From: Novosphingobium sp. G106
GTDB lineage: Bacteria; Pseudomonadota; Alphaproteobacteria; Sphingomonadales; Sphingomonadaceae
Assembly: GCF_019075875.1 (NCBI RefSeq)
Contig: NZ_JAHOOZ010000001.1
Span: 3,534,001-3,598,000 of the forward strand
Reading direction: 5' to 3'
Length of the DNA: 64,000 bases
Part shown: positions 1-64,000 of the stretch, piece by piece
Layout of the letters: each line of letters starts with the position of its first letter
Numbering within the stretch: position 1 is the stretch's first letter
The notes under the pieces: generated by a model
Database searches by the model: none
Told to the model about the DNA's origin: nothing
Seen by the model: the letters and a program-made list of their open reading frames with translations, nothing else
Position numbers and translations under genes: made by a program

Positions 1-1709
1 GGAGCGGAACTCTGCGCGCGCTCGGCCAGCGCGGCCGCCAGAAGGGTGCTGGGATCGCCCGCGGCGTGCCGCGCAGCGAGATAGCCATGGGTCATCCCGC
101 GCGCATTGGACATGCCGCTCTGCATCACCGCACCGTTGTCCAGCCGCGCGACCGAGTTGCCGGCCAGGTAGAGGCCCTCGATAGGCTCGCCATCCCAGCC
201 CATGGCCCGGCAGTGCTCGTCGACGACTACACCCGCCGAAGCGATGCCCGAACTGGCGAGCCGGCTCAGCGACACGGCATAGAACGGCGCCTTCAGCAAA
301 GGCCCCAGCGTCGGGCTCGGCTTGTGGAACTTGTCCCCGGTCATATAGGCGCCCCATAGCGACTTGCCGCGGCCGAACTCGGGATCGTCGTTGCGTTCGC
401 AATAGGCGTTGAAGTTCGCGATCGTCTCGGCGAGACCTTCTGCGGCGATGCCGGTCTTGGCCGCCAGTTCCGCGATACTGTCGGCAGTGATGCCCACTTC
501 CTCGGGGATCGGCTGGCCCGGCAGGATCGAGGCCAGCGGATATTTCTCGCGCGCCTGGCTGTCGAGCACGAGCCAGCAGGGGAAATTGGGATGATCCTGC
601 GTCGCGCCGTCGATCGCATCGACTGCGAAATAGAGCGAGCGGTAGAAGCCCTCGTCGGCGAACCGCTTGCCCGCCCGGTTGACCACCATCGAATGCGGCA
701 GCCCGGCGAAGGCCATGATGTTGCGCCAGAGCGGCACCCCTTCCTGCAGCTCTTCGCCTGGAACGGAGAAACCCAGCATCGTCACGTCGGGCACCCGCGC
801 CACCCTGGCGCCAAACTTGCCCGCCAGCCGCAGGTGCGCCCCGTCGACCTCGGGCATGATGACCGATTGCACGTCGAGTTGCTGGCCCAGCGTCTTGGAG
901 AAGGCCGGTGAGCGCTCATAGCTGCTGACCGCCACCACCACGCCGCGATTTGCCTTGATGAACAGCTCCTCGCCGCCGCGTACAGCGCGAACGCCGACGA
1001 CACGCGTCCCGTCCCCAATCAGTTCCTTGACGTCCATGCCGGTGTGCATGGGAATGCCGCGATCGATCGCGCCTTTGACGAAGTAGCAGATGAGGCCCGA
1101 ACCCAGGCAGCGCTCGTCCTTTTCGAGCCGTTCGGCCATGGCCGAGAAATCCCACTTGAGAATGTTCGCCGAGCCGCCGTTCCGGGAGATGTCCTCGTGG
1201 GTGAAGCCGTACATGACGTGCGGCGAAACCCGCGTGCGCTCCTGCCATTCGCCGAGCGTCTGCGCAGGAAACGGTTCGACCTCGAGCAGCCGGCCCTCGG
1301 CGACGCTGTCGTTGGAATAGCCGAAATAGTAATCGGGGCAGTTGCGGATGACGATCATCTTGAGGTCGATCGTCTTCTCGAAGAATTCGAGCATGGCCGG
1401 GCCGTGCACCGCCTGGTTGAGGATGGCGACGTCGTTGGCATAGCCCATGCCGAGGCTCTTGACGTAGCGGAACCCGCTCTCGGGTGAATCCTCGATGCCA
1501 ATCTCTGCCTCGAGATGATTGCCCGGTATCCAGACCTCGCCGAGCGAATAGGCGGTGACGCCGCCGACCTGCTCGGTGCGCTCCAGGATCATCGCGCTGG
1601 CACCATGTTCATGCGCCGAGATCGCGGCGGCAAGCCCGCCGGCTCCCGAGCCCACGGAGACGACATCCGCCTCGAGATCCCAACGGTCGGGCAGGTTCCG
1701 AATGATCAT
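1..1709 (-). CDS. FAD-dependent oxidoreductase, 3-ketosteroid dehydrogenase-like (3' end off window)
   Basis: The reading frame is open from an ATG at 1709 to the window edge, giving about 569 residues without a stop, so the C-terminus is missing. A GAGGAG ribosome site lies 5 bases before the ATG. The N-terminus has a dinucleotide-binding GSGAGG motif at residues 20-25 followed by an acidic residue (ILERTEQVGG), typical of FAD_binding_2 flavoproteins. Near the end of the visible part is a second FAD-contact region (GLYLAGNSVARL) followed by a glycine-rich stretch. This layout matches 3-ketosteroid delta-1-dehydrogenases and fumarate-reductase-like flavoproteins, which oxidise steroid or cyclohexanone-like rings. 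The next gene, an SDR, has the same strand and starts 69 bases upstream, suggesting one catabolic operon. The substrate cannot be read from the sequence. Confidence 0.85.
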   Translation of the reverse strand, partial: MIIRNLPDRWDLEADVVSVGSGAGGLAAAISAHEHGASAMILERTEQVGGVTAYSLGEVWIPGNHLEAEIGIEDSPESGFRYVKSLGMGYANDVAILNQAVHGPAMLEFFEKTIDLKMIVIRNCPDYYFGYSNDSVAEGRLLEVEPFPAQTLGEWQERTRVSPHVMYGFTHEDISRNGGSANILKWDFSAMAERLEKDERCLGSGLICYFVKGAIDRGIPMHTGMDVKELIGDGTRVVGVRAVRGGEELFIKANRGVVVAVSSYERSPAFSKTLGQQLDVQSVIMPEVDGAHLRLAGKFGARVARVPDVTMLGFSVPGEELQEGVPLWRNIMAFAGLPHSMVVNRAGKRFADEGFYRSLYFAVDAIDGATQDHPNFPCWLVLDSQAREKYPLASILPGQPIPEEVGITADSIAELAAKTGIAAEGLAETIANFNAYCERNDDPEFGRGKSLWGAYMTGDKFHKPSPTLGPLLKAPFYAVSLSRLASSGIASAGVVVDEHCRAMGWDGEPIEGLYLAGNSVARLDNGAVMQSGMSNARGMTHGYLAARHAAGDPSTLLAAALAERAQSSA

Positions 1710-1777
1710 GCAGGCTCCTCGCAATTGGCGGCGGCGCTTGGCGGCCGCTTCGCCGTTTAGTCCAGTTGCTTGGCGCC

Positions 1778-2632
1778 TCAGACCGGCTGCCAGATCGGCG
1801 AGCCGCGCTCGGCCCGGTTCGACGGGACGACATGGCCGTCCACGTCGGTGATGCCGTATTCCTGCGCCAGCTCGGCATTGATGAAAGTCCCGCCGCTGCG
1901 CTTCATGATCGCAGGATCGGCAGCCAGCGCGGCGACGACGCGGCCCGGAAATTCCGGCGAACTGCCCGCCGAACTGCGCAGTTGCGCGGCCATGCCGGGA
2001 ACGTTCTTCAGGTTGTCGATCGCCCGCTCGGTGAAAGTGAAGCCCTGCCACAGCGCAACCGAGGCGACGTTATGCTCCTTGAGCTCGATCGCCATGTCGC
2101 GGGCCATGCGGTCGAGCCCGGCCTTGGCTGCGCCGAAGATCGGCCCGTAAGTATAGGTCACCCCGACATAGCCCGAGATACCGACGATCAGTCCCGAACG
2201 CTGCGGCACCATGATCTGCGCGGCATGCCAGGCGGCGACGAATGCGGCGCGCAGGCCGATGTCGAACATCTCCCAGTTGGACAAGGGCTTCTGCCAGAAG
2301 CCGCCGGGCTGGGTCAGTTCGTCAGGGATGACGATGGCATTGTTAACGAGCAGGTCGAGCCGGCCCTGTTCGCGCTTCACCTGGTCGAACAGGGCGGCAA
2401 TGTCCTCGTCCTTCGCGAGATCGACCTGAACGGCGATACCCTTGCCGCCGCGTTGATCAACTTCGGCCGCAGTCTCGCCGATCGTGCCGGAAAGCACCTG
2501 GGTGCCTGCCGCCACAGTACGGCCGGTGACGTAGACCGTCGCGCCCTGGTCCGCGAGGGCGAGCGCGATACCCTTTCCTACACCGCGGCTGGCGCCCGTC
2601 ACGACGGCAACTTTGCCGGTCAGCTGCCCCAT
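1778..2632 (-). CDS. SDR family oxidoreductase, DHRS1-like, catalytic Tyr replaced by Phe
   Basis: This is a classical-type short-chain dehydrogenase of 284 residues. The start at 2632 is chosen because AGAGGAG lies just upstream; an in-frame start 21 bases earlier has none. Visible motifs are TGASRGVGKG (residues 12-21) for the cofactor, NNA at 97-99, Ser153 in GISG, and Lys170. The usual YxxxK motif reads FGAAK, so the catalytic Tyr is Phe166, although Tyr160 and Tyr162 are close. The C-terminal part (LWQG, then a long tail with NAELAQEYG) resembles the DHRS1-like branch. It is probably co-transcribed with the flavoprotein downstream. It may reduce or oxidise a related intermediate, or be impaired by the missing tyrosine. 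Confidence 0.85.
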   Translation of the reverse strand: MGQLTGKVAVVTGASRGVGKGIALALADQGATVYVTGRTVAAGTQVLSGTIGETAAEVDQRGGKGIAVQVDLAKDEDIAALFDQVKREQGRLDLLVNNAIVIPDELTQPGGFWQKPLSNWEMFDIGLRAAFVAAWHAAQIMVPQRSGLIVGISGYVGVTYTYGPIFGAAKAGLDRMARDMAIELKEHNVASVALWQGFTFTERAIDNLKNVPGMAAQLRSSAGSSPEFPGRVVAALAADPAIMKRSGGTFINAELAQEYGITDVDGHVVPSNRAERGSPIWQPV

Positions 2633-2659
2633 GGCGAATTCTCCTCTGCCCAATCGCGT

Positions 2660-3451
2660 TGGTGATCAGCCCTCTGCGCCGCCGACGCGCGGTGCAGAGG
2701 GCTGCACAATCACCGGTTAATAGCCGGCAGCAGGAGCAAGATAAACACCCAGAGGCGTACTTTTTATGCGGTCGCCGTCAGGGCACTTCGGCCGCGTCTG
2801 CCGATGCCTTCATGTCCGGCGCATCGCTCGCCGAGATCGAGCAGGCCTTCACCGACGCATCGGTCGCACCGAGAACTTGGCAACGGAGTCCGTCCGATCC
2901 TTTCCCCTTGCAGGCGCGAGAGGAGTGCCGCCCGCAAGCTCGGTGCCCAGGATTAGTCTGCCGCTCTTGGCGTGAGGAATTGGCTCTGTTATCGTACCGG
3001 CGCGCTGTGCAAACGGCAGCGCCGGGACTGGTAATCCCGCTGGTCAAGCAACTCGGACACCTCGGTTTCCGGGGTTTCGTCGCGCATGTCCAGACCTCCG
3101 GGTTAAAGGCGGCGGCGCATGCGACCAGCATGTTACCAGCTTCTCTAGCTGAGGTCCCCTCGGCTGGGGGAGACGCCGGATATGTTTGATCAGAACATGA
3201 TCTCGTTCCCTCTTCAAGGCCTGGACGGCAAGTATTGATCGACCCGAGGTGCAACACTCTCTCCGGGGTCGTGCGACAGCCTGATGGCTGATGGATCGCA
3301 CGCCGCATCATGGTCCGTTCGTATCGAAGGGTGGAGCACCATCAACCAGGCACAGGGTCATCGCTGCCCTAAGTTGGTAAAATCGGCGTCTCCGGTCCCT
3401 CCGCCTCCCGGGAGGATCGTGCCATCCGCGTCCAGGCGGATGGATCTCGTA
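2660..3451. other. Gene-poor stretch between SDR and IS110
   Basis: About 790 bases hold no convincing gene. Open frames exist on both strands, including one of 176 codons on the plus strand and one of 177 on the minus strand. They overlap each other, lack a good ribosome site and show no recognisable domain. The part next to 3452 probably includes the left flank of the IS110 element, whose exact end I cannot place because IS110 elements usually lack clear inverted repeats. Confidence 0.5.
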
Positions 3452-4612
3452 TCAGGCCCGCGCCCCCTGCATCATCTGGCGATGCGGCTCGACGGTCTCG
3501 GTCTTGAACTGGAAGTGCGTGCCGTCGCGCCAGATGCCGAACATGATGACGGCCAGTTTGCGGGCAACAGCGATCTTGGCCTTGTTGTAGCCGACCTTTT
3601 TCGATAGGCGAACGCCCCAGTCCTTGAGCGAGCTGAAGGTCTTGGTCGCAGACATGATGACCGTGGCGGCGCCGACGAGGTGAGTTCGCGTCAACCGGTT
3701 GCCCATTTTGCTGATCGAGCCCTTATGCAGCGTCTCGCCGGACTGGCTGATCTTCGGCGTGAGGCCGAGATAGGCGGCAACGTCGTCGCAGCGCCGGAAC
3801 CGCGTCGGGTCTTCGATCGCGGTGTAGAAGGACAGCGCGGTGATCGCGCCGACGCCGGGAATCTCAAGGAAGCGCCGGCACACCGGATGCTCCTTCGCCA
3901 GCATCTCCAGTTCCGCCTCGATGCGATCGGCCTCGATCCTGAACTCCTCGCAGAGCTTGAGGATGGGTAGGACGCGCGGGCGCATATTGATGCCCTCCTG
4001 ATCCTGGATGATGAGCATTTGCTGCATCACACGCTCGCGGAACGTCGCGGAGGATTGTGCGCCGGGTTCGACGCGACCCCCATAGACGCGCAGCAAGCCG
4101 CGGATCATGGCTTCGGTCTCCACGCGTTGTTGGACGAGGCGGTGCCGCATGATGATCTGCGCCCTGACTTCGAAGCAGGCCGCGCTCTTCACATAGACTT
4201 CGGTCAGATATTCCCGACCTGTCCGCGTGATCTCGGCGAGGCCGCGCGCATCGTTGGTGTCGGTCTTGTTGCGCTTGATCGACAAGACCTTCTTACATTG
4301 TAGGGCATCGAGCATGGTGACGCGATAGCCGAGCCGTCTCAGGCTGGTGGTCAGATGCGTCGCCATCGCGCCCGACTCCAGCCCGATCATCGCTATGTTC
4401 GTTTTGAAGTTCTTCGAGAAATAGCGCCCCATCTCGGTCGCGTTCGACTTAACCGAGCATTGGTGGACGACCTTGCCGTCGCTATCGACAACACAGACAG
4501 CCGTCGATCGCAAACCAACATCGAGGCCGATCCAAACACGCCCGCGCGCCGGGTCCACTTCGGCAGCTTCCTTCAGCGCCAGGATAGCGGGATTGGTGAT
4601 CTTCTTCGCCAT
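3452..4612 (-). CDS. IS110 family transposase (DEDD type)
   Basis: An intact transposase of 386 residues. The start at 4612 has AAGGAGG five bases upstream; a longer frame beginning at 4651 lacks such a site. The N-terminal DEDD domain shows Asp in GLDVG, Glu in GLESG and the Asp pair in KTDTNDAR. The C-terminal Transposase_20 domain carries EIPGVGAITAL and the conserved DDVAAYLGLTP. IS110 enzymes move elements through a Holliday-junction-like mechanism, often with a guide RNA encoded in a non-coding end of the element. The gene-poor 3.31-3.45 kb and 4.62-4.79 kb flanks are the places where such an RNA could lie. Element ends were not defined. Confidence 0.93.
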   Translation of the reverse strand: MAKKITNPAILALKEAAEVDPARGRVWIGLDVGLRSTAVCVVDSDGKVVHQCSVKSNATEMGRYFSKNFKTNIAMIGLESGAMATHLTTSLRRLGYRVTMLDALQCKKVLSIKRNKTDTNDARGLAEITRTGREYLTEVYVKSAACFEVRAQIIMRHRLVQQRVETEAMIRGLLRVYGGRVEPGAQSSATFRERVMQQMLIIQDQEGINMRPRVLPILKLCEEFRIEADRIEAELEMLAKEHPVCRRFLEIPGVGAITALSFYTAIEDPTRFRRCDDVAAYLGLTPKISQSGETLHKGSISKMGNRLTRTHLVGAATVIMSATKTFSSLKDWGVRLSKKVGYNKAKIAVARKLAVIMFGIWRDGTHFQFKTETVEPHRQMMQGARA

Positions 4613-4788
4613 TACGTCCTCCTTCACGCACGATACCGATCGCGGCATCATGCCCGCTGAAGGAGAAAAAAGACCTCAGCTAAACCGCACCCGGCGGCTC
4701 CCGCGCCTAGCGTGCGGGAGTTCGGGACCTTTTTTCCGCATCCGTCTCGTCCCTTCCGCTTAACCGCACGATGCGGACCGGAGGTTCT

Positions 4789-5406
4789 ATGGACAATCTC
4801 ATTCCTGTAACGCCGCAGCGCCCAAAGCCCCGCGCCATCATCACTCCAGCCGCCTCGACCCTGGTCGCGCCGGCACCCCGTTCCCAAAACCCCGCACTGA
4901 CGGCCCTAGGGGAAGCCTGTAAGGCCAGTCCGGTTCAACTCTTGCGAACCCGAGAAGGGCGTAGCCTGAGCCGGGCACGTTTGCGACGCGCGGAAGAGTT
5001 CATGCTCTCCCTTGGACCTGGCGCGCCTGGCGACTGGCAAGACTTTCTGTACGGTGCCGGTATTGTGAGCCAGCTTGCCTTGTCTTCACATTTGCTGGAT
5101 GTAGGCTTTTCCGACGCCTGGTGCGCCCGCCACATCGGCCTCTATGTTGCCAGATCGCTTGCCTACGCCAACGCGAGCGGTTTGGGTCTAGAGTGCGCAG
5201 AGACGGTACGATTGGCGCAAGTGCTCACACCTTACAGCAAATGGAACTGCCGCTCTTTTGCTGACGGCCCCCGCCCGCATGACGGCGGCTTCGCACAGGA
5301 GCAGGTCCGGGCTCTGTTGCGCAATTTGATGAACCATGTGGGCTGCGTAACAGGTCACCGCGTTTCTCGGCCTCGAGTAAAACGTGATAATTTACTCGCG
5401 CCGTGA
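4789..5406 (+). CDS. Hypothetical protein between IS110 and the integrase
   Basis: A 205-residue frame starting at an ATG with CGGAGG just upstream. I recognise no family. The N-terminal 50 residues are rich in Pro and Ala and look disordered. The middle and C-terminal parts have alternating hydrophobic and charged residues, with Trp and Cys (for example FSDAWCARHIGLYVARSLAYAN broken across two helices). There is no signal peptide or membrane segment. It sits between an IS110 transposase and a tyrosine integrase, so it is probably cargo of an acquired island. A small frame with its own strong ribosome site follows 28 bases downstream. Confidence 0.6.
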   Translation: MDNLIPVTPQRPKPRAIITPAASTLVAPAPRSQNPALTALGEACKASPVQLLRTREGRSLSRARLRRAEEFMLSLGPGAPGDWQDFLYGAGIVSQLALSSHLLDVGFSDAWCARHIGLYVARSLAYANASGLGLECAETVRLAQVLTPYSKWNCRSFADGPRPHDGGFAQEQVRALLRNLMNHVGCVTGHRVSRPRVKRDNLLAP

Positions 5407-5434
5407 GGTGGTAAGCCCCAGAACGGAGGTGAGC

Positions 5435-5497
5435 ATGCTCGAAATTTTTCCAGCCGGCCAACTGGCAAGAGTGGCAGGTACCAGTATGATATTTTAG
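5435..5497 (+). CDS. Tiny ORF with strong ribosome site
   Basis: A 20-codon frame (MLEIFPAGQL...SMIF, stop TAG) begins six bases after a near-consensus CGGAGGTGA, and 28 bases after the stop of the preceding hypothetical gene. The spacing and ribosome site suggest translation, but the peptide matches nothing I know. It may be the surviving 5' end of a longer gene cut when the integrase region was rearranged. Confidence 0.25.
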   Translation: MLEIFPAGQLARVAGTSMIF

Positions 5498-5524
5498 ATT
5501 CTCCGTTGAAATTGCACGAATCCG

Positions 5525-6811
5525 TTACCGCGGGAGGTCATCTGCGACGCCGATGACCCCGCGTGACGGCCGGTCCATCAGCAGTTCCGGTTCGGGCAGG
5601 TGTTCACAGAGCATGTCTGCCCAGATCTGCGCGAGTTCGCGCCGACGGAGCATGTAGGCCGCACGATTGCAGGTGCCCGCGACCGTCCTCTCCCTCGTAT
5701 AGGATAGCATCAGGTCGATAACGTCGCGGTCGTGCTCCTTTCCGCGGTGCTCGGCCCATGCATTCATAATCGTCGAGAACGCGCCCCTGAAAAGGTGCGA
5801 CACATGGCAACCGTGGTAGCCCGCGCGGCGGAGCAGGGAGCCGATCGCGTCCGCGCTCATAGGTCGGTGCACATTGCGGGCACTTGGAAAGATGTAGTGT
5901 CCGCCGCCAGTTAAAGGCCAGATAGCGCGAAGCACGTCGACGCTCTGCCTAGCAAGCGGCACGAGGTGGTCGGAACGCTTGATGCGCTCCCGGTCGCGTT
6001 GCATCCGCCAGGCCGGGATGCGCCACAGCGGCTCCGGGCTGTCAAGACGCTCGTGCTCCCTCCAGGCGCCGCCATGGAGCTCGTTGGGCCGCACGGCGGT
6101 GAGGGCAATGAAGCGGAGTGCATAGCGAGTGATAGGCCGTGCATAGTCGGCCTCCGCGTCGCGGATCATCTTCTGGAGCCGAGCGAGATCGGTAATCGCA
6201 GGCTGGCGCCCTCGCTTCACCGCACTCAGAGCCGCGCCGACCTTCGCCGCAGGATCGCTCGTCGCCCAGCCATGGGCAATTGCATAGACGAAGCTCGCCG
6301 AGATCCTCTGGCGGAGGCGATGGGCTGTTTCGATCGCACCGCGGTTTTCGACGGCGCGCAGCACCTCAAGCACGAGCTGCGGGGTGATGTCTGAGATTGG
6401 CAGATTGCCGATCTCAATGAAGACATCGCGCTCGAGGCTGCGGATCACATCATCGGCGTGGATGCTCGACCACCGCGATTTAGTGTGCGCATGCCAGGTC
6501 CGCGCCACTTTCTCGAAGGTCGTCCGAGCCGCTGCGACGTTTTCCTCGATCAGGAGCTTCTTGACGATGCGTGGCTCGCGCCCCTCCTTGAGCACGGCCT
6601 TGAGCTCATCGCGCTTGACCCTGGCATCAAGAATAGACAGGGCGGGATAGTGACCAAGGATCAAAGTCTTTTGGCGGTCATCGAGAAAATAATTATAACA
6701 CCATGACTTACTCCCGGTCGGGCGAACCAGAAGATAGAGCTGGGCGCTGTCGGCCAGCTTGTAGGGCTTCGATTTTCCTTTAGCATTCCAAGCTTTAGCA
6801 TCGCTGAGCAT
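5525..6811 (-). CDS. Tyrosine recombinase (phage/island integrase, DUF4102 type)
   Basis: A 428-residue integrase with GGAGATG upstream of the ATG. The N-terminal arm-binding domain is present (KPYKLADSAQLYLLV, then KSWCYNYF and LGHYPALSILDAR), followed by a SAM-like core-binding part and the catalytic domain. Catalytic residues are the first Arg in TAVRPNEL, HLFR (the HxxR box), and the nucleophile Tyr in NRAAYMLRRR. The usual LAH box histidine before the tyrosine reads LSY here. Length is normal for the P4-like family. These enzymes usually integrate at tRNA or tmRNA 3' ends, but I see no tRNA on either side, so the attachment site or the island boundary is not resolved. Confidence 0.93.
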   Translation of the reverse strand: MLSDAKAWNAKGKSKPYKLADSAQLYLLVRPTGSKSWCYNYFLDDRQKTLILGHYPALSILDARVKRDELKAVLKEGREPRIVKKLLIEENVAAARTTFEKVARTWHAHTKSRWSSIHADDVIRSLERDVFIEIGNLPISDITPQLVLEVLRAVENRGAIETAHRLRQRISASFVYAIAHGWATSDPAAKVGAALSAVKRGRQPAITDLARLQKMIRDAEADYARPITRYALRFIALTAVRPNELHGGAWREHERLDSPEPLWRIPAWRMQRDRERIKRSDHLVPLARQSVDVLRAIWPLTGGGHYIFPSARNVHRPMSADAIGSLLRRAGYHGCHVSHLFRGAFSTIMNAWAEHRGKEHDRDVIDLMLSYTRERTVAGTCNRAAYMLRRRELAQIWADMLCEHLPEPELLMDRPSRGVIGVADDLPR

Positions 6812-7182
6812 GGGTCATCTCCGAGATTATATATTTCAGGTGCCCGAGCCATACCGAGTGCCATATTCCGGTGCGGAAGGTGGCGAACGGCACGACCAAA
6901 TCGGTCAGCCAATGGGCAATTTTCTGAGGAGAAACACAATCCTAGCGGACCGTGGCGAACCACCGCGGAAACGATGATGGCGAAAGAATATCCGGCGGCA
7001 AGTACATACATGGAAAACGGCATCGGGCACCAGACAGTTGGATTTTCAAGGATGAAGGTGAGACAACCAAAAGGATCCAAAGCGGATGCAAAAGCCAATT
7101 AACTACGGTCGACGCGGCTAGATTGCCGCCGAGCAACGCTCCGTTCGACAGTTTTGCGCGTCCGATGTAGACGGCAGCCAGG
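6812..7182. other. Intergenic region between integrase and TetR gene
   Basis: About 370 bases separate the divergent integrase and TetR genes. It must contain both promoters and is the natural place for an attachment site or a TetR operator. I see no clean inverted repeat, tRNA fragment or other supported feature. Short open frames here lack ribosome sites. Confidence 0.4.
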
Positions 7183-7755
7183 ATGCGCATCGTAGATCAT
7201 GAGGCGAGACGGCAGGAAATAGCCGAAGTGGCGCTGGACCTCATCGCGCGCATCGGGCTCGAAGCAACCACGCTCAACCGGATCGCCACGGAAATGGGCG
7301 CCAGCATCAGGGTGATAACGCACTATTTCGCCGAAAAGGACACACTGCTGCTCGACGTCTACCGGGTCCTAGCTCTGGAAGGCCAAGGCCCGATCCGCGA
7401 AGTTCTCGCGCGCGATCCGGCCGACCTCGCCGGCGCGCTGACGGCGCTTTGTGGCAGCGACGAAGCGACGCTCAAGCGATGGCGCGTCTATGTCGCATTC
7501 TGGGACAAGGCCGTGCGCAGCCCCCAGTTCGCTGCCGAGCAGCGATTGTGGATCGAACGGACGCTCACGACGATCGGCGAGGTCATCATCGCGAGAAATG
7601 GCGATGCAGCAAACGTGAGGCAACTGGCAATGGAGATGATTTCGCTCGTCTACGGCATGTCGATCCAGCGCACGCTCGACCCGGAAAGCTGGACACCCGA
7701 AGCGATTGCCTCGGTGATCGAGCGCAAGGTTCGCGAAGTCGATCTGTCCAATTAG
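7183..7755 (+). CDS. TetR/AcrR family transcriptional regulator
   Basis: A 190-residue regulator. The N-terminal helix-turn-helix spans roughly residues 10-52, with the typical pattern RRQEIAEVALDLIARIGLEA, then TLNRIATEMG and ITHYFAEKDTLL. The C-terminal ligand domain resembles BetI-type members, with a Trp-rich helix (LKRWRVYVAFWDKAV). No divergent transporter or enzyme gene adjoins it; its upstream neighbour is the integrase, so its target is not evident from context. Autoregulation is plausible for the family but no operator palindrome was recognised. Confidence 0.9.
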   Translation: MRIVDHEARRQEIAEVALDLIARIGLEATTLNRIATEMGASIRVITHYFAEKDTLLLDVYRVLALEGQGPIREVLARDPADLAGALTALCGSDEATLKRWRVYVAFWDKAVRSPQFAAEQRLWIERTLTTIGEVIIARNGDAANVRQLAMEMISLVYGMSIQRTLDPESWTPEAIASVIERKVREVDLSN

Positions 7756-7921
7756 TACAACCATTGCGGCGAAGATGACTTCAGCGATCTTCGGGCCGCT
7801 CCTTCAACCTTTCCGGGATATCCCGGTGCTAGGTTATTGAGATTTCCCAACGTGGTAGACGCAGCCCGGCATTGTAGTCTGGCCAGATGCGAAGTGACGT
7901 CCACTGCCCGAGCACCGGCCG

Positions 7922-8110
7922 ATGACCGACAAACTCTACGTCGTTATCTGGGTTAAGGATGGGGTGATCATGAATCTGGAAGAATATGCGCACCTGGAAG
8001 ACGCCAAGCGTCGCGCGACGGAAAATATGAAGCTGTATCGCTCGCTCGGAATAGCAGACTCCGCGCTCGTTCGTGGCCAGGACGGCGCAGAGTACATGCG
8101 CCTTTTCTGA
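7922..8110 (+). CDS. Small hypothetical protein
   Basis: A 62-residue frame of ordinary protein composition (starts MTDKLYVVIWVKDGV, then a helix with HLEDAKRRATENMKLY). It looks like an alpha/beta single-domain protein with no signal peptide. No family is recognised. The ribosome site is weak (GAGCACCGGCC upstream). It lies directly before another small plus-strand gene 15 bases downstream. Confidence 0.5.
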   Translation: MTDKLYVVIWVKDGVIMNLEEYAHLEDAKRRATENMKLYRSLGIADSALVRGQDGAEYMRLF

Positions 8111-8125
8111 CACTGCCGCCGAACG

Positions 8126-8449
8126 ATGAGCGCGGCTGCAGCATGTCCGACCGCAATGGGATTTCCTGAAACTTCAGCTTGCGTCGGCCGTTTAGCGTTC
8201 GTGTATCACTACGTCATACGCGCCGAGGACTTGATCCTGCTGAACGGCCTGCCTTTCGAGGAGATCAGGCCGATCGCGCTGGAATGGATCAATCGCGGGA
8301 CCGACCAGAAGCTGAACCGAATGTCGATCACCATGCTGGTCCGCACGCTGTACCAGCCGACCGAATTCTCGCAGAGTGTCAGGCGGCTGCATTGCGCTGC
8401 GGGATTGCGCGTATCGTTCCGCACTGCCGAGGAACGCGCTCAGTTCTAG
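8126..8449 (+). CDS. Hypothetical protein
   Basis: A 107-residue frame starting 15 bases after the preceding small gene. The central part (LNGLPFEEIRPIALEWINRGTDQ) has balanced composition and predicted helices, which favours a real gene over a shadow frame. The antisense frames in the same stretch have poorer composition. No domain, signal peptide or membrane segment is visible. An internal ATG about 10 codons in (MGFPETS) is an alternative start. Confidence 0.45.
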   Translation: MSAAAACPTAMGFPETSACVGRLAFVYHYVIRAEDLILLNGLPFEEIRPIALEWINRGTDQKLNRMSITMLVRTLYQPTEFSQSVRRLHCAAGLRVSFRTAEERAQF

Positions 8450-8802
8450 GATGCTCTCGAAAGTCTGCGCAACCCAGGCAGATGACTTGCCGGTCATCAC
8501 CGGCCAACGCCCCATCGTGGAGGTGACTGTCGCCACGGTATCTTGATCGGGAAACCATGGGCCCGTGACGACAGCCAAACCCATTCCACACTAATATCAT
8601 TAATTTTCCGCAACTTTGGCGAAATTGAACTTTGCAATGCAAAGGGAACAGCGGCGAAGGGACTGCCAAAGGGGCGGTCAGCGTCGGCGGCAAGCTGGCG
8701 CAGCTGTGCCGAACGGCGCCATCAACACACTGGGGAATCGCAGGAATCGCGGCGTCTAACGGATGCCGGTCGTGATACCGGCCAAAAATCCGCACAAACT
8801 CG

Positions 8803-8828
8803 GCCTCGCCTCGGGCGGGGCTTTTTTT
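8803..8828 (+). terminator. Intrinsic terminator, possibly of a small RNA
   Basis: GCCTCGCC, loop TCG, then GGCGGGGC (one G-T pair), followed by seven T at 8822-8828. This is a canonical Rho-independent terminator on the plus strand. A second small hairpin, GCCGGT/ACCGGC, lies at about 8764-8782. No convincing protein gene lies between 8450 and the terminator, so the transcript may be a non-coding RNA or the long 3' leader of the upstream small genes. Confidence 0.7.
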
Positions 8829-8940
8829 GGCCGGGATCGTTCAACTTTTTCGCCAAATCCCAATGAGAGGATGGAGGCAAAAACCGTTAAGTTAAGACCC
8901 GAGGCAGATAACAAGTTAGTGCTCGGAAGCGATATTGCAC

Positions 8941-9195
8941 ATGAAGGATGCTCGCCCAGCCGGTCCGGACCACGAAGTCACGGACTTTCCGGCTCGCATA
9001 ACCCACGGCCCATTAAAGTTCGACGGTCTGATCAGAAACCTGACCGCGAGCGGCGCAATGTTCGAATGTGACTTCCAGTTTTCGACGGGCGCCTGCGTCA
9101 GCTTGGATATGGCTGGGCTCGGCCCGCTCGTCGCGACGGTGGCATGGTCTATCGGCACACGCACCGGCCTTAGATTCGATGCGCCGCTTCATTGA
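8941..9195 (+). CDS. PilZ domain protein
   Basis: An 84-residue protein whose core fits a short PilZ domain: RNLTASGAM (the N/DxSxxG-like element), followed by beta strands (FECDFQFSTGACVSLDM) and a C-terminal WSIGTRTGLRF. PilZ domains bind cyclic di-GMP and adjust motility, pili or polysaccharide output. The N-terminal RxxxR element of strong binders is not clear here, so binding is uncertain. A TTG at 8935 with GGAAG five bases upstream is an alternative start. It is the nearest c-di-GMP-type gene to the pilus and glycan loci in the window, though 18 kb away from flp. Confidence 0.65.
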   Translation: MKDARPAGPDHEVTDFPARITHGPLKFDGLIRNLTASGAMFECDFQFSTGACVSLDMAGLGPLVATVAWSIGTRTGLRFDAPLH

Positions 9196-9270
9196 GGCAG
9201 CACCTGTCGATTTAGCGCAAACCATCGCCCGTCGCCGCATGACCGCCGCTACCGGCGCATCGAGGCCGTG

Positions 9271-9582
9271 ATGAGCCGCTCCGTTATGCCCAGGCTGCTT
9301 TCGGAGGCAGAAACGATCCGAAGCCTCTACGAACAGGGTGCGTCGTTTCAGGATTTGGCCGTGCGTTTTGGCTGCGCCCACAACACCATTCGTCGCTTCC
9401 TCGTCAGCCAAAACGCGACGCTTCGCAAACCGCTTTCCTCGCACAGGCTGGACGCCGTCCATGCGGAACTGCTTCGGGCACTTCAGGATGGTGACGATAT
9501 CGGGGCAATTGCCAGACGACATCATGTCCGGCGTGAAACGCTGACCCGCTATCTCATTGCAAAGAGCGGCGTCATGTACTGA
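9271..9582 (+). CDS. Helix-turn-helix DNA-binding protein
   Basis: A 103-residue protein with two helix-turn-helix-like repeats: EAETIRSLYEQGASFQDLAV with FGCAHNTIRRFL in the first half, and LLRALQDGDDIGAIA with HHVRRETLTRYL in the second. The pattern resembles resolvase/Hin-type HTH_23 or HTH_29 domains. A GTG three bases earlier could also start the frame. It lies 75 bases after the PilZ gene on the same strand and may be co-transcribed. It could be a small regulator or the DNA-binding remnant of a transposase or resolvase. Confidence 0.6.
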   Translation: MSRSVMPRLLSEAETIRSLYEQGASFQDLAVRFGCAHNTIRRFLVSQNATLRKPLSSHRLDAVHAELLRALQDGDDIGAIARRHHVRRETLTRYLIAKSGVMY

Positions 9583-9688
9583 GCCCGGCCCCGGCCCGGG
9601 CGTGCGGCCAAAACGCGGATTATGCCAACACCAGATGATTGCCGGTGGTATCGAGCCGAACGTTGCCGACCGATCCGAAATGGGGCGC

Positions 9689-9994
9689 CTAGTGTTTGGA
9701 CATATCCCGCAGCCCCAAAGCATCGAGCAGCAATCGCATCCGCAACAAGACCAGCCGCTGCGCCTCCGTTTCTGCGAACGCCGGCCGCGCCAGTTCGTTG
9801 AGATTCTTCAGAGCTGCCCCGGTGCTGTCCCTACCGGCAAGGAGGCTCCCCCAAGACTCTTCCATCGGCTGGATGGCGTCCCAGGCTGCGCAAAGGTCCT
9901 TGGTCAATTGCGCAGCCATTTGCGGTACGAGTTGCATAGAGGCGTCCGACGCGAGGAAATCATGCTGCGGTTGAGCTTTGTTCGTAGATGCCAT
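9689..9994 (-). CDS. Hypothetical protein
   Basis: A 101-residue frame. The start at 9994 is preceded by AGAGAG; the open frame extends upstream to 10066 without a good site. The protein is mostly helical and rich in Ala, Leu and Gln, with no signal or membrane segment (for example WDAIQPMEESWGSLLAG, then AETEAQRLVLLRMRLLLDALG). No family recognised. It is convergent with the HTH gene. Confidence 0.45.
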   Translation of the reverse strand: MASTNKAQPQHDFLASDASMQLVPQMAAQLTKDLCAAWDAIQPMEESWGSLLAGRDSTGAALKNLNELARPAFAETEAQRLVLLRMRLLLDALGLRDMSKH

Positions 9995-10262
9995 TTCTCT
10001 CTCTACTGAGCGGACACATCCGCAAAAAGGGAACACTCCAACGCTCCACCCCTCCAGGTAGCGCAACCATATCGAGCGACAGGCCAGCTAATTGAGCCTA
10101 ACCGTCATCGCTCACGCCGGGATTGTAACATGCGCATTGCGACGAGGGACGTTGGGAAATCCTAACTTCGCAATCAGTTCATTAAGTGCACGCAAAGATG
10201 ACTTCAGCCTTTCTTGGGCGCTGCCTCGACATCGCTATAAGCGCAGGCAAGCGAGGCGATCT

Positions 10263-10270
10263 GACTGATG
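10263..10270. repeat. Target-site duplication, left copy
   Basis: The 8-base sequence GACTGATG lies directly outside the left end of the IS256 element and is repeated at 11700-11707 directly outside the right end. Eight bases is the usual duplication size for IS256. Confidence 0.88.
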
Positions 10271-11699
10271 GATCGTGCCCCATGGCGTGGTGTAGGATCG
10301 CGGGCGTGGCCACGTCGATCTCCGGCTAAGCCGGATTGATCAGGCTGCCATGCTTGGCAACGTGATGATGGCATTGTCGCTCAATCCCGCGACGCTCTCA
10401 AGGCTCATGTAGCGGCAGCGCTGGACCGCCCATTCGTCGTTCTGTTCCAGGAGGATAGCGCCGACGAGGCGGGTTATCGCTTCATCGTTGGGGAAGATTC
10501 CGACGACATCGGTCCGCCGCTTGATCTCACCGTTGAGGCGTTCGATGGGGTTGTTGCTGTGAAGCTTGGTGCGATGCTGCGGCGGGAAGGTCATGTAGGC
10601 CAGGACGTCCTCTTCGGCGCTGTCCATCAAGGCAGAGAGCTTGGGGACCGAGGGACGAAGCTGGTCTGCAACTGAGCGCCATTGAAGCTTTGCGGCCTCA
10701 GGTGTCTCCTGCGCAAAGGCCGTGGCGATGAACGCCGATACGACCCGGCGCCCGCTCTTTCCGGCATGCGCCAGGGCATTGCGCATGAAGTGGACGCGGC
10801 AGCGCTGCCAGGTTGCGCTGAACACCTTGGCAATGGACGCCTTGATGCCCTCATGGGCATCGGAGATCACGAGCTTCACGCCGCGCAGGCCTCGGCGAGC
10901 CAGGCTACGCAGGAAGTCGGTCCAGAAGGTCTCGGCTTCGGAATGGCCGATCGCCATGCCGAGCACTTCGCGGCGACCGTCACTGTTGACGCCGACGGCG
11001 ATGATGACGGCGACCGACACAATCCGGCCTGCTCGCCGGACCTTGATGTAAGTCGCATCCATCCAGACGTATGGCCAATCGCCCTCGATGGGCCGCTCGA
11101 GGAAGGCTTTCACGCGCCCGTCGATTTCTCCGCAGAGCCGGCTTACCTGGCTCTTCGAGATGCCGCTCATGCCCATGGCCTTGACAAGATCATCGACCGA
11201 TCGCGTCGAGATTCCCTGGATGTACGCTTCCTGGATGACAGCGGTCAGCGCCTTCTCGGCCATCCGCCGGGGTTCCAGAAATCCGGGGGAAGTAACTGCC
11301 TTTGCGCAGCTTGGGGATGCGCAGCTCGACCGTGCCCGCCCGGGTCTCCCAGTCGCGATCCCGGTAGCCATTGCGCTGGGCCAGGCGCTCGACGTCCTTC
11401 TCGCCGTAAGCGGCCCCGGTCAGGCCGCCGACCTCCATCTCCATTAGTCGCCGCGCGGCAAAGCCGATCATATCGCGCAGAAAATCCGCATCCGGGCTCT
11501 TTCCCACCAGCGCCTGCAGGTCCATCATGTCTTCGGTCATCGGAACGTCCTCGTTCAAGTTGAGTGTTGCAACCCAACCTTATCCGAAGATCTCCGATGA
11601 CCACCCGCGAACCTGACCGGCCGCTACAGCGCTATATGGAAAGCGCGCGTCCGGTCAGCTTCGCTACCCTCGAGCTACACCACCATCCGGGGCACGACC
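10271..11699 (-). mobile_element. IS256 family insertion sequence, 1429 bp, complete ends
   Basis: The element is bounded by imperfect terminal inverted repeats of 25 bases at 10271-10295 and 11675-11699 (19 of 25 match; shared cores TCGTGCCCC and GTGGTGTAG). It is flanked by the direct repeat GACTGATG on both sides. Its single gene is an IS256-type (Mutator-like) transposase on the minus strand, carrying a one-base frameshift. Matched target duplications with no sequence drift indicate a recent insertion into an intergenic region. Confidence 0.9.
10340..11540 (-). pseudogene. IS256 family transposase, frameshifted
   Basis: Two overlapping frames together give one full transposase. The N-terminal part (from ATG at 11540, GAGGACG upstream) reads to SYFP. 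The remainder continues in another frame from [13 protein letters not shown] to the stop at 10340. The break falls on a run of five G at 11285-11289 (five C on the coding strand); four would restore the frame. DDE residues are visible: Asp in WMDATYIKV, Asp in VISDAHEG, Glu in [11 protein letters not shown]. The enzyme would cut and paste the element, but with this frame it should be inactive unless ribosomal slippage or a sequencing error explains the break. Confidence 0.88.
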
Positions 11700-11707
11700 G
11701 ACTGATG
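11700..11707. repeat. Target-site duplication, right copy
   Basis: GACTGATG, identical to the copy at 10263-10270 and directly adjoining the right inverted repeat. Confidence 0.88.
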
Positions 11708-12016
11708 CAAAGATCGCCTGATGGACCGCGCCGTACGACCCAAAATGATACAGATGTAGTTCGGAGGACATCGCGCACCGGCAACGCACAAGCAACACAG
11801 TCGCCTAGGCCAACCGATAAAAATCCCTAATTTTCTGTAACTTGGAAAGAACAGAGGCCATCTGCCTCGGCAGCCGACCAGCTTGCCCTGTATGGTCGCG
11901 AAACGCCCCAGCGATCAGCAAGACAACGCCAGTTCAGCGAGATTGGTTTTTATCAATTGGCCTTCAAGCAAGGCCCATGCCAACGTCAGGTGATGGGTTC
12001 TCGGGAGCAAGTCTAC

Positions 12017-12235
12017 ATGATCCGTAAGTTGCGCGACGCTGGCCGGATCACCGTTCCGGCGAAAAATGGTAGTCGACTGCTTACTGCCAACCAGGCCGAA
12101 GCCGTAAATGTTCAGGACGCACAAGGACGCTTCGACCCGGAGGCCTGGACGGCAGTCTTGGAAGAGCAGCGGCTTTGCATCGCCGCGGCAGCCGGAGTGG
12201 ATCCGTCAAAGGTCCGATTTCACATCGGTCATTGA
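12017..12235 (+). CDS. Hypothetical small protein
   Basis: A 72-residue frame (MIRKLRDAGRITVPAKNG, ending KVRFHIGH). Composition is that of a small soluble alpha/beta protein. Upstream in-frame ATG codons at 11957 and 11993 are possible starts; CGGGAG about ten bases before 12017 favours the shorter form. Its last seven bases overlap the end of the convergent histidine kinase gene. No family recognised. Confidence 0.45.
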   Translation: MIRKLRDAGRITVPAKNGSRLLTANQAEAVNVQDAQGRFDPEAWTAVLEEQRLCIAAAAGVDPSKVRFHIGH

Positions 12236-13611
12236 AACCATTTAGCGAAGAAACCGGCCAGCCGTGATGACGGCGGTTTCTCGAACTCGGACGGTTCGCC
12301 CAGTTTCGGCAATCTTATCAAAATCCGTAGGCCAGGCTCGGCATTTTCAATCGACACCTCTCCGCCATGAGCGCGCGCGGCCGCAGCAACGAGGCTGAGG
12401 CCCAGCCCGTTCCCTGGCGTCGTACGGCTGGTTTCTGCACGAAAGAACCGTTGCAGAAGTTGCTTGGCGTCCGCTTCGGAAACGCCCGGACCGTTGTCTT
12501 CCACCGAAAGCATGGCTCGAGAACCCTCCGTCGCCAGCGCGAGCCGGATCGCCGTCCCGGGCGGCGTATGGATGCGCGCATTGTCGAGCAGATTGGCCGC
12601 GAGCTGGGTCAATAGCCCATAGTTTCCCATGACGACGATGTCCGGCTCGATTTCCCATTCGATAGTATCGCCCGCGTCGGTCAATGGGGGTTCGAAGCTT
12701 TCCGCCACTTCGCTCATCAGCGCGCTCAGATCGACAGGCTTGAAGCTCCGCTCGACATTCCCGCCCTCGACCTCAGCGATGCGCAGGATCGCGGCGAACA
12801 ACTCCAGCATCTCGTCGCCGATATCGAGCACGCGCTGTTCTGCGCCATCCACCTGGCCGAGGCGGTCGGTCTGGCAGAGCAGACGGATCAGCGGTTTGCG
12901 CAAGTCATGGGCAATATCGCTCGACACTTGCTGCAGGTTCTCCATGAGGCCCGCAATCCGCTCCAGCATGAGATTGAATGTGCGCCCCGCCGCATCGAAT
13001 TCGTCACCGGGATCTCGCACCGGAACCCGCCCCACGATATCGCCCGAGATGATGGCGGAAGCCGTGGCGGTGATCAGGTCCAATCTTCGGCGCAAATAGC
13101 TTGCCAGCAGCAGGCAGCCAACCGCGCTCCCCAGCAGCAAGGCGACGAGCGCAATGACGAAGATTTTGGCGACCATCCACCGAGTTTCTTCGATTCCGCT
13201 CGAATCGCCCGCGACGACCAGCGTGTAGCCCAGCTCGAGATTGGTCGTGAGCGCCCGCCCGACATGCTCATCTCCGTCAGCATCGCGAATGCGGAGCGAT
13301 GCAAGCCCGGTCGGCGGAGGCGATAGGTCGAGCTTGCCGGCTATCTTGTTGCCGCTGGGATCGAACAGGGCATAATTCAGACCATTGCCTGGCCCTTCCT
13401 CCCGCGAACGGATTTCCCGCAGCAGTTCCGCCCGGGTTGGCTCATGGGACAGGTCGGCGACTTCCTGGACGATTTCCCGATCCTGGAAGCTGTGCATCTT
13501 GGCGTCCGCCAAAAAGAACACGGCCAGCGCCAATACCAGGAGGCCCCAGCCTGCCACGGCAGCAGTCGTGATGGAAATGCGATAGGCGGCGCTCGATCTA
13601 AGCTTGGGCAT
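12229..13611 (-). CDS. Sensor histidine kinase (HAMP, HisKA, HATPase)
   Basis: A 460-residue inner-membrane kinase. TM1 lies near residues 12-35 and TM2 near 150-175, flanking a periplasmic sensor part of about 110 residues. A HAMP linker follows, then the phospho-acceptor box SSDIAHDLRKPL. The ATPase domain has NLLDNARIHTPPG (N box), VEDNGPGVSE (G1) and GNGLGLSLVAAAARAHGG (G2). The start at 13611 overlaps the regulator gene by 14 bases, whereas longer forms would overlap far more. With the adjacent response regulator it forms an OmpR-type two-component system of the QseC/PmrB-like group. The signal is unknown. Confidence 0.93.
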   Translation of the reverse strand: MPKLRSSAAYRISITTAAVAGWGLLVLALAVFFLADAKMHSFQDREIVQEVADLSHEPTRAELLREIRSREEGPGNGLNYALFDPSGNKIAGKLDLSPPPTGLASLRIRDADGDEHVGRALTTNLELGYTLVVAGDSSGIEETRWMVAKIFVIALVALLLGSAVGCLLLASYLRRRLDLITATASAIISGDIVGRVPVRDPGDEFDAAGRTFNLMLERIAGLMENLQQVSSDIAHDLRKPLIRLLCQTDRLGQVDGAEQRVLDIGDEMLELFAAILRIAEVEGGNVERSFKPVDLSALMSEVAESFEPPLTDAGDTIEWEIEPDIVVMGNYGLLTQLAANLLDNARIHTPPGTAIRLALATEGSRAMLSVEDNGPGVSEADAKQLLQRFFRAETSRTTPGNGLGLSLVAAAARAHGGEVSIENAEPGLRILIRLPKLGEPSEFEKPPSSRLAGFFAKWFQ

Positions 13612-14278
13612 CGACCCGCATTCTATAGCCCTGACCGATGACCGTCTCAATCGGATCATCGGCAAAGCCGTCGCGCAGCTTCGCACGCAAGCGGCTCAGA
13701 TGGCTCTCGACCACATTGGTCTTCGGATCGAAGTCATAACCCCAGACCTGCTCCAGAAACATCTTCCGCGTGACCGGCCTGCCGGCATTGCGCATCAGCA
13801 GCTCGAGTAGCGTGAACTCGCGATGCTGCAACGTTACCTGTCTTCCGTCGCGGGTGACCCTGCGCTTGATCAGATCGATCGCGATGTCACCGATTTCGAT
13901 ACGCGTCGCTTCACCGCGTGCCGCGCGCCGCAGCAGGGCGTTCATGCGCGCGACGAGCTCCGAAATATCGAAAGGCTTGACCAAATAGTCATCCGCTCCC
14001 GCGTCCAGCCCATCGACGCGATCCGAAATACCACCCATGGCGGTCAGAACCAGAACCGGCGTTTCGATTTCGGCGGATCGAAGGCCGCGAAGCACGTCCA
14101 GGCCTTCTCGCTTCGGCATCATGCGATCGAGCACGATCATATCGAACCGTTCCGTAGTGCCGAACTGCAGCGCTTCCTCGCCATTCGACACGCGGACAAC
14201 TCGGTGACCGAGCTTCTCCAGGCCGCGTTCTACGTAGCCGGCTGCCTCGTCATCGTCTTCAGCAAGAAGGACACGCAC
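13598..14278 (-). CDS. OmpR/PhoB family response regulator
   Basis: A 226-residue regulator. The receiver domain has the acidic pair EDDD near the N-terminus, phospho-acceptor Asp51 (IVLDRMMP), Thr/Ser near 79 and Lys101 in DYLVKPF. The C-terminal winged helix (trans_reg_C) contains LLELLMRNAGRPVTR and VVESHLSRLRAKL. It is translationally coupled to the kinase downstream. The targets are not evident; neither flanking gene is an obvious regulon member. Confidence 0.94.
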   Translation of the reverse strand: MRVLLAEDDDEAAGYVERGLEKLGHRVVRVSNGEEALQFGTTERFDMIVLDRMMPKREGLDVLRGLRSAEIETPVLVLTAMGGISDRVDGLDAGADDYLVKPFDISELVARMNALLRRAARGEATRIEIGDIAIDLIKRRVTRDGRQVTLQHREFTLLELLMRNAGRPVTRKMFLEQVWGYDFDPKTNVVESHLSRLRAKLRDGFADDPIETVIGQGYRMRVDAQA

Positions 14279-14399
14279 CTTCGCCCCCTCGGCATTGCAG
14301 GGATTAACTCGATTGAATTTAGTCTATCGAGTATTTCTAATTTTTAAAGGGCGTACGTTAATCTCTCTTCGGGATAACGATCTTTGACTGCCATTCGGA

Positions 14400-14798
14400 T
14401 CAGTACTCGATCAAGATCGTGATATTCTTCGGTCCCGTGCCCGATGCGTCGGCAATCATCTGCTTTGCCCGAGCTATGACTTCGGACAGGGCTTCGACCG
14501 GCGCTGACGTCAAGCCCTCAGTCGTGGGCTGAATGGAAGAACCCTCTCGATCTTCAGCTTCCGCCTCGGCCGGCTTCGCGTGCATTTCCCCGTTGGTCAT
14601 ACGTGGCTGCAATTGCTGCGGCGACACATCCAATGCGCGGGCGAGCGGCGTCATCAACCTCGGCCGAGGCCTGCTGTCGCCCTTTTCCCATTTCCAGATG
14701 GTGACCGATGACACGCCGACGAGACTCGCCAACGCACGCACCGACAGCCCCTGCGCCTCGCGAAGCGTCCGGAGTTGATGCGAAAAGTCTTGCTGCAT
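14400..14798 (-). CDS. XRE family transcriptional regulator
   Basis: A 132-residue protein with a Cro/C1-type helix-turn-helix in its first 65 residues: LRTLREAQGLSVRALASLVG, SSVTIWKWEKG, then LARALDVSPQQL. The C-terminal 65 residues are rich in Ala, Glu and Thr and appear to be a flexible linker plus a short helix; no sensor or peptidase domain is visible. The start at 14798 follows GGAGAAGAAGG; the frame is open further upstream to 14957 but without a better site. It is an orphan regulator next to the two-component system. Confidence 0.85.
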   Translation of the reverse strand: MQQDFSHQLRTLREAQGLSVRALASLVGVSSVTIWKWEKGDSRPRPRLMTPLARALDVSPQQLQPRMTNGEMHAKPAEAEAEDREGSSIQPTTEGLTSAPVEALSEVIARAKQMIADASGTGPKNITILIEY

Positions 14799-14957
14799 CT
14801 CAACCAACCTTCTTCTCCTGAGAAATGCGCATTGAAGGAAGGTTCCCGCCGTTGAACCCAAACGATGCAAGTTTGGCAATTTCCTGTCAACTAATGCTTT
14901 GCAGCTCATAAACCATATGATGGACAGAATTAGCGAATTTTCGCTTACACGGCTCAC

Positions 14958-15361
14958 GAATGTCCCAAAATGGCGGAATTATCGAGTAGAAAGTGCCTCG
15001 TACGAAGCACAGAGCGTCCGCCAAGCGGACAATGCGCATGATGTTTGACCGCCGAGAGACGGTAGCGATAACTCTGCGAAGGGGAAGCGGGCGGAAGAGC
15101 AACTCGCGACGAGGCCTGCGCGATTGCCTTGCACGATTTCCGCAATGGAACCGCCACGGTAAGAAGGGGAGAGAAAATACTCGCCCGGCAATTCTGCACA
15201 AAGTGGGAAGCAATGGGTCCGACGCCTGCCGCGCAGCGTTGATGATCGCAGCAGCCGAGCCGTTCACACCGTCGGCGGGGCGCTGTTCCCGGTCCACCGG
15301 AATTCGCTGCACAGCCGGCTTTTCCGTCAGCGCGGCTTCTCGAAGCTCATGTAGCGTCCGG
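14958..15361. other. Intergenic stretch without a supported gene
   Basis: Several overlapping frames occur on both strands here, none with a good ribosome site or recognisable domain. The longest (minus strand, 14887-15411) runs through the terminator hairpin at 15372-15393 and is therefore not credible as a gene. Confidence 0.4.
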
Positions 15362-15393
15362 AAAAAATAAACCCCTCCGCCGAGGCGGAGGGG
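15362..15393 (-). terminator. Intrinsic terminator on the minus strand
   Basis: A perfect GC-rich hairpin, CCCCTCCGC with loop CGAG and GCGGAGGGG, at 15372-15393. On the minus strand it is followed by TTTATTTTTT. It is the second terminator downstream of the PEP-CTERM gene; about 115 bases separate the two, enough for a small RNA. Confidence 0.72.
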
Positions 15394-15511
15394 AATCCAA
15401 AGGGGTATCAATCATTTGGACCTGGCTCCGTTTCCGGAACCGAGCTTGGAGTTAGCACGCTCAATCCCTGCCCCGTAGTTGGTTTTTCCCAACGAAAATG
15501 GCACCCGCATG

Positions 15512-15538
15512 CAAAAAGGGAGCGCTTTCGCGCTCCCT
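15512..15538 (-). terminator. Intrinsic terminator of the PEP-CTERM gene
   Basis: AGGGAGCGC, loop TTTC, GCGCTCCCT forms a nine-base-pair stem followed by five T on the minus strand. It lies 27 bases after the stop codon of the PEP-CTERM gene and ends its transcript. Confidence 0.82.
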
Positions 15539-15564
15539 CTCGCAAACCTTGAAGGTTAAGTCGC

Positions 15565-16137
15565 TCAGGCGAAGTTGTAGCGAACCGCCTGGCGCTGCCG
15601 GCGACGCAGCGCGCCACCCGCGAGACCGATGCCGAGGATCATCAGACCCCAGGTCGCGGGCTCGGGAACCGCACCCCCCGTCTTGTAGAGCGAAACGCCC
15701 GAGACCGAACCGTTCTGGAAGCTGAAGCTGTCGAGGTTCGTGCCGGCGTCGAAGCGATAGAAGGCCGTCACACCGCCGGGATTGTTGGGAACAGGTCCCT
15801 GCCCGTTGCCATAGTGCACACCGATATAAGTGATCCCATTCAACAGCGTCGCGAAGTTCCCGGAGTTGTCGAGCTTTTCGAGAACGTTGATCGTACCGGT
15901 AAGGCCGAGCAGGCCGAGCGCAGTGACCTCGTCAGCGCTCGCGGCGCCGCCCGCGCCCGACTTCAGAACGTTCTTGTCATAGTAACCCGCGCAGGCCTGC
16001 GCGTTGGGGATGATGTCATCCAGGCCCACGACGCTGCAGCTGGTGACGATATCAACGGCTGCGGCCGGCGCAGCCATGCCCATGGTGCCGAGCGTCGCGA
16101 CGGCCGCGGCGAGAGCGATCTTCAAACGGTATGCCAT
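15565..16137 (-). CDS. PEP-CTERM (PEPxxW) sorting-domain exported protein
   Basis: A 190-residue secreted protein. The N-terminal signal peptide (residues 1-28, ending AAPAAAVD) is followed by a glycine- and asparagine-rich domain. The C-terminus has VPEPATWGLMILG, a hydrophobic helix and RRRQR, the tripartite PEP-CTERM sorting signal in the variant frequent in sphingomonads. Such proteins are normally processed by an exosortase and reach the surface or the exopolysaccharide matrix; no exosortase is in this window. GGAGG lies eight bases before the ATG. It is monocistronic, with its own terminator. Function of the passenger domain is unknown. Confidence 0.85.
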   Translation of the reverse strand: MAYRLKIALAAAVATLGTMGMAAPAAAVDIVTSCSVVGLDDIIPNAQACAGYYDKNVLKSGAGGAASADEVTALGLLGLTGTINVLEKLDNSGNFATLLNGITYIGVHYGNGQGPVPNNPGGVTAFYRFDAGTNLDSFSFQNGSVSGVSLYKTGGAVPEPATWGLMILGIGLAGGALRRRQRQAVRYNFA

Positions 16138-16498
16138 CGTTAACCTCCAAGCTAATACGAATGCACATTGCCGTCGCTGCGGCCTGATGCAGAATCAATG
16201 CTTCCCGATCACGGGATCGTATAACCTTGGTTACCTTTTGAGTCGAAGGTTTTTAACGTTTATTTACCACTGTTAGCCGCCATTTAGGCCTTCCGTGCCA
16301 TAACGGGGCACTTTTCGCGATAAGCCTTGTTAATCCGCTGCCGAGCCCCGTTAGCGCGGCTAAATCTGCTACCTAACGATAAGGTCCGCAGGGCGGATGG
16401 ACGTGGATGACGGCGTACTTGTCGGCGTAGACCCGTTTCCAGCCTGCGGACCCATCGAGGAGCTTCACAAGCGCTGCGCTGACGCCCGGCGCTGGCAT

Positions 16499-17557
16499 CT
16501 ACGGCGGCTTCGGCGCAGCCGAGCGCTGTCTCGACATCCTCGAGCGCGAGCTGAGCTGATCGTCATCGAGCGGTTCGGAACTACGGCCGAACAGATGGCA
16601 CTCGAAAGCCTCGATGATCGCCCTCAGGCGATCAACTTCTGCGTCCGTCCTCTCGAGCTTGCGGGCCTGTTCGAGGACGAGCGCCCGCAGCGCATCGACA
16701 TCGTCAGGGAGGTCCGCTTCCGTGAACATGGAAGCAGTGAATCAGCCAGCGAACGCCCCGCCAACCGGCGATCTGCAGGGCCATCGGTCGGCGTCCACCA
16801 TGGACGCGGCGCCAGTCGGGACCCTCGAGCAAAGCCCCGAGTTGCGCCTCTGTCAGGCGCATCACGCCGTCCTGGCTGCCGGGCCACTTAAAGCCGCCCT
16901 GCTCGAGCTTCTTAGCCATCAAGCATAGGCCGGTACCGTCCCACCAGATCAGCTTGATCCGGTCGCGGCGCTTTGCCCGGAAGACGTAGATCACGCCGGG
17001 AAATGGATCGCCGCCGTACTACGGCCGCCAATGCGTCTGGTCCTTTGCGAAAATCCACGGGCCGCGTCGCAATTACCACTCGCGCACCGGCGCCGGGTCC
17101 AATCATCGCGTTGCCTTGAGCGCTTGGATTACTGCCGCGATCAGCCCCTTATCCGCGCCGCGCGCGATCCTGACCGCCACGCCGTCGATCTCTAGCTCTA
17201 CCGCGCTCGGAGGCGATCCCCGCCGCCGACGTCGCCGCTTCGCGACCGGTGTTACTTCGGGCGAAGGCAGGTGCTCGATCACTGCGGGAACGAAGAGGGG
17301 CGCCGGGCGGACGAGACCGGAAGCGGCACTCCTCGCGTCTCCAGCTCCTTGCGCAACTCCCCGCGCCACGTGAACAACTGCGAGGGACAGATGCCATGCC
17401 GGCGAGCCACGGCGCTGATGGTCTCTTGGCTCGAATAGCTCTCTGCTACGGTCGAGACCTTTACCTCCGGCGGCCAATCACGGCGCTTGCCTGCGCCGGT
17501 GAAAACCTCGAACCGACGAATAACGCTAGTGCCAGCATCATCACATGACATCGTCAT
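16499..17557 (-). pseudogene. Decayed IS66 element (tnpA, tnpB and 5' part of tnpC)
   Basis: Three IS66 genes are recognisable on the minus strand, all broken. tnpA (17103-17557) starts RRFEVFTGAGKRRDWPPEVK and finishes in another frame with ELEIDGVAVRIARG. tnpB (16704-17106) starts GARVVIATRPVDFRKG, shifts frame near 17000, and continues VFRAKRRDRIKLIWWDG. Only the N-terminal coiled-coil region of tnpC remains (DDVDALRALVLEQ, HLFGRSSE), followed by a frameshift and loss of the rest. The remnant cannot transpose. Directly after it, at about 16395-16450, the minus strand reads KRVYADKYAVIHV, which resembles the C-terminal tail of a membrane protein and may be the end of a gene interrupted by the element. 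Confidence 0.85.
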
Positions 17558-17608
17558 AGCACCAGCGACCTCCGCCCGACCAAGGGCGGCAAGACTCGGT
17601 GCTGCGGA

Positions 17609-17930
17609 TCACCACCGCAAGGTGGGGCTCAAGCTCCCCTTACCTACAAAGCGATCATGGGTAACCCGCCGCTCAAGCATCAGGACTGCGTTGAAGCGAT
17701 GGTCGGGGAGCCGCTGCAGTTCCCCCCTTGTTGCTCGGCTAGGGCCTCGGCGACCGCGCGTTGGGTCGTCCCGTGCACGCGTGCATTGGCGACCGTATCG
17801 CACCAGTCGATGAGCTGAACATTGAGGTCCTCCATGTTGCGAAAGGATCGTCCCAGGAAGAAGTCCTCGCGGTTATAGTGGAACTCCCACTCAACCTTAC
17901 CCTTAGTCAGTGGGCGTGTAATTCTCCGCA
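17609..17930 (-). pseudogene. IS21 family IstA transposase remnant
   Basis: The stretch encodes the middle of an IstA-type transposase in two frames. One frame (from about 17920 down) reads KGKVE, FHYNREDFFLGRSF and NARVHGTTQRAVAEAL. The other (17609 to about 17725) reads DHRFNAVLMLERRVTHDRF. Both match successive parts of the IS21 catalytic core and its C-terminal domain, so one frameshift lies near 17720. The N-terminal HTH and the IstB helper gene are absent. It adjoins the IS66 remnant, forming a graveyard of insertion sequences upstream of the Tad locus. Confidence 0.75.
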
Positions 17931-18099
17931 AAAGTGGGCTTTGAAAATTCCCTGATTGTTGGACCTGGTTGCCCAATGAGCCGGGGTTAACCTCGGTTCA
18001 TCGACGCCTTGCCAAGGACTTCGAGCAAACAATCGCCTCAGCCACTGCCTGGCTATTCATCGTATCGGTGCAGCTATACGCACGCCGCATCGCGAGGGC

Positions 18100-18348
18100 T
18101 TGAGATCGCAGCGGATAATTTTGAATCGGACCCTCAGCGGTCGCGAACTTGAAGTGGCGAGGTTTGCGCGGTTCAGCCTCAGCAGCAAGGAGATCGCGAG
18201 GATGCTGCGCGTATGCGACGGAACCGTGAAAAAGCAGTTACACCATATTCTGCCGAAACTTCACTTAAACAGCCGCGTCGACCTCGTGCGCCTTCTCCCG
18301 GCATTCCAGGGAGCCCAAAATCCCCGAGAGGAGATGCCTGAAAGCTAA
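18100..18348 (+). CDS. LuxR-type HTH protein, short
   Basis: An 82-residue protein made almost entirely of a GerE/LuxR helix-turn-helix: LSGRELEVARFARFSLSSKE, IARMLRVCDGTVKKQLHHIL, LHLNSRVDLVRLL. The receiver or sensor domain of normal NarL/LuxR regulators is missing. It begins at TTG codons without a clear ribosome site and directly follows the IS21 debris, so it is probably the surviving C-terminal domain of a regulator cut by insertion sequences, though small stand-alone LuxR HTH proteins exist. It is convergent with the Tad operon end. Confidence 0.6.
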   Translation: MRSQRIILNRTLSGRELEVARFARFSLSSKEIARMLRVCDGTVKKQLHHILPKLHLNSRVDLVRLLPAFQGAQNPREEMPES

Positions 18349-18419
18349 CGGCTTCGAGAAGTAGAAGGGCCGTGGCGGCTCAAGGGCAGGCTCGGATCTA
18401 ACTCACCAATTTTCGCAGA

Positions 18420-18899
18420 TCAGATCGGGTTTCCGGTCAACGAAAGCATTGCGAGCACCGCGCCGGCGCCGATCGCTATGCCATAGGGTAGGCTATCATA
18501 CAGCGTCTCGCCGCCTTTCCGGCTGATCGGCAGCCTGCGAATACGGCGATAGGCGAACCAGACGACCAGCAGCGCAAGACCAGAGATGGCGATGCAGACC
18601 AACAGGAACGCGGCCTTGCCGACGGTGAACCAGGCTGCGACCGCAGCGTAAAACTTTGCATCCCCGCCGCCGAAAATCCCGAAACGGAATAGCACCATAC
18701 CGGCGGCGAGTACGATGACCATATGCAAAAACTGGCTGCCCAGAATTGAGAGCCCGCCGAGAAACAGCCCTGCGGCCAGTCCGGCGAGAGCCGTCACGGC
18801 GCACAACCAGTTCGGAACGCGTCGATGAAACACGTCCGACCACGAAGCGACCACGGCGGCAAGGGAGAGTGCCGCCAGTGGCAGGAATTTCAAGAACAT
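18420..18899 (-). CDS. cpaA: Prepilin peptidase CpaA/TadV
   Basis: A 159-residue polytopic membrane aspartyl protease. The two catalytic Asp are Asp22 (SWSDVFHRRVPN) and Asp80 in GGGDAKF (the GxGD motif); six hydrophobic segments are visible. Short CpaA/TadV enzymes lack the N-terminal methylase domain of PilD, as here. It removes the leader of Flp pilins and TadE-type minor pilins at the cytoplasmic face. Its ATG shares one base with the stop of the tadD-like gene (TGATG), so it is the last gene of the tad operon and is translationally coupled. Confidence 0.93.
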   Translation of the reverse strand: MFLKFLPLAALSLAAVVASWSDVFHRRVPNWLCAVTALAGLAAGLFLGGLSILGSQFLHMVIVLAAGMVLFRFGIFGGGDAKFYAAVAAWFTVGKAAFLLVCIAISGLALLVVWFAYRRIRRLPISRKGGETLYDSLPYGIAIGAGAVLAMLSLTGNPI

Positions 18900-19615
18900 C
18901 AGTGCTTAGGATCCGCCTTGGTCGCCACGGCCTTCGCTTCGGGCATATCTAACCGCACAAGAGGCTGGAAATTGTCGGGCACCTTAGGCGCCAGCACAAC
19001 CCGGGCCAGCGGCTTGAATCGCTTGTCGAGCGACAAGGCGGCCGTGCGTAACGGAGCGGCCTGGGGAGCCGCCGTGGTAATGTGCACCTCGGCGCGCGAA
19101 AGCCTTTGGAGCTGTCCTACTGCCGGCTGTGTTCTCTCTGCCGACTGGGTTGCAGTCTTGGTTTGAGCGAGCAACTCGGTGCTTTGCTGGCTCGCCTGGG
19201 CCACGAGAACCGCGGCATTGCGCGCGGCGAAGCTAGGCGAACGCATCAGGAGCGTGAGATTATCGGCATAGCGAGTGTTGGCTGGATCCGCCGCCATCGC
19301 CTCGCGGAAAAAACGCTCGGCGAGATCGTCGCGTCCGAGGCGGGAAAAGGCAACGGCAAGTCCGTTCAGCGCGGGAGCGGCCGGCTCGCCGCTCGCTATC
19401 GCGCGCTGGAAGGATTCGATGGCGGAGCCCGGCTGCCCGTCAGCCAAAAGCGCACGGCCAGCTTCGGTCGAGCCGCCAACCGACGTTGCGAGAGCCTGAG
19501 CCGGTTCCGCTCGAGGCGTGTGCCGGGCGAAATGAATGCCAAGAAAGGAACTACACGCACCCAACGGGAGCGCCAGCACGACGGCTATACCTGCCTTCAA
19601 AAGTCCCTGTCGCAT
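18899..19615 (-). CDS. tadD: TadD-like TPR lipoprotein
   Basis: A 238-residue protein with a lipoprotein signal (LPLGAC, Cys near residue 21). It then has about three TPR-like helical pairs, for example ALLADGQPGSAIESFQRAIA, ALNGLAVAFSRLGRDDLAER and FFREAMAADPANTRYADNL. The C-terminal 100 residues are low-complexity and Ala/Gln rich. TadD lipoproteins act in the outer membrane as secretin assembly or pilotin factors. It lies one base after tadC and overlaps cpaA by one base, so it belongs to the tad operon. Confidence 0.82.
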   Translation of the reverse strand: MRQGLLKAGIAVVLALPLGACSSFLGIHFARHTPRAEPAQALATSVGGSTEAGRALLADGQPGSAIESFQRAIASGEPAAPALNGLAVAFSRLGRDDLAERFFREAMAADPANTRYADNLTLLMRSPSFAARNAAVLVAQASQQSTELLAQTKTATQSAERTQPAVGQLQRLSRAEVHITTAAPQAAPLRTAALSLDKRFKPLARVVLAPKVPDNFQPLVRLDMPEAKAVATKADPKH

Positions 19616-19616
19616 A

Positions 19617-20585
19617 TTACCCTCCTCCTGCCATGGCGGGGAAAACTACCCGGACCACCCGTATGGCGGCGGGCAGCATCAGAATTCCGATCATCACTGG
19701 CAGCAAGCAAGTCACCAGCGGGATCGAAATCAGCACGGGAATGCGGTGGGCTTTTTCCTCGGCCCGCATCCGCCGCTTTTCACGCATTTCTGCCGCGTAG
19801 ATTCGCAAAGTAGTAGCAATGCTGGTGCCCAACTTGTCCGATTGGATCAACAGCGTTGCGAAAGAACCGATTTCGTCTACCCCGACCGAATCCGCCATCT
19901 TGCGCAACGCTGTTTCCCGCGAAGCACCCGCGCGCAACTGGAGCGTCGCTATGGTCAACATCTCCGCAACCAGCGGATGCGAGACAGCAACCTCCCGCCC
20001 AACGCGATCGAGCGCCGCTTCGAGACCAAGCCCCGCTTCGACGCAGACGAGCATCAGATCGAGGCTGTCGGGAAACCCATTAACGATCGCAGTTTTCCGG
20101 CGGTCGATTCGAGCCGCGATATAGACCGCTGGCAGGTAGAGCCCTGCAAGCGCCGTGATCGACCCTACAATGTAGAGCTTGATGTACGACATTTGCCCGC
20201 CGGAAAGCACGTTCAGGCCAACGAAGGCGGATGGGAGCAAGATAACCAGCGCCAGACGAAGTAGCGTATAGATCTGCGGGGCAGCAGTGGATTGGAAGCC
20301 TGCCGCCAACATTTTCGCGCGCAGTCGGTCCGCCTTGGTATCGGTAAGGCTAAGGCCCGCCTTCTCGATCCGGTCGACGAGCCTCGTCCATTGATCGTCG
20401 CGCCTGCTGCGGAGCGTCTCGGGCGTGCCTGCCTGCGTCCCTGTAAGCGAACGCAGCTCGCCCCGCAGGGAAACGCGGCGCGATGTCATCAACATAACAA
20501 GCAGGGCCACCCCGCCCACTACGGCGAAAAGCGCCAGAAGAGCAGCATAGCGGGCGTAGGGATTGGCGACGAGAAAATCGATCAT
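19617..20585 (-). CDS. tadC: Tad pilus inner-membrane protein TadC
   Basis: A 322-residue T2SSF-domain protein. One hydrophobic segment lies at residues 10-32, a pair at about 108-155, then the cytoplasmic T2SSF helical bundle (GFPDSLDLMLVCVEAGLGLE, FATLLIQSDKLGTSI, EEKAHRIPVLISIPLV) and a C-terminal membrane segment. TadC pairs with TadB to form the inner-membrane platform for Flp pilus extension by CpaF. It starts one base after the tadB stop region in the operon and precedes tadD with a one-base gap. Confidence 0.94.
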   Translation of the reverse strand: MIDFLVANPYARYAALLALFAVVGGVALLVMLMTSRRVSLRGELRSLTGTQAGTPETLRSRRDDQWTRLVDRIEKAGLSLTDTKADRLRAKMLAAGFQSTAAPQIYTLLRLALVILLPSAFVGLNVLSGGQMSYIKLYIVGSITALAGLYLPAVYIAARIDRRKTAIVNGFPDSLDLMLVCVEAGLGLEAALDRVGREVAVSHPLVAEMLTIATLQLRAGASRETALRKMADSVGVDEIGSFATLLIQSDKLGTSIATTLRIYAAEMREKRRMRAEEKAHRIPVLISIPLVTCLLPVMIGILMLPAAIRVVRVVFPAMAGGG

Positions 20586-20586
20586 G

Positions 20587-21588
20587 TCAAACCTTAAGGT
20601 CTACCATGCGGCGAATGATGTAGACGCCCAATGCGTAAAGTAGAATTAGAGTGGAAAATCCAACAATAAAGATAGGATCCTCCGCGACATCCAGGTAAAA
20701 TTGAGCATTCCCCATGAACATGCTAACAAGGGTGAGGATCGGAAGCACGGTAAGCATCCAGGCAGTCATGCGTCCTTCCGAGCTCAAGGCTCGAACCTTC
20801 ATGAACATGGAGGCGCGCGCTCGAATTACATTGGACAGATTCTCCAGAATCTCTGCAAGGTTACCGCCGGTTTCGCTCTGGACGGACACGGCTACTACGA
20901 ACATCCGCATGTCCTCGAGGCTCCAGCGATCGGCCATCGCCAGCAGCGCATCGGTGAGCTCGGCGCCATAGGAAACCTCGTCCGAAACCAAGCCGAACTC
21001 GCTACCGATCGGATCCCTCATTTCCTCGGTTATGAGAAAGATGGCCGAGGCGATAGGATGCCCCGCGCGCAGCGAGCGCGTAAATATGTCCAGCGCGATC
21101 GGAAACTGTTCGACCATTAGTTTCTGTCGTCGCTGTGCGAGACGGCTCATGACCATTAGCGGGAGACCGATAGAAATAGAGGCTGCGATCACCGCGACGA
21201 GCATGATCACGCCAGAGGTCAAAATGAACCGCGAAGCCATGGCGAACAGGATGATGACGCCAGTCAAAAAGCAGAAACCGATTGTCATGCCTATCGTGAC
21301 CTGACGCGTGTCAAGCGGGATCGCAGACATCATGACCGCGCGCTGGAACGAGGCCCGCATGCGGAGCAGCGGGCCTGCGTCCGGTGGCAGGACCATCGGT
21401 GCATTCTTCAGCAACGTATAGTTTATGTCGTCACGGCTGATTCCCGAACGCAGCAAGGTAAGGCGACGATTGACCGCCGAGCGCTCGGCACGTCGATCCA
21501 GGTACTGTCCGAGCCCGAACTGCGAAATCAGAAATACCGACGCGAAGATCGCGATAAGCGTAAACAGTCGGACTACTAGCGGTGTCAT
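20587..21588 (-). CDS. tadB: Tad pilus inner-membrane protein TadB
   Basis: A 333-residue T2SSF-domain protein with an N-terminal membrane anchor (residues 8-24), two central membrane helices (about 100-150), and a C-terminal one. The T2SSF signature region reads EQFPIALDIFTRSLRAGHPI and FVVAVSVQSETGGNLAEIL. It forms the pilus platform with TadC. Its start overlaps the cpaF stop by four bases (ATGA), and it ends one base before tadC. Confidence 0.94.
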   Translation of the reverse strand: MTPLVVRLFTLIAIFASVFLISQFGLGQYLDRRAERSAVNRRLTLLRSGISRDDINYTLLKNAPMVLPPDAGPLLRMRASFQRAVMMSAIPLDTRQVTIGMTIGFCFLTGVIILFAMASRFILTSGVIMLVAVIAASISIGLPLMVMSRLAQRRQKLMVEQFPIALDIFTRSLRAGHPIASAIFLITEEMRDPIGSEFGLVSDEVSYGAELTDALLAMADRWSLEDMRMFVVAVSVQSETGGNLAEILENLSNVIRARASMFMKVRALSSEGRMTAWMLTVLPILTLVSMFMGNAQFYLDVAEDPIFIVGFSTLILLYALGVYIIRRMVDLKV

Positions 21589-22976
21589 CGCTGGTCGAAC
21601 CGCGTTTGCGGCTTGAACAGCGCCGGATCCAAATTGATACCGTGTGAGGCTAGCTCGGTGGCGAATTTAGGACGAATGCCCGTGGCCTCGTGGTAGCCGA
21701 GGACATTGCCCGAATCATCGCGTCCGGTCATCTTGAAGCGGAAGATCTCCTGCATGGTGATCGTCTCGCCTTCCATACCCGTCAATTCACTAAGCGAGAG
21801 GACTTTGCGTTTACCGTCGCTCAGACGGCCGATCTGAAGAACCACGTTGATCGCCGAGCCTATTTGCGCTCGAGCCGACCGTGCCGAAATGTCGATTCCG
21901 CTCATGCCAACCATTTGTTCAATGCGCGAAAGCGCGTCTCGCGGCGTATTGGCGTGGATAGTCGTCATCGAGCCATCGTGGCCGGTGTTCATGGCCTGAA
22001 GCATGTCGAAAGCTTCACCGCCGCGGCACTCACCGAGGATGATGCGATCGGGCCTCATGCGCAGTGCGTTCTTGACGAGGTCGCGTTGGTTGACCTCGCC
22101 CTTGCCTTCGATGTTGGGCGGCCGTGTTTCGAGACGCGCAACGTGTTCCTGCTGAAGCTGAAGTTCGGCCGAGTCCTCGATCGTGACGATTCGCTCTCGC
22201 TCGTCGATGAAAGTGGAGAGCGCGTTTAGCATGGTCGTCTTGCCCGAGCCGGTGCCGCCCGAGATAATGACATTCCGCCGGCCCTGCACGATGCCTTTTA
22301 GCACTTCGGACATTTCCGCAGGCATCGAGCCCAGCTCGATCATCCGGTCCATGCTGATCGGTTTCTTGGAAAATTTGCGGATAGATAGAAGCGAGCCGTC
22401 TATGGCGAGCGGCGAAACGATGGCGTTTACGCGAGAGCCGTCTGCAAGTCGCGCATCGACGAAAGGCGAGGACTCGTCGATCCGCCTGCCGACCGCGCTG
22501 ACGATCTTTTGAATTATGCGCAGGAGATGCTTTTCATCCTGGAAGCGCGTGGGTACTTTTTCAAGGACGCCAAAGCGTTCGACGAAGACCGTCTGGCTCC
22601 CATTCACCAGAATGTCGTTGATCGTCTCGTCCTTGAGCAACGGTTCCAGCGGCCCCAGGCCGAGCAATTCGTCGAGAACCTCGTTGCTGAGCGCGGATCG
22701 CTCGGCACGGTTGAGCACTTGACCGGCGGTCTCGAGCAATTCGGCGACGATATCGTTGACTTCGGGCGCAATCTGCTCGCGCGACATTTTGTCCAAAAGC
22801 GACAAATTAATTCGGTCGATCAGCTGCCGATGTATTTCGACTTTGAGGGAGAGGATCCGATCTGAAACCTCGGCTTGGACGCGGTCGGCGACCAGCGTAG
22901 GCTGCCCAGGCTGTGTCGGCGCATCAACCTTTTCGAGGTCCTGAGCACCCGAACGACGCAGCTGCCACATGCTCAA
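21585..22976 (-). CDS. cpaF: Tad pilus assembly ATPase CpaF/TadA
   Basis: A 463-residue secretion ATPase of the T2SSE family. The N-terminal domain ([33 protein letters not shown]) precedes the ATPase core with Walker [10 protein letters not shown] (residues 240-248), the Asp box ([11 protein letters not shown]), Walker B around [12 protein letters not shown] (about 311-322) and the His box ([13 protein letters not shown]). It powers Flp pilus polymerisation on the cytoplasmic side. It overlaps both neighbours by four bases, so it is tightly coupled in the operon. Length is normal. Confidence 0.97.
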
Positions 22977-24175
22977 CTACTCCTGGCGAGGAGGCCAGCG
23001 CGAAGCTGCTGGCCGATTTCGGCCAGATCGACGGCAAAGCGACTTTTACGTCGGATGCTGCCGACCAAGGCACCCTGATTTTGCGCGGTGTGTACCGTCG
23101 GAGCATCAAGGGCGACAGTAGCCAGGACCCTGTGGCTTAGCGTTTGAGCGACGTCGTCGACGCCAATGGTCCGAAACAGGCGCTTTTCAACACGGTTTAC
23201 GACGATCTCGACGGCGCGGCCTTCGATGCCGACGGACCGGAAAAGCTCCAGGCGACGCTTGGCCTGGCGCAGGCTGGGAATACTTAGCTCAACGATCATG
23301 AGGATGGCGTCGGCTGCCAAGGCCGCCGACAGCGTCCAGTTTGTCCAATTGGCAGGCAGGTCGAGCACTACATAATCGTACTGCTCGCGCAGAAGTGTCA
23401 ACACCCGCAGTAAATCGTCGGTATCGACCGATTCCAGCGGCATGATTGCATCGGGCGCGGCGATAACCGAAAGTCCGCCTTCGGCTTCGACCGCGACCGA
23501 GCGAAGCAATTCTTCATCAAGACGGTTTTCAACGCCGAGCAGGTCGGCGAGGTTGCCGCGCGGCTTGACGCCGAGGAAGTCGGCAACGCTGCCGAACTGG
23601 AGATCAAGATCGACGATTACTGCGCCTCGACCATGCGGGCCAAACGAAGCAAGGTCAGCAGCGAGATGCGTAGCGATAGTAGTAGCGCCACAACCGCCGA
23701 TGGATCGCACTACGGCGACCATGGGGGCCAGATCGACCGGTTGGGGCGCTTTTGCGTCGCGCTTGGCGACGGCGTCCAGCGACACCTGAAGCAGTTCGTC
23801 GACATCGAACGGAAGCGAGACGACATCGTTGATGCCTTCGCGCACCAGCGTGCGAACCAGTGAGACATTGGCGCCATTGATTGCGGCCACCAGCAGAAGA
23901 TTGGGATGATGCGCGCGAATGACACTGATCCGCTGCATCGATGCGCGATCGATAGGGTCGACTTCCACGACCAGCAGCGAGATTTCCCCGATCAGATCGT
24001 CGGGAATGGTTTCGTGCGGCTCGACAATGGCTACCCGCAATGCCGGCAGGATCGAGGCGCTGGCGGAGGTCGAAAGGACATCGATATTTTGGCGCGACGC
24101 GGCAACAAGAATCCGGGTGCTGTTACGCAACGCTGCTTCCTTCAGATGCCCGGCGAGAAGATCGAGAGTACCCAT
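22973..24175 (-). CDS. cpaE: Tad localisation protein CpaE/TadZ
   Basis: A 400-residue protein with an N-terminal receiver-like domain (to about residue 135; ILVAASRQNID, LLVVEVDPID, DVVSLPFDVDEL) and a C-terminal MinD/ParA-type ATPase domain. The deviant Walker A reads IGGCGATT: the signature lysines of MinD are absent, which is common in CpaE/TadZ and implies weak or altered ATPase activity. CpaE places the pilus machine at the pole or septum. The stop overlaps cpaF by four bases. Confidence 0.92.
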   Translation of the reverse strand: MGTLDLLAGHLKEAALRNSTRILVAASRQNIDVLSTSASASILPALRVAIVEPHETIPDDLIGEISLLVVEVDPIDRASMQRISVIRAHHPNLLLVAAINGANVSLVRTLVREGINDVVSLPFDVDELLQVSLDAVAKRDAKAPQPVDLAPMVAVVRSIGGCGATTIATHLAADLASFGPHGRGAVIVDLDLQFGSVADFLGVKPRGNLADLLGVENRLDEELLRSVAVEAEGGLSVIAAPDAIMPLESVDTDDLLRVLTLLREQYDYVVLDLPANWTNWTLSAALAADAILMIVELSIPSLRQAKRRLELFRSVGIEGRAVEIVVNRVEKRLFRTIGVDDVAQTLSHRVLATVALDAPTVHTAQNQGALVGSIRRKSRFAVDLAEIGQQLRAGLLARSS

Positions 24176-24241
24176 CGTTGTTCCTGCATTAGCGCATCAA
24201 GCGTACCCAGAGAGGGTTGCTGAATGCCTTAATTATCCCCT

Positions 24242-24574
24242 TTACTCATTACCAGCCCCGCCGCCGCCACTACCGCTATTGCTGCCGCCACCTGTGCTGG
24301 TATTTGAGGTCCTTTGGCGTTCGGGCTTCTTGACCTTGTCCGTGCGATAGCGTTCAACCGCCTTGCCGGCATGTTCGCCGCTCGTCGGCGGCACCGCGTC
24401 GGCATAGACCGGATTGGGGTCGATGATCTGCGCGGCCATCGTCTCGCGGTTGGCTTCGCCGAAATTGTCGGGGCCACCCAAGTAGGGATACCCGTTCGGC
24501 TTGGCCGCGGCGTGACTGGCGGGCAGTGCTGCAACAAGCAGCGCCGCGGCGAAAATGAGCCGCTTAGTAGGCAT
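24242..24574 (-). CDS. Small exported Tad-locus protein
   Basis: A 110-residue protein with a signal peptide (residues 1-23, ending SHAAAKP). It has a conserved-looking core (NFGEANRETMAAQIIDPNP) and a disordered C-terminus of Ser, Gly and Asn repeats. It occupies the cpaD position between cpaC and cpaE, but is half the length of CpaD. The core motif is one I associate with small proteins next to cpaC in alphaproteobacteria; it may be a truncated CpaD-like periplasmic factor. It overlaps the end of cpaC by 11 bases and is part of the operon. Confidence 0.75.
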   Translation of the reverse strand: MPTKRLIFAAALLVAALPASHAAAKPNGYPYLGGPDNFGEANRETMAAQIIDPNPVYADAVPPTSGEHAGKAVERYRTDKVKKPERQRTSNTSTGGGSNSGSGGGGAGNE

Positions 24575-26048
24575 ATCCGTCCCCCTTGGTGGGTGTTTGT
24601 CCAGTCACGGCCTGCGACTGCGCTGGCGGTTGGGCGCTCGGCACAGGAGCCGGCTGCGCGGACGATTGTGGCTGGACTGGTGCCGGCGGCACCGCGGGCG
24701 CGACCGTGGTCGGCCGATAGGATTGGCCAAGCAGGAGAGTGTCGGCCTCGCGCGGGTCGAGCACTCGATCGGTCGGCAGGCGGACCTGGCCAGGCCTTAT
24801 CGGCGCGACCAGATGCGGCGTGACGACAATCAGGAGTTCGGTCTCGCCTTTCTGAAAATGGCTAGATCGGAACAAGGTACCCAGAATGGGAATCGAGCCC
24901 AAAACCGGCAGCTGATTGACGGTGGTCTGGAAATCACGCTGCAACAAGCCGGCGATGGCAAAGCTCTCGCCGTCTCGCAGTTCCAAGGTCGTGCTGGCGC
25001 GACGGGTTTTGAGGCCCGGGATGGTGATGCCATTGAGCGTCAGTGATGCGGCGGGATCAATCGCGCTAACCTCAGGCTCCACGATCATGCTGATCGTCCG
25101 GTCGCCCAGAACGGTCGGGGTAAATCCGAGACTGACGCCGAAAGGCTTGAATTCGACCGTAATAGCGGTTCCGTTGCCCGTGCCCGCCCCTGCGGACTGC
25201 GCGACCGGAACTGGAAATTCGCCGCCTGCAAGGAATGAAGCTCGCTCGCCTGAGAGGGCAATGAGCGTTGGTTGCGCCAACACCTTCGCGAGGCCGCGGG
25301 TCTCCAGCGCGTTGATCGTCCCGATGATGTCGGTATTGCCAATGCTGAATGCCTTGCTGGCGATGCCGAACGAATCGGTGATCGAGCTGAGCTTCAACAC
25401 GCTGTTGCCATTTGAATCGGGCGTTAGCGATGCACCCTTGCCCGTCACAAAATTGAACGATCCACCCCGGGACTGGCCGAAGAAATCAATGCCAAGGTCT
25501 TTTCCAGAGCTGCGGTTCACTTCCGCAAACTTTACCTCAAGCATGATTTGCTGGCTCGATCCCATCGACACCAGGTTGATCACCTTGTCGCCAGCGTAGG
25601 CCTTGGCAAGTTGCATCGCGCGGTCGGCGGAGCCGGCCGTATTGACGGTGCCCGTCAGCACTACCGAATCGTTCAAGATGTGCGCCTCGATCGGCTCGCC
25701 AGGCACGAGCTGGCGTAGCTGATCGTTCAGCGCGATAACGTCGGGGCCGACGGCGATGTCGAGGATCGAAAGCACGCGGCCGGCGCTATCGTAGAGTGTC
25801 AGGCTGGTCGTGCCCATTTTCTTGCCGAGCACGTAGACCGAACGGTCGGTGATCGGCAGAACATCGGCGATCTCGGCGCTGCCCAACAGCGCCCTGGCGA
25901 TCGGCCGGTCGGCGCTGACCACCTGGCTCTTGTTGAGCGGCACTTCGAGCGTCCCGGCATGTAGGGACGAGCCCTCAATCGCCTCGCACATCCCGGGAGT
26001 TGCCGGCGCGATGGCGGCAAGGGCGAGCGCCAAGACGGCGTGCTTCAT
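24564..26048 (-). CDS. cpaC: Tad outer-membrane secretin CpaC/RcpA
   Basis: A 494-residue secretin. The signal peptide ends near residue 22. It has the N-terminal pilus-associated domain (LEVPLNKSQVVSADRPIARA), a BON-like domain (LNDQLRQLVPGEPIEAHILN) and the secretin domain (IMLEVKFAEVNRSSGKDLG, GLAKVLAQPTLIALSGERA, FLAGGEFPVP, VTPHLVAPI). The C-terminal 75 residues are Pro/Gln/Ala rich. It forms the outer-membrane channel for Flp pili. The start at 26048 is four bases after the cpaB stop; a longer frame would overlap cpaB by 86 bases. Confidence 0.95.
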   Translation of the reverse strand: MKHAVLALALAAIAPATPGMCEAIEGSSLHAGTLEVPLNKSQVVSADRPIARALLGSAEIADVLPITDRSVYVLGKKMGTTSLTLYDSAGRVLSILDIAVGPDVIALNDQLRQLVPGEPIEAHILNDSVVLTGTVNTAGSADRAMQLAKAYAGDKVINLVSMGSSQQIMLEVKFAEVNRSSGKDLGIDFFGQSRGGSFNFVTGKGASLTPDSNGNSVLKLSSITDSFGIASKAFSIGNTDIIGTINALETRGLAKVLAQPTLIALSGERASFLAGGEFPVPVAQSAGAGTGNGTAITVEFKPFGVSLGFTPTVLGDRTISMIVEPEVSAIDPAASLTLNGITIPGLKTRRASTTLELRDGESFAIAGLLQRDFQTTVNQLPVLGSIPILGTLFRSSHFQKGETELLIVVTPHLVAPIRPGQVRLPTDRVLDPREADTLLLGQSYRPTTVAPAVPPAPVQPQSSAQPAPVPSAQPPAQSQAVTGQTPTKGDGYAY

Positions 26049-26052
26049 GCAG

Positions 26053-26949
26053 TTACCAGCCACGTTGTACCTCGTATTCGCTTGATTGACTGCCACGGTA
26101 GACCACCATCGTCGGGCCCTTTGGCCGGACCGGTCCAAGCATGCCAGAAGGAACCCTCGGCAGACGCGGAGGCGCTGCTGCGAGTTGCGGCGTAGGGCTC
26201 TGTGGGCGAATAAAATAGTTTCCGTTGGTGAGGTGTTTCGGCACGACGGTCATCTGGGGGCCCGCCACCGGATCAGCCACGTTGCGCAGAGCCAGGCTGA
26301 GCTGACCGAGCGTAACAGCCAGCGCGAGTTTCTGCGCGCCAAGCGTATCGACCTCCAACGTTGCGGTCTTTCCCGGGGCTGGTTTGGTCTGCGCCTCGTC
26401 GGAAACCTGATCGATGCCGAGCACCGGAACCGCCTCGAGAAGAACGTCCGTCATTTTGTCGGTCGCCTGGGCCCCTGATCCGGGGATGTTTCGCGTCAGG
26501 AGCACATCCACGCGGTCGCCAGGACGAACGAAACCACCTACACCCGTTACATCGCTGACCGGGATTGCGAAGGCAAGCTTACCAATTGGGAGGTTTGCGG
26601 AAAGAGTTGCGCGTCCATCAGCACCTGAAACCTTGGACGTCAGCACCGGCTCGCCGACAACGATCGGCCGGAGCGCAACGCGGTTATCCTTCATTGCTGC
26701 TGGAAGCGAGGTGAAAGCGCCGACGGGAACGGAGCTTGCGGGCCAGTTGGCCATGCGCAGGTTCTGCTCGCTAAGCGGCGTGCCGAACGCCAGATCCTGG
26801 CTGGCGACAACGATGCGCGAAAGTTTCTGTTCTTCGGCGACTTGTTGTTGTCGCTGCTCGACCCCCGAAAAGTAGGAATTCGCTAATAGAACAGCGATGA
26901 GGCCGACGAAAACGGCCACACCGAGTAAGATTAAATTACGCGCCTGCAT
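26053..26949 (-). CDS. cpaB: Tad pilus assembly protein CpaB/RcpC
   Basis: A 298-residue protein with a single N-terminal membrane anchor (residues 6-25). A SAF domain follows (RIVVASQDLAFGTPLSEQNL, AAMKDNRVALRPIVVGEPVL) and then an RcpC/CpaB domain (RPGDRVDVLLTRNI, VLGIDQVSDE, TLEVDTLGAQKLALA). The last 60 residues are Pro-rich. It works with the secretin in the periplasm. First machinery gene after the two flp genes. Confidence 0.94.
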   Translation of the reverse strand: MQARNLILLGVAVFVGLIAVLLANSYFSGVEQRQQQVAEEQKLSRIVVASQDLAFGTPLSEQNLRMANWPASSVPVGAFTSLPAAMKDNRVALRPIVVGEPVLTSKVSGADGRATLSANLPIGKLAFAIPVSDVTGVGGFVRPGDRVDVLLTRNIPGSGAQATDKMTDVLLEAVPVLGIDQVSDEAQTKPAPGKTATLEVDTLGAQKLALAVTLGQLSLALRNVADPVAGPQMTVVPKHLTNGNYFIRPQSPTPQLAAAPPRLPRVPSGMLGPVRPKGPTMVVYRGSQSSEYEVQRGW

Positions 26950-27009
26950 CTCAGCCCCCCGAAGCAGGATAGGGCGGCCGAAATCTCGACCGCCCTTGGT
27001 ATATTTCGA

Positions 27010-27186
27010 TCAAACTGACGCGGAAGTGATCGCGCCGGTGGCGCTGTTCATAGCGCCCGAAACGGCGCCACCCAGAGCCGCCGCAGCGACGGCAATGCCA
27101 GCGCCGACGATCGCGAGGATGAGTGCATATTCCGCCGCCGCGGCGCCGGTTTCGTCACGCATGAACTTTTCAAAGAACTTAATCAT
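27010..27186 (-). CDS. flp: Flp pilin 2
   Basis: A 58-residue pilin that begins MIKFFEKFMRDETG. The Flp processing motif is TG, then AAAAEYALI: cleavage after Gly14 would leave a mature pilin of about 44 residues with the Glu-Tyr pair at mature positions 5-6. The rest is a hydrophobic helix and a short Ser/Thr tail. It differs from the neighbouring Flp pilin at nine of 58 positions. GGAGCC lies before the ATG. It is the second gene of the divergently transcribed tad operon. Confidence 0.95.
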   Translation of the reverse strand: MIKFFEKFMRDETGAAAAEYALILAIVGAGIAVAAAALGGAVSGAMNSATGAITSASV

Positions 27187-27234
27187 GTTTGGCTCCTAAT
27201 TCTAACTTCGGCCAGATTTCGGCTCCGATTTTGA

Positions 27235-27411
27235 TCAGACCGACGCGCTGGTGATCGACGTCGTAGCCTTGTTCATCGCGCCCGAAACAGCACCACCCAG
27301 AGCGGAAGCAGCCACGGCAATGCCGGCACCGACGATCGCAAGGATAAGAGCATATTCGGCCGCAGCGGCGCCGTTTTCGTTACGCATGAAATCATGAAAG
27401 AACTTGGTCAT
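27235..27411 (-). CDS. flp: Flp pilin 1
   Basis: A 58-residue major pilin, MTKFFHDFMRNENG then AAAAEYALILAIVG, with the same cleavage site and length as the adjoining copy. The start at 27411 is chosen because the leader then matches normal Flp length; the frame is open to 27459. It is the first gene of the tad operon, so probably the most abundant product. The 48-base gap to flp2 contains only a ribosome site. The two copies arose by tandem duplication. Confidence 0.95.
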   Translation of the reverse strand: MTKFFHDFMRNENGAAAAEYALILAIVGAGIAVAASALGGAVSGAMNKATTSITSASV

Positions 27412-28046
27412 AACCTTAACCCCTTTTTTGCGTGATGGGCTGAACGGCCCTCGCATCACGCCCGTACCTGTTTAGAGGGCTCCGGCATCTATTTCCGGCT
27501 GGCCCGCCTCGGAGGCATATTTGGAACCGGCTGACCTTTGTTTTTATAAATATTTTTGTTCGGTCCCGAAGGTCCCAAACGGGCCTCTCGATGACCCATA
27601 TAGCTTCTCCCATCGGTTAACCCGCCGTCAACAAAATTCTTGTCAAACAAAATAATCTAATAATTTCAGTTGCTTAGCCAGAACCGACTTAAAAAGCAAG
27701 GTTAATTCGTCTACTTTTGCAACACTTTACCGCACGTGCACAACCTCAGATCGAAATAGTTTGTGGCGTTGCGACGGCAAACAAACATGGTTAGGGTTAA
27801 TGATTCGCCGTATTTCTTATACACGCATGGTGATTGATTCAGGCGTATTCCCCACGCTTGTGGCCGCAATTTTGGCTGCGAAGCGTGCGGTTCCGGGACG
27901 TGGCTTGTCTGCATTTGTTGGTGCGGCAGCCCCCGCTGTGTGGTAAGTTAACATGCAATAGGGGTTGCGCACTGATTCCTTGAGGTCCGCCAAAAAGGCG
28001 CGTCGTATTGCGATGGGCTCTTTCGTCAAACCGTGAAGATATTGAT
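27412..28046. promoter_or_regulatory. Divergent control region of the tad and tadG operons
   Basis: About 635 AT-richer bases separate flp1 from the divergent tadG-like gene and must hold both promoters. A site at 27617-27632, TTAACCCGCCGTCAAC, equals GTTGA-N7-TTAA on the minus strand. This is one base away from the TTAA-N7-TTAA(C) CtrA box of alphaproteobacteria, where CtrA drives pilin transcription in Caulobacter. This is only a pattern match. Short frames here (for example 27761-27946) have no supporting evidence. Confidence 0.35.
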
Positions 28047-29447
28047 ATGGGAAAACTTAACGCACAGTTCTTGTCATTCGCTATCGGACGCAGTCTGCGG
28101 GTTTTTGCGGCGGCCTTGAAATGCAGCCGGGCTGCGATTAGCCCTTTGACCGCGCTGATGCTCGTTCCGATCTCCGGCGCGATCGCGTATTCGATGGAGG
28201 TTGGTAGCTGGGAATATCTTCAGCGTTCGTTGCAGAACGCGGCAGACAGCGCGGCTCTTGCCGCGGCAACTAACGCCCGGACCAGCGGTGTTAGCAACTA
28301 TGCCGTCGAAGGCGCCGCGGCGGCGAGGAAATTTGGTTTCATAACCGCCGGCAACACGACAGTCAGGATTGACCCTCCGGCTCCGGCCGCGGGCGGCGTT
28401 ACCTGCCCACCGGGATCGCCAACGAATGCGTCCGGCGTGGCAATTTGTTATGCGGCCGCGATCTCCACGAAATTGCCTCTAACATTCTCTAGGATAATCG
28501 GTTTCAACGGTGACGTGGCATACGGTTCCGGCCGCGGCCAAACAATCACGGCCTATGCCATAGCTTCCACGGCAGGCGGGGGAATTCGCTACACCCAGGG
28601 GTGCTATTATGCGATGTCGACCGACCCCTCTGCCCTCCAAGGCAATGGAATTCCGTTTGCTAATCTGACTGGATGTAGCGTGTTTTCGAACGGGGGAATC
28701 GATTGCACCGGCCATGACATGGGCGCGGACTATGCGATCTCCTCAAGCGCTACAGCGCGGCCGGACTGCGCCAGCACTCCGGCCGGGGACTTGTACGGGG
28801 CCACACTTCCACCGGTCCCTTACGCGTCGGATCCCTATGTGACCAACGCGAACAATGCCATCGCCAACAGCTGTAACACTACGGCAACCAGCGGCAGTCA
28901 ATCTGCGACACTACTCGTTTACTGCGGCAATGTGACGCTAACTAATGACTTGACACTGACGTCGGCGAATACGGTGATCGTTATTAAGAACGGTACGTTG
29001 GACTTGAACAACTACAAGCTGAGCACCGCCTCAAATGCATCTGCAACGATCATATTTTCCGGTAGCGTCGCGCCGTTTGGCGATAAGAACATGAAGGGGA
29101 CGATTGACATTCAGGCGCCGCCTCCGCCTACCGGCTCAAATCCGGCTTCTCCCTGGCAGGGTGTTGCAATGTATCGCCCCCCGGGTGGTTCAAATGTGTC
29201 GGCCACTCTTGCCGGTAGCAAAGCGACCTGGAAGATCACAGGCGCGGTGTATTTCCCGCAAGTTAATGTCACGATTGATGGGGTGGTAAACAAGTCCGCG
29301 AATGGCGCGACGTGTTTCATATTGTATGGGAACATAATCACGGTGAACGGCAATGGTACGATCTTGAACAGCACGAGCGGGTGCACTACGGCCGGGGCTC
29401 CGCCGCCATTAGCGGCCGCCGGCACCCGGGCTAAGCTGGTGAAATGA
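28047..29447 (+). CDS. TadG-like pilus-associated protein, no VWA domain
   Basis: A 466-residue protein with a class-III-like N-terminus. A short basic leader is followed by the hydrophobic stretch AAISPLTALMLVPISGAIAY and SWEYLQRSLQNAADSAALAAATNA, the DUF2134/TadG_N signature. No von Willebrand A domain follows. Instead the C-terminal 250 residues are Asn, Thr and Gly rich with several spaced Cys and short beta-strand repeats (TVIVIKNGTLDLNNYKL, ATIIFSG, GAVYFPQVNVTIDG), suggesting a beta-helix. It opens the divergent minor-pilin operon, and its stop overlaps the next gene by four bases. It may be a tip adhesin or surface component. Confidence 0.82.
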   Translation: MGKLNAQFLSFAIGRSLRVFAAALKCSRAAISPLTALMLVPISGAIAYSMEVGSWEYLQRSLQNAADSAALAAATNARTSGVSNYAVEGAAAARKFGFITAGNTTVRIDPPAPAAGGVTCPPGSPTNASGVAICYAAAISTKLPLTFSRIIGFNGDVAYGSGRGQTITAYAIASTAGGGIRYTQGCYYAMSTDPSALQGNGIPFANLTGCSVFSNGGIDCTGHDMGADYAISSSATARPDCASTPAGDLYGATLPPVPYASDPYVTNANNAIANSCNTTATSGSQSATLLVYCGNVTLTNDLTLTSANTVIVIKNGTLDLNNYKLSTASNASATIIFSGSVAPFGDKNMKGTIDIQAPPPPTGSNPASPWQGVAMYRPPGGSNVSATLAGSKATWKITGAVYFPQVNVTIDGVVNKSANGATCFILYGNIITVNGNGTILNSTSGCTTAGAPPPLAAAGTRAKLVK

Positions 29448-30021
29448 TGAAGGTTCCACCCGTAGACATCGGACCTCCCAAAGGCGGATCGTTGTGGAGG
29501 GACTGCCACGCCGTGGCGGCGGTAGAGATGGCCCTTGTGCTGCCAATCCTTGCATTCATCGTGCTCAACATCACTGACCTCGCGATCTATGCCTACTCGC
29601 GTATGCAGGTTGATTTGGCTGCGCAGGCAGCGGTTGGTGCGGCGCGAGCGCTTTGCAATACCTCAGCTACCAACCGGCAACTGCCGGCTAAGCAGAATTG
29701 CACCGGAGTCGACGCGGCAATCGTCGCTGCGGCTCAAACCACTTCGCTTGGCAGTTCGGTCAGTCTCACGGGTACGAGCGGAGACCATTCAACGGAAGGC
29801 TACTACTGCGCCGATAACACGTCGACACTGCAGTTGGTTGCGGCATATAATGCCACTCCCCGGCCACTTGTACCGGTACCTACACGGGTAGCACGGTAGC
29901 GCCAGGCGACTACATCTCCGTGACTGCGACCTATACCTACACTCCGGTGTTCCCTGGGGCGACAGTAGGAAGTCTGCTGTCTGGTGTGATTACTCGAACT
30001 GCATGGCTGGGCCTCAATTGA
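29444..30021 (+). pseudogene. TadE-like minor pilin, frameshifted near C-terminus
   Basis: The N-terminal part is a standard TadE minor pilin: VAAVEMALVLPILAFIVLNI is the prepilin-like hydrophobic segment with Glu at +5, followed by AYSRMQVDLAAQAAVGAAR. The annotated frame stops at 29899, but another frame continues without interruption as TCTGTYTGSTVAPGDYISVT to TRTAWLGLN and a stop at 30019-30021. One extra C in the run CCCC at 29858-29861 would join them. The natural end overlaps the next TadE gene by 19 bases, which supports the longer product. So either a one-base deletion truncates it or the sequence has an error. Confidence 0.82.
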
Positions 30022-30431
30022 CCCGGCCCGCTACCCGCCACTGGAAATGGCTTGCGTCGTTTCGACGCGACACGTCAGGCGCCTCCGCGGCCGAGTTCGC
30101 ACTGGTCGTGCCAGTTTTCATCTTGCTGACTTTCGGAACAGTCAGCGCCGGCGTTCTCTTATCGGCCATCACTCAGATGCATTTCGCAGCGGAGAAGGCT
30201 GCCCGCTGCCTATCGGTGGATGTCGCAGGCAATTGCCCCACTGGTGCGATCGATGCTTATGCCAAGACGTTCTACAACGGGCCAGCCGTGACGGGCCTGA
30301 CTTTCACCCGCACTTCTCCAGCGCCTAGCTGCGGCAATCAGATTACCGCTTCCGGCACATATCAGTTCATCACTGGCTTTTCTTCCACTAGCGTGAACCT
30401 TTCCTCGTCAGCGTGCTATCCACTCATCTGA
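30003..30431 (+). CDS. TadE-like minor pilin
   Basis: A 142-residue protein with the TadE signature: a basic leader (LASFRRDTSG), then ASAAEFALVVPVFILLTFGT with Glu at about +5 of the processed helix, and a C-terminal domain with two to three Cys (RCLSVDVAGNCP, APSCGNQ, SSACYPLI). TadE pseudopilins are processed by CpaA/TadV and act as initiation or tip components of Flp pili. It ends about 60 bases before the first gene of the glycan cluster. Confidence 0.85.
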   Translation: MAGPQLTRPATRHWKWLASFRRDTSGASAAEFALVVPVFILLTFGTVSAGVLLSAITQMHFAAEKAARCLSVDVAGNCPTGAIDAYAKTFYNGPAVTGLTFTRTSPAPSCGNQITASGTYQFITGFSSTSVNLSSSACYPLI

Positions 30432-30489
30432 AACCATTCGTCGCCTTGAGAATTTACCGTGATCGACTACGTTACGGCGAGGATCGCGC

Positions 30490-31329
30490 ATGGTCAGCCT
30501 CGATGAAGCTCACGAACGCCTTCAGCTCGTGACATTTCGCACTGCCGAGCTTTCTCGCGATGTGTCCCAGTGGTTGCACCGGCGTGGCCAGAGGCTGGTT
30601 TCTTTTCTCGATATGGGCATGGAGACTGTGATCGTCGGGTGGATTGGCCTGACTGTTTTGCTTGCCCTAGCAAAGATTGCGAATGCGAACGCATGCTTTT
30701 CAAGTTCCTGCGACGTTCTGATCACGCTGCTGCCGTACCTGCTCATCGCCTTTGCGCCGATCGCCGGATACCGGGTCGCGACGGGGGCCTTCCCGCGCGG
30801 GCTGCTGGCTGGACAGCCGGATGTGCGCTTCTGTCTCTATGGCACCTGGAAACGGCTCAATCCTGTGGCAGCTCGGCAGAGCATGGCGTTCGGGCCCGCT
30901 GGCCTGATGGCCTCGCTCATCCTGGGAATTCTGCTCAACGTACCATTTCGCAGCTTTGAATTGCTTCTGTCGCTTCCTGTCATTGGCCCCGGGGATGCGG
31001 GCTGGGCGCGGGGCCTGATGGCGGTGATGACTCTCGACGTCGTTGTGATGAATTTCTTCTACATGGTGTGCTTCGTGATGGCGCTACGCTCGGTGCCGCT
31101 GTTTCCACGAATGCTGCTGTTTGCCTGGGGCATAGATCTGTCCATGCAATTTGCCATCGCGCACTATGCCGCTACCGCGCAGGCTATGCCGCCGGCGGTG
31201 GCGCATGCGCTACAGGTCGTGCTCCTAGGCAACATCAAGAAGGTATTAATTAGCGCCGTGGTATGGCTTCCGTATCTGATCTTGTCCGAGCGGGTGAATA
31301 TCACGTTTCGACAGCGGGTGCGCGCTTAG
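30490..31329 (+). CDS. DUF2569-like membrane protein
   Basis: A 279-residue protein with five to six membrane segments (TVIVGWIGLTVLLALAKI, ITLLPYLLIAFAPIAGY, FGPAGLMASLILGILLNV, and others). The C-terminal signature AVVWLPYLILSERVNITF matches the end of DUF2569 proteins. Function unknown. GCGAGG lies just upstream of the ATG. Its last 29 bases overlap the convergent GT87 gene. Its position between the minor-pilin operon and the glycan genes leaves open which it serves. Confidence 0.7.
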   Translation: MVSLDEAHERLQLVTFRTAELSRDVSQWLHRRGQRLVSFLDMGMETVIVGWIGLTVLLALAKIANANACFSSSCDVLITLLPYLLIAFAPIAGYRVATGAFPRGLLAGQPDVRFCLYGTWKRLNPVAARQSMAFGPAGLMASLILGILLNVPFRSFELLLSLPVIGPGDAGWARGLMAVMTLDVVVMNFFYMVCFVMALRSVPLFPRMLLFAWGIDLSMQFAIAHYAATAQAMPPAVAHALQVVLLGNIKKVLISAVVWLPYLILSERVNITFRQRVRA

Positions 31330-32486
31330 GCACGGCGTTCAGGTGGCGCCAGATCCACCAGACTGTCACTGCCGAAACCATCGACATGGGATTGACGCCG
31401 AGGGGCAAGGCCATCGCGCGCGCGAGCAACGGCGATACGTAGAGCAGCAGCAGCCAAGTGCGGCTCCAGCCCGGAAAGCCGCGTGCACGTTCGGTCTCGA
31501 CCAGCCAGCACAATGGCATGACGAGAAATGGCAGATCGTAGCTGAACAAGTAGGGCGTCGCGAGCGGGGTCGCTACGAACAACAAGGCCAGCTTGCCTTC
31601 CATTGGACCAGGCCGGGCCCAGGCGCGCCAGGTTAACACGGCCATCGCCAGTGTGACGACAGCTTGTGTCGCCAGCCCAGCTTGGCTTGAGACTGCGACG
31701 CGCACCATCGCATAGACTGTTACCTGGCGCAGGAAGAATACGTCGCTGCTCGTCGTCAGAAGCAGATTGCTGGCCGCCCAGGACTTGGGATAGGCTAGCA
31801 TCGTTGCGGTCCCGAACACCAGCCAGGACAGGGCGAGCAGGCCCAAGACCGAAACAGCGGCGCCGGCGACTGCGCGCCAGTGTCGCCCCGCTAGGAAGGC
31901 CACGGGAAACAGCAGCGCAAGATGCGGCTTAATGACCAGCGCGCCCACGAACAGACCGGCGACGAACGGTCGCTTGTCGAGGAGCCCGGCGACCGCGGCC
32001 TGGATCGCGCTGGTCAAAAAGCCCGTCTGAGCATGCCAGGCGGCGACGAGAGCGCCCGGAAACGCGGCGATTGGCCACGAGAGCTCGGCATGAAGCCGGC
32101 GCGTCGCGATAAACCACACCGCATAGGTCACGACGATCCAGACGACCCAAGCTTCCGGAAAGCCTAGCAGCCCAAGTGGCCAGATGCCCAGCAGCAGGGG
32201 AGGTGGGTTGACGAAGGCGAAGACGTCCTGTCGTCCCACCGTCGCCTGGACCCGGGAGAGCAGGGCCGGATCGTACGCCGCCGCGGCCTTGCCAGCGACG
32301 GCCAGTTTGGCGGCGGACCAGAATGCGAGAAAGTCGGTTCCAAGGCCCCCCCATGGCCTGGTGAAAGAACCAGGCGAGGCTTACCAGCGAGGCGAAAGCG
32401 AGGATGCAGGCATAAGCAACTGCGCGATCGCGACCGAGCCAAGCCAATTGCAGAAAAGCGATCGTTCCTCGGGGAAATCCGTTCAT
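31301..32486 (-). pseudogene. GT87 (DUF2029) membrane glycosyltransferase, frameshifted
   Basis: The start at 32486 (MNGFPRGTIAFLQLAW) leads into TM1 and reaches HQAMGG. The protein then continues in another frame as GLGTDFLAFWSAAKLAV and PALLSRVQATVGRQDVFAF to the stop at 31301. The join falls on seven C at 32346-32352; six would keep one frame. The whole product of about 395 residues has about ten membrane segments and the GT87 pattern (LGTDF acidic loop, FVNPPPLLLG). Such enzymes use polyprenyl-phosphate sugars on the outer side of the inner membrane. As written, the protein is cut at about residue 65. Confidence 0.82.
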
Positions 32487-32740
32487 GGCTCTCTTTACTG
32501 CAGGCTCGGTTTCCCGGCAATTATTCGGCAATCGGAGTTCCAGTCCCGGACCCGTAAGGTCCTAGGATGTGAGTCAGGGAGATTTATAAGGCACACGAGA
32601 ATGCGACGGCGTTAATCCCCGATCAAGGGCATCATTCGTGCAAAAGCTGCATATCTCTACCACAAATTGGGGCGAATCAGCCGAGGGCGACATTCCCCTT
32701 ATCGACCCAATCCGGCGCTCCGGATGAAGGAATTATTCGC

Positions 32741-34456
32741 ATGAGCAATTTCACTTCCGACAGATCGCCCGATCTCGGCGGGATGAGGCTGATGCTGTTA
32801 ATTTCTAAGTCCATAATTATATCTCTCATCATCATCGTGGTTATAAGTGGAGATAACGAGTCAATTTCCAATATGATGAGAAACGACTTGACGCTAATAA
32901 GTGCTCAGATAATACTTTTAGGGTTATGCATATTAGATTTTCGAAAGATTGATCGAGAATTAAATTTGTCAATCTATCAAATTATCCTGATATCGAGTTT
33001 GATCATCGTCTTGGCATACGCTGGACACCGGTTGGTGTTGGCCGGATATAACTGTGTTCGCGATGAGCAAATGGCAGATTTTGACGCGTTTATTTATGGG
33101 CATGGGCATTTGGCGTGGCCATTGCCGTTAGCTTGGCAAAATGACGCCTCGGCATTGAATCTGCAATTCATGTTGCCCGTTTCGAAGCCGGTCGCCTGGG
33201 TGTCGAGCTATCTGCCCATGAACGCTGGGTTTCGGGCACTTGCCGGGAGCGTTGCCGATCCCGCGTTGTCTGGGCCAATATTCGCAGGGCTCTCCTTCCC
33301 CATGTTGTGGGCCTGTGGGCGCCGTATTTGGCCCGATGACAACGAGAAAGTGGTTGTCGCGTTGCTCTTGCTGGCCTGCTCGGGGCAAGTGCTCATGATG
33401 GGCATGACCGCATACGCGATGCCGGCTTATCTGTTTTTCAATCTGCTGTGGCTGTGGTTGTTTTTGAATAACCGAGTCCGCACCGATTTGGCCGCGCTTC
33501 TCGTCGGGTTTGTCGCAACGGGCCTGCATCAACCGCTGTTTCATCCGTTGTTTGCGGTGCCGTTCGTGTTCCTTTTGCTCATCGAGCGCCGGTGGCCCCG
33601 GCTGGCGCTTTTTGTTTTTGGCTATGCCATCATCTCAACCTTTTGGCTCGCTTGGCCCCATATCATCCACGGATTGGTCACCGGGCCTCAATCGACCACG
33701 GCAAGTGGCGGGGTCGATTACCAATCACGATTGGTCGGCGCATTGAGTCAAAATAACCGCAACGTGACGCTCATGGCTGAGAACATCCTGCGCTTCTTCG
33801 CCTGGCAGCACATACTGCTGCTACCGCTTATGCTCGCGAGCGCGAAAACCATACGCCGGGATCGCCTGGCCGGTGCGCTCGCAATGGGGTTCGTGCTCCC
33901 GATTATCGTGATGGCCGTCATCCTGCCTTGGCAGGGGTTTGGATTTGGCTATCGCTATCTGCACGGGGTTATCGGCAACGCCGTGCTGCTTGGCGCCTAC
34001 GGATGGCGGCATCTGGCAGGCCTGCACGATCAGTTGAGGCCATATTTGCTGCGCGCATCGGCGGCAGGTGTATTTGTTATATTACCGATGCAGGCGTGGC
34101 TTGCGCACGAAACCTATCGGCCATTTGCGCAGCTTAGCGAGCAGGTTGATGCAAGCGGAGTGGATTACGTCATAATGGGCAGGACCAATCTGGCAGAGGC
34201 GAGCAGTCTCGTGACCAATAGACCCGACCTTTCCAATCGCCCAATTCGACTTTACGCCGATGACATAGGCAACGTCGGCGCATTCGCGAAGCGCATCTGC
34301 CACGGCAGGACGCTTGTTGCCCTGACTACGGATTCATTTTTTAAGCCAGCAGCTCTTTACTTCAACGTGAGGCCGTTGCCTGATTCTAGCTCCCATTCGA
34401 GCGCCTTAGCCGACCTATTGAAGGTCAATGGTTGCAAGGTCAGTTCGCTTCGATAG
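32741..34456 (+). CDS. Polytopic membrane protein, GT-C-like
   Basis: A 571-residue protein with about twelve membrane segments and GAAGGA before the ATG. After two N-terminal helices a periplasmic loop carries RDEQMADFDAFIYGHGHLAW, whose Asp/Glu pair is in the position used by GT-C sugar transferases. The C-terminal 110 residues are soluble (DYVIMGRTNLAEA, NRPDLSNRPIRLYADD). It is a clear paralogue of the frameshifted gene at 45726-47505 (same RDEQM, GLHQPLFHPLF, LPWQG, GYRY and NRPDLSNRPIRL motifs). The first 100 codons are much more AT-rich than the rest. A role in adding a sugar to a lipid-linked glycan is likely but unproven. Confidence 0.7.
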   Translation: MSNFTSDRSPDLGGMRLMLLISKSIIISLIIIVVISGDNESISNMMRNDLTLISAQIILLGLCILDFRKIDRELNLSIYQIILISSLIIVLAYAGHRLVLAGYNCVRDEQMADFDAFIYGHGHLAWPLPLAWQNDASALNLQFMLPVSKPVAWVSSYLPMNAGFRALAGSVADPALSGPIFAGLSFPMLWACGRRIWPDDNEKVVVALLLLACSGQVLMMGMTAYAMPAYLFFNLLWLWLFLNNRVRTDLAALLVGFVATGLHQPLFHPLFAVPFVFLLLIERRWPRLALFVFGYAIISTFWLAWPHIIHGLVTGPQSTTASGGVDYQSRLVGALSQNNRNVTLMAENILRFFAWQHILLLPLMLASAKTIRRDRLAGALAMGFVLPIIVMAVILPWQGFGFGYRYLHGVIGNAVLLGAYGWRHLAGLHDQLRPYLLRASAAGVFVILPMQAWLAHETYRPFAQLSEQVDASGVDYVIMGRTNLAEASSLVTNRPDLSNRPIRLYADDIGNVGAFAKRICHGRTLVALTTDSFFKPAALYFNVRPLPDSSSHSSALADLLKVNGCKVSSLR

Positions 34457-34797
34457 CATTCGAAATTCCATCAAGCGCCTGGATGATCTTTCCTCGATCA
34501 ATTGTGCAGTCGCCCGGGCCGGAAGCGAGGCGTTGAGCTTAACGATGCAGCGGACCTTTTCGGCAGGTGCTTGCCATTATCTGTATTGACGCTGTGTGCG
34601 AGCGGCGCAGCGAGAGCCCAACCGTCTCGAGTCTACGCGAGCAGCCGTGCGGCGATGCTAACGGACTTTGCCACTGACGCAGCATTGCGAGGAATGTCCG
34701 CCGCCAAACCGACGGAAAATTTAAAGCGGCCAGTTTGATAGAATAATTAACTATAATATGCTAAGGCATCGAAATCAGCATTAACTCGCGTGAATCG
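34457..34797. other. Intergenic region before GT2 gene
   Basis: About 340 bases with no supported gene. A plus-strand frame at 34502-34738 has a short hydrophobic part but no ribosome site. The last 60 bases are AT-rich (TTAACTATAATATG at 34747-34760) and could hold the promoter for the glycosyltransferase that follows. Confidence 0.4.
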
Positions 34798-36039
34798 ATG
34801 AACGAAATTTCGCCTCTGACATCCATCTCTCACCTGGATGAGTCCGACGCTCCGGATATTTCGATCATCATGCCGTGCTTGAATGAGCACATCAGTCTGC
34901 CTCATTGCATTGCCAACGCAAGGCAGGCGTTGGAGTTAATCAATCTCGAGTTCGGACTTTCGGGCGAAATCGTCATCGCCGACAACGGCTCCATAGACGG
35001 CAGCCAGGTACTTGCAGAAAGTCTGGGCGCGCGGGTCGTCGATATCGAAAGGCGTGGTTATGGCGCTGCGCTAATCGGCGGGTGCCATGCGGCCAGAGGC
35101 CGCTTTCTGCTGATGGGCGATTCCGACGGCAGCTACGATTTCACCGATGGCGTTGCCATGATCGGGCGGTTAGCGGGCGGAGCAGACCTCGTGATGGGCA
35201 ATCGCTTTTCGGGCGGTATCGCGCGGGGCGCCATGCCGTGGAAGAACCGCTACATCGGCAATCCCGCCCTGTCCGGCGTGCTGAACCTGTTCTTCCGTAC
35301 CGGCATTGCCGATGCTCATTGCGGTTTGCGGGCTATTGCAAAGTCCGCCTTCCTAGATTGCGCTCTCACGTCGTCGGGCATGGAATTCGCCAGCGAGATG
35401 GTCATCAAGGCCAGGCTGTTACACCTGCGTATCGAAGAAGTTCCAGCCAAGCTCCTGCCCGACCTGCGCGAGCGCGACCCGCATCTGCGTCCCTGGCGCG
35501 ACGGCTGGCGTCACCTGAGGTACCTGCTCATGCTGAGCCCGATGTGGGCGTTCGGCGTGCCGGCCTTGCTGGCGGGCATTCTGGGCGGCCTGCTGTTGCT
35601 GGCATCGTGCCTAGAATACCTTTGGCCGGGATTGGTCCCGCAGGTCGGCGCTTACTGGACTTTGCTTGGGTCGGCGTGCATCGACATCGGCCACTTGGCC
35701 TTTCTGCTCGGCCTGACGGGCCATCTCTATGGCGTTCGGGCGGGTTTCCGGCGACCAACGGTTGTGACGAGAATAGCCGCCCGGGTCGCGACGCTGGAAA
35801 CTTTTCTGCTGTCGGGACTGATCATGATCGTGGCCGGGATCGGGATCCTGGGGCTCGTTGCCTTTGGCTGGGTCAATCGCGATTTCAAGGCAGCCTTCTC
35901 GATTCTCCCACCGGTCGGGGGCATTCTGGTGTTGACGCTGGGCGTGCAAAACGTCCTCGGTGGTTTTCTCATGGCGATCGTCGGCGGAAACGAGGCGCGC
36001 TTCTTCGCCCCAGCTGTGGCTTCGGGGCAAACGCGGTAA
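34798..36039 (+). CDS. GT2 glycosyltransferase, polyprenyl-phosphate sugar synthase type
   Basis: A 413-residue protein. The N-terminal 240 residues are a GT-A domain with ISIIMPCLNEHISL, IVIADNGSIDGS and the DxD-like GDSDGSYDF. It is close to dolichol-phosphate mannose synthase and GtrB-type enzymes, which load a sugar from a nucleotide donor onto undecaprenyl phosphate. The C-terminal half has four membrane helices (WAFGVPALLAGILGGLLLLA, IGHLAFLLGLTGHLYG, FLLSGLIMIVAGIGI, GGILVLTLGVQNVLGGF). The product would feed the GT-C-like enzymes of this cluster. Confidence 0.88.
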   Translation: MNEISPLTSISHLDESDAPDISIIMPCLNEHISLPHCIANARQALELINLEFGLSGEIVIADNGSIDGSQVLAESLGARVVDIERRGYGAALIGGCHAARGRFLLMGDSDGSYDFTDGVAMIGRLAGGADLVMGNRFSGGIARGAMPWKNRYIGNPALSGVLNLFFRTGIADAHCGLRAIAKSAFLDCALTSSGMEFASEMVIKARLLHLRIEEVPAKLLPDLRERDPHLRPWRDGWRHLRYLLMLSPMWAFGVPALLAGILGGLLLLASCLEYLWPGLVPQVGAYWTLLGSACIDIGHLAFLLGLTGHLYGVRAGFRRPTVVTRIAARVATLETFLLSGLIMIVAGIGILGLVAFGWVNRDFKAAFSILPPVGGILVLTLGVQNVLGGFLMAIVGGNEARFFAPAVASGQTR

Positions 36040-36090
36040 CCAGCCTGGCTGGCCGGTTGCCCATGGCTGCACAATCGTGGGTAAAGACAC

Positions 36091-37219
36091 TTGCGCCTTC
36101 TAACAGTCACCCACTTTTTTGAGGCTCATGGCGGCGGCATCGAACGCGTTGCAGGACAACTTTGCCGCGAGTTCGTAACGCAAGGTCAGGAGGCAATCTG
36201 GGCCGCCAGCGACAGAGATGTGCTCCCGTGTGATGGAATCATTCCATTGCCGCTGCGGTGTATTGACCCTGCAGAGCGGCTGAGCGGTCTGCCTATGCCG
36301 CTGCCCAGTTTCGGCGCCGCCCGGAATCTGGCCGACGAAATCGGGAAGTGCGATGCGGTAATAATCCACGATGCCCTCTACGTGACTTCGATCCTCGCGA
36401 TGGTGATCGCCATACGACGAGGCAAGCGGACAGTCCTGATTCAGCACATTTCAAAAATACCGTTCTCCTCACGGTTGCTGAGGTTAACGATGGCATTAGC
36501 GAATCAACTAGTGACGCGGCTGATGATGCGGGCGGCAGATGAGCTCGTCTTTATCAGCGATACCGTGCGCGAGGACCTGCTCGGCTCGAAGCCCTGGCGG
36601 GACTATCGCCTGATTTTCAACGGTGTCGATCCCGCGATTTTCCACCCGATCTCAGGAGACAACGGGACGTCTCGCGCTCACGTTCAATGGCCACCGGGGA
36701 AGACCCGGATTCTTTTTGTGGGACGCTATGTCGAAAAGAAGGGATTGGCGGTTATTCGAGCACTGGCCGAGCTAAGGTCCGATTTGTCATTTCTATTAGC
36801 CGGCAGCGGGCCGTTCCGGCCTAGCGATTGGGGGGTTGGCTAATGTTCATGATCTCGGCTCCCGGTCGCAGAGCGAACTTGCCGCACTCTATCGCAGCGC
36901 TGATCTGTTGCTGTTGCCTAGCGTCGGGGAAGGATATCCGTTGGTCATACAGGAAGCCATGGCGTGCGGCTTGCCTGTGGTCTGTGGGCAGCCCGCAGAT
37001 CGGGCCGATCCGAATGCTGCCCGATGGCTGAAGGGTGTGCACATCGATCTCGGCGACCGCCATGGTTCGGCGTTCCGCTGTAGTTCCGCGATTGACGAGG
37101 TCGGACTGTCTGAGACGGAGCGTGCGGAAATGGCCGCCTATGCGGCGGCGACCTACCTATGGGGAGCCCTGGCCAGGTCGGTGATTACATGTGCGCGAGG
37201 ATTTGATGGAAAAGGCTAG
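36091..37219 (+). pseudogene. GT4 glycosyltransferase, frameshifted
   Basis: The frame starts at a TTG (36091; MRLLTVTHFFEAHGGGIERV) and gives the N-terminal GT-B domain and the start of the second domain (ILFVGRYVEKKGL, LLAGSGPF) before stopping at 36843. The other frame continues LANVHDLGSRSQSELAALY, LLLLPSVGEGYPLVIQEAMA and CGLPVV to 37219. One base less in the GGGGGG run at 36830-36835 makes a single 376-residue GT4 enzyme with the E-x7-E motif (EGYPLVIQE) intact. Its 3' end overlaps the next GT2 by 14 bases. Family members transfer a sugar in the cytoplasm to a lipid-linked glycan. Confidence 0.85.
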
Positions 37220-38078
37220 GCTGGACCGCGAAGCCTCGCAGTTCGATGAAGTCATGCCGGATCGGCCGACGTTCAGCGTCGTTATTCCCGTCCACAACAA
37301 CGCCCGGTGCGCGGCAAGGGCCATCATTTCCGCATTGCGGCAATCGATGCCGGTACACGAGATCATTCTCGTCGATGACGCTTCTTGCGCGGCTGAGTTT
37401 GCGCGCCTGGCTCGGTTTGTCGGCAATTGCCGATCCCAGGTGCCCGTTCGTTTGGAGCGGCTTCTCGAAAATGTTGGCGCTGGCTTGGCGCGCCACCGCG
37501 GCGCTAACTTGGCAAGTGGCACTCACGTGGCATTTCTCGATGCCGATGACGTATGGCACCGGCACAAGATAAGGGAGGTATCGACGGCAATCGTCAGGGA
37601 TGAAGCAGAGCTCGTCGGCCATCGTCAGCCATGGAAATTCAAGGTAACGCGAGCAGACTTGGCAAGCCTTCCATCTTCGGTGCGGAGCCGATCGCTGCTC
37701 CAGCTTCACTTTCTCATGCTGAATCCGATCCTGACCTCGTCGATCATCGTGCGCACGAGTATTGCCCGCGAGATGTTTCGGCTCGGCGGGCGCAAGGCGG
37801 AAGACTATATGGCATTGGTGATCGCCTCGCGAATGGCGCGCCGAATGGTCTTCCTTGAGGCGCCGCTGGCCTGGGCGCTGAAACCGCCGTTCGGTTACGC
37901 TGGCGAGGGGGCCAGTATACTTGCCAACTACGGGGGCAGTGCGATCAACATGCGTTTGCTTTATCGAGTGCGTGTGATCGGTGCGGTCGACTTGGCAATC
38001 TTTTTCGCGTTCCTGGCGGCGCGGGTTCCGATCGGATTGGTGCGCCAAGTTCATTATCGTGCGAGATACGCGCGATAA
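37206..38078 (+). CDS. GT2 family glycosyltransferase
   Basis: A 290-residue enzyme with an N-terminal GT-A fold: FSVVIPVHNNARCAARAIIS, EIILVDDASCAAE and HVAFLDADDVWH (the DxD-type motif). The C-terminal third has hydrophobic stretches (VDLAIFFAFLAARVPIGL) that may anchor it to the membrane. AGGA lies before the ATG at 37206; a GTG at 37191 is an alternative. It overlaps the preceding GT4 gene, so the two are probably coupled. Convergent with the next GT2. Confidence 0.88.
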   Translation: MEKARLDREASQFDEVMPDRPTFSVVIPVHNNARCAARAIISALRQSMPVHEIILVDDASCAAEFARLARFVGNCRSQVPVRLERLLENVGAGLARHRGANLASGTHVAFLDADDVWHRHKIREVSTAIVRDEAELVGHRQPWKFKVTRADLASLPSSVRSRSLLQLHFLMLNPILTSSIIVRTSIAREMFRLGGRKAEDYMALVIASRMARRMVFLEAPLAWALKPPFGYAGEGASILANYGGSAINMRLLYRVRVIGAVDLAIFFAFLAARVPIGLVRQVHYRARYAR

Positions 38079-38118
38079 GTGGCAGTGGCCGACCAACACA
38101 AGGTCGCTGATTGGTAGT

Positions 38119-39147
38119 TTAACGGAAGAGACTTAAGATAACTCGCCATAGCAATTGCGTTGCGGATCTAAAAAGAAGTATCGATCCATGGCATGCGCCA
38201 ACTTTAGAGAACAAGCACTGCCGAGCATCTGAAACCTGTTCATCAAATGATCTTAGCAGCGAAGGATTCATTCCAGCTGTATAGCGGGCGAGCTGACCAA
38301 AAAGCACTCCCAGCAACGTCAAACGTGCGATTGCTGATAACGCTACAGGTCGGCGCTGTTCTGTAGCTCGCTGAATCGCCCACCAATTGGCGAGCCAATA
38401 GCCTGCGCGCAGCAGCCAAGTCGACGAAGAAATGGTGATTGAGTTAGAGTGCGAAGAAAATTGTGCAACAACGTTTTCGTGGACGGACACCTTCTGTTCG
38501 GCCTCTTCGCCTGCCGCCAGGAACAACATCAAGTCCGGTCCGATAGCGCGTTGCCACATGAGATCATTTCGAACGCCGGGATGCGTGCACCAACTCTCTA
38601 CGGCTGCAATCCAGCGATCGAATACCCCTCGAGCGAACAATGCTGCGGCCGGACTGACTGGCAACTGCGAGCCGCTGACAAGACCGAGATAATGTTCAAA
38701 CAGTTTATCGCCATTGAAGGCTGAGGTGACATGTCCACTAACTGGTAATGCACGCTCATCATCAATATTCCTAATAGCGCCCTTACCGATAGAGGCGCCA
38801 TGGCCTTTAAGTAGGGGTGGTAAAAGTACTTCAAGAAACAATGGCGAAATATAATCGTCCGACCAGATGAATGTCACAAATTCACCGGTAACGAGCCGCG
38901 CCCCATCGAGCCAGCTTCGCGTAGGACCTAATCCGCGCTGATTCTGCGCGAGGATCACCCGTCCATCCTTGGAAAATCTGGTCGTCAACAGTTCCCAAGA
39001 TCCGTCATCACTCATGCTGTCGAGTACGATGACCTCGATATCCACGTCCGCCGCTGTCTGGTTGATGCACGAATCGACGGCACGTATCACGTATCGGCCA
39101 CGGTTCAGCGTGGGGACGATGAACGAGACTTTCAAGCGCGCAGTCAT
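38119..39147 (-). CDS. GT2 family glycosyltransferase
   Basis: A 342-residue enzyme: VSFIVPTLNRGRYVIRAVDS, IEVIVLDSMSDDGSWELL, GARLVTGEFVTFIWSDDYIS with the DD motif. The C-terminal 130 residues have one or two hydrophobic segments, without a second domain I recognise. Its start overlaps the end of the SDR gene by four bases, so they are coupled in the minus-strand operon running from 45.6 to 38.1 kb. Confidence 0.88.
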   Translation of the reverse strand: MTARLKVSFIVPTLNRGRYVIRAVDSCINQTAADVDIEVIVLDSMSDDGSWELLTTRFSKDGRVILAQNQRGLGPTRSWLDGARLVTGEFVTFIWSDDYISPLFLEVLLPPLLKGHGASIGKGAIRNIDDERALPVSGHVTSAFNGDKLFEHYLGLVSGSQLPVSPAAALFARGVFDRWIAAVESWCTHPGVRNDLMWQRAIGPDLMLFLAAGEEAEQKVSVHENVVAQFSSHSNSITISSSTWLLRAGYWLANWWAIQRATEQRRPVALSAIARLTLLGVLFGQLARYTAGMNPSLLRSFDEQVSDARQCLFSKVGACHGSILLFRSATQLLWRVILSLFR

Positions 39148-39971
39148 GTTTGGACCTCAGCAACGAAAGTGCGCAGTTCTGATTCGAGGTCAAATGCGGG
39201 AATGGCGACTATCCTGGCCATTTTGGCGGTGTTGGCAATAAGTACGTCGCCAGGTAGCTCGTCGGCTGGCACCCATGAAATGTCTTGTCGTCCGGCCGCT
39301 TGAGCGAGTTGCTTTGCAACTTGTGCAATCGAAGTACCGGTGCCGGAGCCCAGATTGAACACCCCTTTGGCGTCGGCCAACAGGAGATCTACAAGTCGAT
39401 TAGCCAGCCAGTCCGCGTTGGCAATGTCGCGCGAGCTACGATAGCCGAAGAGCGGCAGTTCCGCGTTCAATTCTGCCACGGCGATCCGATTCCGAAGCTG
39501 GGGAATGAGAAAACTGTCTGCCTGTCGGCTGTCGAAATAACTAAAGACGCGGACGATCAGTGATTCAGGTGCAAGTCGCTCGACCCACTGCTCTCCCTGC
39601 CATTTCGTTAAACCATAGAGTGATGCCGGCGATATCCGCGCCTCTTCCGCGAGTGGCGACGGTGAGGACGCGTAGATATGCGAGGTTGAGATATAGGCAA
39701 GTCGTGCGCGCGCAGCGCCCGCCACTTGAGCGACGTTGGCGGTGCCGGCAACATTCACGGCGATCGCTTCACCGGGTGCATCATTGACCTGAACCGTCGG
39801 CACAACAGCGGCGGTATGAACGATGTGCGTACAGACTTTGGCCCAGTCGGTCAGCGCGTTCTTGTCGCGGACATCGCCTTTAAATGGCGTTACATGCACG
39901 CCACGTGCCTGAAGCGCATCGTTAAGGCGCCGCCCAAGAACTCCTTGGGCCCCAGTCAAACCTACGATCAC
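39144..39971 (-). CDS. NAD-dependent epimerase/reductase (extended SDR)
   Basis: A 275-residue extended SDR. The cofactor motif is GLTGAQGVLGRRL, and the catalytic YxxxK is YGLTK, with Ser-Thr-Ser (YISTSHIYASS) upstream. It is shorter than Fcl and resembles RmlD/WcaG-like sugar reductases. It directly follows the ColD-like dehydratase gene (one-base gap), so a role as the C5-epimerase/C4-reductase that finishes a 3,6-dideoxy sugar (a ColC-like job) is plausible. The sequence alone does not show whether it also epimerises. Confidence 0.8.
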   Translation of the reverse strand: MIVGLTGAQGVLGRRLNDALQARGVHVTPFKGDVRDKNALTDWAKVCTHIVHTAAVVPTVQVNDAPGEAIAVNVAGTANVAQVAGAARARLAYISTSHIYASSPSPLAEEARISPASLYGLTKWQGEQWVERLAPESLIVRVFSYFDSRQADSFLIPQLRNRIAVAELNAELPLFGYRSSRDIANADWLANRLVDLLLADAKGVFNLGSGTGTSIAQVAKQLAQAAGRQDISWVPADELPGDVLIANTAKMARIVAIPAFDLESELRTFVAEVQT

Positions 39972-39972
39972 G

Positions 39973-41196
39973 TTATGCCTTCGCTGCGAGGTTGAGTGCG
40001 TCCGCCACAGCCTCCTCTATCTCTGGTGTGGAGAACGGATTGAGGCCGATCATCAGGCCGCGTGCGAACACATCGTCACAAATCGGTAAATCGGGCTGAT
40101 CTGCCCGCAGCCCCAGCGCCCGCATTAGCGGGTGGCGCAAAATGTTGCCAACGATGATCGGCCGGGTTTCCACCCCCGCTAGTTCAAGCGCTGCCTGCCC
40201 CCGTTGGCGGTGTTCATGATCGGAGAAAAGTAAAGGGGTCGTCATCCAGCTGTGGCGATCGAGGATGGTCGCGCCGGGAATGCTCAGTCGATCGCTCACG
40301 TCGGCAATTGCGGCGATCCGGCCCGCCATGAGCCGTCGTCGGGCCGCTAACATTTCAGGCAGACGAATAAGCTGTATGCGACCGATGGCGGCGTTGATTT
40401 CGGTTGAGCGCACATTGTACCCCGGTAACACGAAACAGAAACGAGGGTCGATTGTGGCTTCGTCGGCACCTAACTGAAAGAGATTGTGCTTCAGATGGCG
40501 AGTCCAGCCGTGAGAGCGTAGCGCATAACACAAATCGGCGAGTTCAGGTAGATCGGTCAGGATCACGCCGCCCTCAATGGTACAGAGGTGGTGAGAAAAA
40601 TAGAAGCTAAAGGCAGATGCAAGGCCGATCGTGCCAACTGCATTGCCGCGCTCCGTGACAGCGCCCAGACTTTCACAGGAATCTTCGACCAATATCAGCT
40701 TCTCACGCGAGCAATAATCTCGCAGATCTTCCAGTCCGGACGGGTTACCGAGTACGGGCACGGCCACGATCATCCGGGTTCTCGGCGTGCGAGCCGCCTC
40801 GACTTGGGCGACGGTCGCGTTGAGTGAGTGGATATCGATATCGCAAAAGACCGGCGTAAGCCCGCGGTTGATTATCGGGGTTATCGTAGAAGGCCAGTTG
40901 AGGCCCTGGATGATGACCTCATCGCCTCGCTCCATCGGGCTTCCATAGGTGAAATCCGGTCGCAATGTGCTGAGATACGAAATAGCCTCAATCGCGATAA
41001 GGTTTGCCGAAGAACCCGAATTGACGAGGATAGCGTGCCTGGCGTTAAGATTGTCGGCCAGCTGCCGCTCAAATTCTTCAACCAGCTTACCCTGGGTGAC
41101 GAAGCCGCTCGCCAACACCTTCATTGCCGCTTTGATTTCACCTTCACCAAGAGTGTTGAACGCGAGCGGGACTTTATAAGTCATTTTTGGTGCCAT
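39973..41196 (-). CDS. PLP-dependent sugar 3-dehydratase, ColD-like (DegT family)
   Basis: A 407-residue DegT/DnrJ/EryC1 fold protein. PLP-fold motifs are present: NSGSSANL (57-64), GDEVIIQGLNWPS, and EDSCESLG with Asp172. The usual Schiff-base Lys is replaced by His: FSFYFSHHLCTIEGG places His202 where aminotransferases have Lys. This swap is the known hallmark of ColD and RfbH, which remove the C3 hydroxyl instead of transferring an amino group. The Cys cluster of the iron-sulfur RfbH type is absent, so ColD is the better comparison. With gmd 4 kb away it would convert GDP-4-keto-6-deoxymannose to the 3-deoxy form. Confidence 0.82.
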   Translation of the reverse strand: MAPKMTYKVPLAFNTLGEGEIKAAMKVLASGFVTQGKLVEEFERQLADNLNARHAILVNSGSSANLIAIEAISYLSTLRPDFTYGSPMERGDEVIIQGLNWPSTITPIINRGLTPVFCDIDIHSLNATVAQVEAARTPRTRMIVAVPVLGNPSGLEDLRDYCSREKLILVEDSCESLGAVTERGNAVGTIGLASAFSFYFSHHLCTIEGGVILTDLPELADLCYALRSHGWTRHLKHNLFQLGADEATIDPRFCFVLPGYNVRSTEINAAIGRIQLIRLPEMLAARRRLMAGRIAAIADVSDRLSIPGATILDRHSWMTTPLLFSDHEHRQRGQAALELAGVETRPIIVGNILRHPLMRALGLRADQPDLPICDDVFARGLMIGLNPFSTPEIEEAVADALNLAAKA

Positions 41197-41232
41197 CCAC
41201 AGTGTTGGTCAGATTGCAATCAGAGAATTTAT

Positions 41233-42564
41233 TTACTTGCGCGGACCGAATAAGAACCGGATCCACATCTGCTTTCCTTGCCTTGCGTCGCTGCAGCACA
41301 CCGAAATTAACCGGCTCGCTGATCCCAATGGGTTGAGTGCAAGCACCATTTTTCGGCTTGAACCGCGATAGTTGACGCTCAGGTAGGTCATGCCAATGCC
41401 AGCCACAAAATAGGCGACGACGCTGGCCCAGGCTGCGCCCACTCCGCCGAAGCGAGGTACCAAAAGAAAATTTAGTCCGATGTTCGTAATTGCGCCAGTT
41501 CCGGTCAACAGCGCGGAGTTCCAATAACTTCCCGTAGCTGTCAGTTCGCTGGCTATGGCATAGAAAAGAAAATAGAATGGCGTGCCAAGCAGGAGGACCC
41601 ACAGCATCGGCATTGACCCTGCGTAAGCGCTGCCGAACACCGGTTCTAGGAACAACGCGGCGGCTACGCCTAGCGCGATGGCTGCGACCCAGCCGGAAAG
41701 CGCAAATAGATCGAACACCGCCTGCATATGGGGATCTAGTCCGCCCGGCCCGCTTTGGAAGTTGCGAACCATGGCGCCCAACAGTGTCGACTGCAGGACG
41801 GCGGGCGCGATATTTCCGATTTCGACGATCCTGGCGGCAACAGCGTAACGACCAAGCTCTTCCTCATTAGACAGTTGTCCCAGAAAAACCTGATCAATTC
41901 GCAAAAATATCATGGTAGAAAAAACAGCGATCATTAGCGGTAGCGCTTCAGCCAAGGTTTTCTTCAACATGTCCAGTTTGATAGTCTGGAACGCAGCCCC
42001 GCCAATGAGAACGAAGCTCGCTATGGCAGCTACGCCAAGAAAAATACTTTCCATTGATCGTAGCATGACGAAATATCGCGGGTATGGGGTAAAAACGAAT
42101 ACGAGCAGCGACGCGATCACAAACGCGATGGAAGCGATCATGCGTGGAATCGCGAACTGCTTCATTTGTTCGCGGCCCTTGAGATAGGCCACGACCAGAT
42201 CAAAGGGAGCTGCGAGCAGAATTGGGAGTGCGACGATCAGTAGGATTGGAGTTACGCCTGCCGGATTGTTGCTGAGCAGAAAGGCTACGACGGTTATGGC
42301 TGCGGCAAGAACTGTGGTTATGGCGCTTGCGGCGAGTGAGACATATATGCTGCCCTTACCTGCTTCATCCGATGCCGCTTCGCGCATCACATGCGCTTCC
42401 ATTCCGAACCGAGCGAGGGGCGATAGGATGGTCACAAAGCTCAAGACATAGGCATATGCACCAAATCCTTCGGGCCCGAGCTTGCGCGCGACGATCACGG
42501 TAAACGCCAGGCCGATGATCATCCGCAGCGCTTCCTCGATCGAAAGCCAGCCAAGATTCAACAA
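41233..42564 (-). CDS. Polysaccharide flippase, Wzx/MATE-like
   Basis: A membrane protein of about 443 residues with twelve predicted helices. It starts KLLNLGWLSIEEALRMIIGL, with VIVARKLGPEGFGAYAYVLS, the Polysacc_synt signature. These proteins flip undecaprenyl-linked oligosaccharide units across the inner membrane. The start codon is uncertain: the listed TTG is preceded by another TTG and a CTG with GGGAGG seven bases upstream of it; no ATG fits. Its 5' end overlaps the upstream GT2 frame by about 200 bases, which is abnormal. Confidence 0.82.
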   Translation of the reverse strand: MLNLGWLSIEEALRMIIGLAFTVIVARKLGPEGFGAYAYVLSFVTILSPLARFGMEAHVMREAASDEAGKGSIYVSLAASAITTVLAAAITVVAFLLSNNPAGVTPILLIVALPILLAAPFDLVVAYLKGREQMKQFAIPRMIASIAFVIASLLVFVFTPYPRYFVMLRSMESIFLGVAAIASFVLIGGAAFQTIKLDMLKKTLAEALPLMIAVFSTMIFLRIDQVFLGQLSNEEELGRYAVAARIVEIGNIAPAVLQSTLLGAMVRNFQSGPGGLDPHMQAVFDLFALSGWVAAIALGVAAALFLEPVFGSAYAGSMPMLWVLLLGTPFYFLFYAIASELTATGSYWNSALLTGTGAITNIGLNFLLVPRFGGVGAAWASVVAYFVAGIGMTYLSVNYRGSSRKMVLALNPLGSASRLISVCCSDARQGKQMWIRFLFGPRK

Positions 42565-43432
42565 TTTTGTAATCAGTTTGCGTCCTCCCGGAGTAGAATG
42601 GCGATAGCCCGTCGCTGACCGCTATTCGTTCAGTAGACTCGCCGGCGATCGCCTCCGGCAGCCGATCATAAACGGAAGGCGGTAACGATCGAACTAAGTC
42701 ACCACCAAAGAGTGACCCACGTTTTAACCAGTAGCGGACCAATACGTCGAAAGATGATTGTCCAAGAATTCTATTATTTACGCGACTATCTTCAAGCGCG
42801 GCACGAACCTGACCCGATTTCGATATGGCGTTGGGCTCAATAGTGTTGACGCTAAGCGTCTTTCGTATTTTCTTCATCCGAGCGCCGGCTCGGTGCATGG
42901 CTGCAATCGCGGCGTAGTCTGCGGCAATCTTGTAAGTAAGGTCAAACGGGTGCTGAAGGTGCGTCTCGCGCCGCGTGAAAAGAGACTGATGGGAAAACGG
43001 TATCCGCCTATACCGGTCAGTTCCGAGATCAATAGCCGACCTGAAAATAGTTAGGCCATTTGCCAATTCATAAGCTGCGTCTCCGTACACGGCATCCACG
43101 TCGTCGCCAAATTCGGTGGCCACGTTGTCCAGCACGGTCTCTTCCGCGAAGCGGTCGCCGGCGTTCAGGAACTGCACCACCTCGCCCTTGGCCTGACGAA
43201 GCCCCTTGTTCATCGCGTCATAAACGCCCCGATCCGGTTCGGAGATAACCGTATCCCGGCCTTCGACCAGAAACGGCTGAATGACTTCGAGCGTGCGATC
43301 CGAAGAACCGCCGTCGACCACGATCCACTCGTAGTCGCGGAAGGTCTGGCACCGAAGGGACGCGGCGGTCGCCTCGACGACCGCTTCGGCATTGTAGACG
43401 GCGGAAACGATCGAAAAGAATGGCGGCTTCAT
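42365..43432 (-). CDS. GT2 family glycosyltransferase, WcaA-like
   Basis: The first 285 residues are a normal GT-A enzyme: FSIVSAVYNAEAVVEATAAS, WIVVDGGSSDRTLEV, GEVVQFLNAGDRFAEE, and a loop with FSHQSLFTRRE, as in WcaE-type enzymes. The last about 70 residues, from roughly 42,580 downwards, are read out of frame from the flippase gene and look like random sequence. A stop (TGA, in GCAAACTGA) lies in a neighbouring frame at the expected end, so a one-base indel may have removed the natural stop. Real extent is therefore likely 42,570-43,432. Confidence 0.82.
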   Translation of the reverse strand: MKPPFFSIVSAVYNAEAVVEATAASLRCQTFRDYEWIVVDGGSSDRTLEVIQPFLVEGRDTVISEPDRGVYDAMNKGLRQAKGEVVQFLNAGDRFAEETVLDNVATEFGDDVDAVYGDAAYELANGLTIFRSAIDLGTDRYRRIPFSHQSLFTRRETHLQHPFDLTYKIAADYAAIAAMHRAGARMKKIRKTLSVNTIEPNAISKSGQVRAALEDSRVNNRILGQSSFDVLVRYWLKRGSLFGGDLVRSLPPSVYDRLPEAIAGESTERIAVSDGLSPFYSGRTQTDYKIVESWLAFDRGSAADDHRPGVYRDRRAQARARRIWCICLCLELCDHPIAPRSVRNGSACDARSGIG

Positions 43433-43468
43433 AAGGTGTCCTTCGCTCCCGGGAACAGTCCCATATCC

Positions 43469-44425
43469 TCAGTCTTCGCGCAAAGCGCCTTGGTTCTCGA
43501 GAAACCAGTGGTAGGTCTGGAGGATACCTTGTTCGAGCGGAATGCTCGCGCGCCAGCCCATCGCAGCTAGTCGCGACACGTCCAGCAGTTTGCGGGGCGC
43601 GCCCTCTGGGCGGGCGGGATCGAAGGCGATCCGTCCCTTGAAGCCCGTCGCCTCGGCGATGAGTTGCGCGAGCGATGCGATCGAGACCTCCTGCCCGGAG
43701 CCGACATTGATGTGGCTCAGCATCGGCTGCGTGTTGGCCTGGTAGATGTCATGCGGCAAATCCATCACGAAGAGCGATGCGTCAGCCATGTCGCCGACAT
43801 GCAGAAATTCGCGCCTGGGCGTTCCGCTGCCCCAGATCACCACTTCGTCGAACCCCTGCGTCACGGCCTCGTGGAAGCGCCGGATCAGCGCCGGGAGCAC
43901 GTGCGAGTGCTCGGGATGGAAATTGTCGCGCGGTCCATAGAGATTGGCGGGCATGACGCTGCGGTAATCGGTGCCATGCTGCCGATTGTAGCTTTCGCAC
44001 AGCTTGATGCCGGCGATCTTGGCGATCGCGTAGGGTTCGTTGGTCGGCTCGAGCACGCCCGTGAGCAGCGCATCTTCGTGCATCGGCTGCGCTGCCGCGC
44101 GGGGATAGATGCAGGATGAGCCCAAAAACAGCAGGCGCCGCACGCCGGCGCGGAAAGACTGATGGATGACATTGCATTCCAATGTCAGATTTTGATAGAT
44201 AAAATCTGCCGGCCTGCTGTCGTTGGCATGGATGCCCCCGACTTTCGCGGCAGCCAGGATGACGGCGTCGGGGCGTTGTTCCGCCAGGAAGTCTCGGACG
44301 GCGGCCTGATCCGTAAGATCGAGTTCCTGGCGACTGCGCGTGATGGTTGCAACGCCTCGAGCATGTAGCATGCGCAGGATGGCGGAACCCACCATACCCT
44401 GGTGGCCGGCAACGAATATGCTCAT
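43469..44425 (-). CDS. fcl: GDP-L-fucose synthase
   Basis: A 318-residue extended SDR. The cofactor motif is GHQGMVGSA, the active-site region has GSSCIYP, and the catalytic Tyr-Lys is in [30 protein letters not shown] and [12 protein letters not shown] match GDP-4-keto-6-deoxymannose 3,5-epimerase/4-reductase. It makes GDP-L-fucose from the Gmd product. Nine bases separate it from the gmd stop, so both are one operon. It could also serve a colitose route, as ColC is a related enzyme. Confidence 0.95.
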
Positions 44426-44434
44426 CGCGTGGCC

Positions 44435-45557
44435 TCAATCCTCATTTGCGACAGGCAGGTCATAGCCGTGGTTCCGCAGCAGCGCGTAGCGCTTCGCTGT
44501 CTGCAAATCTTCCGCCACCATTTCGGCGCACATCTGTCTGGCCGTAAATTCCGGAGACCAGCCGAGTGCCTGCCTCGCCTTGGTGGCGTCGCCCAAGAGC
44601 GTATCGACTTCTGCCGGACGAAAATAGCGGGGATCGATCCGCAAGATGACATCGCCGGCCTTCACGGCCGGCGCAACATCGTCTGCAACAGTTTCGACGA
44701 TACCTTTTTCTTCCAGACCTTCGCCTTCGAAGCGAAGCGTGATGCCAAGCTCCTGGGCTGACCAAATGATGAATTCGCGAACCGAGTATTGCTGGCCGCT
44801 CGCAATCACGAAATCGTCGGGAACGTCTTGCTGCAGGATCAACCACTGCATCCGAACATAGTCCTTGGCGTGACCCCAATCGCGCAAGGCATTGAGATTG
44901 CCCATATAGAGGCATTGTTCGAGACCCTGGCTAATGTTGGCTAGGCCTCGCGTGATCTTGCGTGTGACGAATGTCTCACCCCGACGTGGGCTCTCGTGAT
45001 TGAAGAGGATGCCATTGCAGGCATGCATTCCGTAGGCTTCCCGATAGTTGACTGTAATCCAGTATGCGTAAAGCTTGGCGACGGCATAGGGCGAGCGTGG
45101 GTAAAAAGGGCGTTGTTTCGCGTTGGGGGATTTCCTGGACGAGGCCATAGAGCTCTGAAGTCGACGCCTGGAAGAAACGGGTCTTTTTCTCCAGGCCGAG
45201 GAACCGGATGGCCTCGAGCAAACGCAAGGTTCCGATGGCATCGACTTCGGCCGTGTATTCCGGGACTTCAAAGCTGACAGCGACATGGCTTTGCGCACCG
45301 AGATTATAAACCTCGTCGGGGCGAACCTCGTTGATTATACGGGTCAGGTTCGATGTATCGGTAAGATCGCCATAATGAAGTTTGAGCATGGCATTCGCCG
45401 CGTGGGGATCCTGGTAGATGTGATCGATCCGCTGCGTGTTGAAGGACGATGCCCGCCGTTTGATCCCATGGACCTCATAGCCTTTGGTAAGAAGGAATTC
45501 TGCTAGGTAAGATCCGTCCTGGCCAGTAACGCCGGTGATCAGCGCGCGTCTTGTCAT
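44435..45557 (-). pseudogene. gmd: GDP-mannose 4,6-dehydratase, frameshifted
   Basis: The enzyme starts [20 protein letters not shown] at 45557 (GGAAGG upstream) and keeps its motifs to QRETTPF: STSELYG and YGDLTDTSN. The sequence [14 protein letters not shown], with the catalytic Tyr-Lys, then follows in another frame and runs to the stop at 44435. One A too many in the run AAAAA at 45103-45107 (TTTTT on the coding strand) breaks it; four would give a normal 373-residue Gmd. The product supplies both fucose and, with the ColD-like enzyme, 3,6-dideoxy sugars. As written, those pathways would be blocked. Confidence 0.92.
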
Positions 45558-45725
45558 GCGCTTGTGCTTCCTTCCAATTTGGCTGCCGATCAGGCGGTCG
45601 GCGTCGCCAGCAATGCTATTTCTGGTCAAACGTGACGCGTTACGACACACACGCCGCAGTCAATCATTCTAGACGCTAATTCATGAAAAATCTTCAAATC
45701 GTCGCAACGCCCCGACCCAACGACC

Positions 45726-47505
45726 TCACTGAAGCAACATAACATGGCAGCCCCCACGCTCTAGGCTTGCCTCGATCAACGGCATCCGCTCTCGGGCCTC
45801 AATAAAAGTCATCGGGCTGTAGTGGGCGATCACCGGCTGCAGGAATTGCTCGGTCGACAAGGCTACCCGCACCTTTGGGCGACAAATCCTGCGTGAAAAT
45901 CCGTCGATATCCTCGATCTTATGCCCCAGCAGGCGGATCGGCCGGTTGGACAGGTCGGGGCGATTGAGCACGAGATCGCTGGCAGTGTGGTAGTCGTCGG
46001 TGCCGACGATGGCATAGTCAGCGCCGCTGGCGTCGATCTTGGCGCTCGCTCGCGCCGATGGTGCATAGTAGCCATGCGCCATCCAGGCCTGGAGCGGCAG
46101 CAGAACTAAGGTGGTGGCCGCGGTGGCGCGCCGGAACACGACTCGCAGATGCGGGCGCCAGAACGCTGCCACTCGTTGCCAGCCATAACCGCCGAGTAGC
46201 GCTGCATTGCCCAGCACCCCATGGACGTAGCGATAGCCAAAGCCGTTGCCTTGCCAAGGCAGGATGAGTGCCATCACCAATATCGGCAGCACAAAGCTCA
46301 GCCCGATCGCGCCGGCGATCCGATCGGTTCGGGCTACGAACCAACTTGCTATCAGCAAAGGCAGCAAGAGTACGTGTTGCCATGTGACAAAGCGCAAAAG
46401 GTTTTCCGACATGTAGATGACACGCCCGTCACTGCGGGCTAGGGTGGTAGTTAACATGGACAGGTAATGAGCGATTCCGGTAGGTGCGGTGACAGCGGCA
46501 GCATCGGTCGCAGACGTGCCGGGATAGGCGCTTAACGTGTAAGTTTGCACAATCTGGGGCCAGGCCAGCCAAAAGACGGCGACGGCCGCATAGCCCGCTA
46601 AAAACAAGAGCAGTCGGGTCCAACAGCGCTCGCGCAAAAGCAGGAGCAGGAACGGGGCGATGAAGAGCGGATGGAACAGCGGCTGATGCAACCCGGTTGC
46701 GACCAAGCCGGCCAAGACGGCGGCAACGTCGGCGACCCTGCGATCGGCTATAAACAGGCGAAGCCACAGCAGGTTGAAGAAAAGGTGCGCGGGCATCGCG
46801 AACGCCGTCATTCCGGCGAAGATGAACTGACCCGATAGGGCAAGCAGCAAGAGTGCCACGACCGAGGTTTCTCGGTCTTCAGGCCAGAGACGACGTGCGC
46901 AACTCCAAAGCAGAAGCAATGAGAGAGCATTAAACACGGGGGGCCGTCAGGTCCCTGCCGCCGAACCACCCCATCACTGCCCGGAGTGCCGCATTCATCG
47001 GCAAATAGGCGGATACCCAGGCGCCCTTTACCCCGGGAGAAATGAACAGCAGATTCAACGGGCCGGCATTGGCCCGCCACTCCGGCGGCAGGGGCCAGGC
47101 GAGGAATCCATGGGCGAAAATCGTCGCATCGAAATTGGCCATCTGCTCGTCACGGCTCAGATCGTAGCTCAGCAGCAACCAACGATGGCCGAGATAGCAT
47201 ATTGTGAAGATCGCGAGAGACATGAGGCGCACGTCAATAGTTGTGAGCGATCTGGTAGAACCTTGCGCTTTGTTTCCGATTACAGATAATAATGCCAAAA
47301 ATAATATCGCAGCGATCAGCCAGATATCTTGATACCAAAATTGCTGAAAATTGATCGGATCGATCGTGAAAATGGATCCTAATACGAAATCAATAGCAAG
47401 CCCGATCGAAAATACGATCATGATCTTCACTGTGTCTGGCGCGCGCGCGTGCTCTGGGGTCGGGGCTCCGATGCTTGCATTCCCTTCATCGGCTTCACTG
47501 CTCAT
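45726..47505 (-). pseudogene. Polytopic GT-C-like membrane protein, frameshifted paralogue
   Basis: The N-terminal frame (ATG 47505, MSSEADEGNASI) gives the first helices and the loop RDEQMANFDATIFAHGFLAW, then FGGRDLTA. The remainder, VFNALSLLLLWSCARRLWP to the stop at 45726, is in a second frame. Five instead of six G at 46938-46943 would join them into about 592 residues. The intact paralogue at 32741-34456 confirms the join: its sequence runs straight from the same acidic loop into LWACGRRIWP. The start overlaps the stop of the upstream gene by four bases. A sugar transferase or polymerase role on the periplasmic side is possible. Confidence 0.8.
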
Positions 47506-49071
47506 TGCGGCGCCTGCCCTGCACGGGGGCCTCCGCGACAATCGCCCCAAATGGCGATCTGTGCGCTGCGGCCGATTTGATAGGCTGGCTCGACGTCGAC
47601 TATCCGGCAATTGCTCTCGACATAAGCTTCGACGAGGCGTCGTGTTTCGAGGTTGGCGGGCAAATTGCTCGGCGTTCTCGCCATGGCCACGACACCAGGT
47701 CTGTTGCGCAAGATCCTGCGCATTTCCAGGAGCGTATCATACTGGCTCACGTTTCGCTCGATCCAGTGATTGAGATGGTGGGGGGAACGAAAGTGGCGTG
47801 AGAGGACGCTTCCCGGACAGAGCGTAGAGTTGGGGCGGCCCGTCATAGACCAGCAGTCCCCCACCCAAGTCATGCTGTTCGATCGCTGTCGTCAACTTTT
47901 TCATCGACTGAATCGATTGTTCGCGTTCGCCTCGGGCGGTCGGATTGAACAGAACCATCGAAAAAGCAACCAGCAGCGTCGACAAAAACACGCCGACATC
48001 CCGGCGCCCCAAAATCGGGCTCGAAGCTATTGTGAGGGGAACGAGAAGCGGAAGCGCGTAGTGAGTATAGAAGTTGGGAATCGAAAGGACACCCATCGTC
48101 GCTGCAGCGATCCAGAGGCCGATGAACCAGTTTGCCTTCCGCTCGAGGGCTTCGCCGTTCGCGATCAGCAAGCCAGCGAAAGACAACGCCAAAACAGGAT
48201 ATAGGCGGGCAAACATGACCAGCGAGTTGTGTGCCGTCGTTGCCAGCGGCTGGCCGAGCTTTGCCACGTTAGATGTCACCATAGCGTGCCACCAGGCGTG
48301 CCAGTGGCGGTTCCAGCAGTAGGCTGTCCCGATTGCCAAAAAGGGCAGGGCTCCCAGGCCGGCACAGGCCAGGATCGTCGCTCCTGTCCGCACGGCCGGT
48401 GCCCCGCTACGAGCCATGCAGTAGATCACGAACAAACCGAAGAACGAGGCTTCGAACAGCGCGGTCTGCTTGACCGTGATCGCAAGACCGCACAGCGCCA
48501 TGGCTGCGAACGTGCGCCAAGTCGGCTGGCCTTTTTCCAGTTCCGGCCACGCGTTGAGCAGTAACAGCGCCCCGCTCGCGATGAACAGGTTGTAGAAGAC
48601 CGGGGTCTGCCCGCCAAAGCCCTCGAGTGGCCCCAGCATGGCGAGATAGCAAGCGCCCGCCAGCAGTCCGCCCTGGATCCCCGCCCAGCGCCGGGCGATG
48701 CAGTTGATGACCATCGCCGTGGAGCTGGCGAATAGCCATGCGACGATCTGGTAGGCCAGGACCGAGGTCGAGATGCCGGCTATGAAGTAATAGATCAGGA
48801 AAAGACCAAGCGGCTTGCGGTCCCAGATGTCGACATAGGGGATCGAGCCGTGGTGCATCTCCTGCCCCACGAGAAAATAGAACGCTTCGTCGACATGGAG
48901 ATTCGGATCGCCAAAGGTGAAGGCGCGCAAGAGCAGCCCCGTCAGGAGTAGTAGCGCGAACTGTTTCCAGCTTTGGAGAAGGTGGCGTTGGCACGATCCC
49001 GGCGTGTCGGGAAAGTTTTCGAGCCACCGAACGACAACGCTGAAAGCCGTCATTTGCCCAACAGACGGCAT
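47502..49071 (-). pseudogene. GT39/PMT_2-like membrane glycosyltransferase, frameshifted
   Basis: The main frame (47737-49071) has the GT-C acidic loop LHVDEAFYFLVGQEMHHGSI and WDRKPLG, and about ten helices (VVRW... FALLLLTGLLLRAF, YQIVAWLFASSTAMVINC). It ends in random residues after PLTPLSFPP. The neighbouring frame continues HHLNHWIERNVSQYDTLLEM and VESNCRIVDVEPAYQIGR to a stop at 47502. Five rather than six G at 47780-47785 would join them. The start (49071 or 49053) has only a weak ribosome site. It probably adds a sugar or phospholipid-linked unit at the outer face of the inner membrane. Confidence 0.82.
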
Positions 49072-49173
49072 GTCACGCCAAAGGCGTAAGCGTCGCAGGA
49101 GTTGCGCTTGTCAGCAGTCGGTTCGGATTGGCTGTCGTTTACGACGCCAGCGGATGTCGTGAGCCTGGGGCCC

Positions 49174-49794
49174 TCAATAACCAGGAACGAGACGGCGAGG
49201 TACGTCATTTGCAAATTCGCGATACGCCGCATCTTGAAGTAACACCTTTTCCTCCTCCCGAATTCGCAAGATTTGTATAGCCCAAACCACGACATACAAC
49301 CCGAGCAACGGGAACGAGAAATAGCCAAGCAAAAAGCCAATCTGAATAAGGATGTACCCAAGATACATCGGATGGCGCACGAACCGATAAGGTCCGCCGC
49401 GTTTGACTCCTCTGTTTGCCGCGATCGCTCCAAAACTACGGCGGAGCGCCAACTTTGCCCAAATTGCTATAATACCGCCGACGGCCGATAATCCTAACGC
49501 TGCCTGTTCCGGAATTAGGGCTACATCGCCAGGGCGGGCGAGCAATGGCAGGCCCGATCCCAAGAAGCCTATCAAAATCGCATAAGCGGACATGGGTATC
49601 TGCCCAGGTCGGCGAATGACGATCAACAAGGCCGACAATAATTCCGATAGCGTCAGGATGATGGCGTGAGGGTGCAGCGGCAGCCATTTGGCGAATGAGA
49701 TCAAGAAAGGCGCAGCAATCAAGGCCACGAATACGCGCTCAGCGAGGTCTAGCAGTCTTTCCACCTGGCTAGCAAACGCGAGAGGCTTATACAA
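49174..49794 (-). CDS. ICMT/phospholipid-methyltransferase-like membrane protein
   Basis: A 206-residue protein with four to five membrane helices and the ICMT/PEMT signature at the C-terminus: RGGPYRFVRHPMYLGYILIQ, then REEEKVLLQDAAYREFA. The conserved RHPMY and EEEKVL elements bind S-adenosylmethionine and act at the membrane surface. Bacterial members methylate phospholipids or other polar heads; the substrate here is unknown. It is the first gene of the minus-strand operon that continues into the glycan genes. The end lies 103 bases before the GT39-like gene. Confidence 0.85.
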   Translation of the reverse strand: MYKPLAFASQVERLLDLAERVFVALIAAPFLISFAKWLPLHPHAIILTLSELLSALLIVIRRPGQIPMSAYAILIGFLGSGLPLLARPGDVALIPEQAALGLSAVGGIIAIWAKLALRRSFGAIAANRGVKRGGPYRFVRHPMYLGYILIQIGFLLGYFSFPLLGLYVVVWAIQILRIREEEKVLLQDAAYREFANDVPRRLVPGY

Positions 49795-49946
49795 AGCAAG
49801 CGAATTAACCTTGAAGCCGTTCCATTGTAATACAATTGTGCCTTCAAAATCACAACCTAGAGCGGTTTCCCACCGGGACGAGGCGCGCAGATTTCCATTC
49901 TCGCAGTGGCTAGGCCAGCTACCCTTCCTGCTCTATCAGGTCGATT

Positions 49947-50138
49947 TCAGCGGCCGGGAGAAAGCGAGTAGTACGCCTCATTCAACAGCTCGTATGCTCG
50001 CGGGTCCATGGCGAAGAAGCATATGACAGCCAGCACCAGTAACATGAATATCGGTAGCCGCAAACCTGGTGAATTGGCGACTAAAGCGAGCAACAGTAGC
50101 CCTGCGAATCCCACTACCAGAACGACAACCCACCCCAT
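49947..50138 (-). CDS. Small two-helix membrane protein
   Basis: A 63-residue frame, MGWVVVLVVGFAGLLLLALV, then LPIFMLLVLAVICFFAMDPR and a short polar tail. It is probably an inner-membrane protein of two helices. GGTGAG lies five bases before the ATG (a GTG codon directly before it is also possible). No family recognised. Confidence 0.5.
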   Translation of the reverse strand: MGWVVVLVVGFAGLLLLALVANSPGLRLPIFMLLVLAVICFFAMDPRAYELLNEAYYSLSPGR

Positions 50139-50175
50139 CACGGCTCACCATGATCAACATCGTTAGTACTTTATA

Positions 50176-50352
50176 TTACGCGTGCGTTTGGACGAAGGAA
50201 ACATGTAACTCGGCGATCCGAGTCCGGCGCGCGCGGGCCTCTGGCAGCGTGGCGCCGTTGGCGCGCGAAAGGAGCTTTACGACGGCTGCAAATTTCGTTT
50301 GGCGCACCGGCGGTGCCGCAGGGACAGTGGCTATCTCGGATCGTTTGCTCAT
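50176..50352 (-). CDS. DUF3489-like protein, truncated
   Basis: A frame of about 58 residues containing RQTKFAAVVKLLSRANGATL, the first half of the DUF3489 (HTH-like) domain seen in many alphaproteobacteria and phage-derived islands. The second half (helix with TGW and VR) is absent; instead the sequence reads ARARRTRIAELH and stops. So it appears cut at its 3' end. Upstream in-frame codons to 50412 are unlikely to be part of it. Function unknown. Confidence 0.5.
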   Translation of the reverse strand: MSKRSEIATVPAAPPVRQTKFAAVVKLLSRANGATLPEARARRTRIAELHVSFVQTHA

Positions 50353-50412
50353 TTTGAAAGCTCCAGCGGTGGCTTGCACGATTGCCGCTTCCACTGGGCA
50401 AGGCCCCGCCAA

Positions 50413-50765
50413 TCACGAAGGTCGGGGCTTTTGAGCGATCACGTCGATCGCGGCACAAGCAACACTAACACTCCGATTGAGCTCAAAGTCGAGCGCCAAG
50501 TCCGTTATGGCGACAGAAATCCGATCGTCGGAAGCCCGTTGGCCAATCGGGCGGCGCTAGGGCGAAGCGCTCGCCACTGGGTTCAATCCTGCCGGTTTTA
50601 GCGACGCCGCGCCGATCCGGCGCGGGCAGCCTGGCAGGTAGTGCACAGTCCCAGTCTGACACTCCCAAGTACCGTCCGCCCAGATTCCGCGTTGTTGACG
50701 TGCTTCCAGGAGAAGGCACCGCCTGATACGTTCAGCGCGGAAAGCCACACTTGAGGGCGCTCAAT
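50413..50765. other. Intergenic region before fatty-acid hydroxylase gene
   Basis: About 350 bases without a supported gene. Overlapping minus-strand frames (50483-50840) share no domain with anything I know and lack ribosome sites. GGTTCAATCC at 50580 resembles a tRNA T-loop by chance only; no acceptor stem pairs with it. Confidence 0.4.
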
Positions 50766-51791
50766 ATGATTTTTCAGCAGGTCGACGCCTTTGTGGCGCA
50801 GCAGATCTCTGCCTTTTTCACAATCGGGAATGCGACCCAATCTCTACCGGGGATGTTTGTGGCATTCTGCATTGCTGTCGCGTTCTCGCTCGGTCGAGTT
50901 CGGCGGCAACGCGACATATCGTGGCGAGTTCTGCGGCGCGCGCTATTGCCGGGCCGGATCATCAAGAGTCCGTCAGGCCGCGTCGACATCGGTTTCACCT
51001 TTTGTGGCATTTTTGTTTTCGGATTTCTTTTAGGGGGTGCAATCCTCGGCGCAGCTAGCGTCGGTTTGGCCGTGCAGCACGCCCTAGTTCGAATCTTTGG
51101 CAAACCGGAACCGTCCACATTGCCGCCAGCGGCTATCGTGACGCTGACGACCCTGGCTGGTTATCTGGCCTACGAACTAGGCTACTGGCTCCATCACTAC
51201 CTCTGCCACCGGATCAAGTTTCTCTGGGAGTTCCATGCTGTCCATCATTCGGCAGAGTCGCTCTCGCCTTTGACGAACTTTCGGGTTCACCCCGTCGATA
51301 CCCTTCTGTTTGGAAACGTCCTTGCAGTGGTGAGCGGTGCCGTTCTGGGCATGCTAACGTATCTGTTCCCGGTTCATGCCCATGAATACCTTGTCAGCGG
51401 TACCAATGTGTTAGTGCTCACAGCGCTGCTGCTACTCACGAATCTGCAACATACTCACTTGTGGATTAGCTTTCCCGGATTTTGGGGTAAGATATTTCTG
51501 AGCCCGGCTCATCATCAGATACATCATTCACGCGATTGTGCGCATTTCGATCGGAACCTTGGAAGCACGCTAGCAATCTGGGATTCTCTCTTTGGCACGC
51601 TGTACTTGCCAAAGCCCGGCCGTGAACGGCTCGAGTTCGGGGTCGAGGGATTCGATAGTCCTCACAGCTTCCACGGGGCTATTAGCCTGCCCTTCATCAA
51701 ATCGATCAGAGCGCTTTGGAATAAGCTGAGCGCACCGGCTCATTGGCCAGTGTTCCGCCTCGTGAACACAACCTTGGTGCGATCGGAGTAG
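50766..51791 (+). CDS. Fatty-acid hydroxylase/sterol desaturase superfamily protein
   Basis: A 341-residue membrane di-iron enzyme. Four or five helices frame the histidine boxes HHYLCH, HAVHH and HHQIHH (three separate motifs of the FA_hydroxylase family), with GYWLHHYLCHRIKFLWEFH. The enzymes hydroxylate or desaturate a lipid at the cytosolic face of the membrane. The start is ATG 50766, with GAGG upstream; a TTG at 50751 also exists. In a surface-glycan locus it might modify hopanoids, sphingolipids or another carrier or anchor lipid, an idea from context. Its last 52 bases overlap the convergent gene. Confidence 0.88.
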   Translation: MIFQQVDAFVAQQISAFFTIGNATQSLPGMFVAFCIAVAFSLGRVRRQRDISWRVLRRALLPGRIIKSPSGRVDIGFTFCGIFVFGFLLGGAILGAASVGLAVQHALVRIFGKPEPSTLPPAAIVTLTTLAGYLAYELGYWLHHYLCHRIKFLWEFHAVHHSAESLSPLTNFRVHPVDTLLFGNVLAVVSGAVLGMLTYLFPVHAHEYLVSGTNVLVLTALLLLTNLQHTHLWISFPGFWGKIFLSPAHHQIHHSRDCAHFDRNLGSTLAIWDSLFGTLYLPKPGRERLEFGVEGFDSPHSFHGAISLPFIKSIRALWNKLSAPAHWPVFRLVNTTLVRSE

Positions 51792-53128
51792 TCTTCTCGC
51801 CAGTGGGGGTTCACTTCCAAAGCGCGGACTAGCGCCGGACTGCGCAGGCGCATCAGAACATAGGCTGACGGCTTATAAGCGGCATTCGTTTCCGCCAGGG
51901 TCGCGGGGTCGGTACCGGTTCGCTGGAATCTGTTCAGTTCGGCTTCGTCGTAGAGATAGAAGCGCCCATCCTGGGCAACCTTGAAGCCCCGTTGGATCAG
52001 TTCACCGCCGTAAATAGGGTCGGCATAGATGACGCTGCCCGGCGCCAATTGCGGCAACGCGGGTAGCATCTCGACTAGCCTCGGCGGTGCCACCATGAGC
52101 ACGATCGCCAACGGAGCGGCGCAAATGAAACCAAGCCTGGGATGCCTGAACGTAGACGATTGACCAACTGGTAGTCTCGCGAGCACCGGGATGATTGCGA
52201 TCGCATAAAATAGAATGAAGCGCGCCGCTAAGAGAGTGAACACAAACGTGACCAAAGCAGGCACGACCTCGACAAGTGGCGGTCGATATTTAACGGCAAT
52301 GATAGCAACCACCGAGACGGACAGCAAGGTTGCCAAGAGGAACGGGCGGTTGATCGGATGCCACAGCGGAAGCCATTCGGTTGCGCCGGCAAGGAGGCTG
52401 GCCTTAGTGTTGTAGGCTGCAACTTCGACGATAGAATATCCGGCCGGCGTTGCGAAGGTTGAAGCGATGGCGATGAGGCACAGCGCTGCCGACGGCCACG
52501 GATCGCGACCGGTTGCTCGATACAGCACGGCGACAGTTCCAGTCACAGCAGCGGCAAGCGTTATTGATGGATGTAAATTCTGCCATAGCACAAAAAGCGG
52601 GGCGCCGAGGAGAACGGACCGCCGCCCCGTTCTTACCTCCTGTAAAAGGAGCAGCATTACGCTGAATGCCAAGGCTGCAAAATTCTGGGGTCGAATATTG
52701 GCTGTCGGGAGCGCGACGGCAAAGCCGATGGCTAGCGCCATGGTGACCGCCATGGGACGCTCGCCTCGTTTCCATGCCGGCAGCGCGGCGACCAGCAGGG
52801 CGGACAGCCAAACCACAATGTCGAGCGCACGCAGTGCGAGCCATCCGCCAGCCTGGTTGACGATGTGATAGAACAATTCTGCAAGCCAAGCACTGGGAAC
52901 AATCGGCTCACCAAGGTGGCTGACCGCGAACTGTTCCTGAAGATAGGGTGTACCGCTCTCCGCCATCAATTGGCCGAGCTTCAGCTGAAAGCCTAGATCA
53001 GAAAGGGTGTCGGGTCGCAAGGTTAAGGCAACGGCCATCATCACTGGAAGGCCGCAGAGAATGATCTCGCTGACGAGTGCGGGACCGCGACTAGCTGGCG
53101 CCACCTGCGCGGTTCTGCTTGTTTCCAT
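51740..53128 (-). CDS. Polytopic membrane protein, GT-C-like
   Basis: A 462-residue protein with about eleven helices. It starts METSRTAQVAPASRG (ATG 53128). The first long loop, SDLGFQLKLGQLMAESGTPY with HLGEPIVPSAWLAEL, resembles the acidic loop of GT-C enzymes that use lipid-phosphate sugars. The soluble C-terminus (ADPIYGGELIQRG, RFYLYDEAELNRF) ends HWREDYSDRTKVVFTRR, a tail similar in style to the fragment near 16,400. No exact family is recognised. It probably takes part in glycan or lipid-linked sugar assembly. Confidence 0.65.
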   Translation of the reverse strand: METSRTAQVAPASRGPALVSEIILCGLPVMMAVALTLRPDTLSDLGFQLKLGQLMAESGTPYLQEQFAVSHLGEPIVPSAWLAELFYHIVNQAGGWLALRALDIVVWLSALLVAALPAWKRGERPMAVTMALAIGFAVALPTANIRPQNFAALAFSVMLLLLQEVRTGRRSVLLGAPLFVLWQNLHPSITLAAAVTGTVAVLYRATGRDPWPSAALCLIAIASTFATPAGYSIVEVAAYNTKASLLAGATEWLPLWHPINRPFLLATLLSVSVVAIIAVKYRPPLVEVVPALVTFVFTLLAARFILFYAIAIIPVLARLPVGQSSTFRHPRLGFICAAPLAIVLMVAPPRLVEMLPALPQLAPGSVIYADPIYGGELIQRGFKVAQDGRFYLYDEAELNRFQRTGTDPATLAETNAAYKPSAYVLMRLRSPALVRALEVNPHWREDYSDRTKVVFTRRNTGQ

Positions 53129-53201
53129 GGGCACTATTGAAAAGCCGGGCTCGGCAAATTGCAACCCTGTTCACGTGTGACTTTCTGCCAAGCAGGATGG
53201 C

Positions 53202-53836
53202 ATGATGGCCGATTTCTTCTTCCTGCTCCCAGGCTACGTGATGGCGCGCACGTTTGAGGAGCGCATGAAGGACGATCTAACTGCGGTTGGCTTCGTCATT
53301 GTCCGGTTTCGCGGACTCTGGCCACCGGCGGCGGCCGGGTACCTCATCGGCGCGGCTACCCTGCTCGGGACCTTAGGCACCAGCTTTATTGCCGCAATCA
53401 TGATCCCGGCCATACTGCTGGTGCCAATCCCGACACGATTAGGCACGTTTCCATTGAATGCGCCGGCATGGTCCATCAATTTCGAGATTCTCGCCAATGC
53501 CGGCCATGCGCTGTTTCTATATAAGGTGCCAACGCGGTGCTGGCGGTTGTTTCCGCGGTCTGCTTCATCACCTGGTCGTTTCGGGCACCGGCTTTCAGAA
53601 CTTTCCCGTTCGGCTATTTGCGCGTCTTCGCTGCGTACCCGCTCGGGATAGCTGTCTGGCGCGTCTTCGGCGATTTTGGACGATGGCCTCTTTGGCCTGG
53701 CATCGCGTCGCTCATCATACTGCCGGCGGCTTTATATGCGTTCAGAAATTTGCGCCGCGGGCGATTGGGGAACAGTCCGGGCGCAGCTCGCTGGTGCGGG
53801 GCGATAATCGAGCGGCATTGCGCAAGGCATCCGTGA
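53202..53836 (+). pseudogene. Acyltransferase-3 family gene, truncated and frameshifted
   Basis: Two frames match successive parts of an integral-membrane acyltransferase 3. One runs FFLLPGYVMARTFEERMKDD, VIVRFRGLWPPAAAGYLIG, FPLNAPAWSINFEILANAGH; the other continues NAVLAVVSAVCFITWSFRAP, FAAYPLGIAVWRVFG. The frames meet near 53,530-53,550 (GTGCCAACGCGG). The conserved N-terminal helix with the catalytic His and the true C-terminus are both missing. Such enzymes O-acetylate polysaccharide. Clearly a relic at the edge of the glycan cluster. Confidence 0.78.
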
Positions 53837-54100
53837 GCTGCGCGCGTTCTATGAGCAGGATGAGTGCTGCCTCTGGGTGACCTTTGCCGACGGACCCTTG
53901 CGGTGGGCCTTTGCGGAGGCTCAGGTGGTGGCAGAGAGCCATCCAGGAAACGAGGATCCTCGCCGCTTTCGCTGCTCCACCGGTGGCTGGCGCCGCACCA
54001 TCCTAAACGGCGAGCCGCTTTCGGTTCGAACCCTCAGCTCTTCGCTACCCGGCTCGCCGGATACCGCATGACGATCCTATGCGACCAGCCAGACAGCCAC
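53816..54100 (+). pseudogene. Fragment of an unidentified protein
   Basis: The plus strand reads IRELRAFYEQDECCLWVTFA, DGPLRWAFAEAQVV, GGWRRTILNGEPLSVRTLSS; it then switches frame to ATRLAGYRMTIL near 54,045. Composition and motifs are those of a real domain, without start or clean end. I cannot name the family. It is debris like its neighbours. Confidence 0.5.
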
Positions 54101-54386
54101 GCCGGGGATGATCGTGCCACCCTTGTTGACGAGGACCGGGCGGAGCATGCCGAACTTCTCGGTCGAAACCTTTGAGGCCGGTCAGATGGCGTTTGCTGTA
54201 GCGGCGCACCTTGCGCCCAGGGTCGCGCAGCTGAGAGGTCGGGACATAAACGACGCTGAGCGGAGCGCGGTTCAGATCGGCGGGGCTGACGGCATCGTCG
54301 GTGATAAAGCGCAGGTGGCGGTTGCGAGCAGCGGCGGCGCGCTTGCGCGAGCGGACTGGGCATTGTTGGAAAGCATGATGTTCCAC
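54080..54386 (-). pseudogene. ParB-like N-terminal domain fragment, frameshifted
   Basis: The minus strand begins MEHHAFQQCPVRSRK and reads AAARNRHLRFITDDAVSPAD, LSVVYVPTSQLRDPGRKVRR, YSKRHLTGLK. A second frame then gives EKFGMLRPVLVNKGGTIIPG and stops after VAVWLVA. Together they match the start of a ParB/Srx nuclease-like domain protein of the type found in island and phage-related DNA methyltransferase genes. All of the downstream protein is missing. The frameshift lies near 54,170. It marks remains of an acquired element. Confidence 0.6.
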
Positions 54387-54828
54387 CAGAGTAGCCCTAA
54401 CACGGCGGGCGGACAGACGAACGACGACTCAATGTTGAGGATGGTAGTGCCGGTTTCGTGCTGCCCGCATTCCGGTCGGAACGTCTTATCGGCTGCTCAA
54501 AGCATCGGGTCTTGGGACGAAGCGGAGGAAGATTGATCGACTGGCAACTTTGCACGCAAGTAGCATTTTAATCTAAGTCGTTCATATTGCTTGATGTATG
54601 AGTTCAACCCTGGTGCTGTATCCGTGTGTGCGCAGCTTCCCACAAATCCAAATACAATTTCCCGTGGAACAAGCCAGCGCGACAAGAAATGTGTTCGCGA
54701 TCAGCGGGTGGGGGCTATGGGACTACAGGTCAGGCACGCCGCAGATCCGAAATTCCCTTGAAAATTCCCGTCGAACGGGGATCAGTTCCTCCCGCGGGAG
54801 CACAAGCCAGTCGTAGGCTTTCTCACTG
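54387..54828. other. Intergenic region with no supported gene
   Basis: About 440 bases. Overlapping plus-strand frames near 54,598-54,964 lack domains or ribosome sites. I see no terminator, tRNA or repeat here. It lies between the pseudogene debris and a small membrane-protein gene. Confidence 0.4.
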
Positions 54829-55080
54829 TCAGGAGCCGCCAGCAAAACGCAGTTGGGCCAAGTTCAGCCGCTTCGCCACGACCAGCGGGACGATCACCGA
54901 CAGGGCGATGCCGGCGAGCGAGCAGAAGGCCAGCCATATCGCCATCAGAGTCCCGCCGGCCTGATACATCGCGTAGAGCACGGGGCCCGCCAGCAGCAGT
55001 CCGCGTATCTCGTTGGTGACGAAAAGGACCAGGACGGATCTCACGATCAGCTTGCCGAAAATGGAAAGGAAAGCGTGCAT
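54829..55080 (-). CDS. Small membrane protein
   Basis: An 83-residue frame starting MHAFLSIFGKLIVRSVLVLF at 55080, with AGGAAA a few bases upstream. Two to three hydrophobic segments (LLLAGPVLYAMYQAGGTLMA, FCSLAGIALSVIVPLVVA) and basic ends suggest an inner-membrane protein. Family not recognised. About 200 bases separate it from the M23 peptidase upstream on the same strand. Confidence 0.6.
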   Translation of the reverse strand: MHAFLSIFGKLIVRSVLVLFVTNEIRGLLLAGPVLYAMYQAGGTLMAIWLAFCSLAGIALSVIVPLVVAKRLNLAQLRFAGGS

Positions 55081-55285
55081 GCGTTTCCTATGCCGAAAAA
55101 ACGTAAGCAAAACGTTGCCGTCCGCTGTAGTTCAATTGGCGATGGAAACGTCCGAACCGCGATCTCGGTCCCGGGCATGGGTTCGATCGGCCCCGATTTT
55201 TGGGCTAACGACCGCGCTGAGTCCCGCGCCGGAGCGCGGCAGCGTTCTCATCGGGAGATTTTTTCGGGTGAAATCTGCCCCGCCC

Positions 55286-56107
55286 CTATCGGCCGTTCAG
55301 ATGAGTGGTCGGATTGATCGGCTGCCCGTTCAGGCGGATCTCATAATGGAGATGCGGTCCCGTCGCGAGGCCACTCGACCCGACATAGCCGATGACGCTG
55401 CCCTTGCGGACCTGTTGTCCGGGCTCGACATTCAGCCGTGACATATGGCCATAGCGGGTCTGCAAGCCGCCGCCGTGATCCAGGGTCACGAGCAGCCCGT
55501 AACCGCCCTGCCAACCCGCCGTGCTGACCATGCCATCCGAAGTCGCGACGATGGGCGAGCCATAGGAAGCGGCCAAGTCCAATCCTGCGTGCGAGCGCCA
55601 GACGCCCAAGATAGGATGCTGGCGCATGCCGAACCCGCTGGTGATGCCATAGGCGGCGACGGGCATCGATGCCGGCATCGTGCCGGGCAGACCCGTGAAC
55701 GAACCGCCGATTGGCGTAGCCGGCGCCGTAACGACAGGGCGCAAGGCTAACGAGAACACGCTCCCGGCCGGAAGTCGGCGCGACGAGATCGCGACCATGC
55801 GGGCCGATCCCAGCCCTTTCGACTGGGAGAAATAGACCGGCTGACCGACGAGGTCGGCGGCGCGACTGACGGTTATCCGAGCAGGTTCAGGACTTCCCGC
55901 GCTTTCACCGACCGATTCCTCGCCGCCGCCAGTCACGCCAAGTCCAGGCGAAGCGGGGAAAACTCGATCGACGATGCCATCGGCGCGCGCAGCGACCGGC
56001 TCGCTTTCGAGCAGGCTCGTGCAAAGTAGCCCGATCAACAAGAAGATCCGTCCCACAGCCGCTGCGCTTTCCACCCAGTGATTCTTACCCGATAACCACC
56101 TTAACAC
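55286..56107 (-). CDS. M23 family metallopeptidase (LytM-like)
   Basis: A 273-residue exported protein. An N-terminal hydrophobic segment (GRIFLLIGLLCTSLLES) acts as signal or anchor, then a linker of about 110 residues. The C-terminal LytM domain carries the zinc ligands His and Asp in SHAGLDLAA and His in HLHYEI, plus the usual ITSGFGMRQHPILG and YGHMSRL. These enzymes cut peptide bridges of peptidoglycan, or as LytM factors activate amidases. The start is uncertain; GTG codons at 56107 and 56074 are both possible. The gene lies 615 bases from the second TadG cassette and could help pilus passage through the wall. Confidence 0.88.
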   Translation of the reverse strand: MLRWLSGKNHWVESAAAVGRIFLLIGLLCTSLLESEPVAARADGIVDRVFPASPGLGVTGGGEESVGESAGSPEPARITVSRAADLVGQPVYFSQSKGLGSARMVAISSRRLPAGSVFSLALRPVVTAPATPIGGSFTGLPGTMPASMPVAAYGITSGFGMRQHPILGVWRSHAGLDLAASYGSPIVATSDGMVSTAGWQGGYGLLVTLDHGGGLQTRYGHMSRLNVEPGQQVRKGSVIGYVGSSGLATGPHLHYEIRLNGQPINPTTHLNGR

Positions 56108-56722
56108 TTAACACGTCACGCCGGGAACGAAGAAGTTTATACCGCTCATCGTCTCATTCTGGGCTGCGAGCGCCAGCGATTACATGGTGCCATGGTCTCA
56201 AAGCGAGATTGTTAGCCCGGCAATTCCCAATCGCCGCAAACGGCTATTGGGAAAACACAATCGAGCGAATTCCAGAAAACTGAGCTAGGAACGGCCGGCC
56301 GATGAACGATCGGCTAAGTCGAAAGTTAAGACCCCTGACCTGTCCCGCTATTGCGGGACATTTTTTTTGCGGGCATTCATTAGCAGCCTGCGTTGTGCGC
56401 CGACATCCTCGGCCTTTCCATGCAGCGCCAGCCGTTTCTTCCAGCAAAAAGAGTTCGTTCCAGCAGCGGAAAACGACAGCCGCTGCCAGCGTGCGGGAAT
56501 GCCTAATCTGCCGCGACCTTGGCGAGTTGGTCACGAGGCCTGAGCCTCAGCAGGCCAATCGAATCCGCGACATTCCGACGGCTTCAAGTCTCGCTAGCGT
56601 CGATGACTCGCGCGATTGCGCCTTCCTGATGATTAACTTTTGTCCGCAAAACTTAACACAGAAAATTATCACATGTTTAACTTTGCGCCTGCAAAATTAA
56701 TAGCAGCAGCGGAGTCACTAGG
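56108..56722. other. Control region upstream of the second TadG cassette
   Basis: This 615-base interval holds a strong plus-strand terminator (56341-56368) and the likely promoter of the second minor-pilin operon. The last 90 bases are AT-rich with several TTAAC motifs. A plus-strand frame at 56302-56700 passes through the hairpin and is not credible. Confidence 0.45.
56341..56368 (+). terminator. Orphan intrinsic terminator, possible small RNA end
   Basis: TGTCCCGC, loop TATT, GCGGGACA with eight T directly after it, a textbook Rho-independent terminator on the plus strand. No plus-strand gene lies within 2 kb upstream; the neighbouring M23 gene points away. It may end a small RNA of about 100 nucleotides or attenuate the TadG cassette transcript. 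Confidence 0.78.
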
Positions 56723-58024
56723 ATGCGCATAATCAAATGCCGACACCTAAAAGCGCTCGCTTCGGACAAGCGCGGCAACATGGCGATGATCGTCGCGATG
56801 GGTATGCCCGCACTGATCGGCAGCGCCGGCCTCGCCGTGGACGTATCGCAATGGTTTCTCTGGAAACGCGAACTGCAGCACTCTGTCGATCAAGCCGCAC
56901 TCGGCGGCGCTTGGGCTTTGGCCAATCCCTCGTCGAGCGCCAATTACAAAGCGCGAGCGCTGCAGGAATTCAACGCTAACCTGGCAATTACCCAGGGCTT
57001 TACCAGCGCGCCCTCAATTGCCCTGGCCAGTTATACGGGCGGCACCGACAACAGCGTGGTCGTGACTGCCAGTGCCACCAAAAGATTGCCTTTCAGCGGC
57101 TTTCTGATGGGTGGGCCGGCGACGGTGACCGTACGCTCACAGGCGAGCTTTGCCGCGGGCAAGAAGTATAACGCCTGCCTCATCGCCACATCCAAGACCG
57201 GGACCGGCATCGATATTGGCGGCAACGCCGATGTGAAAGCCCAGTGCGGCCTGGCGGCTCTGTCTTGCGATGCCGGCGCGCTCCAGATCGACGGCTCTGC
57301 AACGGTCAGAACGGATTCGATTGCGACCTGCGGCACTGCAAGCGTCCCCGATGCGAACAAAAGCGTAGTGACGGAGCACGTCCAGGGGCTCGAGGACGTC
57401 TATGACGACCTGCCGACGCCCGATTCCGATAAGGGCTCAAAGACCTACTCTTGCGACACCACGGGCACGGGCAGCAACAAGACCAAGCTCGCGACACCGA
57501 CACCCGGTACATACACGAGCTTAGTCGTAAAATGCACGACCGTGCTGGCGTCGGGCATCTATGTCATCGATGGCGGAACGCTCGATCTCTCGGCCAACTA
57601 CAACGTGACCGGAACCAATGTGATGTTCGTGCTGAAGCATGGCGCCCAGCTTAAGTTCGGCGGGGAAGGCAACGGCAACAAGATCACGTTGACGCCCATG
57701 GAGGCCTCGGACTTCTACGGCACACCCTATGCAGCCCAGGCGGATCGTTACGCCGGCATCCTCGTGTTCGAGGACAAGAACAACAACCCTTCAAACCCCG
57801 GACACCAGCTCACCGGCAATTCAAACTCGCTGATCGAAGGCCTCATCTACCTGCCGTCGGGAGAAATGAGCGTCCTCGGCACTGCCGATGTCGCGGCACA
57901 GTGCCTGCAGATCTCGGCGTACAAGATCCACGTCAAGGGCAACGCCTCACTCGAGACGCTGTGCCCGTCGACCGATTCCACGTCCGTTGGCGTCAGTGGC
58001 GCCGTAGTGAAGCTGGTGGCCTAG
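56723..58024 (+). CDS. TadG-like pilus-associated protein, second copy
   Basis: A 433-residue protein with the TadG N-terminal signature: DKRGNMAMIVAMGMPALIG, VDVSQWFLWKRELQHSVDQA. As in the copy at 28047, no VWA domain follows. The C-terminal 250 residues have paired Cys (KYNACLIA, KAQCGLAALSC, KCTTVLAS) and strand-rich repeats (GIYVIDGGTLDLSANYNVTG, TNVMFVLKHGAQLKFGGEG), like a beta-helix or adhesin. The architecture matches the first TadG-like protein. It opens a cassette with two TadE genes, two bases before the next start. It would rely on the Tad machine 30 kb away. Confidence 0.83.
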   Translation: MRIIKCRHLKALASDKRGNMAMIVAMGMPALIGSAGLAVDVSQWFLWKRELQHSVDQAALGGAWALANPSSSANYKARALQEFNANLAITQGFTSAPSIALASYTGGTDNSVVVTASATKRLPFSGFLMGGPATVTVRSQASFAAGKKYNACLIATSKTGTGIDIGGNADVKAQCGLAALSCDAGALQIDGSATVRTDSIATCGTASVPDANKSVVTEHVQGLEDVYDDLPTPDSDKGSKTYSCDTTGTGSNKTKLATPTPGTYTSLVVKCTTVLASGIYVIDGGTLDLSANYNVTGTNVMFVLKHGAQLKFGGEGNGNKITLTPMEASDFYGTPYAAQADRYAGILVFEDKNNNPSNPGHQLTGNSNSLIEGLIYLPSGEMSVLGTADVAAQCLQISAYKIHVKGNASLETLCPSTDSTSVGVSGAVVKLVA

Positions 58025-58026
58025 TC

Positions 58027-58491
58027 ATGAGACAGCCTATCCTTTCCACCTTCCGGCGTTTCGCGCGAAGCGAACGGGGGTCCATGGCGATCGAAACGGC
58101 ACTGGTGGCCCCAATGGTCATTCTCCTGGCGCTCAGCAGCGCGGATTTCAGCAAGATCATCTCGCGGCAGCAGGAACTGCAGTCGGCCATGGGTCAGGTC
58201 GAAGGCATCGCGCTGGCTTCCAACTCGGGCGCCACGACAGACACGGCCACGCTCAAGACGCTGCTGATGCAATCGCTTTCCCTGCCGAGCAGCAACGTGG
58301 TCGTGGAGAAGCTCTATCGCTGCGGGACCAACGCGACGCTGGTCGCGGACTCGACCAGCTGCAGTTCGAGCGATGTCGTTTCGAGCTATATCAAGGTCAC
58401 TCTGCTCGACAGCTACAATCCGATCTGGCAGCGGGTCTCGAAGATCGGAACGTGGAATTTCAGCGTCCAGCGCACGGTGCAACTGTCATGA
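58027..58491 (+). CDS. TadE-like minor pilin, second cassette (1)
   Basis: A 154-residue protein. A basic leader (RRFARSERGS) is followed by MAIETALVAPMVILLALSSA, the pilin-like helix with Glu, then QQELQSAMGQVEGIALAS. The C-terminal region has Cys and ends NPIWQRVSKIGTWNFSVQRT. It starts two bases after the tadG-like stop and overlaps the next gene by four bases (ATGA). Processing by CpaA is expected, after Gly of the ERGS stretch. Confidence 0.85.
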   Translation: MRQPILSTFRRFARSERGSMAIETALVAPMVILLALSSADFSKIISRQQELQSAMGQVEGIALASNSGATTDTATLKTLLMQSLSLPSSNVVVEKLYRCGTNATLVADSTSCSSSDVVSSYIKVTLLDSYNPIWQRVSKIGTWNFSVQRTVQLS

Positions 58492-58922
58492 CGGCCCGGC
58501 AACGCATGCGGCGGCTCTTCGCCGACAGCACAGCGGGATCGGCGATCGAATTCGGTCTGCTGGCCCCGGCGATGATCACGATGCTGATGGGCGTGATGTG
58601 GGTCGGCATTCAGATGAAGGCCTACAACGAACTGCGCTCGGTCACCGCCGACGTGAGCCGCTACACCGTGATCGAATACCAGAAATCCAACAAGCTGACG
58701 GCGGCCCAGATCTCAGACGTTGCCGCCGCAACTGCAGTGCGGCCGCCCTACGCGCTGATCGGCGACAACCTGGACGTGAACGTGACGGAGCCGACCAGCC
58801 CGGTTACCAACACCAGGAAGCTGGTGATCCAGCTGTCCTACACTGCGCCGAGCCTGCTGCAATTTGCCGGCGTCGGCTCTCCGACGCTGAGCTTCAGCCA
58901 GACGATATACGTACCCGCTTGA
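58488..58922 (+). CDS. TadE-like minor pilin, second cassette (2)
   Basis: A 144-residue protein: leader MTARQRMRRLFADSTAGS, then AIEFGLLAPAMITMLMGVMW (prepilin helix with Glu) and MKAYNELRSVTADVSRYTVI. The C-terminal domain (LDVNVTEPT, LVIQLSYTAPSLLQFAGVGS) is beta-rich. Four-base overlap with the preceding TadE gene shows coupling. It is the last gene of the cassette; the next gene is convergent and catabolic. Confidence 0.85.
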   Translation: MTARQRMRRLFADSTAGSAIEFGLLAPAMITMLMGVMWVGIQMKAYNELRSVTADVSRYTVIEYQKSNKLTAAQISDVAAATAVRPPYALIGDNLDVNVTEPTSPVTNTRKLVIQLSYTAPSLLQFAGVGSPTLSFSQTIYVPA

Positions 58923-59000
58923 GGGCGTCGAAAGAGGACGGCGGGTGCCGCGCCCAGGCGTTCGCCCGTGCGACCGCCTTTACGGTGCCAATTGCCGGAA

Positions 59001-60266
59001 TCACGGCGTCGGCAGGTTGTAGAGCTCCTTGACGTTGTCGTGCAGAATCCAGACGCGCTGCTCTTCGGGCACCGGCTTGAGGTGCTCGGCGAGGAGGTTG
59101 CGGCTCCACGGCCAGGTCGCGTCCGAGTGCGGATAGTCGTTGGCCCAGAGCAGGCGCTTGGGATTGAGCAGCCCGGTCAGCGCGAAGGCGATCGGATCGT
59201 CCTGGAAGGTCACGTAGACGTTCTCGTTGAAGTACTCGCTGGGCAGGCGCGGCAGCGCCATCAGGCCGTGGCGCGAACCGTGGCGCTTGAAGCCGTGGTC
59301 CATGCGGTAGAGGTAGTCCGGGATCCAGCCCGCACCCGCCTCGACGCAGACCAGCTTCAACCGCGGGAACCGCTCGAACACGCCGCCGAGCACGAACGAG
59401 CTCAGCACGTCCTGATTGGCGCGGACCATGGCCAGGCCGAAGTCGACGCTGGAGACCTGGCCCATCAGCAGGCGCGGCGCGTCATTGCGGTTCCGTCCGC
59501 TCGCCAAGGTGTGGAAGCTGATCGGCAGTTCCAGGTCCTGCGCGGCTTCCCAGAGCGGGTCGAACACCGGCGCGTGCCAGTCCTCCTCGATCGGCGGGGC
59601 GCCGGGCAGCAGCACGCCGACGAGGCCCATCTCCTTGATCCGGCGCAGGTCTGCGATGCCTTCCTCGACCGTGCGCAGCGCCGTCTGGCCGACACCGAAC
59701 AGCCGCGTCGGGGCTTCGGAGACGAATTCCTGGAGCCAGCGGTTGTAGGCGTTGAAGCAGGCATTCTGGTAGTCGGCGTCCGGGTGGTTGCACAGCACCA
59801 TGCCCATCGTGGGATAGACCACTTCGGCGACGATGCCGTCGCGGTCCTGCGCTTCGAGCCGCGGCGCGACGCGCCAGCCGCCGGCGGGAATGTCGTCGAA
59901 AGTCAGCGATGCCATCGGCACCGGCGCCACTTCGCCGTCGCGCTCGGCGAAGCGGCCCTCGGGGAACGGCGGCGGCAGGTCATCGAGGAAGAAGGCGGTG
60001 TCGCCGTTTTGGTCCTTTGCCGCGCGCTGGCGCTTGCCGCAGGCTGAGACGCTGCCGACGGCGATGCGCGCGGGCATGCCGTCGATCACATAGACCGCAC
60101 CCTTGGCCGGATCGGGCGCGATCTTGGGCGCGCGGTCGCGCCAGGCCGGGTCGATGTGCTTGGCATAGGCCTCGGGCGGCTCGATCGTGTGCGAGTCCGC
60201 CGAAATCGCCTTGGGGATCTCGATCGAGCCGTTCGACGGCTCCCGGGTGAGGACGCTCGTGCTCAT
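59001..60266 (-). CDS. Amidohydrolase_2 (COG2159) family metal hydrolase/decarboxylase
   Basis: A 421-residue TIM-barrel enzyme. The first metal motif DxH is in ISADSHTIEPPEAYAKH, further ligands are His in ISFHTLASG and the Asp in WANDYPHSDATWP. YNRWLQEFVSEAPTRLFGVG and VVYPTMGMVLCN are typical of the group, which includes ACMSD-like decarboxylases. Members break ring-cleavage products and carboxylates. The plus strand opposite holds a 359-codon frame which is a shadow. It is followed upstream at 27 bases by the amidohydrolase at 60294, so the genes are probably one operon. Confidence 0.88.
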   Translation of the reverse strand: MSTSVLTREPSNGSIEIPKAISADSHTIEPPEAYAKHIDPAWRDRAPKIAPDPAKGAVYVIDGMPARIAVGSVSACGKRQRAAKDQNGDTAFFLDDLPPPFPEGRFAERDGEVAPVPMASLTFDDIPAGGWRVAPRLEAQDRDGIVAEVVYPTMGMVLCNHPDADYQNACFNAYNRWLQEFVSEAPTRLFGVGQTALRTVEEGIADLRRIKEMGLVGVLLPGAPPIEEDWHAPVFDPLWEAAQDLELPISFHTLASGRNRNDAPRLLMGQVSSVDFGLAMVRANQDVLSSFVLGGVFERFPRLKLVCVEAGAGWIPDYLYRMDHGFKRHGSRHGLMALPRLPSEYFNENVYVTFQDDPIAFALTGLLNPKRLLWANDYPHSDATWPWSRNLLAEHLKPVPEEQRVWILHDNVKELYNLPTP

Positions 60267-60293
60267 GACTTCTTCTCCGACTGCATGTTCTGA

Positions 60294-62051
60294 CTAGGCT
60301 ATCGTGGGCTGGCGCATCACGTCCATCGCGACGGTGCGGGTGTCGCGCCCGGAGCGCAGCACCGTGCCCGGCAGCTTGCCGGTATGGGCACCGTCGCGGA
60401 CGATCTCCACGCCGTTGACCAGAACGTGGGCAATGCCGAAGGCATCGGCATAGATGCGGTAGGACTCGGCATCGCCTGGAAGATCGTATTTCAGGTAGGT
60501 CGCGCCGCGGCCGACCGTCGTCTGGTCGAACACGACGATGTCGGCATGATTGCCCGACGCGATGGTGCCGCGATCGACGAGGCCGAAATAGGCGGCCGGA
60601 CGCTGCGTCATCTTGTGGATCGCCGCCTCGAGGCTGATCACGCCGTACTTGCGCACGCCCTTTTCGAGCACGGTGGTAGAGAAGGCGAAAGTATCGATCA
60701 CGTCGAGGTGCGCGCCGGCATCCGAGGCACCGATGAGCACGCGGTCGTCGTCCCACAGCCGGCCGCGCAGGGCATAGCCCGCGGCATCTTCGCCGCCGAG
60801 CTCGGGCGCAAAGATCGTATCGAGCCCGTCAGCCACCACGATGTCGAGCAGGGCATCGAGCGGGGCCACGCCGCGCTCAGCCGCGATGTCGCGCACCAGT
60901 CGGTCTTTGTAACCGGCATTGGCCCCCGCGCGGGTGGCGATGATCTTGAAGTCGCCGAACTGGACCTTGAATTCCAGCGCCATGCCCTGGCCCTTCACCT
61001 TGGCCGCGTCCTCGATCATCTGCGCGCGAACCGCGGGATCGGCGAGGCGGGCGGTGCGCTCGGCAGCCGGCCAGGTGAACATCTCGGCCCAGACGCCCGG
61101 CAGGCCGCTGAAGGCTGAGGGCGAGCGGAAGCTCATATGGGCATAGGGCGTGCTCGGAACGGCCAGCGCGATTACCTCGCCGCCGCGGGCACGGGCGACG
61201 TCGCTGGCGGCAAGCTGGTGCATCGCCCGGCTCTCGGTGTCCGGTCGGCCGGTGATGACGACGAGGTTCCAGTTCACCGGCCGCTGACCGGCCACCGAGA
61301 AGTCGGCCATGAGTTCGGCCATGCCAGGGCCGAACTCGATGTCGGGCAGCAGTTCCAGCCCGGTTCCCTCGTGCCTAGCCACGACGCGGGCTAATTCGAT
61401 CATCTCGGACGGCTCGGCCCAGCGCGAGGGCACGGGCCGGTTGTCGCCGTCGACGTGTCCCGGCGAGACCGTGGTCGAGAAGCCCAGCGCGCCTTCGGCC
61501 AGCGACTGGTCGAGCAGCACTTTCATCGCCTCGACATCGGCCGGCTGCGCCGTTTCGCCCACGGCGCGCTCGCCCATGACAATGCGCCGGATCGCCGAAT
61601 GGCCGACGTAGAACCCGGCGTTGAGGCCGATCCGCCCATCGAGCCGCGCGAGAAATTCGCCGAACGAGGCCCAGTCCCAGGGCACCGCGGCTTCGAGCGT
61701 TTCGAGCGGCATACCTTCGACCCGCGCGAGCATCGGCTTGATGTAGCTGGCCGATTCCGCGGTCAGCGGCGCGATCGAGAAACCGCAGAACCCGCCCATC
61801 ACCGTGGTCACGCCGTGGAAGCACGAGGGGCTCAGCGTCGGGTCCCAGAAGGCCTGGGCGTCGTAGTGCGTGTGCACGTCGATGAAGCCCGGCGCGACGA
61901 TCTTGCCCGCAGCGTCGATCGTCTCGAGCGCGGGCTCTTCGACCGAGCCGACGGCGACGATGCGGCCATCCTTGATGCCCAGGTCGCCGCGGAATCCCGG
62001 CCGGCCCGTGCCATCGACGATCGTTCCGCCGACAATCCTGAGATCCAGCAT
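60294..62051 (-). CDS. Amidohydrolase, N-acyl-D-amino-acid deacylase-like
   Basis: A 585-residue protein; the start at 62051 follows AGGAAAAG and gives a normal N-terminus (MLDLRIVGGTIVDGTGRPGF). The metal motif HxH lies in GFIDVHTHYDAQAFWDP. Other signature parts are VTTVMGGFCGFSIAP, YVGHSAIRRIVMG, ALGFSTTVSP, GASDAGAHLD and DIVVFDQTTVGRG, the family pattern for D-aminoacylase and amidohydrolase_3-type enzymes. Zn-dependent hydrolysis of an amide or cyclic amide is expected; the substrate is unknown. The same architecture recurs in the partial gene at 62628. Confidence 0.9.
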   Translation of the reverse strand: MLDLRIVGGTIVDGTGRPGFRGDLGIKDGRIVAVGSVEEPALETIDAAGKIVAPGFIDVHTHYDAQAFWDPTLSPSCFHGVTTVMGGFCGFSIAPLTAESASYIKPMLARVEGMPLETLEAAVPWDWASFGEFLARLDGRIGLNAGFYVGHSAIRRIVMGERAVGETAQPADVEAMKVLLDQSLAEGALGFSTTVSPGHVDGDNRPVPSRWAEPSEMIELARVVARHEGTGLELLPDIEFGPGMAELMADFSVAGQRPVNWNLVVITGRPDTESRAMHQLAASDVARARGGEVIALAVPSTPYAHMSFRSPSAFSGLPGVWAEMFTWPAAERTARLADPAVRAQMIEDAAKVKGQGMALEFKVQFGDFKIIATRAGANAGYKDRLVRDIAAERGVAPLDALLDIVVADGLDTIFAPELGGEDAAGYALRGRLWDDDRVLIGASDAGAHLDVIDTFAFSTTVLEKGVRKYGVISLEAAIHKMTQRPAAYFGLVDRGTIASGNHADIVVFDQTTVGRGATYLKYDLPGDAESYRIYADAFGIAHVLVNGVEIVRDGAHTGKLPGTVLRSGRDTRTVAMDVMRQPTIA

Positions 62052-62242
62052 TTCTTTTCCTCTCGCACAGCCGAACAAGGGACTCGGGCCCTGCCGGTCA
62101 AGCGTTTGGTCCAACTCGCGGTAGAATGTCACCAATAGCATGCCGTGGCGCCATGACTGTGATGGCCGAGGCTAGTGACTGAAATGGTGGCGTAACCGGA
62201 GTGTCATTGCCAGCGGGTCGATTTGTGAGCGAAGGACCGGAC

Positions 62243-62620
62243 ATGGGACATGCCAGCTTCCACCATATCGAGATCGCCACGGAGGATCTCTCCCGGTCCT
62301 GCGACTTCTACGCGACAGTCCTTGGCTTCGTCGTCGGAGATCCGCCCAAGCCGCTGCCGGCCGAAACCATGCAGTGGCTGTTCGATGCGGCGGGTCGCCC
62401 GGTCATCCATCTGGTGCAGGAACAGGGCCCGCTGGCAGACGGAACCGTGCGGCACCTCGCGCTGCAGTGCACGGACAAGGTGCAGGTCACGGCTCAGCTG
62501 GAAGTGCTCGGCACGCCCTACGAGATCGTCGATACGCGCGGCGCCCCGTTCGACCTGATCTTCGCGCGCGACCCTTCGGGCATCATGCTCGAACTCAGGT
62601 TCCATCACGGCGAAGCCTGA
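62243..62620 (+). CDS. VOC (glyoxalase/dioxygenase) family protein
   Basis: A 125-residue single-domain VOC protein. The start at 62243 has GAAGGA upstream. A metal ligand His sits in SFHHIEIATEDLS, a second His in VRHLALQC, and Glu in GIMLELRFH. The beta-alpha-beta-beta-beta pattern is complete once and a partial second time. VOC enzymes cleave C-C bonds, isomerise or conjugate small molecules with a divalent metal. It stands alone, plus-strand, between two minus-strand amidohydrolases, so it may be an associated epimerase or dioxygenase. Confidence 0.88.
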   Translation: MGHASFHHIEIATEDLSRSCDFYATVLGFVVGDPPKPLPAETMQWLFDAAGRPVIHLVQEQGPLADGTVRHLALQCTDKVQVTAQLEVLGTPYEIVDTRGAPFDLIFARDPSGIMLELRFHHGEA

Positions 62621-62627
62621 ACGACGC

Positions 62628-64000
62628 CTATTGCGGCGCGACGACCAGTCCCGGCTTCCGCCCCGTCAGTTCGCCTTCCAGCACGATCGGCACGCCGTTG
62701 ACGATCGTGGCGTGGACCCCGCGGCCATAGGCCTTGTAGCGGCCGACGCCGCCCGGCAGGTCGCGAACGAATTCCTTGCGCACCGGGCCGATCTGATCGG
62801 GATCGAAGATCATCATGTCGGCCCACTTGCCGACCTGGAGCGTCCCGCGTTCGTGGAAGCCGAGCAGCGCGGCGGGCACCTGCGTGATCTGCCTCACCCC
62901 CTCTTCGAGCGACCAGAGCTGGCGCTCGCGCACCCATTTGCCAAGGAAGTAGCTGCTGAAGTCCGACTGATCGTCCTTGGCGAGGTGCGCGCCGCCGTCC
63001 GAGGTGCCGATGAGGATGCGCGGATCGGTCTGCGAGCGCGCGACCGCCTCGCTCCAGTCGGACGTGTCCATGCGCCAGCGCAGCTTGGTGGCGAAATCGT
63101 CCTTCAGCGCGAGGTCGAGCGCGTGGTCACCCGGCGCGACGCCCTCGCCGACGGCTAGCTCGGCGATACTGCGACCTTGGTGGGTCTCGACCGGCAGGTT
63201 CGGAGAATCGTCGACAAAGACATTGTCCCACTGCGGTGCCGGAATGGTCGTGCCCTTGGCGGGATCGCGGTTCTGGTTCTCGACCGCGAAGCGCATCTCC
63301 TCGCGCGCCCGCGGGTTCTTGAGCAGGGCACGGCGCTCGTCGATCGGCAGGCGCGTCATCGCGTGCCAGCTGAACACCGCCTGCCAGTGGTGGTTGGTCT
63401 CGTCGAAGGCCACGGCACGGTCGAAAGGCCGCGCGATCAGCAGCGAATAGAACGGCGCGCCTTCGGCCTGGGCGCGATCGAGCGCCCTGACCGCATCCTC
63501 CCAGCCGGCGCCCGGCACGTCGATCTTGCTGCGCGCACCCAGCCCCTGGATGATCACCGGCAGCCCCGAGCGGCGGCCGATCTCGATGATATAGTCGTAA
63601 TCGTCTTCCTTGAGCCCGATCGAGGTGCCCGCGGGCAGGAAGCAGATCGATCCCGCACCGTGCCGGCCGGCCTCCTCGGCCAGCGCCAGCACTTCCTCGC
63701 GCGCCGCGAAGCGCGACGGTACCGGGCGGCCGTGGATGTCGGCCTGCGTCGGCGACAGCGAGGTGGAGAATCCGGCGGCACCGGCTTCCATCGCTTGGCG
63801 GACGATCGCGCGCATGGCCTCGATCTCCCCGGCCGTCGCCTCCCGCTCGATCGCCGCATTGCCCATCACCCAGCGGCGCACGTTCGAATGGCCGACATAG
63901 CAGGCGAAATTGACGCCGAGACTGCCCTCCAGCGAGCCGAGGAATTCCGCGAAGGTCTCGAAATTGTCCCAGGCAACGCCCGAGAGCGCAACCGGGTCCA
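62628..64000 (-). CDS. Amidohydrolase, N-acyl-D-amino-acid deacylase-like (5' end off window)
   Basis: The frame is open past the window edge: residues such as FAEFLGSLEGSLGVNFACYV and GHSNVRRWVMGNAAI are encoded to 64000, so internal GTG codons near 63881 are not the start. It shares the family pattern with the gene at 60294: AGAAGFSTSLSPTQADIHGR, GTSDGGAHLAKDDQ, DMMIFDPDQIGP. The HxH metal motif near the N-terminus is beyond the window. It is convergent with the VOC gene (seven bases between stops). Substrate unknown. Confidence 0.9.
   Translation of the reverse strand, partial: DPVALSGVAWDNFETFAEFLGSLEGSLGVNFACYVGHSNVRRWVMGNAAIEREATAGEIEAMRAIVRQAMEAGAAGFSTSLSPTQADIHGRPVPSRFAAREEVLALAEEAGRHGAGSICFLPAGTSIGLKEDDYDYIIEIGRRSGLPVIIQGLGARSKIDVPGAGWEDAVRALDRAQAEGAPFYSLLIARPFDRAVAFDETNHHWQAVFSWHAMTRLPIDERRALLKNPRAREEMRFAVENQNRDPAKGTTIPAPQWDNVFVDDSPNLPVETHQGRSIAELAVGEGVAPGDHALDLALKDDFATKLRWRMDTSDWSEAVARSQTDPRILIGTSDGGAHLAKDDQSDFSSYFLGKWVRERQLWSLEEGVRQITQVPAALLGFHERGTLQVGKWADMMIFDPDQIGPVRKEFVRDLPGGVGRYKAYGRGVHATIVNGVPIVLEGELTGRKPGLVVAPQ

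Follow-up and report, generated by a model that had tools for sequence, protein, structure and literature searches.

Phase-variable genes of surface structures that carry mononucleotide tracts are a known system. Homopolymer indel errors, for their part, fragment genes in long-read bacterial assemblies, as two reports describe (PMC12007338, PMC8306402), and a survey of frame transitions expects isolated, homologue-confirmed transitions to be sequencing errors (PMC3711429). In the window analysed here, a stretch of 64,000 nucleotides from Novosphingobium sp. G106, seven genes change reading frame at short mononucleotide runs (Table 1). We find that these breaks are very probably homopolymer-length errors in the deposited assembly, belonging to a contig-wide pattern unrelated to glycan synthesis.

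Table 1. Genes of the window with a change of reading frame at a mononucleotide run
Gene	Position in window	Strand	Frame change
IS256/Mutator-type transposase, two pieces	10340..11558	-	G5 run 11285-11289
TadE-like pilus assembly gene	29444..30018	+	C4 run 29858-29861, -1 sense
GT87 glycosyltransferase	31301..32516	-	C7 run 32346-32352, near N-terminus
GT4 glycosyltransferase	36091..37219	+	G6 run 36830-36835
gmd, GDP-mannose 4,6-dehydratase	44435..45572	-	A5 run 45103-45107 or C5 run
GT-C-like membrane protein	45726..47610	-	G6 run 46938-46943
GT39/ArnT-like glycosyltransferase	47526..49071	-	G6 run 47780-47785

The runs have the positions and lengths reported in the initial annotation, and a frame change is located at or beside each of the seven. 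The protein continues in the next frame, as had been claimed: for six genes this is seen in three-frame translation, and for the GT87 gene in a minus-strand analysis together with homologue alignments. The sense of the breaks is likewise as previously assigned, namely +1 in six genes and -1 in the TadE-like gene. Homologues span both frames in six of the genes, and the transposase is backed by four open copies in the same genome; from this crossing by homologues it follows that the assembly text does contain genuine frame changes. The three G6 runs of the window are all located at breaks, as is its sole C7 run, and none of its four C6 runs coincides with any of the seven breaks.

The transposase element occurs five times in the genome, and both pieces of the window copy match Transposase_mut (Pfam). 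Over 1,429-1,430 aligned columns, the other four copies differ from the window copy by no mismatch and one gap, which lies in the run, and each has an open frame of 405 residues compared with 343 in the window copy. For gmd, both pieces match GDP_Man_Dehyd (Pfam) and all 19 homologous loci cross in both frames, with the alternative C5 run (G5 on the plus strand), 22 bases from the A5 run, scoring approximately equally and both runs being flagged. The two pieces of the GT4 gene match successive Pfam domains, Glyco_transf_4 in the first and Glycos_transf_1 in the second, and two of the five homologous loci (L187 and L191) cross with open frames. Pfam TadE matches the first piece only of the TadE-like gene, which is crossed in both frames by all 24 non-self homologues, and GT87 matches only the main piece of its gene, where crossing in both frames is seen for 15 of 20 homologues (the best 20 of 119 non-self matches listed). 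The GT87 gene is the mildest case, with the break some 40 codons from the N-terminus, and one of the 20 homologues tested (P0123) starts almost at the break point. The pieces of the GT-C-like and GT39/ArnT-like genes have no Pfam match; both homologous loci of the former cross in both frames, as do all 20 homologues of the latter (again the best 20 of 119 non-self matches listed), one of which carries the name ArnT family glycosyltransferase.

Several further observations concern the surroundings of these genes. Several homologues with assigned names belong to Novosphingobium. The broken GT-C-like gene has an intact paralogue of 571 residues (window 32741-34456), and the open frame of one relative (L071) is approximately 48% identical to both. 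Homologues of the TadE-like, GT87 and GT39-like genes (P0244, P0122 and P0002) are each found on a JGI contig 41,426 bases long, possibly at one related locus where all three are intact. On the minus strand, a GT2 gene and a Wzx-like gene overlap by approximately 200 bases (window 42365-42605), and the codon model shifts frame near 42605, which may mark an eighth break. The G+C content of the window (59.8%) is below that of most sampled 20 kb stretches (0.596 to 0.687), which might fit an acquired island, and an Rfam scan of the window returned nothing at the gathering cut-off.

The genome comprises one contig of 6.17 Mb and four smaller contigs, and runs were counted over 1.94 Mb of the former, a span that takes in the window. 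A codon model trained on this sequence scored, at each run of at least four bases, whether the frame is kept or changed; this run-centred test replaced a first codon-model scan that made many operon-junction calls, and junction-like calls were set apart. Non-junction-like +1 breaks were found at 46 of 4641 scorable four-base G/C runs, at 16 of 694 five-base runs (2.3%), at 23 of 106 six-base runs (22%), a further 72 of which read in frame, and at 4 of 18 runs of seven or more, compared with none at 21 A/T runs of at least six bases. The corresponding -1 breaks at G/C runs of four, five, six and at least seven bases number 81, 12, 4 and 3, and given these counts at four and five bases, the +1 rates at the two shorter lengths are within method noise. 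Among G/C runs of at least six bases there were in addition 10 junction-like calls, 161 unscorable runs and one ambiguous run. The detector is insensitive, flagging two of the six window genes that have a run of at least five bases, and false calls exist: at least one of the 23 six-base breaks, at 5092696, resembles two neighbouring genes by eye, and visual inspection of 40 pairs suggests neighbouring genes or non-coding sequence instead of breaks at this position and at 3674259, 4369437, 4369462, 4403698 and 5085904.

A scan of genome contigs yielded two relatives. Two same-genus genomes were compared over 400 kb each with their own codon models. In these, +1 breaks are present at 1 of 42 and 0 of 23 six-base G/C runs (1 of 65 together, versus 23 of 106 here), and with G/C runs pooled at six or more, insertions versus in-frame runs differ from the same-genus genomes with p = 1e-5. 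At five-base runs these genomes have 5 of 212 (2.4%) and 0 of 187 (0%), versus 2.3% here, and neither four- nor five-base G/C runs exceed the two same-genus genomes; thus, only runs of at least six bases show an excess. A repeat pair of 882 bases on contig C5 shows no substitutions, its only differences being three single-base gaps in A/T runs, while counter-evidence is provided by a pair of 1,609 bases on the main contig that is identical without gaps. A further repeat pair, in common with contig C3, was too diverged for use (96.4% identity).

Breaks also reach genes outside the glycan cluster. When ten candidate pairs drawn from the first codon-model scan were examined with Pfam, five matched a family on both sides, these being two amine oxidases, an SDR, a DsbD-like protein and an RTX/M10-type protein with a break in the -1 sense, and two (a P450 and a cytochrome c) matched on one side only. 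The remaining three were unsupported as breaks, with a weak match below the cut-off on one side (L033), no Pfam match (L008), or different families on the two sides and perhaps two genes (L015). At one locus (L030:7232-10891), two amine oxidase genes and an intervening cytochrome c-like gene are interrupted by frame changes at a G7, a G6 and a C6 run, all three within approximately 1.3 kb. In a whole-genome profile search, atpD (2-217 and 212-462), dapB (71-168 and 168-270) and fmt (2-215 and 218-305) were each found as neighbouring pieces in different frames; these are the only copies detected, with just weaker matches below the cut-off elsewhere. Similarly, the sole NrdB-family match spans nearly the whole domain and its last 73 residues are in another frame. 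A cell of this type would be expected to require all four genes, and should not tolerate their loss.

The presence of breaks of the same kind across the chromosome, including in genes expected to be needed for life, makes errors, and not a surface-sugar switch, the most likely explanation. In the deposited assembly, run lengths would have been left uncorrected, mostly with one base too many in G or C runs, and the breaks of the window would form part of a contig-wide pattern unrelated to glycan synthesis. The living strain would then carry intact genes, and base calling or the consensus of the read data may be the cause. The preference of the initial annotation for a sequencing artefact as the simpler explanation is well supported, the breaks being contig-wide, affecting unrelated and core genes and occurring at 22% of six-base G/C runs compared with 1 of 65. 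Over the 1.94 Mb of the 6.17 Mb contig that were covered, they are spread irrespective of function, and the excess of longer-run breaks over comparable genomes is observed at six-base G/C runs. Counting against assembly error is the in-frame reading of most six-base G/C runs (72 of 106). The conclusion holds for the set of genes, and single sites may include real mutations, above all TadE (C4) and gmd (A5); together with the G5 run of the transposase, the C4 run (-1) and the A5 run are outside the run class for which an excess was shown.

Very unlikely, in our judgement, is that the breaks as a whole are real mutations, fixed as pseudogenes in a high-slippage strain or by ordinary recent decay. 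Any single break could have arisen in this way, above all in the one dead transposase copy among five, in the TadE-like gene or in gmd. Against it stands the breakage of the sole detected atpD, dapB, fmt and nrdB. Loss of mutS or mutL was not found in the genome; rather, MutS and MutL are open and match above the curated cut-off, which argues against a mismatch-repair mutator.

Slippage-driven phase variation, in which replication alters the length of runs in the glycan genes and thereby switches surface glycans on and off, appears extremely improbable. We accept the placement of five of the seven genes within the glycan cluster, and the break lies at a six- or seven-base G/C run in four of those five, which speaks for such a switch. 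However, the runs are short, metabolic and core genes are broken as well, and homologues elsewhere are intact. At the sensitivity of the detector, the window yields three calls (two genes, gmd counted twice) versus 1.4 expected (P = 0.17), and its density of breaks does not clearly exceed that of the remaining contig. The breaks are neither confined to nor clearly enriched in surface genes, leaving the earlier proposal of glycan switching by slippage unsupported. We assign an equally slight probability to a mixed population with many G/C-run variants, in which slippage would be high despite open mutS and mutL, intact and broken core genes would coexist, and any glycan switching would be part of genome-wide run-length noise. 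Programmed frameshifting at G/C runs, whether ribosomal or transcriptional, would restore the proteins and has the clean next-frame continuation at each site in its favour, but merits almost no credence, as the six-base-run breaks, counted together with the junction-like calls, are distributed over codon phases 0, 1 and 2 as 4, 10 and 15 and over C and G runs as 14 and 15, with neither a fixed codon phase nor a run that is always shifted, four transposase copies are open without it, and the three phases together with the 72 of 106 scorable six-base runs read in frame argue against it.

Recognizing run-length errors in the assembly as the probable source of the breaks guards against glycan phase variation being claimed wrongly, and any pseudogene call or gene count made from this assembly, even for core genes, should be backed by reads. 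Our literature search found nothing on point concerning phase variation or run errors in the group of the source organism. The breaks resemble mononucleotide-tract phase-variable surface genes in that the length of a run changes by one base inside glycosyltransferase genes, but are distinct in that the runs are short, core genes are hit and the breaks extend beyond surface genes. A likeness is also seen to long-read homopolymer errors as presented in the two reports (PMC12007338, PMC8306402), with one-base changes at runs, many genes affected, including core genes, and homologues that are intact. In contrast to the nanopore case described in PMC12007338, where deletions are tied to homopolymers, the changes here are mostly insertions at G/C runs, and since this excess of insertions does not fit the nanopore profile given there, we name no sequencing platform for what are, in all probability, errors of run length in the assembly.
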